Program-made: the position numbers and the translations under genes
Shown here: piece after piece, positions 1-33,884 of the stretch
How positions within the stretch are numbered: the stretch's first letter is position 1
Layout: each line of letters starts with the position of its first letter
The notes under the pieces: model-generated
Told to the model about the DNA's origin: nothing
The model's database searches: none
What the model saw: the letters and a program-made list of their open reading frames with translations, nothing else
NCBI GenBank assembly: GCA_025928335.1
Contig: JAICJQ010000028.1
Location: 1-33,884, forward strand
Direction of reading: 5' to 3'
DNA length: 33,884 nt
Source: Gemmatimonadaceae bacterium
GTDB taxonomy: Bacteria; Gemmatimonadota; Gemmatimonadetes; Gemmatimonadales; Gemmatimonadaceae

Positions 1-65
1 CTGCTTACAGGCGCTGCTTACAGGCGCTGCTTACAGGCGCTGCTTACAGGCGCTGCTTACAGGCG
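1..65. repeat. 13-bp tandem repeat, five perfect copies
   Basis: Five identical copies of CTGCTTACAGGCG run head to tail from the first base of the window, so the array may extend upstream. It lies just 3' of the M20 peptidase gene, which reads leftward and stops at position 84. Each junction carries GCGC...GCGC, so a transcript could form small hairpins. No coding function is seen. Identical copies suggest recent expansion by slippage. Confidence 0.95.
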
Positions 66-83
66 CCCGTTATGCCGTTGAAG

Positions 84-1662
84 TTACGGCTGGACCCCCC
101 AGTAGCTCCCCACCCTCGCCACGACTCCGGCGTACACCAACACTCCGTCGAACAGATTCTTCAGCCGCAGATTTTCATTCGAAGAATGCTGATTGTTGTC
201 GTGATTCACGATCGGCAGCACGATCAACGGCGCGTGCAGCACCCGCTCGAACGTGTACATCGGCAAGCTGCCGCCTTGCGTCGGAAGCGCGACCACCGGC
301 GCGCCGAGCGCTTCCTGGGTGGCGCGGACGACGGCGCGCGACAGCGGTGCGTCCATCGACACCCGCGTCGCCGGATAACCCGCCTCCCAATTCACCCGAA
401 CGATCTTCTTGTACTTCATCCGCTCGGCCTCGGTCGGCACGTGATCGAGCACCGTGTACCCGAGCGACTCGAGGTGCGCGTCGACGAGCTGGCGAACGTG
501 TTCGGGGGTTTGCTTCGGAACGAGACGAAAGTCGATCGACGCCGTCGCTTCAGTCGGAATCGTGTTCGACGCCGTCGCCCCGACGCCTCCACCGCGAATG
601 CCGCGCAGATTGAGCGCCGGAAGCATGATGCGCTCGACGAGCGGTGCGTTGTTCGCCTCCGTGGCCGACATCGCGATCTCGGCGCGCATCGCTGAATCGA
701 TCGTCGGCACGCTGGCCAGCGCACGACGCTCCGCGGCCGTGATCGGCGTGACGTCGGCGTAGAAATTCTTGATCAGAATGCCCGTCGTCGTTCCGCATGC
801 TGGCAATGATGTTCGCCAACCGGGTGACGGGATTTGGTGCCCAGTTGCCGTAATGGCCACTGTGGAGTCCGTGCGACGGTCCGTAGACCGTGAGCTCCGC
901 CCCCGTCACGCCACGCACGCCAAAGACGATTTGCTGCCGCCGCGACTGGTGTATCGGTCCGTCGCCGAACAGCCACGCGTCGGCCTTCAGCAGATCGGCA
1001 TATCGTTCGAGGAGTGGCCCAAGATGTCCCGATCCCGCCTCCTCCTCGCCCTCGAAGAAGAATTTGAGATTGACCGACGGTTGAATTCCCGACGCCCGCA
1101 ACGCGTCGAGCGCCGAGAGCATCGCGACGATCGGCGCCTTGTCGTCGCTCGCCGAACGGGCGTAGAGACGCCATTCGCCCTGCACGGTTCCCGCGGCCGT
1201 CGGCAGCGGGATCGGCGACCCGCCCGCCTCCATCGGCTTGTCGCGCAGGACGGGTTGCCAAGGGGCAGTTTTCCATTGCGTGGTGTCGACCGGCTGGCCG
1301 TCGTAGTGGGCGTAGAACACCACAGTCTTCGTCGCGCCTGGCGTTCGCAGCTCGCCGAAGACCGCCGGCGGTCCGCCGGCGGGAGATTCCAGCAGCCGCC
1401 CCGTGATGCCGCGTGCTCGCAACATCTCGATCAGCCGCTCCGCGTTCCGCCGAATGTTGACCGAGTCCGTTGCCAGGTTGGGCAGGGCGAGGAAGGCATT
1501 CAGTTCCCGAAGGATGTCTACGTCGTGCGCCGAGACGTATGACTGAACCTTCTGGCGGACGACGCCGGGGTTCGGCGATTGGGCCGCCGCCGGAGCAACG
1601 GCGACGAGAAAAGTCGTCGCGATCGCGAGCAAGACGCCGGAAGAGCTGTTGGGAAATTTCAT
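84..1662 (-). pseudogene. Secreted M20-family metallopeptidase, frameshifted
   Basis: This encodes an exported zinc peptidase of the M20 family (dipeptidase, ArgE/DapE relatives), which removes N-terminal residues from small peptides. The start is ATG at 1662, giving a signal peptide beginning MKFPNSSSGVLLAIATTFLV and ending AAAQ. Family landmarks appear in order: YAHYDGQPVD (metal His and Asp), ARSASDDKAP (bridging Asp), FFEGEEEAGS (catalytic and metal Glu), GPSHGLHSGHYGN, and a late His in PIVNHDNNQH. The reading frame is broken near 781-783: after IIASMRNDDG the protein resumes as ILIKNFYADV only after a shift of one base, consistent with one extra C (G on the coding strand) in a 3-base run. 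Corrected, the protein would be about 525 residues, normal for the family, with no key residue lost. It may be a recent pseudogene or a sequencing or assembly error. It is divergent from the GvpL/F gene. Confidence 0.85.
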
Positions 1663-1794
1663 CTGGGGATGGCTTCGATTAGTGGCGCGAACGCTGCGTT
1701 GAGCCCGGCACGAATCCCGCTGAGGACGTCTGGCGAAGTCCAGTGCCGACAACCAGTTTACTGCGACGCTGTAACTGTCTCTCTCGAGGACTGA

Positions 1795-2592
1795 ATGGTC
1801 GACACGCTCTCTCCGGAGCTGACTCCCACCGCCGGTATCGACGGTGGAAAGTACGTCTACTGCATCGTTCGAAGCGAGCGGCAGCGCGATTTCGGAGCGA
1901 TTGGCATCGGCGGCGGCCAGCGGGTGTTCACCGTCGCGTTCCAGGACCTCGCGGCGGTCGTTAGCGACACGCCCATCGTGATCTACGACCCGACCCGGGA
2001 AAACGTCCTCGCCCACGAGTTCGTGAACGAGACCGTCATGAAGGAATTCACCGTGATCCCGATGTCTTTCGGCACGGTCTTCCGCTCGGAAGAAGACGTC
2101 ACCGAGCTCCTTCGGTCGACCTATCAGGCGTTCAGCGACGTCTTGGACAAGATGCAGGACAAGATCGAGTTTGGTCTCAAGGTGCTCTGGGACCGCGAAA
2201 AAGTGATCGCGAACCTCGAGCGCGAGAACGACGAGATCAGTCGTCTCAAGGACGAGATCAGCCGCCACACGACCACCTCCACCTATTTCGCCCGCATCCA
2301 GCTCGGCCGCCTCGTCGACTCCGCCCTCGAGGACATGAGCTCGCGCTACGTCGCTGACATCCACGAGGCGCTCAAGGCCGTCGCCGTCGCCAGCCGGTCG
2401 AACAAGCCGATCGGCGACCGTATGATCCTCAACGCCGCCTTCCTCGTCGACCGGTCATCGGAGCAATCATTCGACGAGCGGGTCAAGGAGACGAGCCGGA
2501 AGTACGAAGACGTGTTGTCGTTCAAGTATTCGGGGCCGTGGCCGCCGTACAACTTCGTGAACATCAAGCTGAAGCTCGAGAAGGCAGACTGA
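1795..2592 (+). CDS. GvpL/GvpF-family gas vesicle protein homologue (orphan)
   Basis: The 265-residue protein matches the GvpL/GvpF family, which in gas-vesicle producers is an accessory or minor shell protein that binds GvpA during assembly. Visible hallmarks are KYVYCIVR near residue 20, the central block PTRENVLAHEFVNETVMKEF followed by VIPMSFGTVFRSEEDV, a charged helical segment around residues 130-165 that looks coiled-coil, and the typical C-terminus YSGPWPPYNFVNIKLKLEKA. The ATG at 1795 is preceded by a GAGGA at 1786-1790, rather close. No gvpA, gvpN, gvpK or other gas vesicle gene lies in the window; priA follows after 33 bp. The family call is firm, but a buoyancy role is not implied. 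The gene may act elsewhere or pair with distant gvp genes. Confidence 0.9.
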   Translation: MVDTLSPELTPTAGIDGGKYVYCIVRSERQRDFGAIGIGGGQRVFTVAFQDLAAVVSDTPIVIYDPTRENVLAHEFVNETVMKEFTVIPMSFGTVFRSEEDVTELLRSTYQAFSDVLDKMQDKIEFGLKVLWDREKVIANLERENDEISRLKDEISRHTTTSTYFARIQLGRLVDSALEDMSSRYVADIHEALKAVAVASRSNKPIGDRMILNAAFLVDRSSEQSFDERVKETSRKYEDVLSFKYSGPWPPYNFVNIKLKLEKAD

Positions 2593-2625
2593 CGGAGTGG
2601 CCATGCGGTCCCGTTAAGCTTCTGC

Positions 2626-4887
2626 ATGCTCGTTGATGTCGCAGTGCCCCTGCCGCTGTACCGCACCTTCACATACGCCGTTCCGGACACTGACGCCTCA
2701 CGCGCGCGACCTGGCATGCGCGCGGTGGTCCCGTTCAGAAACCGTCGCGAGATCGGCGTCATTGTCGGGGAAGGTCACGAGCAGAACGGCATCTCGCCGA
2801 AGCCGGTCGCCGGGCTTCCCGATACCGATCCGGTCATTGTTCCGTCGCTGCTCTCCCTCTGCGCATGGATGGCGGAGTACTACGCCGTGCCGCTTGGCGT
2901 GGCGATTCGTGGCGCGTTACCGGGAGCGTTGGCGTCGCACGAGGCACCCGAGCCGGTGCGACGCACGCGTCGCGTCGCCGTGCTCCGTCGCGAGCTGCCG
3001 TCGCTGCTCCATCGGGACCGCACGTTCGCGCGCGCGCCGCAGCAACGCGCCCTGTTCGAGTTGATCGAATCGCTCGGCGGACGCGTTCCCGTCGAGCACC
3101 TCACGTCGCGGCTCAACTTTTCGGCGTCGGTCCTCAAGGGCGTCGTCGCGCGGGGCGTCATCACCGTCGAAGAAGAAGTCGTCGCGCGCGACCCGTTCGC
3201 CTGGCGTCCAGCACCGTCGCCCGTCGCCCACCGCCCGTCGCCCGCTCAGCGCGAAGCGATCGACCGCCTCACGGCGGCGCAGGGCGGAGAAGTCTTCCTG
3301 CTGCACGGCGTCACTGGCAGCGGCAAGACGCTCGTCTACATCGAGCTGCTGCGGCGCGTCGTGCTCGAGCGCGGACGCGGCGCGATCGTGCTCGTTCCCG
3401 AGATCGCGCTCACACCGCAAACGGTCGACCGCTTCCGCGCCGTTTTCGGCGAGTCGATCGCCGTGCTGCACAGCGCGTTGAGCGACGGCGAGCGATACGA
3501 CGAATGGCTCGCGCTCAAGGAGGGTCGGAAGCGCATCGCCGTCGGCGCGCGATCTGCCATCTTTGCGCCGATCGCCAACCTCGGCGCGATCGTCGTCGAC
3601 GAGGAACACGAGTCGAGCTACAAGCAGGGCGAGTCGCCGCGCTACCACGCGCGCGAGGTCGCGATCGTGCGCGCGCGAGCCGAGGGCGCGGTCGTCGTTC
3701 TTGGCAGCGCGACGCCGAGCGTCGAGAGCTGGGTGAACGCGACGAAGGAAGGGAAGTACATGCTGCTCACCCTGCCGGAGCGTGTTGGACAGGCGCGTCT
3801 CCCCACGATCGACGTCGTGGACCGTCGTGAGCCGCGCGGTGCCGCGATGCAAGATCCCGCGACGCGTGACTGGCTTCGCATGGTGTTGAGCGAGCCGCTG
3901 GAGTCGGCACTCTCCGACCGACTGCAAAAGAAGGAGCAGAGCATTCTGCTGCTCAATCGTCGCGGATACGCCGCGTTCGTGCAGTGTTCATCGTGTGGAT
4001 ATGTCGCCGCCTGCCCCAACTGCTCGATCAGCCTCACGTACCATCGTACGCCCGAGCGGCTGGTCTGCCACTACTGCCGCCACGCCGAGGCACCGGCGAC
4101 TCTGTGCCCCAAGTGCGCCGGCGCCGTGCTCCGCCAGCGCGGACTCGGCACGCAGCAGGTCGAGCGGCTGCTCGCCGAGCGCTATCCGTCGGCCCGCATC
4201 GCGCGCATGGACGTCGATACGACGAGCGGCAAATGGGCCCACGCCGAGATCCTCGACCGCGTCGCGAGCGGCGACGTTGATATCCTGCTCGGCACGCAAA
4301 TGATCGCCAAGGGTTTAGACTTTCCTAACGTGACCTTGGTAGGCGTCGTCGACGCGGACGTCGGCATCAACCTTCCTGACTTTCGCGCTTCCGAGCGCTG
4401 CTTTCAGTTGTTGAGCCAAGTCGCCGGACGGGCGGGCAGGGGACCAAAGGGTGGGCGAGTACTGATTCAGACGCGAGTGCCGGCGCATCACGCCGTGACG
4501 CGAGCGGTCGCTCACGACTACGAGGGATTCGTGCGAGAGGAGCTCGCCGGACGCGTGACGCCCGCGTATCCACCGACGGTCCGGCTCGCGAATGTCGTCT
4601 TCAGCGGCACGACGGAAGCCGCGACCGCGAAGCTGGCAACGGATGCCACAATCTGGCTTCATGCGCTGTTGCGAAAGCGCCCGATGCCCGGGATCGCCAT
4701 CGTCGGGCCGGCACCCTGCCCGGTCGAACGGATCAAGAACCGCTGGCGATGGCACGTGCTGATCAAAGCCGAGCACCCGGCCGAGCTCACGCGCCTCAGT
4801 CAGTATTTCGTTCAGCGCTTCGCACCGCCGAAGGACAGCACGAAGCTTCGCGTTACGCTCGATCGCGACCCGGTGGCCCTGCTGTAA
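2626..4887 (+). CDS. priA: Primosomal protein N' (replication restart helicase PriA)
   Basis: PriA is the 3'-to-5' superfamily 2 helicase that recognises stalled or collapsed forks and reloads the replisome. The 753-residue protein has the N-terminal 3'-DNA-binding domain (from VAVPLPLYRTFTYAVP), Walker A GVTGSGKT near residues 228-235, DEEH Walker B near 325-328, the GSATPS motif, and the zinc-binding insert with paired CxxC motifs (CSSCGYVAACPNC, then CHYC and CPKC) around residues 453-500. Helicase motifs GTQMIAKGLDFPNV and QVAGRAGRG follow. Length and domain order are normal. The start is ATG at 2626 (MLVDVAVPLPL). The reading frame looks intact. It is 33 bp downstream of the GvpL/F gene and could be cotranscribed with it. 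Confidence 0.97.
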   Translation: MLVDVAVPLPLYRTFTYAVPDTDASRARPGMRAVVPFRNRREIGVIVGEGHEQNGISPKPVAGLPDTDPVIVPSLLSLCAWMAEYYAVPLGVAIRGALPGALASHEAPEPVRRTRRVAVLRRELPSLLHRDRTFARAPQQRALFELIESLGGRVPVEHLTSRLNFSASVLKGVVARGVITVEEEVVARDPFAWRPAPSPVAHRPSPAQREAIDRLTAAQGGEVFLLHGVTGSGKTLVYIELLRRVVLERGRGAIVLVPEIALTPQTVDRFRAVFGESIAVLHSALSDGERYDEWLALKEGRKRIAVGARSAIFAPIANLGAIVVDEEHESSYKQGESPRYHAREVAIVRARAEGAVVVLGSATPSVESWVNATKEGKYMLLTLPERVGQARLPTIDVVDRREPRGAAMQDPATRDWLRMVLSEPLESALSDRLQKKEQSILLLNRRGYAAFVQCSSCGYVAACPNCSISLTYHRTPERLVCHYCRHAEAPATLCPKCAGAVLRQRGLGTQQVERLLAERYPSARIARMDVDTTSGKWAHAEILDRVASGDVDILLGTQMIAKGLDFPNVTLVGVVDADVGINLPDFRASERCFQLLSQVAGRAGRGPKGGRVLIQTRVPAHHAVTRAVAHDYEGFVREELAGRVTPAYPPTVRLANVVFSGTTEAATAKLATDATIWLHALLRKRPMPGIAIVGPAPCPVERIKNRWRWHVLIKAEHPAELTRLSQYFVQRFAPPKDSTKLRVTLDRDPVALL

Positions 4888-4932
4888 CCGTTTCAGTGCG
4901 CGGACCGGCCTCGTCCCAACCCTTTTCGCGCA

Positions 4933-4956
4933 AAGGGTGTCAGACTCTGTACCCTT
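4933..4956. repeat. Nested palindrome between priA and padR
   Basis: AAGGGT (4933-4938) and ACCCTT (4951-4956) form a 6-bp stem, and the intervening bases contain a second palindrome, CAGA-C-TCTG (4941-4949). It lies between the priA stop (4887) and the PadR GTG start (4974). There is no T-tract, so an intrinsic terminator is unlikely. It could be a PadR operator controlling its own gene and the permease, or a REP-like element; the GTCAGAC core recurs at the palindrome at 8563-8577. Confidence 0.6.
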
Positions 4957-4973
4957 AGTCTGGACCCCTGCTC

Positions 4974-5321
4974 GTGACCAACCTCGCCGCACTCCCCATC
5001 GTCAAGGGAACCGTCGACGCGCTCGTCCTCAAAGCCCTGTCGTGGATGCCGATGCACGGCTTCGAGATCACCCGCTGGATCGAAGCCCGCTCCACCGGAG
5101 CGCTCGACATCCGCGACAGTGCTCTCTATCAAGCCCTCCACCGCCTCGAGGAGCGCGGTCTCGTGGCAGCCGACTGGGGCGTCACCGACAACAATCAGCG
5201 CGCGCGATACTACCGCATCACAAAAGCCGGCCGCACGCGGCTGACGGCGGACACCGCCCAGTGGGTGCGCTACGCGACCACCGTCACCGACATCCTCACG
5301 TCGGCCTCTGGACCGGCCTAG
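4974..5321 (+). CDS. PadR-family transcriptional regulator
   Basis: This 115-residue winged-helix repressor belongs to the PadR family, usually a dimeric ligand-responsive repressor that controls an adjacent transporter. The sequence begins LPIVKGTVDALVLKAL and continues with the typical HGFEITRWIE, an ALYQALHRLEERGLV recognition-helix region and wing residues RARYYRITKAGR. The start is GTG at 4974, since translation from there gives the canonical N-terminus. The stop codon overlaps the ribosome binding site of the permease gene 11 bp downstream, so the two are surely one operon. In Acidobacteria and Gemmatimonadota this short PadR type is regularly coupled to ADOP permeases, as here. The palindrome at 4933-4956 is a candidate operator. 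Confidence 0.93.
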   Translation: MTNLAALPIVKGTVDALVLKALSWMPMHGFEITRWIEARSTGALDIRDSALYQALHRLEERGLVAADWGVTDNNQRARYYRITKAGRTRLTADTAQWVRYATTVTDILTSASGPA

Positions 5322-5325
5322 GAGG
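5321..5325 (+). promoter_or_regulatory. Shine-Dalgarno site for the permease gene
   Basis: GGAGG overlaps the last base of the PadR stop codon (TAGGAGG) and lies 6 bases before the ATG at 5332. It fixes the permease start and links its translation to padR. Confidence 0.85.
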
Positions 5326-5331
5326 CGACCC

Positions 5332-6700
5332 ATGCCCGCACAAATTCGGCCCGGCATCCGCCGTCTTCTACATCTCGTCACCCGCCGCAGTGCGCGCCGC
5401 GATGCCGACGACGAGATTCGTCTGCACCTCAAGCTCCGCACCGATCAGTTGATCGCCGAGGGCCTGTCGTCCACCGAGGCGCGGGCGGAGGCCGAGCGTC
5501 GGTTCGGAGCGCTCGAGGTCGAGCGACGAGAGTTCTATCGCGATGCCGTACGTCGCGAGCGGCGCATCCGATGGCGCGAGGTGCTCGACAGCACCCGCGG
5601 CGACGTGCGATACGCCCTACGCACACTGCGACGCGACCTCGGATTCACGGCGTTCGCATTCACGATCGTCGCCCTCGGCATTGGCGCCAGCGCGACCGTG
5701 TTCAGTCTCGTCGACGGTCTTCTGCTCCGCCCGCTTCCATTCCGCGATCCGTCGCACCTCGTGTGGATCAGCAACATCGGTGATGACGGGGTCGCCGAGT
5801 GGCGGCTCCAGGTGTCTCACTACGTCGACCTCGGCGCGCGAAGTCGGTCGCTCGCGGAGATCGCGGGCCATTTCGCCTACTACAATCCCGACAATGCTAT
5901 CCTGAGCAGGAATGGCGAGACGACGCGGCTCACGCGTGTGCCCGTCACGTGCAACTTCATCTCGTTTCTTGGTGTGACGCCGCGGCTCGGACGTTCCTTC
6001 AACGCCGACGAGTGCCGCGACGAGAGCGCGCCGGCCGCGCTCCTCACCGACAAGACGGGGCCGCACGCAATTCGCGGCTGTGGGCGACGTGCGACACGGC
6101 GCGCTCGAGAGTGCGTTCACCGCCGAGGTCTACTTCCCGATGCGTCAGTACGCCGACTACGCGCGCGTGGCGCTCGTCGTGCGTACGAGCATGTCCGCCA
6201 CGCAGCTCGGCCCTGCCGCTCGAGCGGCGCTCGAGTCGGTCGCACCCGAAGTGGCGAAGCAGACCTGGAGCCCCGTGCAATCGCTGATCGACAAGGCGTC
6301 ATCGCCGCGACGATTCGTTGTCCTCCTGCTGACCGGCTTTGCGTCGTTCGCGCTGGTGCTGGCGGCCCTCGGCGTGTACGCGCTCATCTCGTACGGCGTG
6401 AACGCGCGGCGACAGGAGATCGGCATTCGCCTCGCGCTCGGTGCCGCTCCCGGTGACGTGCGCGCATCGATTCTTCGAGGAACGCTGACGCTCGCGGGAG
6501 GCGGTATGGTGCTCGGCGCGCTCGGTGCCATGGCAGTGGCCCCGGCGTTGAGCGGCTTGCTCCATGGGGTGTCGTCGCGCGATCCGGTGAGTCTGGGGGC
6601 AGCGCTCGTGCTCCTCGGCGTCGTGTCGGCGTGCGCCGGCCTCTTGCCCGCGCAACGAGCGGCTCGCGTCGACCCGAGTGTTGCGCTACGCGATGGCTGA
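5332..6700 (+). pseudogene. ADOP-type FtsX/MacB permease with internal deletion and frameshift
   Basis: Intact ADOP permeases are about 800-residue inner-membrane proteins with two MacB-like halves. The left part (about 241 residues from ATG 5332) keeps the cytoplasmic prefix (ADDEIRLHLKLRTDQLIAEG), the first membrane helix (FTAFAFTIVALGIGASATVF), SLVDGLLLRPLPF and the start of the first periplasmic domain, up to AALLTDK. From about 6055 this frame becomes nonsense and runs on to 6456. In another frame from about 6080 the end of a second half appears: VGDVRHGAL, EVYFPMRQ, then the final FtsX core with LLLTGFASFALVLAALGVYA, RRQEIGIRLALGA and the usual C-terminus AARVDPSVALRDG at 6700. Some 350-400 residues, including the central membrane block, are missing. 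The deletion probably joined the two duplicated halves out of frame. It is unlikely to be functional. Confidence 0.85.
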
Positions 6701-6899
6701 GCTCATTGGTCCCGCGTCGCCGATGCGGACGTCGGCACTAATCTGCGGAACTGCATACGACCCACCAACTTACGTCATTGCGCAGTCTTCGGGATGCGAT
6801 CCCGACGTAACGCGAACGGGCTGCTGTTACACGCCCGCGTTACACGTTGGCGTCCGACAGTGAACGTGCCGTTGCCGCCCGCATAGCCCCTCCGTCAGA
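6701..6899. other. Intergenic stretch with inverted and direct repeats
   Basis: No convincing gene is seen here. GTAACGCG (6807-6814) and CGCGTTAC (6836-6843) form an 8-bp inverted repeat with a 21-base gap, and GTTACACG occurs twice, 13 bases apart (6826-6833 and 6839-6846). The cluster lies 60-100 bases upstream of the LOR/SDH-type gene and could be an operator region for it. No clear sigma-70 promoter was found. Confidence 0.4.
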
Positions 6900-6908
6900 T
6901 TGCACGCG

Positions 6909-8036
6909 ATGACCACGTTCCCTCCGCCAGATTTCACGCAGCCCGCCTTCGCGAACTTTCCCGACGCGAATTTCAGCCCAGCGCCGGCCGACGGCGTCCT
7001 CCCCGACGGCTTCTTCTCGACCACGAACCTCCCAACGTTCGTCCGGATCAACGGCCGCTGGATCGCGCCGAAGGAGCCCCGCATGGACGCCGGACTCGTG
7101 CTCGACCAGGCCGGAACCATCTGGACGCGAGAAGGCCGCCGCCTCAAGAAGGGCGATATGGTCGCGGTGGGCGACAAGGAAGACGGCAGCCAGGGCATCT
7201 TCGTCCAGACTCACATGGGCGTGCACGCCGAGGCCGGCGATGCCTTCGCCTTCATGTCGAGCGAAGTGTCGCGCGAGAAGCCAATCGATTACGCCCAGAT
7301 GGCGCGTGTGCTCGTCGACGAAAAGGAGCGCGGCGGCTACCCCATCTGGGTCACCGGCCCGGCCCTCGTGCACTCGCGCGCCCGATCCGACATGAGCTGG
7401 TTCATCGCCAACGGCTACGTCGGCGCGCTGCTCGCCGGAAACGCCGTCGCCGTCCACGACATCGAAGCCTCGATCTATGGCACGACGCTCGGCATGAGCA
7501 ACACGGGTGAGATCACCCAGGGCGGCCACGGCGCGCACATGCGCGCCATCAACCGCGTGCGCGCCGCCGGCTCGATCCCCAACGCCGTATCGCAAGGGAT
7601 CATTACCGACGGCATCATGTACTCGTGCGTCAAGCACGACGTGCCATTCGTCCTCACCGGCTCGATCCGCGACGACGGTCCGCTCCCCGGTGTCATCACC
7701 GACATGCTCGTCGCGCAAGACGCGATGCGCCAGCACACGATGAAGGCGACGATGGCCATCCTCGTCGCCACCGCGCTCCACGCCATCGCTACCGGCAACA
7801 TGCTCCCCGCATTCGTCCAGAACGCCGACGGCACCATGCGGGAGTTGCCGACGATCTGTGTCGATTCGTCGGAGTTCGTCGTGTCAAAACTCAAGGATCG
7901 CGGGACGCATCAGGCGTTCGGCGTCGTGACGAACGCACAGGACTTCATGCACATTCTGCGGCTCTACGTCGAACGCGAGCTCGAGGCTCGCTCGGCAAAC
8001 TCGCGCACCAAGGTCGAACCGATGGCCGCGCGATGA
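6909..8036 (+). CDS. LOR/SDH-domain protein, ornithine cyclodeaminase-like
   Basis: The 375-residue protein matches the LOR/SDH conserved family (TIGR00300 type). This is the C-terminal module of cyanobacterial arginine dihydrolase/ornithine cyclodeaminase (ArgZ/AgrE), and it also exists as a stand-alone enzyme in archaea. The reaction expected from that family is NAD-dependent conversion of ornithine to proline and ammonia. Recognisable blocks are GVLPDGFFSTTNLPTFVRIN near the N-terminus, WVTGPALVHSRA, GYVGALLAGNAVAVHDIEAS, GGHGAHMRAINRVRAAGSI, GSIRDDGPLPGVITDM and ATGNMLPAFV. The N-terminal arginine-dihydrolase module is absent, as in the archaeal form. The ATG at 6909 was preferred over a TTG at 6900; neither has a good Shine-Dalgarno. 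Its stop overlaps the next start by 4 bp (ATGA). Family assignment is firm; the exact substrate is inferred. Confidence 0.85.
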   Translation: MTTFPPPDFTQPAFANFPDANFSPAPADGVLPDGFFSTTNLPTFVRINGRWIAPKEPRMDAGLVLDQAGTIWTREGRRLKKGDMVAVGDKEDGSQGIFVQTHMGVHAEAGDAFAFMSSEVSREKPIDYAQMARVLVDEKERGGYPIWVTGPALVHSRARSDMSWFIANGYVGALLAGNAVAVHDIEASIYGTTLGMSNTGEITQGGHGAHMRAINRVRAAGSIPNAVSQGIITDGIMYSCVKHDVPFVLTGSIRDDGPLPGVITDMLVAQDAMRQHTMKATMAILVATALHAIATGNMLPAFVQNADGTMRELPTICVDSSEFVVSKLKDRGTHQAFGVVTNAQDFMHILRLYVERELEARSANSRTKVEPMAAR

Positions 8037-8512
8037 ACGGCACTATTCTCCCCGAAACACGCGAGCGCTTTCTTCTCGCGATCACTCGGCAGGTTCCCGC
8101 CGAGCGTATCGCCGAGATTCACTTCTTTGCGCCGATAAAGCAGGGCGGCATCGAGAGCGGTGTCGCCGTCGTCGCCGCCTGGCCGGCCGCCGCGCCGGTT
8201 GACGCACCGGTCGTCGGTGATGCACCAGAGGAAGTCGCCGAGGCCGAAGTTCCCGTCGGCGCCTCCGAGCCGCGCGACGACGATCGCCCAATCGCCGAGA
8301 ACAAACCCGTCGTCTACACCGCCCGCTATCGCCTTGTTCTCAAGGGCCCCGATCGCGGCAAATGGGAGACGAGCGTCACCGCCGAAGCCGACGCGCCACT
8401 CGTTAGCGTCGACGCGGTCGTGCGCGGCGTGCAGCGCCGCGCCGGGGACGTCGAGGAAGCCACGCGAATGGAAGGCGACGAAATTCGCGAAAGCCTGAAG
8501 GGAAAGATCTGA
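8033..8512 (+). CDS. Small acidic protein of unknown function, coupled to the LOR/SDH gene
   Basis: The 159-residue protein starts at the ATG embedded in the upstream stop (ATGA), so the two are translationally coupled. The N-terminal third reads MNGTILPETRERFLLAITRQ followed by VPAERIAEIHFFAPIKQGG, resembling a short helix and strand. Residues of roughly 45-85 are rich in Ala, Val, Asp and Glu and probably form a disordered linker. The C-terminal part (YRLVLKGPDRGKWETSVTAE) looks like a beta-rich unit that could fold with the N-terminus. There is no signal peptide or membrane segment, so it is cytoplasmic. I do not recognise a family. Conserved coupling would suggest a subunit or regulator of the enzyme, but that is inference. 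Confidence 0.8.
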   Translation: MNGTILPETRERFLLAITRQVPAERIAEIHFFAPIKQGGIESGVAVVAAWPAAAPVDAPVVGDAPEEVAEAEVPVGASEPRDDDRPIAENKPVVYTARYRLVLKGPDRGKWETSVTAEADAPLVSVDAVVRGVQRRAGDVEEATRMEGDEIRESLKGKI

Positions 8513-8562
8513 CGCGCAGTCCCACCCCTCGACCGGAGCACCCCGTTGTTTTTTGATACCAT

Positions 8563-8577
8563 TGGGGTCAGACCCCA
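8563..8577. repeat. Short REP-like palindrome
   Basis: TGGGGTC-A-GACCCCA is a perfect 7-bp palindrome with a single central base, preceded by a T-run at 8548-8553. It lies 20 bases before the start of the barrel-protein gene. Similar GGGGTCAGACCCC palindromes are common between genes in soil bacteria, and its core GTCAGAC is shared with 4933-4956. It could be a dispersed palindromic element or an operator. Confidence 0.7.
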
Positions 8578-8596
8578 TGTAAAGCGAATCAACGCA

Positions 8597-9199
8597 ATGC
8601 TTTTCTGCGCCGCCCTCGCGGCGCCGCTGTCACTCCATGCCCAACGCGACACGCTGAGCCTCGACGGACGCAAGGCGCTCACACTCGGCCTCGGCATCAC
8701 CGGCGCGCGAAATACCACGACGGTCGGCGGGACGGTCGCGAGCCACACGGACGGCCAGGTGGGCTCGCTCTCCTACAATCAGTACATCCGCCGTCAACTC
8801 GGCATCGAGATCGAAGCCGCCGTCCTCAACGCCGACAGCTTCGTCCAGCCCGGCCACACACACACGAACTCGATCACCCCACTCCTCTTCGGCATCACCC
8901 TCGCGCCCGAGGTATTTGCCCTCTCGAGAAACGTCCGCCCCTTCTTCGCGGCTGGAGTCGGACCGTACGTCCACACGGTGAACGACGTCACGACAACAGG
9001 AGTGTCATCATCCACCGAAACCGTCGCCGGCGCGCGCTTCGGCGTCGGCTTGAACTGGTATGCGGCGAGGCACTTTCTCATGAACGTCGAGGCGAAGTAT
9101 CACGCGGTCGGAGACTTCGATCACCCCGACGCCGCGACAGAGAAGGTCAGCGGATGGGGAGTTTCGTTGGGATTCGGCTTCGTTTGGGGAGGGAGGTAA
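8597..9199 (+). CDS. Outer-membrane beta-barrel protein
   Basis: The 200-residue protein has an N-terminal signal sequence MLFCAALAAPLSLHAQ cut after HAQ. The mature part shows alternating hydrophobic and polar strands, with glycine- and aromatic-rich segments such as VRPFFAAGVGPYVHTV and ARFGVGLNWYAARHFLMNVE, ending GWGVSLGFGFVWGGR. This is the pattern of small 8-stranded OmpA/OmpW-like barrels. The ATG at 8597 gives a short n-region. An upstream in-frame TTG at 8546 would add 17 residues and places KR before the hydrophobic stretch, but would translate the palindrome at 8563, so I prefer 8597. The ligand and role are unknown. It is followed by a strand-oriented 18-bp repeat array and a strong terminator. 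Confidence 0.8.
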   Translation: MLFCAALAAPLSLHAQRDTLSLDGRKALTLGLGITGARNTTTVGGTVASHTDGQVGSLSYNQYIRRQLGIEIEAAVLNADSFVQPGHTHTNSITPLLFGITLAPEVFALSRNVRPFFAAGVGPYVHTVNDVTTTGVSSSTETVAGARFGVGLNWYAARHFLMNVEAKYHAVGDFDHPDAATEKVSGWGVSLGFGFVWGGR

Positions 9200-9220
9200 C
9201 GGCGATGGGCGCGAACGAAA

Positions 9221-9307
9221 GGGCGGGGATACCGAGAAGGGCGCAAATAACGAGAACCACGGGATGACGAGAACGACGGGATAACGAGTGGGGCGGAGAT
9301 AACGGAA
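9221..9307 (+). repeat. 18-bp degenerate repeat array, sense to the upstream gene
   Basis: Five tandem units of 17-18 bases begin 22 bases after the stop codon at 9199: 9221-9238, 9239-9256, 9257-9273, 9274-9290 and 9291-9307. The sense consensus is about GGCGGGGATAACGAGAA. The units vary mainly in the first few bases, while ATAACGAGAA is best kept. The same unit appears on the other strand at 9401-9541. The 342-base gap between the convergent genes (9200-9541) contains only these arrays and a terminator. Confidence 0.9.
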
Positions 9308-9327
9308 CGGCGCTGACCGCGGAAACC

Positions 9328-9370
9328 AACCGCGGCCAGGAGTTCAGCCCCTGCGCCGCGGTTGTTTTTT
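9328..9370 (+). terminator. Rho-independent terminator of the barrel-protein gene
   Basis: AACCGCGGC (9328-9336) pairs with GCCGCGGTT (9355-9363), a 9-bp perfect stem with an 18-base loop. It is followed by G and six T residues (9365-9370), the classic intrinsic terminator on the plus strand. It sits centrally between the two inverted repeat arrays. Confidence 0.9.
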
Positions 9371-9400
9371 CGTCGTCGCCGTAACGTCGCTACCGCTGTT

Positions 9401-9541
9401 CTCGTTATCCACGTCCTTCTCGTGATTTCCGCTTTTCTCGTCATCCCGTTGTTCTCGTTATCCCCGCCTTTCTCGTTAGCTCCGCACCTCTCGCAGTCGC
9501 GCCTTTCCCGTTATCTCCGCACCTCTCGCAGTCCCGCCTTC
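9401..9541 (-). repeat. 18-bp degenerate repeat array, sense to the gene ending at 9542
   Basis: About eight units of 17-18 bases fill the space up to the stop codon of the leftward lipoprotein gene. Read on that gene's strand, they follow GGCGGRGATAACGAGAA, for example TGCGGAGATAACGGGAAA and GGCGGGGATAACGAGAA. Some units carry ACTGCGAGAGG instead of ATAACGAGAA, so two unit types partly alternate. The array is inverted relative to 9221-9307, so a read-through transcript could fold the two into a long stem around the terminator. Confidence 0.9.
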
Positions 9542-10735
9542 CTATTGTTTTGCAAACACTACTTCTCCCGTCCTCCTCTTGTATTTCCCGGTCAGGACTC
9601 CGCCGTTCAAAACGCCGGTAAATACGTCCACCGTATCCCCCGCCAACTGATTCGCCAACATCGCGAACGACACACTGTTCCCGTTCATCCGCCCGATCAG
9701 CCCATCCGTGCGCGGGTTCGGCCCGACGCTCGTATACCTGCCGCTCAACGCCATCGTCGCTTCCGCCGCCCCGTTCGCCGGTGGTGATTCGACGTAGAGC
9801 GTAAGGTTCGAGATGAACGACGTCGCATCTCCCGTCGCCGACGTGACTCGATATCTCCCTTCGATCGGCTCCGTCTGATCCGCGACCACCGTCAGCGTTC
9901 CGCTGTTCAACGTCACCATCGACCCAAACATTCCGAGCGCGCCGTTCAGCCGGCTGATGATTCCGCTGCCGGTGAATGGATCGTTGTTCGTCCGGTAATA
10001 GTCGAAGAAGTTGCTGTCCACCGCCGCAATGAGAACGTCCTGTCGAAAGCCGGGGACGAAGACGCGTGGCAGATCCGACGCGAACAGATTGCGGAGGTCA
10101 CCGTTCATGCTAAAACGCAGACTGTCCGTGAACAGAAAGAACGGACCGAACGGACTCTCGATACGCAGCGCGTAGGCGCGTGCCGCGGCGGCGCGCTTCC
10201 ACTCGACGACGAGCGAATCGTGATCGCGGTTGAACGTCCGCGACAGCGCTCCCGTCGACGCGAATTCAGGGAAGGGAACGCGCGTGAACGCCGTCACCTG
10301 TTCACCCTGCTGGGTGACGATGTGGAGCTGGTATCGAGCGCCGCGATTGAGACCGCCGCGAAGCGCCACGCGATACACGCCCGCCCCAGTTCCATTCGTC
10401 GAAACCGAGAGGTCCTCCACCGCCGGCTGTACCACCCCGGCCGAGTCGATGATCTCGACGCGCGCGCCCGACACGGGAATGCCGCCATCGCTCACGATCG
10501 GATCGGCGGCATTGAACGCCGTGTCGTGGACCGGAATCGCGCCGGTCAGGGTGCGCTCCACCAGAATCACCTGCGTTGTCGCGTTTGCATTGAGCACGGC
10601 GTGTACCACGATGCTCGGCGTCGTCTTCGGCACCGTGATCGTTCCGAGCTCGCACGACGTCGATGCGATCACGCCGAGCGCGGCGAGCGCCGCGAGCACC
10701 GCGGCCCAGCCGCGCCTAAAACCGAATCGTGACAC
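9542..10735 (-). CDS. DUF4249-like lipoprotein, TonB-receptor partner
   Basis: The 397-residue exported protein has a cleavable N-terminus with a cysteine in ALGVIASTSCELG, suggesting a lipoprotein, then the block SIVVHAVLNANATTQVILVE typical of DUF4249-like proteins. These occur mainly in Bacteroidota and Gemmatimonadota next to TonB receptors. The mature part is beta-rich with an Ig-like N-terminal region (GARVEIIDSAGVV). The start is taken as GTG at 10735, which supplies the positive n-region VSRFGFRRGW and overlaps the end of the receptor gene by 20 bases. Translation is thus probably coupled to the receptor. The protein may be a surface substrate-capture partner; the substrate is unknown. 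Confidence 0.8.
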   Translation of the reverse strand: MSRFGFRRGWAAVLAALAALGVIASTSCELGTITVPKTTPSIVVHAVLNANATTQVILVERTLTGAIPVHDTAFNAADPIVSDGGIPVSGARVEIIDSAGVVQPAVEDLSVSTNGTGAGVYRVALRGGLNRGARYQLHIVTQQGEQVTAFTRVPFPEFASTGALSRTFNRDHDSLVVEWKRAAAARAYALRIESPFGPFFLFTDSLRFSMNGDLRNLFASDLPRVFVPGFRQDVLIAAVDSNFFDYYRTNNDPFTGSGIISRLNGALGMFGSMVTLNSGTLTVVADQTEPIEGRYRVTSATGDATSFISNLTLYVESPPANGAAEATMALSGRYTSVGPNPRTDGLIGRMNGNSVSFAMLANQLAGDTVDVFTGVLNGGVLTGKYKRRTGEVVFAKQ

Positions 10736-13091
10736 CGGCCGACGGGAGGAGGGGGAATTGAGAGATCGCCTCGCGCGTCGGCGGCGCCTTCTCATAGTTG
10801 AACACGTACAGGAAAACGTTCTTCGCGTCGTACGCGTTCACCACGCTGAGATACGGCGCGATCGTCGCCCCACGCACGTGATAGGTTCGCGACACATCGA
10901 GGTCGAGCCGCTGCGTCGTCGGGAGTCGCGCGGCATTCCGCGGCCCGCCGACGAACTCCGTCTGCGACGAGCCGCCGCGTGTGCCATATGCGTTCGTGCC
11001 GGGGTCGTACACGCGCCGCACGATCTCGCCGACGATGTCGGTGTACGGCGTCCCCGTCGCGTAGCCGAATCGTGCGCCGAACAGATAATTCTTCAGCCGC
11101 CACGTACCGACGATGTTGATATCGTGCCACCGGTCGTGGCCCGGGAAATACCGCAGCGTGTCCTGAATCCGCGCCGCCACCGCGTACGTGTACGACACCC
11201 ATCCGCTGAACCGGTGATTCGGCGTATCGAACTGTCGCAGCAGCACGTCCACGCCGTACGAGTTGCCCTGCACGGGAAAGAATTCGTCGCCGCGCATCCC
11301 CGGATCTTCCTGCGGGTTCGATTCGAGGAGCGTCCCGTATCGCTTGTAGAATCCCTCGACCCGCGCCAGCCTCGACGTTCCGAACCACCGTTCCATCCCG
11401 GCGATGTAGTGCCACGCGCTCGATACGGGGATCACCGAGTCGCTCGCCAGCCAAAAATCGAAAAGCCGAACCGGGATGTCTTCGCGCGCCAGTGAGTGGG
11501 TCCACTGCTCGAAGCGACCCACCGCTCCCGTCAGCGCGAAATTCGAATCGACGAAGAACTTCGCCGAGAGCCGCGGCGAAAGCGCCGCCCATGAACGCCC
11601 GCTCAGCGCGTCGCCGCGCAGCCCCGTTTCGATGAGCCACCGCGAATTCGGCCGCCAAAGGTCGTCGATGAACACCGAGCCGGCGACCGGCCGCTGACTC
11701 AGATCGTACAGCAGCGTTCCCGTCTGCGGCGAGTTCGCGAGGTACGAGATTCGGTACTGGCCCACCTCGTAGCCGTACGTCCGATCGTGCGCCGTCGTGT
11801 GGGTCGTCAGGCTCCCGCCGACTCGCGCATCCGTCACGACGTTGTTCAGCGTCAGCGCCCCACCGCCCAGATCGAGGCGCGTCGAGAAGTGCGATATCGA
11901 CGCCCGCTGCTCCACCGTGCCGCTGTTCCCGAACAAGAGCCGCGAGACTCCGGCGTTATTCGGCCGCGCATACGAGTGCGACAGCGTCGCGCCGCCTACC
12001 GTGTTCCCCCAGCCGAAGCTGAACGTCCCACCGCTTGGATTCGTCGACGTCGAGTCTCCGAAGCTCGCGATGTTCGCGTCGAGCGCGTCTCGTCCGTCGT
12101 ACAACGTGAACGAGAACTTCGTCGTCGGCGTGAACGCGTACGAGGCGTGCGCCTGCTCGTCGCGAAAGTGATAGGGCAATTCGTTCGTGCTGATCAGCTC
12201 AACGAATTTGTCGGCATACGTTCGCCGTCCGCCCACCGACCACGTCCCCTTTCCGCCCGCGAACGCACCGCCCAGTTGCAGCGTCGACGCCAGCACCGAC
12301 ACCTCTGCGGATCCATGCAATCCCGACCGTGCTTCCTCCGCTGAATTCACCTCGAGCACGCTCGACAACCGGCCGCCGTAGCGCGCCGGAAAACCGCCCG
12401 TCATCAGCGTGATGTCGCCCACCATCGGATCGATGAACGTGCTGAACAATCCGCCGAGGTGAAACGGATTGTAGATCGGATAGCCGTCCATCAAGATCAG
12501 ATTCTGATCCGCCTCGCCTCCGCGCACATTGAGCCCGGTCGAGAAATCGTTGCGCGCCTCGACGCCCGGCAGCAACTGCACCACGCGCATCACATCCGGT
12601 TCGCCGAACTTCGGTACGCCCTCAGCCGCGCGCGCCGTGATGCTCACCGTGCCGACATTCGGCTTCGACTCGAACAACTCGCGATCGAGTGGACGAGCCT
12701 CCGTGCGCATCGCGCCAAGCACCACAGCCGATTGCGCGAGCCGAATCTCGACCCGCGCCGTGTCGTTCGCGACGATCGTCACGCGCTGCTCCGTTGTCGC
12801 GTAGCCGAGGAGTCGCGCTTGAAGTACGACCCGCCCAGGGGCCAACCCATCAATCGCGAAGCGACCCAACGAATCCGCGATGACCCCACGCGTCGTCCCT
12901 GCGACGGAGACCGACGCCCCCGCACGCGTCTGCCCGGTGGCAGAGTCTACGACGCGGCCCGCCACCACGCCCGTCCGCCGAGACTCCTGCGCCTTCACGC
13001 TCGACGCCATCATCCACACCAACACGAGACATTGAACGCCCCGAGTCGCCCAATCGCCCGATCGCCCAATCGCACAATCGCCCGCTCTCAA
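10716..13091 (-). CDS. TonB-dependent outer-membrane receptor with N-terminal carboxypeptidase-regulatory-like domain
   Basis: The 791-residue protein would import a substrate across the outer membrane using TonB energy. After the signal region (VLVWMMASSVKAQ) comes a regulatory-like beta-sandwich (VAGRVVDSATGQTRAGASVSV to about residue 120). The plug follows, with VMRVVQLLPGVEARNDFSTG and LNVRGGEADQNLILMDGYPI. A 22-strand-type barrel ends in the expected aromatic residue, AGVTIRF. The assigned start is TTG at 13091, forming a TTGA overlap with the preceding stop; GTG codons further in (VLVWMM...) are alternatives. The N-terminal RAGDCAIGRSGDWATRG is encoded by an octamer repeat array, which makes the true start uncertain. 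It is the middle gene of a three-gene leftward operon. Confidence 0.93.
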   Translation of the reverse strand: MRAGDCAIGRSGDWATRGVQCLVLVWMMASSVKAQESRRTGVVAGRVVDSATGQTRAGASVSVAGTTRGVIADSLGRFAIDGLAPGRVVLQARLLGYATTEQRVTIVANDTARVEIRLAQSAVVLGAMRTEARPLDRELFESKPNVGTVSITARAAEGVPKFGEPDVMRVVQLLPGVEARNDFSTGLNVRGGEADQNLILMDGYPIYNPFHLGGLFSTFIDPMVGDITLMTGGFPARYGGRLSSVLEVNSAEEARSGLHGSAEVSVLASTLQLGGAFAGGKGTWSVGGRRTYADKFVELISTNELPYHFRDEQAHASYAFTPTTKFSFTLYDGRDALDANIASFGDSTSTNPSGGTFSFGWGNTVGGATLSHSYARPNNAGVSRLLFGNSGTVEQRASISHFSTRLDLGGGALTLNNVVTDARVGGSLTTHTTAHDRTYGYEVGQYRISYLANSPQTGTLLYDLSQRPVAGSVFIDDLWRPNSRWLIETGLRGDALSGRSWAALSPRLSAKFFVDSNFALTGAVGRFEQWTHSLAREDIPVRLFDFWLASDSVIPVSSAWHYIAGMERWFGTSRLARVEGFYKRYGTLLESNPQEDPGMRGDEFFPVQGNSYGVDVLLRQFDTPNHRFSGWVSYTYAVAARIQDTLRYFPGHDRWHDINIVGTWRLKNYLFGARFGYATGTPYTDIVGEIVRRVYDPGTNAYGTRGGSSQTEFVGGPRNAARLPTTQRLDLDVSRTYHVRGATIAPYLSVVNAYDAKNVFLYVFNYEKAPPTREAISQFPLLPSAGVTIRF
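13042..13081 (-). repeat. Octamer tandem repeat at the 5' end of the TonB receptor gene
   Basis: On the plus strand five 8-base units follow each other: CGAGTCGC, CCAATCGC, CCGATCGC, CCAATCGC, ACAATCGC. The first is a rotation of the GCCGAGTC octamer found in the genes at 23677 and 27272. Eight is not a multiple of three, so loss or gain of a unit would shift the frame between the TTG start and the signal peptide. Confidence 0.85.
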
Positions 13092-14857
13092 ACTTTATAT
13101 CGCTCCATAATCACCCGATGAATATCCCGCGCGTCCTCAATCCGTGCGCGGTTCAGCTCGAGTTCCGGGGGACCAATGAGGAAGGGGTACAGCTGGTTCC
13201 CGCCAGCCGCGCCGTGGGCGCCGATTTGGTCGTCGAACGACACGATCTCGTACCCGTCGTAAGCCCCGAAGATCGTCACGTCGCCCGTATTTGGCTGTGA
13301 GGCGAGATGCTCGATGGCGCGCGCGGTCAGATGCCCGGTGCCGTACGGCTCGAGGGGATTCTCCCCTTCGAGCACCTCCACCTCTCCGCCGGCGATGATG
13401 GCTCGTCCGCTCGTACTCTCCACGTGCACCGAAGGTCCATTCTTCGTCGCGAGCAGCCCGACGCCGGGATGCTGGAGCAGCTCGACATACAAGTTTGCGC
13501 GGCGCGCATCACGCATGATGTCGGTCAGCTCGAGGGGAAGGGGATCGTCGGCGAAATACAGCAGTGCGAGATCCGAGCTGTACGTGACCACAACGTCGTG
13601 GTCCGCTTCGATCCGGTATTTCTCGGGAAGGATCAGCTCACGAAGCCCGTACCTGCTCCGGATCCAGTCGCGAAAGCGCACCAGCGCCCGTCGCACCGTA
13701 CGCTGGTTCTCGGGCGTCACCTCGGCGACGGCGTTCACCACCTGCGCCGTGATGTCCGCGTACTCAGAGGTATCCGCGAAGCTGGCCCGCAGCCGGAGCG
13801 GCGTCTCGCCACGCAGCGCGGCGTCGCCCTCGAGGATTCGCTCGACCGTCTTGCCGAGTGTCTCCCCGAAGCGCACACGATAGCTCGACGACGGCGTCAT
13901 TCCGTGATCCGACAGAATCACGAGATCGTACTGCCGGCCGCCGACGTTCTCGATCATGCGACGGATTTCGCGAATCCGCGCGTCCGTGCGCCGCAGATCG
14001 CGCAGCGCCTGAAAGCTCGATGGACCGAAGTGATGCGCCAGCTCGTCGTACTGCATGAACGTGCTGTAGATGATCGGAACTCCCAGGTAGACGTCGAGTC
14101 CCATGGCCATCGTTTGCAGCTCGCGCACGACGACGTTGCTCAGCACGCGAATGAACGGGAACAGTCCTTCGCTGTGCGTCCGCTTGCGCATCAGCTCACC
14201 GACGCCTCGCTCGTATTCCTCGCGGAGCCACTCGAGCACCGCCTGGAGTCCCATCCGCGCCACGCGGATCGGATGGAGGAGGATGAGCATCGCCATCCGC
14301 CAGCCGCCGAGTCGCTGGAACGCGGACAACTTCTCGCGCGTCGCGACGGTGAACGCGACGGTCTGCGCGTCGCCGTCGAGCAGGTTGACATAGCTGGAGC
14401 CCCCCGCGAGCGCCCCGGGCGCGCCAATGCGGTCACGGATGTACTGCACGCCGGCCGGCGTGTTGCACGTGATGACGCGTCGCTCCGCTTTGTCATAGAA
14501 TCGAAAGGCGGGAATCGCCTCGTTCTCGCCGTAGAAGATCCCCGCCTGCGCGTACGGCGTCGCCGACGGCAGGCCGGTAAACCACCGCCGGAGGGTGTAA
14601 CCCTCCTCGCGCACCATGTGCTCGATCGTCGGGCAGTACCCGAGCTCGATGGCGCGTCGGAGCTCCGCGTAGGCGAGGGCGTCGATCTGGAGCATGATGA
14701 GCCCACGGCGGCCGTCGTCCGGTCGCCGCTCCCGGCGAAACACGCGATATTTGAGGGCGAAGTACCACTCCAAGAAGCGGTGGCCGCGAGAAGGCCGCCG
14801 CGGATCGCCAACAGCATCGCCTTGCCCCCCGCCGGAGACCGTCCTGGGTTCAGACAT
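13088..14857 (-). CDS. Alkaline phosphatase superfamily / type I phosphodiesterase-like protein
   Basis: The 589-residue protein belongs to the alkaline-phosphatase superfamily, close to nucleotide pyrophosphatase/phosphodiesterases. GLIMLQIDALAYAELRRAIE carries the first metal-binding Asp. CPTIEHM and WFTGLPSATPYAQAGIFYGE supply the region of the catalytic Thr/Ser, FMQYDELAHHFGPSS the second Asp/His pair, and ILSDHGMTPSSS the Asp-His pair. It lacks an obvious signal peptide; a hydrophobic LILLHPIRVARMGLQAVLEW segment lies mid-protein. The start ATG 14857 (MSEPRTVSGGGQG) is chosen. An ATG at 14923 would overlap the divergent ccdA gene by 80 bases, and an ATG at 14695 would remove a basic N-terminus. 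It heads the operon with the TonB receptor. The substrate, perhaps a phosphodiester or phospholipid head group, is unknown. Confidence 0.85.
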   Translation of the reverse strand: MSEPRTVSGGGQGDAVGDPRRPSRGHRFLEWYFALKYRVFRRERRPDDGRRGLIMLQIDALAYAELRRAIELGYCPTIEHMVREEGYTLRRWFTGLPSATPYAQAGIFYGENEAIPAFRFYDKAERRVITCNTPAGVQYIRDRIGAPGALAGGSSYVNLLDGDAQTVAFTVATREKLSAFQRLGGWRMAMLILLHPIRVARMGLQAVLEWLREEYERGVGELMRKRTHSEGLFPFIRVLSNVVVRELQTMAMGLDVYLGVPIIYSTFMQYDELAHHFGPSSFQALRDLRRTDARIREIRRMIENVGGRQYDLVILSDHGMTPSSSYRVRFGETLGKTVERILEGDAALRGETPLRLRASFADTSEYADITAQVVNAVAEVTPENQRTVRRALVRFRDWIRSRYGLRELILPEKYRIEADHDVVVTYSSDLALLYFADDPLPLELTDIMRDARRANLYVELLQHPGVGLLATKNGPSVHVESTSGRAIIAGGEVEVLEGENPLEPYGTGHLTARAIEHLASQPNTGDVTIFGAYDGYEIVSFDDQIGAHGAAGGNQLYPFLIGPPELELNRARIEDARDIHRVIMERYKV

Positions 14858-15566
14858 CGCGCTTCCAATCGCCTTCGGCGCCGGGCTGGCGAGTTTTCTC
14901 TCGCCCTGTGTGCTTCCGCTCATCCCGAGCTACATCACCTTCATCACGGGGATGTCGCTCGACGACGTAGCACGCGCGCGGCGGTTGGCGCTTATCCACG
15001 CACTCCTCTTCGTCGCCGGGTTCTCGCTCATCTTCCTCGCGCTCGGGGCGTCGGCGACCTTGCTCGGCCGCCTGCTGTTTACGTATCGGGCCTGGATCAG
15101 CCGGATCGGCGGCGTGCTGGTACTGGTCTTTGGTCTGTACCTACTCGGTGTCTTCAACCTACGCGCTTTCTCACAGGAACGCCGGATTCACATCACCGAC
15201 AAGCCATTGGGATACCTGGGGACGGTAGTCGTCGGCTTCGCGTTCGGGGCGGGTTGGACGCCCTGCATCGGCCCCATCCTCGGCGCCATTCTCACCTACG
15301 CCGCGACGCAGGCGCAGGTGTCGCGCGGCATCGTACTGCTCGGCGCCTACTCACTTGGCTTGGCGATTCCATTCGTTATCGCCGCGGTTGCCGTCGAGTG
15401 GTTCCTCAGCGCGTTCGGATCGATTCGGCGACACATGGTGTGGGTGACGCGAATCTCGGGGGCAGTATTGGTCGTCGTGGCGATCCTGATGATCGCTGAC
15501 TACATGCCGATCCTCACGGGGTTCCTCCAGCGACTAACGCCGGCGGCGCTGAAAAGTCGGTTGTGA
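14844..15566 (+). CDS. ccdA: CcdA-like thiol:disulfide transporter (cytochrome c biogenesis)
   Basis: CcdA moves reducing equivalents from cytoplasmic thioredoxin across the inner membrane for cytochrome c maturation and periplasmic disulfide reduction. The 240-residue protein has six predicted helices and the two redox cysteines in FLSPCVLPLIPSYI and GWTPCIGPILGAI, which are symmetric in the two halves. No ATG, GTG or TTG lies at the expected start. A CTG at 14844 gives the canonical N-terminus GSDIALPIAFGAGLASF and has a GGAG (14834-14837) six bases upstream, so CTG initiation is likely. The alternative, ATG 14694, would add 50 basic non-homologous residues. Its start overlaps the divergent phosphodiesterase start by 14 bases. 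No ResA or ResB partner is in the window. Confidence 0.88.
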   Translation: MGSDIALPIAFGAGLASFLSPCVLPLIPSYITFITGMSLDDVARARRLALIHALLFVAGFSLIFLALGASATLLGRLLFTYRAWISRIGGVLVLVFGLYLLGVFNLRAFSQERRIHITDKPLGYLGTVVVGFAFGAGWTPCIGPILGAILTYAATQAQVSRGIVLLGAYSLGLAIPFVIAAVAVEWFLSAFGSIRRHMVWVTRISGAVLVVVAILMIADYMPILTGFLQRLTPAALKSRL

Positions 15567-15589
15567 GGATGGGACATTTGCAGGCCGGG

Positions 15590-15862
15590 GCGGGTGGTGG
15601 GTTACTGGTGGTGGGTTGCGAGTTGTCGGTGTGGAGGTGGACCGCGACGGATCGGTGTCGAAATCAGCCAGGCGATTGCCTGCTCGGCAAAGACACCGAT
15701 GTCGGCCGCGCGGTGAACAACCTGCGCAAGCGAGTGCTCGGAAGCATCGGCGACGGCGAGAAGCTCGGATAATCGCGGAGATCGCGCCACGACCCGTCGC
15801 GGTCCACCTCTACATTAAACAACCCGCAACCCATACCCAGTCACCCACCACCCGCCCGCGTC
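15590..15862. mobile_element. MITE-like element with long imperfect inverted repeats
   Basis: The gap 15567-15933 holds no convincing gene. Instead, a left arm (about 15590-15655, starting GCGGGTGGTGGGTTACTGG) matches the reverse complement of a right arm (about 15788-15862, ending CACCCACCACCCGCCCG). The best-matched inner part is GAGGTGGACCGCGACGG, present in both arms (15633-15649 and the complement near 15794-15810). The arms are some 65-75 bases long with a few mismatches and an indel, enclosing about 130 bases. The interior has an open frame on the minus strand reading LSELLAVADASEHSLAQVV, not recognised. The structure could be a non-autonomous transposon, or a stable hairpin RNA downstream of ccdA. 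No target-site duplication was established. Confidence 0.6.
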
Positions 15863-15933
15863 CAGCGCCGAAAAGCCGCCACCCGCCCCCACCCGGCTTT
15901 AGCCAACATCACCGTCCCCGACGTCGCATCCTC

Positions 15934-16299
15934 TCACAAGAGCCACCGTTCCGTCGCCGCCATCAGTTCCTTCACGGGCACCGGTTTGATCAACACATCG
16001 ACGCATCCAGCCTCGAAGCACTGCTCCCGCTTCGCCGGATCGTCATCGCCCGTCAGAGCAATCACCACTGCTCCTCGCTCGCGGAGCGGCTGAACGAGCG
16101 ACAGGCCGTCCCCATCCGGCAACCGCAAGTCGAGAAGCACGAGCGCCGGAGGATCAATGTCGGCGAGGAGGAGCGTTTCGGCGATCGATCGCGCCGCGCT
16201 CACGCGCCGCCCCGACGCCTCGAACAAAATCCGCAGCGCGTCGATGACGAGCTGACTGTCCTCGACAATCAACACATGCGGTTGTGATGGTCCGCTCAC
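15934..16299 (-). CDS. Single-domain response regulator (CheY-like receiver)
   Basis: The 121-residue protein is a lone receiver domain. The acidic pair is in HVLIVEDSQ (residues 13-14), the phospho-acceptor is Asp57 in LVLLDLRLPDGDG, the switch Thr is in VIALTGDDD and the conserved Lys in DVLIKPVPVKEL. There is no output domain. The GTG at 16299 is chosen because the receiver fold starts immediately after it; upstream codons would overlap the kinase gene. It begins 10 bases after the kinase stop, in the same operon, so the kinase is its likely partner. Output must be by protein-protein contact, perhaps with the exporter encoded upstream or a distant target. Confidence 0.92.
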   Translation of the reverse strand: MSGPSQPHVLIVEDSQLVIDALRILFEASGRRVSAARSIAETLLLADIDPPALVLLDLRLPDGDGLSLVQPLRERGAVVIALTGDDDPAKREQCFEAGCVDVLIKPVPVKELMAATERWLL

Positions 16300-16309
16300 C
16301 GGAAGGAAA

Positions 16310-17140
16310 CTACTCCGCCTGCTCCACTGGCACCGTGAAGTAGAACCGGCTCCCCGATCCAAGCGTACTCTCCACCCAGATCCGTCCACCGTGGAGCTCG
16401 ACGAGCTTGCGGGCGATCGTCAGCCCAAGCCCGGTCCCATGGTGCGGTCGCGACGGCGTCGCATCCACCTGCGCGAACTCGCGGAAGATGAGATCGTGGT
16501 GCTCCGGCGCGATCCCGACGCCGGTGTCGCCGACTTCAACGATTTGCGCTTCGGGCGATTCGCCCGGCGCACGCGACGCCCGCAACCACACGCGCCCGCC
16601 GGACGGCGTGAACTCGATGGCGTTGCCGAGCAAGTTGCCGACGACGTGCGCGATCTTCTCACGGTCCGCGATGACAGCCGTGAGTCCAGGCTCCGACTCT
16701 ACCCACAACGTCAGCCGTTTCTTCTTGAGCAGCGACTCATTGAGCTTGCTGACCTGCTCCAGCACTTCCTTGATCGCGAAGCGCGTCGTCACGAGCGCGA
16801 GCTGATTCGCCGCGCCGCGCGCGTACGTCAGGATCTCCCCTACCTGGTTGAGCAGTTGCCGTCCGCCGCTGATGATTCCACGGACGCTCTCCAGCTGGCG
16901 CGGCGTCAGGTCGCCCAGAATACCGTCGCGCAGGATCTCCGCGTGCGTGATCACGGCTGTGAGCGGTGTGCGCAGATCGTGCGAGATGTTTGCCAGGAAC
17001 TGCGTCTTCAACGCGTCGCGCGCGCGCAGATCCGAGATCTCCGTGATCGCTTCCTTCAACCGGGCTTCAAGGATGGCGACCCGGGCTTCGGGCGCGTTCA
17101 GTGTCGTCAACGGCTCGCTGGCGGCATCTACCCGACTCAT
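16310..17140 (-). CDS. Soluble sensor histidine kinase
   Basis: The 276-residue kinase has no membrane helix and no PAS, GAF or other sensor domain that I can see. A short coiled coil (ARVAILEARLKEAITEISDL, about residues 20-40) leads into the HisKA domain, with the phospho-His in FLANISHDLRTPLTAVI. The ATPase domain has the N box NLLGNAIEFTPSGG, G1 VGDTGVGIAP, F box IFREFAQVD and G2 HGTGLGLTIARKL. The ATG at 17140 overlaps the ABC transporter stop by 4 bases (ATGA), so its synthesis is coupled to the exporter. Sensing may thus happen through the exporter or through the coiled coil. It phosphorylates, presumably, the receiver encoded just downstream. Confidence 0.93.
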   Translation of the reverse strand: MSRVDAASEPLTTLNAPEARVAILEARLKEAITEISDLRARDALKTQFLANISHDLRTPLTAVITHAEILRDGILGDLTPRQLESVRGIISGGRQLLNQVGEILTYARGAANQLALVTTRFAIKEVLEQVSKLNESLLKKKRLTLWVESEPGLTAVIADREKIAHVVGNLLGNAIEFTPSGGRVWLRASRAPGESPEAQIVEVGDTGVGIAPEHHDLIFREFAQVDATPSRPHHGTGLGLTIARKLVELHGGRIWVESTLGSGSRFYFTVPVEQAE

Positions 17141-18960
17141 GCGCGTAACGTACCTTCCGAAATTGTCCCTGCCAACTCGTCCTCCCCGTCCGTTTCGATC
17201 GAGTCTTCGAGTTGCTGCCGATTGAGCAATGTCCAGTAACGCCCGCCTGCGGCAATTAATTCCGCGTGCGTACCCTGCTCGACAATATGGCCTTCGTCCA
17301 ACACGATGATCCAACTGGCGTCCCGGATGGCGCTTATGCGGTGCGACGCGATCATTGCCGTCCGACCAGCCAACGCATCTCGCAGCGAATGCAGGATTTC
17401 CGCTTCCGTGTGAGTATCGACCGCCGACAGCGCGTCATCCAACAGCACGATGCTTGGGCGCCGAGCTAATGCGCGCGCCAAGGCAGCCCGCTGCTTTTGA
17501 CCGCCCGACAAGTTGATTCCACGCTCGCCGAGCATCGTCTCGTACCCGCCAGGGAACGACTTGATCGTCTCCGATAGCTGAGCGATCTCGGCTGCCCACT
17601 CGCCTGAACCGTCGTCGTCCGTTCCGTACTGCAGGTTGTTTCCGATCGCGTCGCTGAACAAAAAGCTCTCCTGCGGGACGTAGCCGATCTGCTGGCGCAA
17701 CTCGGTCAGGCCGATGTCCCGAATTGCTACCCCGTCGATCAAAATCTCCCCTTCCTGCGGATCGAAGATCCGCGGCACCAGATCCATCAACGCGCTCTTC
17801 CCGCTTGCCGTCGCCCCGACAACGCCGATCGTCGCGCCGGCCGGCACGGTGAACGTGATGCCGCGCAGCACCCAACGCGTCGGTTGACCAGCCTCCGTCG
17901 GATAATGGAATCCGACATTCCGAAATTCGATCGAGCGTCCGGTCGCGGACGTCGGCAGCGTCCTCGCGGCGACCGGCTCCGGCAGCGTGGGTGATGCATC
18001 AAGGACTTCCAGGAGACGCGCCATCGACGCCGCGCCGCGCTGGAACAGATTGATCACCCAGCCGAGCGCGATCAGTGGCCAGGTGAGCATCCCGAGGTAC
18101 ATCCCGAACGCGACGTAGCTTCCCACGCTGATCGTCCCGTTGAGCACGAGCGTTCCTCCGAACCCGACGACGGCGACCATCCCGAGTCCGGCGAAAATCG
18201 AGAAGCCCGGCTGCATGATCCCGTACAGCCGAATGAGATTCATGTTTTTATCGAGGTACTGTTCGTTCAGCACTCCGAACCGCGCCTCTTCCGCCTCTTC
18301 CTGCCGGAATGCGCGAACGATCCGCACCCCGGCCAGATTCTCCTGCGCCATCGTCGTCAGGTCGCTAAAGTGGGCTTGCACCGACTCGAAGCGCGCGTGG
18401 ATGTGGCGACCGAGCAAAAGCCCGAGCACAGGCAGCAGGGTCATTGGCAGCGCGGCGACGAGAGTCAGCAGCGGAGAGATGTGAAGCATGAACCCGATCG
18501 CGAACGCCCCGCCCGCGATGGTGTTCGCCAGGTACATGATCGCCGGGCCAACCGCCTGACGGACCGCGCTCAGGTCGTTGGTCAACCGGGCCATCAGGTC
18601 TCCGGTGCGGACACGCGAGTAATACGTCGCGTCGAGCCGCTCCAGATGAGTGAACAGCTCATTCCGCAGGTCGTACTCGATCCATCGGCTCACGCCGTTG
18701 AGCAGCTCGCGCATCCAGAACCGGCCCACGCCGGCGACGAGCGAGACACCGATCATCTCCGCGGCCAACCACCAGATCGCGCGCACCGGGACGCCGTTTC
18801 GAATGCCGTCCACGGCTCGTCGTAGGAACCAGGGCGCTACGCTTGAGAACGCCGCCGATGTGACCACGAGCACAATGCCCGAGGCAACAGAACGCCAATA
18901 TGGTTGGTAGTAAGGAAGGAGCCGTCGAAGCACCGGCAAAGCGGGTACGTGCCTTGCCAC
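17137..18960 (-). CDS. ABC exporter with fused membrane and ATPase domains (MsbA/multidrug type)
   Basis: This 607-residue type I exporter half-transporter probably acts as a homodimer in the inner membrane, flipping lipids or exporting hydrophobic compounds or peptides. Six helices span residues 20-320, with the intracellular-loop signature DYDLRNELFTHLERL-like WIEYDLRNELFTHLERLDA and YYSRVRTGDLMARLTND. The ATPase domain has Walker A VVGATASGKSALMD, Q-loop IGYVPQESFLFSD, signature NLSGGQKQR, Walker B SIVLLDDALSAVD and H-loop ASHRIS. The catalytic Glu after Walker B is Asp here (LLDD-A), meaning this site may hydrolyse slowly or pair with another half. The start is GTG at 18960. It heads the operon with the kinase and receiver, and its start is 28 bases from the divergent lipoprotein gene. 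Confidence 0.93.
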   Translation of the reverse strand: MARHVPALPVLRRLLPYYQPYWRSVASGIVLVVTSAAFSSVAPWFLRRAVDGIRNGVPVRAIWWLAAEMIGVSLVAGVGRFWMRELLNGVSRWIEYDLRNELFTHLERLDATYYSRVRTGDLMARLTNDLSAVRQAVGPAIMYLANTIAGGAFAIGFMLHISPLLTLVAALPMTLLPVLGLLLGRHIHARFESVQAHFSDLTTMAQENLAGVRIVRAFRQEEAEEARFGVLNEQYLDKNMNLIRLYGIMQPGFSIFAGLGMVAVVGFGGTLVLNGTISVGSYVAFGMYLGMLTWPLIALGWVINLFQRGAASMARLLEVLDASPTLPEPVAARTLPTSATGRSIEFRNVGFHYPTEAGQPTRWVLRGITFTVPAGATIGVVGATASGKSALMDLVPRIFDPQEGEILIDGVAIRDIGLTELRQQIGYVPQESFLFSDAIGNNLQYGTDDDGSGEWAAEIAQLSETIKSFPGGYETMLGERGINLSGGQKQRAALARALARRPSIVLLDDALSAVDTHTEAEILHSLRDALAGRTAMIASHRISAIRDASWIIVLDEGHIVEQGTHAELIAAGGRYWTLLNRQQLEDSIETDGEDELAGTISEGTLRA

Positions 18961-18975
18961 GGTTCAGCTCACCCC

Positions 18976-18981
18976 AGGAGG
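18976..18981 (+). promoter_or_regulatory. Shine-Dalgarno site of the glycine-zipper lipoprotein
   Basis: A perfect AGGAGG lies 7 bases upstream of the ATG at 18989 and decides that start. Only 28 bases separate this gene from the divergent ABC exporter start, so promoters must lie within coding sequence. Confidence 0.9.
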
Positions 18982-18988
18982 AATACGC

Positions 18989-19900
18989 ATGTTGAAATAT
19001 ACCCGTCGTTTGGGACCGTCCCTGCTCGTTGCGGCCGCGCTCCTCGGTGCTTGCAGCGCCGAGTCGAAGAAGGGGCCCGATAGCGTGGCGCTCGGTGCCG
19101 ACACGACGTTGAATCGTGACCTCGCCATGGCGAATCACGACTCCACCGCGCAGCCCCAGCTCAAGGACGTTCCAGCGTCCCCGCCGGCTGCAGCGCCGGA
19201 GAAGAGTGCGCCCGTACGGAGCACACCAAAGGCGACACCCAAGTCAACGCCAAAATCAGCACCCAAAGCGAGCTCGCCTCCGCCGCAGCCCGCGGCGACG
19301 ACTACACCAAGCGGTAACACCGTCACCACCAATCCGAACGCCGGCAAGAATAGCTCGGCCAGCGGCGGCGGAGCAGTCGGATCGATCCCGGCCGGCGCCA
19401 CGCTCACCGCGAGCTCGAGCGCGCGCGTCTGCACGAACACGAACAACGTCGGTGATCACGTGACCGCGACGATCGCCAACGCCGTCACCGGCTCCAACGG
19501 TGCGGCGATTCCCGCCGGCGCGACCCTCAACCTCACCGTGACTCGCCTCAAGCGCAGTGAGAACTCGAACGACCCCGTCGTGCTCGAGTTCGCGGTGAAC
19601 AGCGTCACCTTCGACGGCCACACCTACCCGATCGAAGGCTCGATCGAGTCGGCGAGCGTCGAGCGCGTCAAGGATCAGCCAGGCGACAAGACCGCCCAAA
19701 AAGTTGCCATCGGCGCCGTCGCCGGCGCCATCGCCGGCAAGATCCTCGGCAAGAGCACCAAGGGCGCAGTCATCGGCGGCGCCGCAGGAGCAGCCGCGGG
19801 TGCCGCAGCGGCATCGGCTACCGCGAACTATCAGGGGTGTGTGCCAGCCGGCGGACAAATAGTCGTGAAGCTCACTTCCCCGGCGACGGTAAGGGCGTAG
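18989..19900 (+). CDS. Lipoprotein with Pro/Lys-rich linker and glycine-zipper segment
   Basis: The 303-residue protein has a lipoprotein signal (VAAALLGACSAESKK, cysteine near residue 22). A low-complexity Ala/Pro/Lys/Ser linker (TPKATPKSTPKSAPKASSPP, about residues 75-95) follows, made of imperfect 12-15-base repeats in the DNA. The folded part (about 130-220) is beta-rich (IPAGATLTASSSARVCTNTN, then LEFAVNSVTFDGHTYPIEGS). A glycine zipper follows at about 240-275 (AIGAVAGAIAGKILGKSTKG, then AVIGGAAGAAAGAAAA), as in proteins that insert into or span the envelope. It ends with a beta strand, GGQIVVKLTSPATVRA. The linker could cross the peptidoglycan. No precise family or function is recognised. 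Confidence 0.85.
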   Translation: MLKYTRRLGPSLLVAAALLGACSAESKKGPDSVALGADTTLNRDLAMANHDSTAQPQLKDVPASPPAAAPEKSAPVRSTPKATPKSTPKSAPKASSPPPQPAATTTPSGNTVTTNPNAGKNSSASGGGAVGSIPAGATLTASSSARVCTNTNNVGDHVTATIANAVTGSNGAAIPAGATLNLTVTRLKRSENSNDPVVLEFAVNSVTFDGHTYPIEGSIESASVERVKDQPGDKTAQKVAIGAVAGAIAGKILGKSTKGAVIGGAAGAAAGAAAASATANYQGCVPAGGQIVVKLTSPATVRA

Positions 19901-19970
19901 GACTGCGCAACTGCGGGAACTGCGGAGATAACGTGAACCGCGGAACTAACGTCACCGCGTGAAACAGCGA
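19901..19970 (+). repeat. 18-bp repeat array following the lipoprotein gene
   Basis: Starting directly after the stop codon there are about four sense-oriented units. The clearest are CTGCGGAGATAACGTGAA and CCGCGGAACTAACGTCA; the first and last units are more degenerate. They belong to the same family as 9221-9307 and lead straight into the terminator at 19979. Confidence 0.8.
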
Positions 19971-19978
19971 AGACACAG

Positions 19979-20013
19979 AACGGCGGCGAGGACTAGTCCT
20001 CGCCGCCGTTTTT
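19979..20013 (+). terminator. Perfect-palindrome intrinsic terminator
   Basis: Positions 19979-20010 form a perfect 32-base palindrome, AACGGCGGCGAGGA/CTAG/TCCTCGCCGCCGTT, that runs into five T residues (20009-20013). It terminates the lipoprotein gene on the plus strand. Only two A residues precede it, so minus-strand termination is weaker, though the hairpin is symmetric. Confidence 0.92.
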
Positions 20014-20035
20014 GCCACCGTTCACTCCGTCCGCC

Positions 20036-20166
20036 ACTCGCGCAGTTTCACGCCCTTCCGTTATTCCCGTTGTTCGCGTTATCCCGCCCTTCCGTTATCT
20101 CCGCAGTTCCCGGTATCCCCGCCGTTCACGGTATCCCCGCACTTCGCACTTCGCAGTTCAGCGGCT
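20036..20166 (-). repeat. 18-bp repeat array following the ggt gene
   Basis: About seven units run up to the ggt stop at 20167. Read on that gene's strand they include GTGCGGGGATACCGTGAA, CGGCGGGGATACCGGGAA, CTGCGGAGATAACGGAA and GGGCGGGATAACGCGAA. The array is inverted relative to 19901-19970, with the palindrome terminator in between. The layout repeats the one at 9200-9541. Confidence 0.9.
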
Positions 20167-21951
20167 TCAGTATCCCACCGCCTTCCCACTCGACCGTGGA
20201 TCCGGCATCCCGAAGTACCCTCCCCGAACTTTCATCACCGCGTTGATCAGTCCGACCCCGCCGATCGGCGAAACGCCGTAGCCCATTCCACGAAGCGAAT
20301 CCACCACCGCCGGAAACAAACCATTCCGCTCGTACTGCAGCGTATCCGGCAACGCTTGATGGTGGATCCTGGGCGCACTCACCGCGTCCGACAAAATCAT
20401 GTGATGATCGAGCACGTTGAGAATCACCTGCGACGTGCTCGTGATGATTCTCGGTCCTCCACGCGAGCCGACAACGAGCAGTAACGATCTGTCTCGATCG
20501 AGCACGATCGTCGGCGACATCGCGCTCAGCATTCGCTTGCCCGGCTGAATCGCGTTCGCTTCGCCTTGCACGAGCCCGAACATATTCGGCTTCCCCGGCG
20601 CCGCGGCGAAGTCGTCCATCTCGTCGTTCATGAAGAACCCCGCGCCACGCACGTAGACCCCCGAGCCGTACAACGCGTTCAACGTCGTCGTCGTCGCCAC
20701 CGCGTTGCCCCGCGCGTCGGCCACCGAGTAGTGCGTCGTCTCGTTTCCCTCGCGCATCGTCCGCGACACCGACGGCGTCGGCGTTACACGGTCGCGGCCG
20801 ATCGTCGCTCGCAGCTTGCTCGCGTACGCCTTGTCGGTGAGCTCCTTCATCGGCACGGGAACGAACGCGGGATCGGCGAGCTTCTCGTTTCGATCGATGA
20901 ACGCGCGCTGATAGGCCGAGCCCAGAATGTGTTCGTATTCCGCGCTGCCGAACGGCGGGAGGGTGGGGAACCCCTCGAGGATGTTGAGCGTCTCCGTCAC
21001 CGTAACACCGCCCGACGACGACGGCGGCATCGTGTACAGCGTGTAGCCGCGATAGGTCGAGACGACCGGCTCACGCCACACCGGCTGATACTTCGCCAAA
21101 TCTTCTTTCGTGATGATCCCACCGTCCTTCCGCATCTCTTCGGCGATCGCGTCGGCCGTCGGCCCCGCGTAGAATCCCGCCGCGCCCTGTTCGGCGATCC
21201 GGCGCAGCGTCGCCGCGAGCTCCGGTCGTCGCAGCGTCTTGCCGACAGCGTCGGCCCCACGATACGGCCCGAATGGCTCGGCGCCCGCGAACTGCGAGAT
21301 CAACCGCCAGTTCGACTGAAAGGAGCCCGCAAGCGCCGCGTCCACGATGAACCCTCGCTCAGCGTAGCGAATCGCCGGCGCCATCACGTCGGCGAGCTTC
21401 ATGGTTCCGTATTTCGCGAGCGCCGCCGTCAAACCCGCGACGGCACCCGGCACTCCGCTCGCCAACGGTCCCACGATGCTTTTGTCCGTGAGATTCCCTT
21501 CGGCGTCGAGATACATGTTCCGCGTCGCCGCCAGCGGCGCGACCTCTCGATAGTCGAGCGCCGCGGATCGTCCGTCGGCCATGTGGATCACCATGTACCC
21601 GCCGCCGCCGATGTTGCCGGCCTCCGGATACACCACGGCGAGCGCGAATCCAACCGCCACCGCCGCGTCCACCGCGTTCCCACCCTGTTTCAAAATCTCA
21701 ACGCCAGCCTCACTCGCCAACGGCGCGTCGCTCGAGATCATCGCATGCGGGGCGAACGTCGCCGCTTTCCCCGCCTTGTAGGGCCACGCCGCCGGAAAGA
21801 CCGCCGGCTTCGTCCCGGGCGGATAGCCGGCAACACCCGTCATCACCCTCGGCTGCCCGCCAACGTCCGTCGCCCCCGACGGCGGCCCAGCTTGCCGGTG
21901 ACATGCAGTAAGAAGAAGAATGCCCAGACCGAATGAGACTTTTCTCATCAT
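20167..21951 (-). CDS. ggt: Gamma-glutamyltransferase (glutathione hydrolase) lipoprotein precursor
   Basis: This enzyme cleaves gamma-glutamyl bonds of glutathione and related peptides in the periplasm or at the cell surface. The precursor self-cleaves into two subunits. The 594-residue protein starts with a lipoprotein-type signal (MMRKVSFGLGILLLTAC). Family blocks are HAMISSDAPLASEAGVEILK, GGNAVDAAVAVGFAL, GNIGGGGYMVIHM, PPSSSGGVTV, the autoprocessing site NETTHYSVADARGNAVATTT (nucleophile is the first Thr of TTHYSV), FFMNDEMDDF, MLSAMSPTIV and GSRGGPRIITS. Length and all key motifs are normal. A lipobox cysteine is less usual than a simple signal peptide. The start is ATG 21951 or 21948. 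It is preceded by a short repeat region and is convergent with the glycine-zipper lipoprotein. Confidence 0.96.
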   Translation of the reverse strand: MMRKVSFGLGILLLTACHRQAGPPSGATDVGGQPRVMTGVAGYPPGTKPAVFPAAWPYKAGKAATFAPHAMISSDAPLASEAGVEILKQGGNAVDAAVAVGFALAVVYPEAGNIGGGGYMVIHMADGRSAALDYREVAPLAATRNMYLDAEGNLTDKSIVGPLASGVPGAVAGLTAALAKYGTMKLADVMAPAIRYAERGFIVDAALAGSFQSNWRLISQFAGAEPFGPYRGADAVGKTLRRPELAATLRRIAEQGAAGFYAGPTADAIAEEMRKDGGIITKEDLAKYQPVWREPVVSTYRGYTLYTMPPSSSGGVTVTETLNILEGFPTLPPFGSAEYEHILGSAYQRAFIDRNEKLADPAFVPVPMKELTDKAYASKLRATIGRDRVTPTPSVSRTMREGNETTHYSVADARGNAVATTTTLNALYGSGVYVRGAGFFMNDEMDDFAAAPGKPNMFGLVQGEANAIQPGKRMLSAMSPTIVLDRDRSLLLVVGSRGGPRIITSTSQVILNVLDHHMILSDAVSAPRIHHQALPDTLQYERNGLFPAVVDSLRGMGYGVSPIGGVGLINAVMKVRGGYFGMPDPRSSGKAVGY

Positions 21952-21959
21952 GACAAGAC

Positions 21960-22018
21960 CCCAACGATTCCCGCGTTAGCCCGCGCCTGTCCGCGTTAGC
22001 CCGCGGCAGTTCCAATCC
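21960..22018 (-). repeat. Two GC-rich repeat units after the barrel-protein gene
   Basis: Read on the minus strand, two units share GCGCGGGCTAACGCGG with slight differences (CCGCGGGCTAACGCGGA and GGCGCGGGCTAACGCGGGAA). They lie between the stop of the barrel gene (22061) and the start of ggt (21951). The GGCTAACG core resembles the GGATAACG core of the 18-bp arrays, and the orientation relative to the upstream gene is the same. I treat it as a divergent member of that family. Confidence 0.55.
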
Positions 22019-22060
22019 CGACGAATCGTCCCGTCAAGGAAGTCCGACGTCGGCGAAGGG

Positions 22061-22690
22061 CTAAAAGCCAATGCGAGCCCCAATCCGAAACGTCAACTGC
22101 CTCGGCGCCTCGGCGTTCGTCGCATTCCCCTGCGAATGCAGAATGATGTCCCACTGCTCGCCGACGTACATGTCCATGTTCGGCGCAAACCCGTAGCCGA
22201 GTCCACCGCCGAACCCGAAGGTAAAGTCGTTGCTCGAGCCGGAGGCCAGATCAGTCCCCGTCGTCTTGTCCCGGAAGTGGCTGAACTGGGTGATTCCGCC
22301 CTCGAGATTGTACATCCCGTGGAATCCAAGCCCGCTCCCCGCGTGCACGAACGCCAACCACTGCGTGATGTCACCCGTGGCCGAGCACCCACCCAGACAG
22401 TTGGTCGTAAATCCCTGATACGTCATCGGCGCCGTCGCGAAACCGGCACTGATTCCGGCCGACACGCCCCGCTGGATCGTCTTCTCGAACGTCGCTCGGA
22501 TCTGCGACGAGTAGCCGAACGCCCAGTGGCTGTTCGTGGCGCCGTCGCTCATCGATGTCCCGTCGAGGTAGCCGTACGACAAACCGACCCAATACCCCGG
22601 CTCCCCGATCCCGCCGCGCGGAATTCGCGGACCCTGCGCGACGGCGGTCGCGGCGGCGACCATCAGCATCACAATACCGCGTCGAAGCAT
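22061..22690 (-). CDS. Outer-membrane beta-barrel protein
   Basis: The 209-residue protein has a signal peptide (MLRRGIVMLMVAAATAVAQ). The mature protein is rich in Gly and aromatic residues in alternating strands (YWVGLSYGYLDGTSM, GVSAGISAGFATAPMTYQGF, FTFGFGGGLGYGFAPNMDMY) and ends in the barrel-assembly signature TFRIGARIGF with a terminal Phe. It has two cysteines in TNCLGGCS, perhaps a surface loop disulfide. It is likely an 8- to 10-stranded barrel of unknown ligand. The start ATG 22690 has GAGGG five bases upstream. It is divergent from murQ, with 54 bases between the starts. Confidence 0.82.
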   Translation of the reverse strand: MLRRGIVMLMVAAATAVAQGPRIPRGGIGEPGYWVGLSYGYLDGTSMSDGATNSHWAFGYSSQIRATFEKTIQRGVSAGISAGFATAPMTYQGFTTNCLGGCSATGDITQWLAFVHAGSGLGFHGMYNLEGGITQFSHFRDKTTGTDLASGSSNDFTFGFGGGLGYGFAPNMDMYVGEQWDIILHSQGNATNAEAPRQLTFRIGARIGF

Positions 22691-22704
22691 TTAACCCTCA
22701 TCTG

Positions 22705-22734
22705 TTGCGGGTCGCGCGCGACGCCGCGTAAGTT
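22705..22734 (+). promoter_or_regulatory. Candidate murQ promoter
   Basis: TTGCGG (22705-22710) and TAAGTT (22729-22734) are spaced 18 bases, a weak sigma-70 match. The expected start of transcription is only a few bases before the murQ ATG (22745), so the message would be nearly leaderless. The call rests on this pattern only. Confidence 0.25.
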
Positions 22735-22744
22735 AGCTGGCGAC

Positions 22745-23680
22745 ATGACGTTCATCGACCCCCGGCTGACCGAGCGCCGCAACCCCCGCAGCGCCGAGAT
22801 CGATCTCGCGTCGCCGCTCGAGATCGTCGATTTAATAAACACCGAAGACCGCACCATCCCCCACGTCGTGGCCACCCAGCGCGAGGCGATCGCTCGCGCC
22901 ATCGACAAGGCCGAGGCAACCTTCCGGAGCGGCGGCCGCCTCTTCTACGTCGGCGCGGGAACGTCCGGCAGGCTCGGCGTGCTCGATGCCTCCGAATGCA
23001 CCCCCACCTTTGGTGTTGACCCTGAGATGGTCCAGGGCGTCATCGCCGGCGGGTTCAAAGCGCTCACACGTTCGCAGGAAGGCGCCGAGGATCGCATCGA
23101 GAGCGCCGTCGAAGATCTCACCGAGCGCGGCGTGCGCGCCGGTGACTTCGTCATCGGCATCGCCGCATCCGGCACCACGCCCTATGTCCGACGCGCCCTC
23201 GAATACGCTCGCGGCATCGGCGCCGCGACGGGTCTCGTCGCCTGCTCGCCGCCCCCCGACGACACACTCGCCGCCGTCGACATTCTCATTCTGCCCATCA
23301 CCGGCCCCGAAGTCGTCACCGGTTCGACGCGCATGAAAGCCGGCACCGCCACCAAGATGGTGCTCAACATGATCACCACGGGCGCGATGATCCGGCTCGG
23401 CAAGACCTACGGCAACCTCATGGTCGACCTGCGCGCATCGAACAACAAGCTCAGGGACCGCAGTGAGAGAATTCTCATGGAGGTTTGCGAGGTCGATCGC
23501 GCCAAGGCGCGCGAGTTGCTCGACGCCGCCGGCGGCATAGTGAAGACCGCGATCGTGATGTACTTCCTCCACGAATCGCGCGAAGAGGCAGAACGCGCGC
23601 TCGACAATGGCAACGGCGTGATCCGTCGCATCGTCCACCGCCCGCCGCCTCCGGTCAGTCCCTCTTCCTCCGCGCCGTGA
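22745..23680 (+). CDS. murQ: N-acetylmuramic acid 6-phosphate etherase
   Basis: MurQ splits MurNAc-6-phosphate into GlcNAc-6-phosphate and D-lactate in the cytoplasm during peptidoglycan recycling. The 311-residue SIS-fold protein shows the family start LTERRNPRSAEIDLASPLEI, the sugar-phosphate site YVGAGTSGRLGVLDASEC with catalytic Glu84, GAED with Glu115, AASGTTPYVRRAL, and GSTRMKAGTATKMVLNMIT. Length and catalytic residues agree with known MurQ. A short Pro/Ser tail (PPPPVSPSSSAP) is added at the C-terminus. The ATG at 22745 gives the conventional start. The stop overlaps the anmK start by 4 bases (GTGA), so this is a two-gene operon for anhydro-MurNAc use. Confidence 0.97.
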   Translation: MTFIDPRLTERRNPRSAEIDLASPLEIVDLINTEDRTIPHVVATQREAIARAIDKAEATFRSGGRLFYVGAGTSGRLGVLDASECTPTFGVDPEMVQGVIAGGFKALTRSQEGAEDRIESAVEDLTERGVRAGDFVIGIAASGTTPYVRRALEYARGIGAATGLVACSPPPDDTLAAVDILILPITGPEVVTGSTRMKAGTATKMVLNMITTGAMIRLGKTYGNLMVDLRASNNKLRDRSERILMEVCEVDRAKARELLDAAGGIVKTAIVMYFLHESREEAERALDNGNGVIRRIVHRPPPPVSPSSSAP

Positions 23681-24819
23681 GCGTCTACGTCGGATTGATG
23701 TCCGGCACATCGCTCGATGGGATTTCGGCGGCTGTCGTCCGCTTCACGCCGGTCGATCCGGCAACCGCCGGGTCGCCGAGCCGCCGAGTCGCCGAGCTCC
23801 TCGCATTCGTCTCCACCGAGTACACACCGCAGCAGCGCGACCGCCTTCAGGCCGCGCTCACCGAAGGCACGGCGCGCGACTACTGTCGGCTCGGCTTCGA
23901 CCTCGGCTCATGGCTCGCTGACGCGACGGTTGCCGTGCTCGCGGAAGCCGGCGTCCCGAGATCCACGGTCCGAGCTATTGGATCACACGGCCAAACGATC
24001 TGGCACGAAGCGCCGCATTCCACCTGGCAGCTCGGCGAAGCCGCGGTGATCGCCGAGCGCGTCGGGATCGACGTCGTGAGCGATTTCCGCGTGCGCGACG
24101 TCGCCGCGGGCGGGCAGGGCGCTCCCCTCGTCCCGATCGCCGACGCCCTCCTCTTCGCCGGCGACGACTGGCGCGCGCTTCAGAACATCGGCGGCATCGG
24201 TAACGTCACTGTCGTCCCGCCGAACGGGAAGCTCGACGGCGTCCGGGCGTTCGACACGGGACCCGGCGTTTCCGTGATCGACGCTGTTACGAGAACTCTC
24301 ATCGCCGGCGCGACCTACGATGTCGACGGCAAACATGCCGCCGCCGGCACGTCGATCGACTCGGTCGTCGACCACTTGCTCGCCCACCCGTACTTCGCCG
24401 CCGAGCCACCCAAGTCGACGGGACGCGAATTGTTCGATCGGGCGTACGTTCAGTCCCTGATCGAGCGATGCAGAGAAAAGAGACCCTCCGCCACCCCCGC
24501 CGACATCATCGCCACCGCCACCAGCCTCACCGCCCGCTCGATCGCCGATTCATACCGTCGATTTCTTCCCGAGCCCGTCACTGAAGTTCTGGTCTCAGGT
24601 GGCGGCGCAAAAAATCCGACATTGCTGTCGATGATCCGACAGGCGATCGCGCCGATGGAAGTACTTCCATTCGCCGACCGATTCTTCGATGGCGAGGCGA
24701 AGGAGGCCGTGGCGTTTGCGTTGCTCGCGTGGCTGTTCGTCGAAGGCCGACCAGGGAACGTACCGCGAGCGACCGGCGCCAAAGGGCCTCGAGTGCTCGG
24801 GAAGTTGAGTCCCGCGTAA
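23677..24819 (+). CDS. anmK: Anhydro-N-acetylmuramic acid kinase
   Basis: AnmK hydrolyses the 1,6-anhydro ring of anhydro-MurNAc and phosphorylates it with ATP, making the MurQ substrate MurNAc-6-phosphate. The 380-residue protein has the starting motif YVGLMSGTSLDGISAAVV, GSHGQTIWHE, LQNIGGIGNVTVV, the catalytic Asp in AFDTGPGVSVID, and VSGGGAKNPTL near the C-terminus. The GTG at 23677 forms a GTGA overlap with the murQ stop. An extra segment near residues 30-45 (AGSPSRRVAELL) is encoded by octamer repeats and probably lies in a surface loop. The operon order is murQ-anmK. The murein amidase gene at 27272 may supply upstream cell-wall turnover products, but no transporter (AmpG) is seen here. 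Confidence 0.96.
   Translation: MSVYVGLMSGTSLDGISAAVVRFTPVDPATAGSPSRRVAELLAFVSTEYTPQQRDRLQAALTEGTARDYCRLGFDLGSWLADATVAVLAEAGVPRSTVRAIGSHGQTIWHEAPHSTWQLGEAAVIAERVGIDVVSDFRVRDVAAGGQGAPLVPIADALLFAGDDWRALQNIGGIGNVTVVPPNGKLDGVRAFDTGPGVSVIDAVTRTLIAGATYDVDGKHAAAGTSIDSVVDHLLAHPYFAAEPPKSTGRELFDRAYVQSLIERCREKRPSATPADIIATATSLTARSIADSYRRFLPEPVTEVLVSGGGAKNPTLLSMIRQAIAPMEVLPFADRFFDGEAKEAVAFALLAWLFVEGRPGNVPRATGAKGPRVLGKLSPA
23767..23798 (+). repeat. In-frame octamer repeat within anmK
   Basis: Four adjacent 8-base units: GCCGGGTC, GCCGAGCC, GCCGAGTC, GCCGAGCT. Three units equal 24 bases, hence the 8-residue peptide period SPSRRVAE. They share the octamer with the array at 27917-27956. Confidence 0.8.
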
Positions 24820-24833
24820 AGGGCCACTCCACC

Positions 24834-24911
24834 GGGATGCTCGTTGAACTACTAAACCCAGAGGCCGCTCCTCCGCGTCCTCTGCGTTGAGTAGTTCCGT
24901 CAGAGCATCCC
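24834..24911. repeat. Long multi-segment hairpin between convergent genes
   Basis: Three nested pairs make one long imperfect stem: GGGATGCTC (24834-24842) with GAGCATCCC (24903-24911), GAACTACT (24846-24853) with AGTAGTTC (24890-24897), and CAGAGG (24859-24864) with CCTCTG (24879-24884). It separates anmK (ends 24819) from the leftward gene ending at 24932. There is no T-run. It may be a bidirectional transcription barrier or a dispersed palindromic element; the CTCCGCG...CTCTGCG text resembles a widespread intergenic repeat type. Confidence 0.85.
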
Positions 24912-24931
24912 GACAGAGAACTCCCCCAAGA

Positions 24932-25678
24932 TCACTGACCCGCCACGACCTCGTACCGGAATCGCGTCCCACTCGCCCGCTGCCTCGTCTCCTGCGCCAA
25001 CACTTTCCGCGTCTCTGAATCCACCAGATACTCGGTCACCACGACAGCATCCGCGAACCGAACCCGCCACGCCGCGCGTCCCCGAGCATCCTCTCGCGCC
25101 ACGACCGACAATGTGTCGTATTCGAGCTTGAGGTCCTGCTCCGAGAAGAGCGGCACGACCAGCGACAACCCCGGCTTGTAGTCGAGCGATCGCACCAGCG
25201 ACTCGAGCTGGTTGAACGCGAAGATGTCATGGCTGAAATTCCGCTCGACTTGCTGCGTCGAGTCGCCGCGCTGCACAGTCCCCAGCACACGATTCCCCTC
25301 GAAACGCAGCGTCACTTGCGACGCGCCGAGGTCGAGCCATTCGAATACTGGCGCCAGCCGGTCTCGTTGCACGACCAGCGAATCCCGCACCGCGCGCGGC
25401 GGTGCATACGCGAACGTGTGGGCGATCTGTCCCGCGGGCGCGTCGATCATCCGATCGCTCCGTGTCATGACCGACCACTCCCGTTCCGTGGTGTCGCCAG
25501 TGCCCGGTCGCACCATCACGCGCATGCTCTGCGTCTGCGCCGTGAGATGCTTGGCATCGAGCGACCGGCTCCCCGGCAAGAGCATCACGGGCGAAGCCGC
25601 GCCGGACTGGGATTGAGCCACAGCGGCTTGCGCGACAAAGCAGAGCGCAGCCGCACTACAAGGAAATGAGAACTTCAT
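24932..25678 (-). CDS. Exported protein of unknown function
   Basis: The 248-residue protein has a clear signal peptide (MKFSFPCSAAALCFVAQAAVAQ). The mature part appears wholly beta-rich, with stretches such as AKHLTAQTQSMRVMVRPGTG, DTTEREWSVMTRSDRM, VTLRFEGNRVLGTVQRGDST and VTEYLVDSETRKVLAQETRQ. That pattern recalls periplasmic DUF3108- or LolA-like half-barrels, which bind lipids, but I see no diagnostic motif. GAGGA lies 5 bases before the ATG at 25678. The gene is convergent with anmK and lies downstream of the PP2C gene across a 241-base gap that holds an 18-bp repeat array. It probably has its own promoter. Confidence 0.75.
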   Translation of the reverse strand: MKFSFPCSAAALCFVAQAAVAQSQSGAASPVMLLPGSRSLDAKHLTAQTQSMRVMVRPGTGDTTEREWSVMTRSDRMIDAPAGQIAHTFAYAPPRAVRDSLVVQRDRLAPVFEWLDLGASQVTLRFEGNRVLGTVQRGDSTQQVERNFSHDIFAFNQLESLVRSLDYKPGLSLVVPLFSEQDLKLEYDTLSVVAREDARGRAAWRVRFADAVVVTEYLVDSETRKVLAQETRQRASGTRFRYEVVAGQ

Positions 25679-25809
25679 GATGTCCTCGCCGATTCGACTC
25701 GACGAGACACTTAACGAGCGCCCCACGCTCCCGCTACAACTTTGGCGCGAAGGGTATCCGGCTGGGGATGACCGGGCGACTCCCTGCCGCAGCGAGAATC
25801 AGCTGCTTT

Positions 25810-25919
25810 GTTCTCGCCCTTTCCACGCTGTTCTCGCCATCCCCGCTTTTTTCGTTATCCCGCAGTTCCCGTTACCGCGTCGTTCTCGTCATCTCCGCGC
25901 CCCTCGCACTTTCCCCGCC
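25810..25919 (-). repeat. 18-bp repeat array following the PP2C gene
   Basis: About six units extend from the PP2C stop (25920). On the gene's strand they read, for example, GGCGCGGAGATGACGAGAA, CTGCGGGATAACGAAAAA and AGCGGGGATGGCGAGAA. The array lies on the 3' side of the PP2C gene with the orientation seen in the other arrays. No terminator hairpin was found next to it, and here there is no convergent partner. The rest of the gap (25679-25809) shows nothing further. Confidence 0.85.
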
Positions 25920-27146
25920 CTATCGACCCACAAAAAACCGGTAAACGAAGTACACCAGACTCACCACGAGCAACGAGAGCAGTGACAACTGAAGGAGCCT
26001 ACCCGTATTCTGCCGCTCCGGCGACACTGCCGGCGTCTGCACGGGCGTCTCCGCCCTTGGCGGCGTCGTCGGTGTTGGTGGTGTGGGCGTCGGCGGCAGC
26101 GGCACCGTGGATTCGCCCAGGTGGACCGGCCTCGCCCCCGGCCGTCTCAACACCGCCGGCGGCAACACTTCGACCGTCACGGCATCCGTCGGCGTCCCAT
26201 CCGACGCCAACGGGAATTCCTGGTGCCCGACCTCATCCTCATCACTCGGCGGCCGCAGCCCCGGTCCCTCGAAGCGCGCGAGAATGACCGTGATGTTATC
26301 CGGGCCGCCCGCGAAGTTCGCGCGCTCGATGAGGAGCTTGCACGCCGTCGCGACATCCGGTTCGTCCGTCACTACCATCGCGATCTCTTCCTTCGTCACC
26401 TGCCCGGAGAGACCATCGCTGCACAACACCAGCGTGTCTCCGCGCCGCACCGTCTGGTGCGTGAGATCCACTTTGATGTACGGCTCCGGCCCGAGCGCCT
26501 GCAGAATGATGTTCCGCCGCTCGCTGAGCTTCGCTTCTTCTTCCGTCAGCTCACCGGCCTCGATCAACTTCTGCATCAGCGACTGATCCTTCGTGATCTG
26601 TCGCGCCACGCCATTGCGCACGAGGTACGCTCGGCTGTCGCCCACCTGTGCGAGATAGAGCGTGTCGCCAAGCAGTCCCGCGATCGTTGCCGTGGTGCCC
26701 ATCCCGCGATACTCAGGATGCGCCGTCGCGTAGCCGTGGATCTGTGTGTTCGCCGATTTCGTCGCCTGCTTGATCGCGCGCACGAAGCCCTCGGCATCGC
26801 TCGTATCACCGACGACCCAGTTCGCTCGCAGATCGCCCAAAATTGCTTCGACCGCCATCGCGCTGGCGATTTCTCCCGCGGCCGCGCCGCCCATGCCGTC
26901 GGCTACCATGAACACCGAGCCTTTCTTCCCGGCGAGCGTGCGTCGCACTTCCGTCGGAACGGTCGCCACGTCCGACGTGAGATCGGCGACGATGAACGCG
27001 TCCTCGTTATGGTCGCGCGTTCGCCCAACGTCCGTCCGGCCGAATACCTGAACGACGATGTCGCCGCCCGGTTCCGACTGGGGCGAGGGAGGGGAAGACG
27101 AAGGCACCGCTGGCATCGGCTCGACGGGAGTGTTCACGGAAGCCAC
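25920..27146 (-). CDS. PP2C-type serine/threonine protein phosphatase, membrane-anchored
   Basis: The enzyme removes phosphate from Ser/Thr residues of proteins using two Mn/Mg ions. The 408-residue protein contains the PPM motifs in order: GRTDVGRTRDHNEDAFIVAD (first metal Asp), FMVADGMGGAAAGEIAS, GMGTTATIAGLL, AQVGDSRAYLVRNG, DTLVLCSDGLSGQVT and FAGGPDNITVIL. A Pro/Thr linker (about 315-380) precedes a single C-terminal helix (LLQLSLLSLLVVSLVYFVYR, about 384-403), so the catalytic domain faces the cytoplasm with a tail anchor. The start GTG 27146 is chosen; it follows a good promoter at 27213-27242. No partner Ser/Thr kinase is in the window. The substrate may be an envelope-linked kinase system elsewhere. 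Confidence 0.94.
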   Translation of the reverse strand: MASVNTPVEPMPAVPSSSPPSPQSEPGGDIVVQVFGRTDVGRTRDHNEDAFIVADLTSDVATVPTEVRRTLAGKKGSVFMVADGMGGAAAGEIASAMAVEAILGDLRANWVVGDTSDAEGFVRAIKQATKSANTQIHGYATAHPEYRGMGTTATIAGLLGDTLYLAQVGDSRAYLVRNGVARQITKDQSLMQKLIEAGELTEEEAKLSERRNIILQALGPEPYIKVDLTHQTVRRGDTLVLCSDGLSGQVTKEEIAMVVTDEPDVATACKLLIERANFAGGPDNITVILARFEGPGLRPPSDEDEVGHQEFPLASDGTPTDAVTVEVLPPAVLRRPGARPVHLGESTVPLPPTPTPPTPTTPPRAETPVQTPAVSPERQNTGRLLQLSLLSLLVVSLVYFVYRFFVGR

Positions 27147-27212
27147 GTGTTCCTGGCCTTCATTCCCGCGGCTGACGTCGCTCGGCGACGTGGTGGTGAG
27201 GCATGGGGCGCG

Positions 27213-27242
27213 AATATAGACCGTTGGCTAGGGGATGGTCAA
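27213..27242 (-). promoter_or_regulatory. Sigma-70-like promoter for the PP2C gene
   Basis: On the minus strand TTGACC (27242-27237) and TATATT (27218-27213) are spaced 18 bases, a close match to the bacterial consensus and unusual in this GC-rich sequence. Transcription would begin near 27206 and give a leader of about 60 bases before the GTG at 27146. It overlaps the region upstream of the divergent amidase gene and could influence both. Confidence 0.65.
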
Positions 27243-27271
27243 ACTGCCAATGCACCATAAGCTTCCGTTGC

Positions 27272-29206
27272 ATGCGACTCCGGCGACTGTACACGATTCC
27301 TGTCGTGCTGGCGATTGGTGCTGCCTGTCATACTCCGGCCCCTATTCCACCGGGTCCGGCGACTCCCGGGCCCACGAAACAAACGCCGCAACCCGGCGCG
27401 GCCGTTCCTCCTGGCGCGCGAGCCGAGCCCCGCGTAACCCGGACCGCCCCTCCATTGCCGCCAATCCCCCTCGCCGAAGGCCCGCTCAACCCGAAGGTCG
27501 TCTTCCCGGAGAGGAATCAGGTCATCCCCGTTCGTGACTCCAACTTCATCTTCGGCTCGGTAGGCAACGGGCACGCCAAGCTCATGATCAATGGGTCCCC
27601 GGTGCCAGTGGCGCCAAACGGGGCCTTCCTGGCCTACCTGCCCGTTCCTCCGTCGACCGCGCCGCGTTACGAGCTCGTCACCTACCTCGACTCCGGCGCT
27701 CGAGCCGACAGCGCCCGCGTTACCGTCCCGGTCCGCGTTCCGCGCCCGCTCCCCGATTTCTCCCTCACCGGCCGCCTGGTCGTCGACTCAGCAAGCGTCT
27801 CCCCGCGCGGCGGCTTCATCGCCCTCCGCGACAGCGAACCCATTCGCGTCGCGGTCCGCGCGCCAACGAATGCCGTCGCCTGGGTATCACCCGCCCCCGA
27901 GTTGCCAGCTCGAGCCGCCGAGTCGCCGAGTCGTCGAGTCGCCGAGTCGCCGAGTCGCCCCCTCGTCAACGTCTCTGCCAACACCTTCGCCACCGACGTG
28001 CCCGTCGCGCTCCTCCGTGCCGGCGCTACGCTCTATATCGCTCGTGGCAGCGACACCGTACGCTTCGCGCTCACCAAGCCGCGAGACGTTCGCTCGCAAC
28101 TCGTCTCACTGGGCGACCCGGCAGCGCAGAACGACACCGACGCCACAATTATCGGCCGCTCGACCCCAGCCGGCACGTACAAGTGGATGCTCGTGCCCGG
28201 AACGATCGTTCAGGAAACCGGCCGCATGGGCGACAACGTCCGCGTCCGCTTCGATTCGGAGCTCGAGGTCTGGGTCGACTCGACGAGCGTGCGTCCGCTC
28301 GCCGCGACCTACCCGGCGCCGCGCCGCACCGTCGGCGCGATGACACTCGTGCCGTCAGCCGAGTGGGTGGACGTCGTGATGCCCGTCTCGTCGCCGCCAC
28401 CCTACCTCATCGAGCAGGACCTCAGCCACATCACGCTCACGCTCTACGGCACGACGGCGTCACCCGACGTCATAAAGTTCTTACAGAACGACTCGCTGGT
28501 TCGGTTCATCAACTGGGTGCCGGAGCAGTCGGATCGCGTCGTCCTGCGCATGGAGCTGACGCGTCCGCCGTACGGTTATCTCACGCTCTTCGATCCGGCA
28601 CGCGGATTCATTCTGCGGCTACGACGCCCACCTCGCATAAATCCAAATCGTCCGCTCGACGGACTCGTCATCACGGTCGACCCTGGCCATCCACCCGGTG
28701 GTGCCATCGGCCCGACCGCGCTCACCGAAGCCGAGGGCGTCCTCCCGATTTCCTTCAAGCTGCGCGACATCCTGCAGCAACGCGGCGCGAAGGTCGTCAT
28801 CACCCGGACGACGATGGACGCCGTCGATCTCCACCTTCGCAGCGTCATCGCCCGGCGCGCGAACGCTAACGCGCTGATCTCGATTCATCTCAATGCATTC
28901 GGCGACGGCGTGAACCCGTTCCCGAACGTCGGCACGAGCACGCTGTTTTTCCATCCACAAAGCGAACCCCTCGCCCGCCTCGTGCAGGCCGGCATGATGC
29001 GCGAGATGGGCCTCCGCGATTTGGGAGTTCATTATCAGAACATCGCCATCGGCCGCACGATGTGGATGCCGTCCCTCATCTGCGAAGGCGCGTTCTTGAT
29101 GGTGCCCGAACAAGAGAACGCCGTGCGCACCCCAGAATTCCAAGACCGCTACGCCCGCGGCGTCGCCGACGGCATCGAAGCGTATTTCCGCTCCCTCGCC
29201 CGATGA
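27272..29206 (+). CDS. N-acetylmuramoyl-L-alanine amidase (AMIN / SH3-like / Amidase_3), lipoprotein
   Basis: This zinc amidase cuts the MurNAc-L-Ala bond of peptidoglycan in the periplasm, typically at cell division. The 644-residue protein begins with a lipoprotein signal (LYTIPVVLAIGAACHTP). A beta-rich N-terminal region follows, with a repeat-encoded Ser/Arg-rich peptide (AESPSRRVAESPSR, about 216-230). An SH3-like domain (about 300-346, KWMLVPGTIVQETGRMGDNV) and an AMIN-like domain (about 366-450, LSHITLTLYG) precede the catalytic domain (about 463-640). Visible Zn ligands are His473 in TVDPGHPPGG, Glu in LTEAEGV and His in LISIHLNAFG; the catalytic Glu is in LICEGAFLM. The ATG at 27272 is chosen as the start of the signal peptide. 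Its stop overlaps the next possible ATG at 29203 (ATGA). It complements murQ/anmK in cell-wall turnover. Confidence 0.93.
   Translation: MRLRRLYTIPVVLAIGAACHTPAPIPPGPATPGPTKQTPQPGAAVPPGARAEPRVTRTAPPLPPIPLAEGPLNPKVVFPERNQVIPVRDSNFIFGSVGNGHAKLMINGSPVPVAPNGAFLAYLPVPPSTAPRYELVTYLDSGARADSARVTVPVRVPRPLPDFSLTGRLVVDSASVSPRGGFIALRDSEPIRVAVRAPTNAVAWVSPAPELPARAAESPSRRVAESPSRPLVNVSANTFATDVPVALLRAGATLYIARGSDTVRFALTKPRDVRSQLVSLGDPAAQNDTDATIIGRSTPAGTYKWMLVPGTIVQETGRMGDNVRVRFDSELEVWVDSTSVRPLAATYPAPRRTVGAMTLVPSAEWVDVVMPVSSPPPYLIEQDLSHITLTLYGTTASPDVIKFLQNDSLVRFINWVPEQSDRVVLRMELTRPPYGYLTLFDPARGFILRLRRPPRINPNRPLDGLVITVDPGHPPGGAIGPTALTEAEGVLPISFKLRDILQQRGAKVVITRTTMDAVDLHLRSVIARRANANALISIHLNAFGDGVNPFPNVGTSTLFFHPQSEPLARLVQAGMMREMGLRDLGVHYQNIAIGRTMWMPSLICEGAFLMVPEQENAVRTPEFQDRYARGVADGIEAYFRSLAR
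27917..27956 (+). repeat. In-frame octamer repeat within the amidase gene
   Basis: Five copies of GCCGAGTC in tandem (the third is GTCGAGTC) encode AESPSRRVAESPSR in a region without obvious structure. The copies are nearly identical, unlike the surrounding sequence, which suggests recent expansion. The octamer also occurs at 23767-23798 and, rotated, at 13042. Confidence 0.9.
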
Positions 29207-32200
29207 ACCGTCATCCTGAGCGAAGCGAAGGACCTACTGTCCTTTTCCAGTCACTGAATCGGGCGAATAGGTCCTTCGTCGCTGCGCTCCTCAGGATGAC
29301 AGCCGTGATGAGTGTGTGCCTCGCTTTTCCCTGTGTCGCCCAAGCCCCCAACCTCGACTGGCGCACGATCAAGACCCAGCACTTCTACGTCCACTTCAAT
29401 CCGTGGACGGAAGCACTCGCCCGCCGCATCGCCGCCAACGCCGAGCGCGCGTACGAGCAACTCTCTCACGACATGCACCCGCCACGCGGGATGATCGACC
29501 TCGTCCTCTCCGACGACGTCGATTTCTCCAATGGCTTCGCCACGCCCTTTCCGACCAACCGCATCGTCGTCTACGCCAACCCACCAGTCTCCGAATCCGC
29601 ACTCCGCTACACCAATGATTGGGCGCAGCTCGTCGTCACCCACGAGCTGACCCACATCTTCCACCTCGACCGCACGCGCGGCATCTGGTCGCTCGGCCAA
29701 CACATCTTCGGCCGCGCCTCGCCGCTCTTTCCGAATTCGTATTCGCCCTCCTGGCTCGTCGAAGGACTCGCCGTGTACGAGGAGTCGAATCTCACCGGGT
29801 CCGGCCGCATCAACGGATCGGAGCACCGCATGATCGCGCGCTCCACGGCGATCGATCATCACTTTCTGCCGATCGGCGCGCTCAGTCTGGCGCAGGGCGA
29901 ATTCCCCTTCGGCGAGACGGCGTACGGTTACGGCTCGCTCTTCATCGACTATCTGGCACGGACGCGCGGCCAGGAGAACGTCGGCCGCTTCGTCGACAAA
30001 TCCGCCGCCGAGATCATTCCATATCTCTTGAATGTTCCCGCAAAGCAGGCGTTCGGCATTTCGTTCTCGCGCGGCTGGCATCTTTTCGCCGACTCCATCG
30101 CGCGTTCCCTCGGCCCCTCGACCAACCCTCCGTTTCCGGGTTGGCGACAGATCACCAACGACGGCGTTTTCGTCTCCGCGCCGCGCTGGTTGTCCGATTC
30201 GTCGATCGTGTATTCGGGAACGCCGGGGCGAGAGAGCTACAGTGCTTTCAAGATCGACCTCGCGGGAAAGCGCACGCAGCTCGGCCGCCGCAACAGCGAA
30301 TCCCCGAACGTGCCGCTCTCCGACGGTTCACTGCTCTTTGCCCAGATAGACTACACCAATCCATACCAGCAGCGCTCCGACCTCTACGTACAACGCGGTG
30401 GTCGTCAGCGACAGATCACCTTCGGTCGACGCATCGCCAACCCCGACGCGCGCCGCGACGGACAGATCGTCGCCGTGCAGATCACGCCGGGCGCCACGCA
30501 TCTCGTTCGCGTCTCCCCCGACGGCAAGACGATCACGCCGATCACCACCGGCAGCTTCGACGAGCAGTGGACGGAGCCGCGCTGGTCTCATTCGGGAACT
30601 CTCATCGTCGCCTCGCACTGGCTGCGCGGTAACGTTTCCCAGGTCGTCGTCCTCGACACCGTCGGCCGAATCCGACACATCGTCTCGAGCGGCAACTCCA
30701 TCGAAGCCACGCCGAGCTGGCTCCCCGACGACTCGGGTGTGATGTACAGCTCCGACCGCAGCGGCTCGGCCGAGATCTACGTCGAGCGCCTGGCCGATAG
30801 CACGACCTACAAACTCAGCGCGACGCCGGTCGGCATGTTCGACCCGACGCCATCGCCCAACGGCCAACGCACGGCCACAGTGCTCTTTCGCGCCGACGGT
30901 TATCACCTGGGTGCCGGCAGCTGCTGCGAATTCGCCGAAGAGCAGCGCGTTGCCGACTACAAGAGCACGCAACCGAGTCCGCGGCTGCCTCCAATTGCGA
31001 TCGATTCAGCACCGGCGAGGAAGTACAGCCCGTGGCGCACCTTCTTGCCGCGCTACTGGCTCCCCGTCATCGACCAGGGCATCGCCGGCGGCGATCGCAT
31101 CGGGTTCGAGACGAGCGGCTACGACGTCATCGGTCGTCACCGCATCAGCGGCCAGGTCGAATTCCCGACGAACAAGACCGGCGTCACCGGTTTTGGTAAC
31201 TACGAGTACAGTGGCCTCGGCAACCCTGTCATCGACGTCGACCTCACGCAGGATTGGGATCTGCTCGGCGCCGTGTTCGAGCGCAACGCCGAGCGACAGG
31301 TGCTCGGCAATCTCTATCGCCGCACCCGCACGGCCGACGTGCTCGCGACCTGGCTGCGTCCGCGCTATCGCACGTCGATGTCATTCACCGTCGGCGCCGG
31401 CCTCGAGCAACGCACCTTCACGACCACCGCGAATGTGCCGCTGAGCAGTCTCGATACGACGGGCGCGTTCACGCCGCCGGTGTTCCCGAATCTCGTCGCC
31501 GCCGCGACCTTCGCGAACACCCAACGCCCGGCGTTCAGCATCTCGCCCGAGGACGGCGTACGCCTCGCTGTCACCGGCCGCGATCGCTTCAAGAGCGGAC
31601 CGGCTGGTAACGAGGGCTCGAGCTACAGCGTCATCGGCACGGCAAGCGCCTACAAGTCGCTCGCTTTCCCCGGCTTCGCGCACCACGTACTCGCGCTACG
31701 CGGCGCCGCCGGCTGGGCGGACGAACGCGCCGCGGGCTACTTCGGCGTCGGCGGCGTGAGCGGTGGGACCTTCCAGGTCATTCCCGGCTATACCCTCGGC
31801 GAGGGTCGCGTGACCTTCCCCGTTCGTGGGTTCGAGCAGTCCACCTTGGTCGGAACGCGCGCGTTCAGCGGATCGGTCGAATATCGTGCGCCACTCGTCA
31901 TGATCGGCCGCGCGCCCGGGATTCTTCCGTTTTTCTTCGACCGCACCTCACTCACGCTGTTCTCGGATTATGGCACGGCATGGTGTCCCACCGTTCAGAT
32001 CGGGCGCGAAGTCTGCAACACGAACAGCCAATTCCTCACCAGCCGCCTCGCCATCGCCTCGGCCGGCGCGGAGCTCAACGTGAACATGGGAGTTCTATCG
32101 TGGGACGCACCGTACCAGTTCCGCCTGGGCATCGCGGCTCCGACGTACAATCGCGCTTTGTTCGGACAGCCGGCGGTTCAGGTGTATTTGGTGTCCGGTC

Positions 32201-32211
32201 TGTCGTTCTGA
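29203..32211 (+). CDS. MA-like metallopeptidase fused to beta-propeller and outer-membrane barrel
   Basis: The 1002-residue protein from ATG 29203 is a modular surface protein. After the signal region (CLAFPCVAQ) comes a gluzincin-type metallopeptidase. Its VVTHELTHIFHLD contains HExxH (residues His147, Glu148, His151) and WLVEGLAVYEES supplies the downstream zinc Glu (about residue 187). Next, about residues 310-590, are repeats of the WD40-like PD40/TolB type (RWSHSGTLIVASHWL, PSWLPDDSGVMYSSDRSG, DPTPSPNGQRTATVLF). The C-terminal 370 residues form a barrel resembling the Omp85 surface-antigen domain (YKSLAFPGFAHHVLALRG), ending VYLVSGLSF. The start is uncertain: ATG 29203 overlaps the amidase stop but translates the palindromic element at 29210-29300; ATG 29296 or 29308 would give a signal peptide with little positive charge. 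The peptidase substrate is unknown. Confidence 0.9.
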   Translation: MNRHPERSEGPTVLFQSLNRANRSFVAALLRMTAVMSVCLAFPCVAQAPNLDWRTIKTQHFYVHFNPWTEALARRIAANAERAYEQLSHDMHPPRGMIDLVLSDDVDFSNGFATPFPTNRIVVYANPPVSESALRYTNDWAQLVVTHELTHIFHLDRTRGIWSLGQHIFGRASPLFPNSYSPSWLVEGLAVYEESNLTGSGRINGSEHRMIARSTAIDHHFLPIGALSLAQGEFPFGETAYGYGSLFIDYLARTRGQENVGRFVDKSAAEIIPYLLNVPAKQAFGISFSRGWHLFADSIARSLGPSTNPPFPGWRQITNDGVFVSAPRWLSDSSIVYSGTPGRESYSAFKIDLAGKRTQLGRRNSESPNVPLSDGSLLFAQIDYTNPYQQRSDLYVQRGGRQRQITFGRRIANPDARRDGQIVAVQITPGATHLVRVSPDGKTITPITTGSFDEQWTEPRWSHSGTLIVASHWLRGNVSQVVVLDTVGRIRHIVSSGNSIEATPSWLPDDSGVMYSSDRSGSAEIYVERLADSTTYKLSATPVGMFDPTPSPNGQRTATVLFRADGYHLGAGSCCEFAEEQRVADYKSTQPSPRLPPIAIDSAPARKYSPWRTFLPRYWLPVIDQGIAGGDRIGFETSGYDVIGRHRISGQVEFPTNKTGVTGFGNYEYSGLGNPVIDVDLTQDWDLLGAVFERNAERQVLGNLYRRTRTADVLATWLRPRYRTSMSFTVGAGLEQRTFTTTANVPLSSLDTTGAFTPPVFPNLVAAATFANTQRPAFSISPEDGVRLAVTGRDRFKSGPAGNEGSSYSVIGTASAYKSLAFPGFAHHVLALRGAAGWADERAAGYFGVGGVSGGTFQVIPGYTLGEGRVTFPVRGFEQSTLVGTRAFSGSVEYRAPLVMIGRAPGILPFFFDRTSLTLFSDYGTAWCPTVQIGREVCNTNSQFLTSRLAIASAGAELNVNMGVLSWDAPYQFRLGIAAPTYNRALFGQPAVQVYLVSGLSF
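29210..29300. repeat. Palindromic intergenic element with GTCATCCTGAG ends
   Basis: GTCATCCTGAG (29210-29220) and CTCAGGATGAC (29290-29300) are exact inverted repeats. The inner arms continue imperfectly, CGAAGCGAAGGACCTA (29221-29236) against TAGGTCCTTCGTCGCTGCGC (29268-29287). The 91-base element would fold into one hairpin with a loop of about 31 bases. Elements with these ends are widespread between genes in many bacterial phyla. Here it sits exactly at the junction of two coding regions. Confidence 0.92.
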
Positions 32212-32236
32212 GCTCTGGCGTGCGACGTACAAGTCC

Positions 32237-33520
32237 GTGAGCGCTAGACCCCGTCACGCGTTACCAATGCTGCTGTCGGCGATCGTGGCACTCGCCTGCA
32301 ACACAACGCAAAAGACAGCCACCTCGGCCAGCGGCGGCTGCGACGATTCGATCAAGCTTCCCGCGGGCTTCTGCGCGATCGTCTTCGCCGAGAGCGCCGG
32401 TCCCGTACGCGACATCGCGGTTCGCAAGAACGGAGATGTGTTCGTCGGACTGCTCGATCAGCGACGCCAGCCCGGCGGCGTGCTCGCCTTGCGCGACACG
32501 AACAAGGATGGCCACGCGGACGTCGCCGTGCATTTTGGGGAAGGTGGCGTGCACGGCGTCGCGTTGGCGGGCGATTCGACGCTCTACGCCTCCACCGCGA
32601 CATCCATTCTTCGCTTTCATCTCACCGACTCGCTGCTGCCGAAGAAGCGCGTCGACACGATCGTCGTCGGTTTACCGGCGCGTCAGCCGCCCTCGCACAC
32701 CATCGCGGTCGACGTCCGCGGCAATTTGATCGTGAACATCGGTGCGGCGACCAACGCTTGCGTGCCGGGCGACGCGCCGCAGAAGGCTGGTCCCGACCCC
32801 TGTCCCGAGCTCCAAAACTCCGGCGGCATCTGGCGCTTCGGCACCGAGAAAGCGAATCAGCCCGTCGCCGAGGGCACACGCATCGCGACGGGCCTCCACA
32901 ACGCGATCGCTCTCGCCGTGAATCCCGGCGACACGATGGTCTACGCCGTGTCGCAGGGCCGCGATGGTCTGCACGACGCGTGGCCGAATCTCTACAGCGA
33001 GCAGGAGGCCGCGACCGCCGCCGCCGAAGAAATGATCCGCATCGCCTCGTACCGCGCCGATTTCGGCTGGCCGTACTGTTATTACGATTATCTAAAGCAG
33101 GAACGCCGCCTCGCCCCCGAATACGGCGGCGACAAGGAACGCACCGATCGCTGCGACCGCTTGATCCAACCCCTCATCGCCTTCCCCGCGCACTGGTCGC
33201 CGATGGGATTGCTCTTCTACACGGGCACGATGTTCCCGCCCCAGTATCGCGGCGGCGCATTCATCGCCTTCCACGGCTCAGCCGCCCGCGCGCCATTCCC
33301 CGAAGAGGGCTACCAGGTCGTCTTCCTCGCTTTCAAGGATGGCATGGCCGCCGAGGATACGATCTTCGCCTCAGGCTTCGCCGGCACCATGGTCACGCCC
33401 CAAGGCGCCGACCACCGCCCCGTCGGTCTGGCACAGGGTCCGGATGGTTCGCTTTTCGTCACCGATGACAAGGGCGGCCGCATCTGGAAAATCGTCTACA
33501 AGGCCGCGCCGACGAAATAG
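32237..33520 (+). CDS. Sorbosone-dehydrogenase-like PQQ beta-propeller lipoprotein
   Basis: The 427-residue exported protein has a lipoprotein signal (MLLSAIVALACNTT) and a beta-propeller of the L-sorbosone dehydrogenase / soluble glucose dehydrogenase group, enzymes that oxidise sugars with PQQ. Blocks seen are VRDIAVRKNGDVFVGLLD, LRDTNKDGHADVAVHFGEG, HTIAVDVRGNLIVNIGAATN, ATGLHNAIALAVNPG, a segment FGWPYCYYDY, HWSPMGLLFYTG and HRPVGLAQGPDGSLFVTDD. These match the family, but PQQ-binding residues were not all checked. The start GTG 32237 provides a basic n-region (SARPRHALP); an ATG at 32267 is the alternative. It lies 25 bases after the MA-peptidase stop and may be cotranscribed with it. 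No PQQ synthesis gene is present, and some homologues may not be catalytic. Confidence 0.88.
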   Translation: MSARPRHALPMLLSAIVALACNTTQKTATSASGGCDDSIKLPAGFCAIVFAESAGPVRDIAVRKNGDVFVGLLDQRRQPGGVLALRDTNKDGHADVAVHFGEGGVHGVALAGDSTLYASTATSILRFHLTDSLLPKKRVDTIVVGLPARQPPSHTIAVDVRGNLIVNIGAATNACVPGDAPQKAGPDPCPELQNSGGIWRFGTEKANQPVAEGTRIATGLHNAIALAVNPGDTMVYAVSQGRDGLHDAWPNLYSEQEAATAAAEEMIRIASYRADFGWPYCYYDYLKQERRLAPEYGGDKERTDRCDRLIQPLIAFPAHWSPMGLLFYTGTMFPPQYRGGAFIAFHGSAARAPFPEEGYQVVFLAFKDGMAAEDTIFASGFAGTMVTPQGADHRPVGLAQGPDGSLFVTDDKGGRIWKIVYKAAPTK

Positions 33521-33551
33521 CTCACGATAACTGCGGGACTCCGTGCGCGAG

Positions 33552-33884
33552 CTACCAAGCGGCGAGGATCGCGCCCATGATCACGAGCGCCACCAAATTA
33601 CTTCCCGCGTTGATCAGCAGCAGCTGCGTCGGTCGCTTCGCCGCGGCCCAGTCGTCGAGCTGGACGACGAGAATGAAGCCGAGCCAATTCAAGAATCCCA
33701 CGGCCGCGCCGAGCGGGATCGTCTTCGCTCCGGCGTAGAACACGGCGTGCGCAAGGACGAAGCTCATGACGACCGCGCCGAGGATCCAGGTGATGAACCC
33801 TTTCGCCGCTCCGCCCTTCATTTGCTCGTCGCTGATGTGATTCAGTTGCTGCCACTGTCGGAGAAAGAGCACCGGCGAGTACCA
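33552..33884 (-). CDS. DUF1761-like integral membrane protein (5' end outside window)
   Basis: The gene runs leftward and its beginning lies beyond the window end. The visible 110 residues start within WYSPVLFLRQW, matching the first helix of DUF1761 proteins, and contain three more hydrophobic helices (FITWILGAVVMSFVLAHAVF, IPLGAAVGFLNWLGFILVVQ and LLLINAGSNLVALVIMGAIL). The stop is at 33552. A GTG at 33872 is in frame but falls inside the first helix, so I do not regard it as the start. Function in the family is unknown. It is convergent with the sorbosone-dehydrogenase-like gene, with 31 bases between. Confidence 0.8.
   Translation of the reverse strand, partial: WYSPVLFLRQWQQLNHISDEQMKGGAAKGFITWILGAVVMSFVLAHAVFYAGAKTIPLGAAVGFLNWLGFILVVQLDDWAAAKRPTQLLLINAGSNLVALVIMGAILAAW

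What the first reader, a model, noticed from the sequence alone, without database searches (positions are those of the whole stretch)
9221..25919. Degenerate 18-bp repeat that follows stop codons with fixed orientation to the gene
Five arrays (9221-9307, 9401-9541, 19901-19970, 20036-20166, 25810-25919) share a 17-18-base unit, gene-sense consensus about GGCGGRGATAACGAGAA. Each begins within 0-25 bases of a stop codon, and each reads in the same sense as the gene it follows, on whichever strand that gene lies. Weaker units at 21960-22018, 33521-33545 and 66-83 obey the same rule. Chance orientation would be mixed. This suggests a function in the 3' untranslated region (message stability, termination, RNA-binding protein sites) or a mechanism that seeds repeats behind genes. 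All five clear arrays follow genes for exported or membrane proteins, though such genes dominate the window. I know of no described family with these properties.
Basis: partly seen in the sequence, partly recalled or inferred. Interest (0 to 1): 0.8.

Follow-up and report, generated by a model that had tools for sequence, protein, structure and literature searches.

The report
Inverted repeat arrays of S23-type elements

Summary
Genome-wide the rule fails: 10 of 13 arms at 7 loci obey it, and 3 lie upstream of a start codon. Every pair of arms seen faces inward: 6 of 6 here, 7 of 7 in each of two congeners with a related unit. Paired arms fold into long stems, often with a terminator-like hairpin at the tip. 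One locus with the window's unit (contig C197) holds an S23/IVP gene (PF05635) between its arms. Among 31 S23 loci (Gemmatimonadota, cyanobacteria, Azospirillum), 27 have an inverted repeat across the gene that beats all 200 shuffles; 21 score 39 or more, against 2 of 293 control genes. Arms are mostly short tandem units. Two plasmids of one Nostoc strain give reciprocal empty sites at stop-start junctions. Best reading: the window arrays are S23-less copies of S23-type tandem-armed elements that sit in gene junctions, usually from the stop codon on, and are tolerated there as terminator-like hairpins. How they move is not shown. Ten searches of an open-access library found no description of such elements outside 23S rRNA.

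The parts
9222..9310 (+). Locus A, left arm: tandem 17-18 bp units (GGCGGGGATAACGAGAA type), behind the stop of the OMP_b-brl gene (stop at 9199)
   Evidence: gene by Pfam
9311..9395 (.). Locus A, core: stem-loop followed by TTTTTT (T run seen by eye); A and the C178 element align over 242 bp at 78%, core included
   Evidence: fold (z -4.3); the strict terminator scan found none
9396..9541 (-). Locus A, right arm: inverted tandem units, abutting the stop of the DUF4249 gene (9542)
   Evidence: 77 of 89 left-arm bases pair with it in the MFE fold
19901..19970 (+). Locus B, left arm: 2-3 degenerate units behind the stop of a Gly-zipper lipoprotein-like gene
   Evidence: Pfam (both Gly-zipper matches below their curated cut-offs)
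19979..20013 (.). Locus B, core stem-loop AACGGCGGCGAGGACTAGTCCTCGCCGCCGTTTTT
   Evidence: fold (z -4.8); one terminator-like site, called on the minus strand
20036..20166 (-). Locus B, right arm: inverted tandem units next to the gamma-glutamyltranspeptidase stop (20167)
   Evidence: Pfam
25810..25919 (-). Locus C: single arm behind the stop of a PP2C phosphatase gene (25920); no partner arm detected
   Evidence: fold of the neighbouring 73 nt is not unusual (z -1.2)

Best explanation
The arrays are the mirrored arms of a dispersed element family. Shown: pairs consist of tandem 16-18 bp units in inverted, inward-facing orientation; the arms are complementary and are predicted to fold into one long stem; the same 18-bp arms bracket an S23/IVP (four-helix-bundle) gene at contig C197; and S23 genes in three phyla are mostly bracketed by inverted tandem arms of many different units. 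Shown at one pair of plasmids: an S23 element is present at one stop-start junction and absent from the same junction of a near-identical operon, and vice versa. Inferred: window loci A, B and C are S23-less (non-autonomous or decayed) copies of such elements; they are retained in gene junctions, mostly with a stop codon on at least one side, because insertion there is harmless and a long hairpin can serve as, or extend, a bidirectional terminator; arm units expand by slippage and recombination. How copies move (S23 acting on the hairpin DNA or RNA, or host enzymes acting on it) is not known.
For: Inward pairing: own genome 6 of 6 pairs; G005 7 of 7 and G004 7 of 7 with unit model R2, no outward pair (hand clustering of the list). 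Complementarity: arm-arm duplex energies -74 to -198 kcal/mol against means of -41 to -74 with shuffled right arms; only 9 of 720 permutations of right arms (the true one included) do as well. Dispersal: own elements A and G share 242 bp at 78%, core included; six G005 copies align along their length. S23 link: C197 carries PF05635 (E 1e-12) between arms with the window's unit; a G004 element with a G005-type unit also carries PF05635 (E 2e-8). Census of 31 S23 loci: 27 beat all 200 Markov shuffles; 21 score >=39 against 2 of 293 control genes, the better of which is a GxxExxY gene; at the laxer score of 29 it is 28 of 31 against 33 of 293. Reciprocal empty sites in Nostoc sp. ATCC 53789. Placement: 22 co-directional, 2 convergent and 1 divergent spacer in the annotated census. 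Tandem arrays of any unit: 25 of 81 convergent, 58 of 424 co-directional, 24 of 183 divergent spacers in sampled genomes.
Against: None of the three window loci holds an S23 gene, only 1 of 7 own loci does, and none of the six aligned G005 copies does (HMM search). Within-locus arm matching is no better than swapped matching in G005 (616 of 720 permutations as good or better), and without C197 it is weak in the own genome (9 of 120). Locus C has one arm only, and 12 of 19 places in G004 show one orientation only. At locus E the MFE fold pairs only 35 of 111 left-arm bases with the right arm. Mirrored arrays in random spacers are not significantly commoner in convergent than in divergent ones (6 of 81, 7 of 183, p 0.23; co-directional 9 of 424), and tandem arrays are as frequent in co-directional as in divergent spacers (p 0.90). 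In the census start-facing arms are nearly as close to the gene (median 13 bp) as stop-facing ones (median 8). 2 of 25 annotated census loci show no arms (L323, L336). Two of the four S23 loci inside the fetched genomes were found through their arrays. No transposition was observed. Strict terminator scans found no site at A and a weak one at B.
Confidence: 0.72

Rival explanations
1. Host-evolved extended terminators: the arrays are long bidirectional terminator or 3'-stabilising stems whose arms grow and stay complementary by replication slippage and template switching, with no mobile element behind them.
For: Terminator-like stem-loops at the centre of A, B, E and G. At locus B two congeners have different hairpins at the same junction (by eye). 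Tandem arrays are commonest in convergent spacers. The outer three units of the two C197 arms are identical in mirrored order.
Against: Copies at unlinked loci share units and core, which independent local growth does not predict. S23 genes lie between the arms, and reciprocal empty sites exist. Elements also occur in divergent spacers. Within-locus co-evolution is absent in G005.
Confidence: 0.15
2. REP/REPIN-type elements moved by a RAYT transposase.
For: Inverted doublets forming hairpins, dispersed and intergenic, and sometimes close to stop codons, as described for REPs (passages of PMC3116915 and PMC12306157).
Against: The units are stacked head-to-tail within each arm, are not palindromic, and occur at few loci. 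None of 29 proteins examined (28 beside or near the elements, 1 between the arms) matched a transposase in Pfam at E<=0.001. A genome-wide RAYT search was not done.
Confidence: 0.06
3. One reading: a 3'-UTR signal read in gene sense.
For: All 5 window arrays obey it.
Against: 3 of 13 own arms lie upstream of starts, reading backwards; divergent placements in relatives.
Confidence: 0.04
4. Antisense Rho barrier: the C-rich complement of each arm acts as a Rho-utilisation site that stops read-through from entering the neighbouring gene in antisense.
For: Arm strands are mostly purine-rich inward, so read-through RNA is C/T-rich: of 28 S23 loci with score >=29, 25 have >50% purine and 27 have G>C.
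Against: Unit sequence varies freely, the G005-type unit is not purine-rich (L259), and Rho dependence is untested.
Confidence: 0.03

Closest known systems
S23/IVP-encoding intervening sequences (IVS) of 23S rRNA genes
   Same: S23p ORF between inverted repeats that form a stable stem; called a selfish genetic element; the Coxiella IVS has tandem heptamers upstream of the ORF (PMC4990558, passages and abstract lines only)
   Different: Here the elements lie between protein genes, both arms are tandem arrays of differing 7-18 bp units, and arm-only copies exist
REPINs (REP doublets forming hairpins)
   Same: Dispersed inverted doublets in intergenic DNA, predicted hairpins, proposed as non-autonomous mobile DNA (PMC3116915, passages)
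   Different: Arms are multi-unit tandem arrays of non-palindromic units; the partner gene seen is S23, not a RAYT; few copies
BIMEs
   Same: Intergenic, often behind genes (recalled)
   Different: BIMEs alternate REP orientation (abstract of PMC2817692 in listings); here orientation is constant within an arm and flips once at the centre
Cyanobacterial short tandemly repeated repetitive (STRR) heptamers
   Same: 7-bp tandem units in Nostoc and relatives resemble the arms at S23 loci here (recalled; the name was seen only as a term count in a search listing)
   Different: STRRs are not described, to my knowledge, as inverted arms of S23 elements
Avd, accessory protein of diversity-generating retroelements
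   Same: 3 of 5 S23 proteins given to NCBIfam match the Avd model weakly (E 5e-8 to 7e-5)
   Different: Far below the Avd cut-off (23-33 against 80 bits); no reverse transcriptase was looked for

Membership tests
S23/IVP elements (IVS-like) | S23/IVP ORF (PF05635) between inverted repeats | tested here: met
   Met at C197 with the window's unit and in most of the 31 census loci. Not met at window loci A-C, which are arm-only
S23/IVP elements (IVS-like) | Insertion inside a 23S rRNA gene | tested here: not met
   Own loci lie between protein genes, one with a tRNA gene inside; no Rfam match in the window; so not called an rRNA IVS
S23/IVP elements (IVS-like) | Excision of the stem from RNA by RNase III | not testable with these tools
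   Needs RNA experiments
REPIN | Short palindromic REP unit in inverted doublets | tested here: not met
   Units are non-palindromic tandem 16-18-mers
REPIN | Cognate RAYT/Y1 transposase | tested here: inconclusive
   None among the 29 proteins examined; no genome-wide search
BIME | Alternating orientation of units | tested here: not met
   Constant orientation within each arm
Intrinsic terminator | GC-rich hairpin followed by a T run | tested here: inconclusive
   Central stretches of A, B, E, F and G fold better than all 200 shuffles; strict scan none at A, one weak at B; other loci not scanned
MITE-like transposable element | Terminal inverted repeats with target-site duplication | tested here: inconclusive
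   Inverted arms met; a possible 5-bp duplication at one of two Nostoc insertions, none evident at the other

The most novel reading that the evidence does not exclude
S23/four-helix-bundle proteins, long described without a known function, are the hallmark gene of a bacteria-wide class of small mobile or selfish hairpin elements whose ends are inverted tandem arrays of fast-changing short units. They insert at stop-start junctions; arm-only derivatives spread as intergenic satellites such as the arrays in this window; and 23S rRNA intervening sequences are one specialised case of the class.
Probability: 0.5. Interest if true: 0.88.

Novelty: new variant of a known kind. Interest (0 to 1): 0.74.

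Why it matters
S23/IVP proteins have solved relatives (2gsc, 2rld) and are described as having no known function (passage of PMC4990558). A recurrent anatomy, tandem inverted arms around the gene at gene junctions, turns that into a testable question: does S23 act on the arms? It would also link 23S intervening sequences, intergenic short tandem repeats and tandem-armed hairpins behind genes into one framework. It warns that orientation 'rules' relative to genes can arise from mirrored elements, and that draft assemblies may break at such arrays.

Tried and rejected
Gene-sense 3'-UTR rule: rejected after reading four other own-genome loci. Contamination by a foreign contig: synteny with congeners and no clear separation in composition argue against it. 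Own unit elsewhere: of 58 relatives searched with R1, 15 gave one or two weak matches (E 4e-7 to 0.009), none a cluster; only the best (G035) was read and is a coding repeat. Of 394 other phylum genomes, 9 have one or two single-unit matches, not read further as arrays. Both searches score a capped number of candidates or a sample. A 17-specified-base pattern in genome contigs gave 16 single matches in unrelated organisms, taken as chance and not read. Synteny breaks at arrays: 3 of 5 against 7 of 25 other junctions in G003 (hand count), too few to claim. Rfam: no match in the window. S23 in phages: no match. Literature: ten searches. Nothing on tandem-armed S23 elements outside 23S rRNA was in the listings seen; most subscription papers are not in that library. 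The first R2 alignment used wrong coordinates for one locus (A2) and was replaced (A3). The first S23 placement at L330 was wrong (scored 20) and was corrected from the annotation (scored 59); the counts are left as they came out.
Full report
What is in the window. The five arrays exist at the stated coordinates. The unit is a degenerate 17-18-mer, about GGCGGGGATAACGAGAA, made of two related half-units. A three-unit profile (R1, built from 26 segments of these and four other own loci) finds 25 matches at E<=0.01 in the 4.52 Mb, 281-contig assembly (150 of 1825 candidates scored), all at seven loci on five contigs: three in the window (A at 9.2-9.5 kb, B at 19.9-20.2 kb, C at 25.8-25.9 kb) and one each on C197 (D), C155 (E), C176 (F) and C178 (G). 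All seven had contributed segments to R1, so the profile added no new locus.

The orientation rule. Inside the window all five arrays read in the sense of the gene they follow. Each of loci D to G is a pair of arms, + then -, facing inward. D lies between convergent genes, so both arms obey. E, F and G lie in co-directional spacers, and there the second arm is upstream of a start and reads backwards. In total 10 of 13 arms obey the gene rule, but 6 of 6 pairs face inward. The gene rule therefore follows from the pair layout plus the choice of spacer. Stop-facing arms begin about 0-35 bp from the stop, by how the first degenerate unit is called (about 92 bp at G); the three start-facing arms leave roughly 35-130 bp, depending on the start codon called.

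The arms fold on each other. Duplex energies of left and right arm are -74 to -198 kcal/mol, against means of -41 to -74 for shuffled right arms. In minimum-energy folds 77 of 89 (A), 51 of 70 (B), 105 of 113 (D), 35 of 111 (E), 92 of 114 (F) and 58 of 103 (G) left-arm bases pair with the right arm. Central stretches of A, B, E, F and G fold better than all 200 shuffles; the stretch beside C does not. Only 9 of 720 permutations of right arms do as well as the true pairing (12 of 720 by alignment score), but without D this is 9 of 120, and in congener G005 there is no such effect (616 of 720 as good or better). So complementarity is a family property more than a locus-by-locus one.

A dispersed element family. 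Own loci A and G share 242 bp at 78%, including core sequence outside the units. Congener G005 has its own unit (AACGGCGCTGACTTCC type). All 30 matches of its profile R2 fall in seven places, each an inward pair; the six copies I read align along their length with a conserved core and lie in 2 convergent, 3 co-directional and 1 divergent spacer. Congener G004 has 44 R2 matches in 19 places: seven inward pairs, no outward pair, and 12 places with one orientation only (hand count). In a search of 395 phylum genomes with few candidates scored per genome, R2 matched at E<=1e-6 only in three genomes of this genus and two of one other genus of the family; two of the five loci from that other genus that I read are mirrored (L300, L303), three show one arm (L301, L305, L306). 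Short stretches of the G005 unit occur inside own elements (AACGGCGCTGACC in A and G, AACGGCGCAAACA in D; by eye), which suggests one diverged family; BLAST between the two sets gave no match at E<=1e-3. The own unit is not at the congener sites examined: these have a short spacer, a plain hairpin, or another repeat, and at the C197 and B orthologues G005 has its own inward pair. At locus E a tRNA-Arg gene between the arms is opposite to the upstream gene, whereas in 5 of 5 congeners it has the same strand, as expected if the segment between the arms was inverted. In sampled spacers of four genomes, excluding 12 stretches chosen for or containing known arrays, tandem arrays of any unit occur in 25 of 81 convergent, 58 of 424 co-directional and 24 of 183 divergent spacers, and mirrored ones in 6, 9 and 7; the convergent-divergent difference is significant for the first (p 0.001) but not for the second (p 0.23).

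The link to S23. The small ORF between the arms of D is a 23S_rRNA_IVP / four-helix-bundle protein (PF05635, E 1e-12; TIGR02436). A search of the DNA then held (1.99 Mb of stretches plus 184 small loci) found four distinct S23 loci: D, a G004 element, an own locus on C62 with an apparently frameshifted S23, and one in G035. After fetching the G035 flanks, all four have inverted arms with repeated units; two of the four had been found through their arrays. To widen this I took a plasmid search with the G035 S23 protein (31 records matched) and fetched the best place of 27 of them; H26, H29, H30 and H31 were not fetched. One is Gemmatirosa kalamazoonensis, one Azospirillum, 25 are cyanobacteria. 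With the four loci above this makes 31. In 27 of 31 the best inverted repeat across the gene beats all 200 Markov shuffles, and in 21 of 31 it scores 39 or more, against 2 of 293 genes of 250-600 nt in the sampled Gemmatimonadota stretches; at 29 or more it is 28 of 31 against 33 of 293. The better of the two high control hits is a GxxExxY gene; of three GxxExxY loci seen, two have inverted flanks. Some of the 31 are near-duplicates (L312/L321, L327/L328). With annotated gene bounds 23 of 25 annotated census loci reach 29; L323 and L336 do not. Units are mostly 7-8 bp in the plasmids and up to 18 bp here; the inward strand has more than half purines in 25 of the 28 loci scored.

Insertion at stop-start junctions. 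In Nostoc sp. ATCC 53789 two plasmids carry the same three-gene operon (143/146, 89/95 and 198/200 identical residues, the last over the first 200). One has an S23 element between genes 1 and 2, the other a different S23 element (48 of 121 aligned residues identical) between genes 2 and 3, so each is the empty site of the other. Both begin at or directly behind the stop codon. Over the annotated census, stop-facing arms have a median gap of 8 bp (15 of 23 within 23 bp) and start-facing arms 13 bp, so the arms fill the junction; spacers are 22 co-directional, 2 convergent and 1 divergent. I did not measure how often divergent spacers occur in those plasmids.

Interpretation. Shown: inward tandem arms, predicted fold, shared units between arm-only loci and an S23-bearing locus, and the S23-arm association in three phyla. 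Inferred: the window arrays are S23-less copies; junction placement reflects tolerance or preference; the hairpin may terminate or protect transcripts. Unknown: how copies move, and what S23 does. Three of five S23 proteins match the Avd model weakly. The known 23S IVS of Coxiella, described as selfish, has an S23p ORF within a stem and tandem heptamers upstream of it (PMC4990558, passages), which fits. I file the window arrays as a variant of S23-type elements, not as rRNA IVS, REPINs or BIMEs, because defining features of those were tested and not met.

Limits. The genome is a 79%-complete draft. Tandem arrays lie within 150 bp of 10 of 59 contig ends (two of the 59 were chosen for this, and some of the ten are weak), against 35 of 700 internal segments, so copies are probably under-counted. 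The gene caller is my own script. The plasmid census is dominated by cyanobacteria, while the control genes are Gemmatimonadota; the shuffles are the composition-matched control.

Noticed in passing
window 1-66: The contig begins with 5.1 perfect copies of a 13-bp tandem unit (CTGCTTACAGGCG), as if the assembly broke inside an array.
   Followed up: partly
L257 (G000:C153 end), L260 (G000:C65 end), L038 (G000:C220 start): A second own-genome unit, AACGGCGCGGCTGCCG type (16 bp), occurs as tandem arrays at contig ends, so the draft genome probably hides more elements.
   Followed up: partly
L021:2938-3013: tRNA-Arg(ccg) between the arms is inverted relative to the upstream gene; in five of five congeners it is on the same strand as that gene.
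   Followed up: yes
L202:13375-13800 and L206 near 3108-3494: GxxExxY genes (TIGR04256 for L202; L206 by tblastn only) flanked by long inverted repeats (scores 67 and 41), while a third at L238 is not; possibly a second gene type in similar elements.
   Followed up: partly
L176 and L123:19020-19437: Congener G001 carries tandem and inverted copies of a TGTCATCCTGAG.. repeat in several spacers, another mirrored repeat family.
   Followed up: no
L311, L314, L319: Cyanobacterial plasmid S23 genes lie inside CRISPR operons (between cas6 and cas4 in two, between cas10/cmr2 and a cmr3 family gene in one).
   Followed up: no
L020:11050-12153: The C-terminus of the luciferase-like gene runs into the array; the closest orthologues align only to about residue 347-356 of 367, so the array supplies the last residues and the stop codon.
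   Followed up: partly
L243:5188-5754: Own-genome S23 gene, apparently frameshifted, between inverted arms with 7-bp tandem units (one mismatch in 28 bases).
   Followed up: partly
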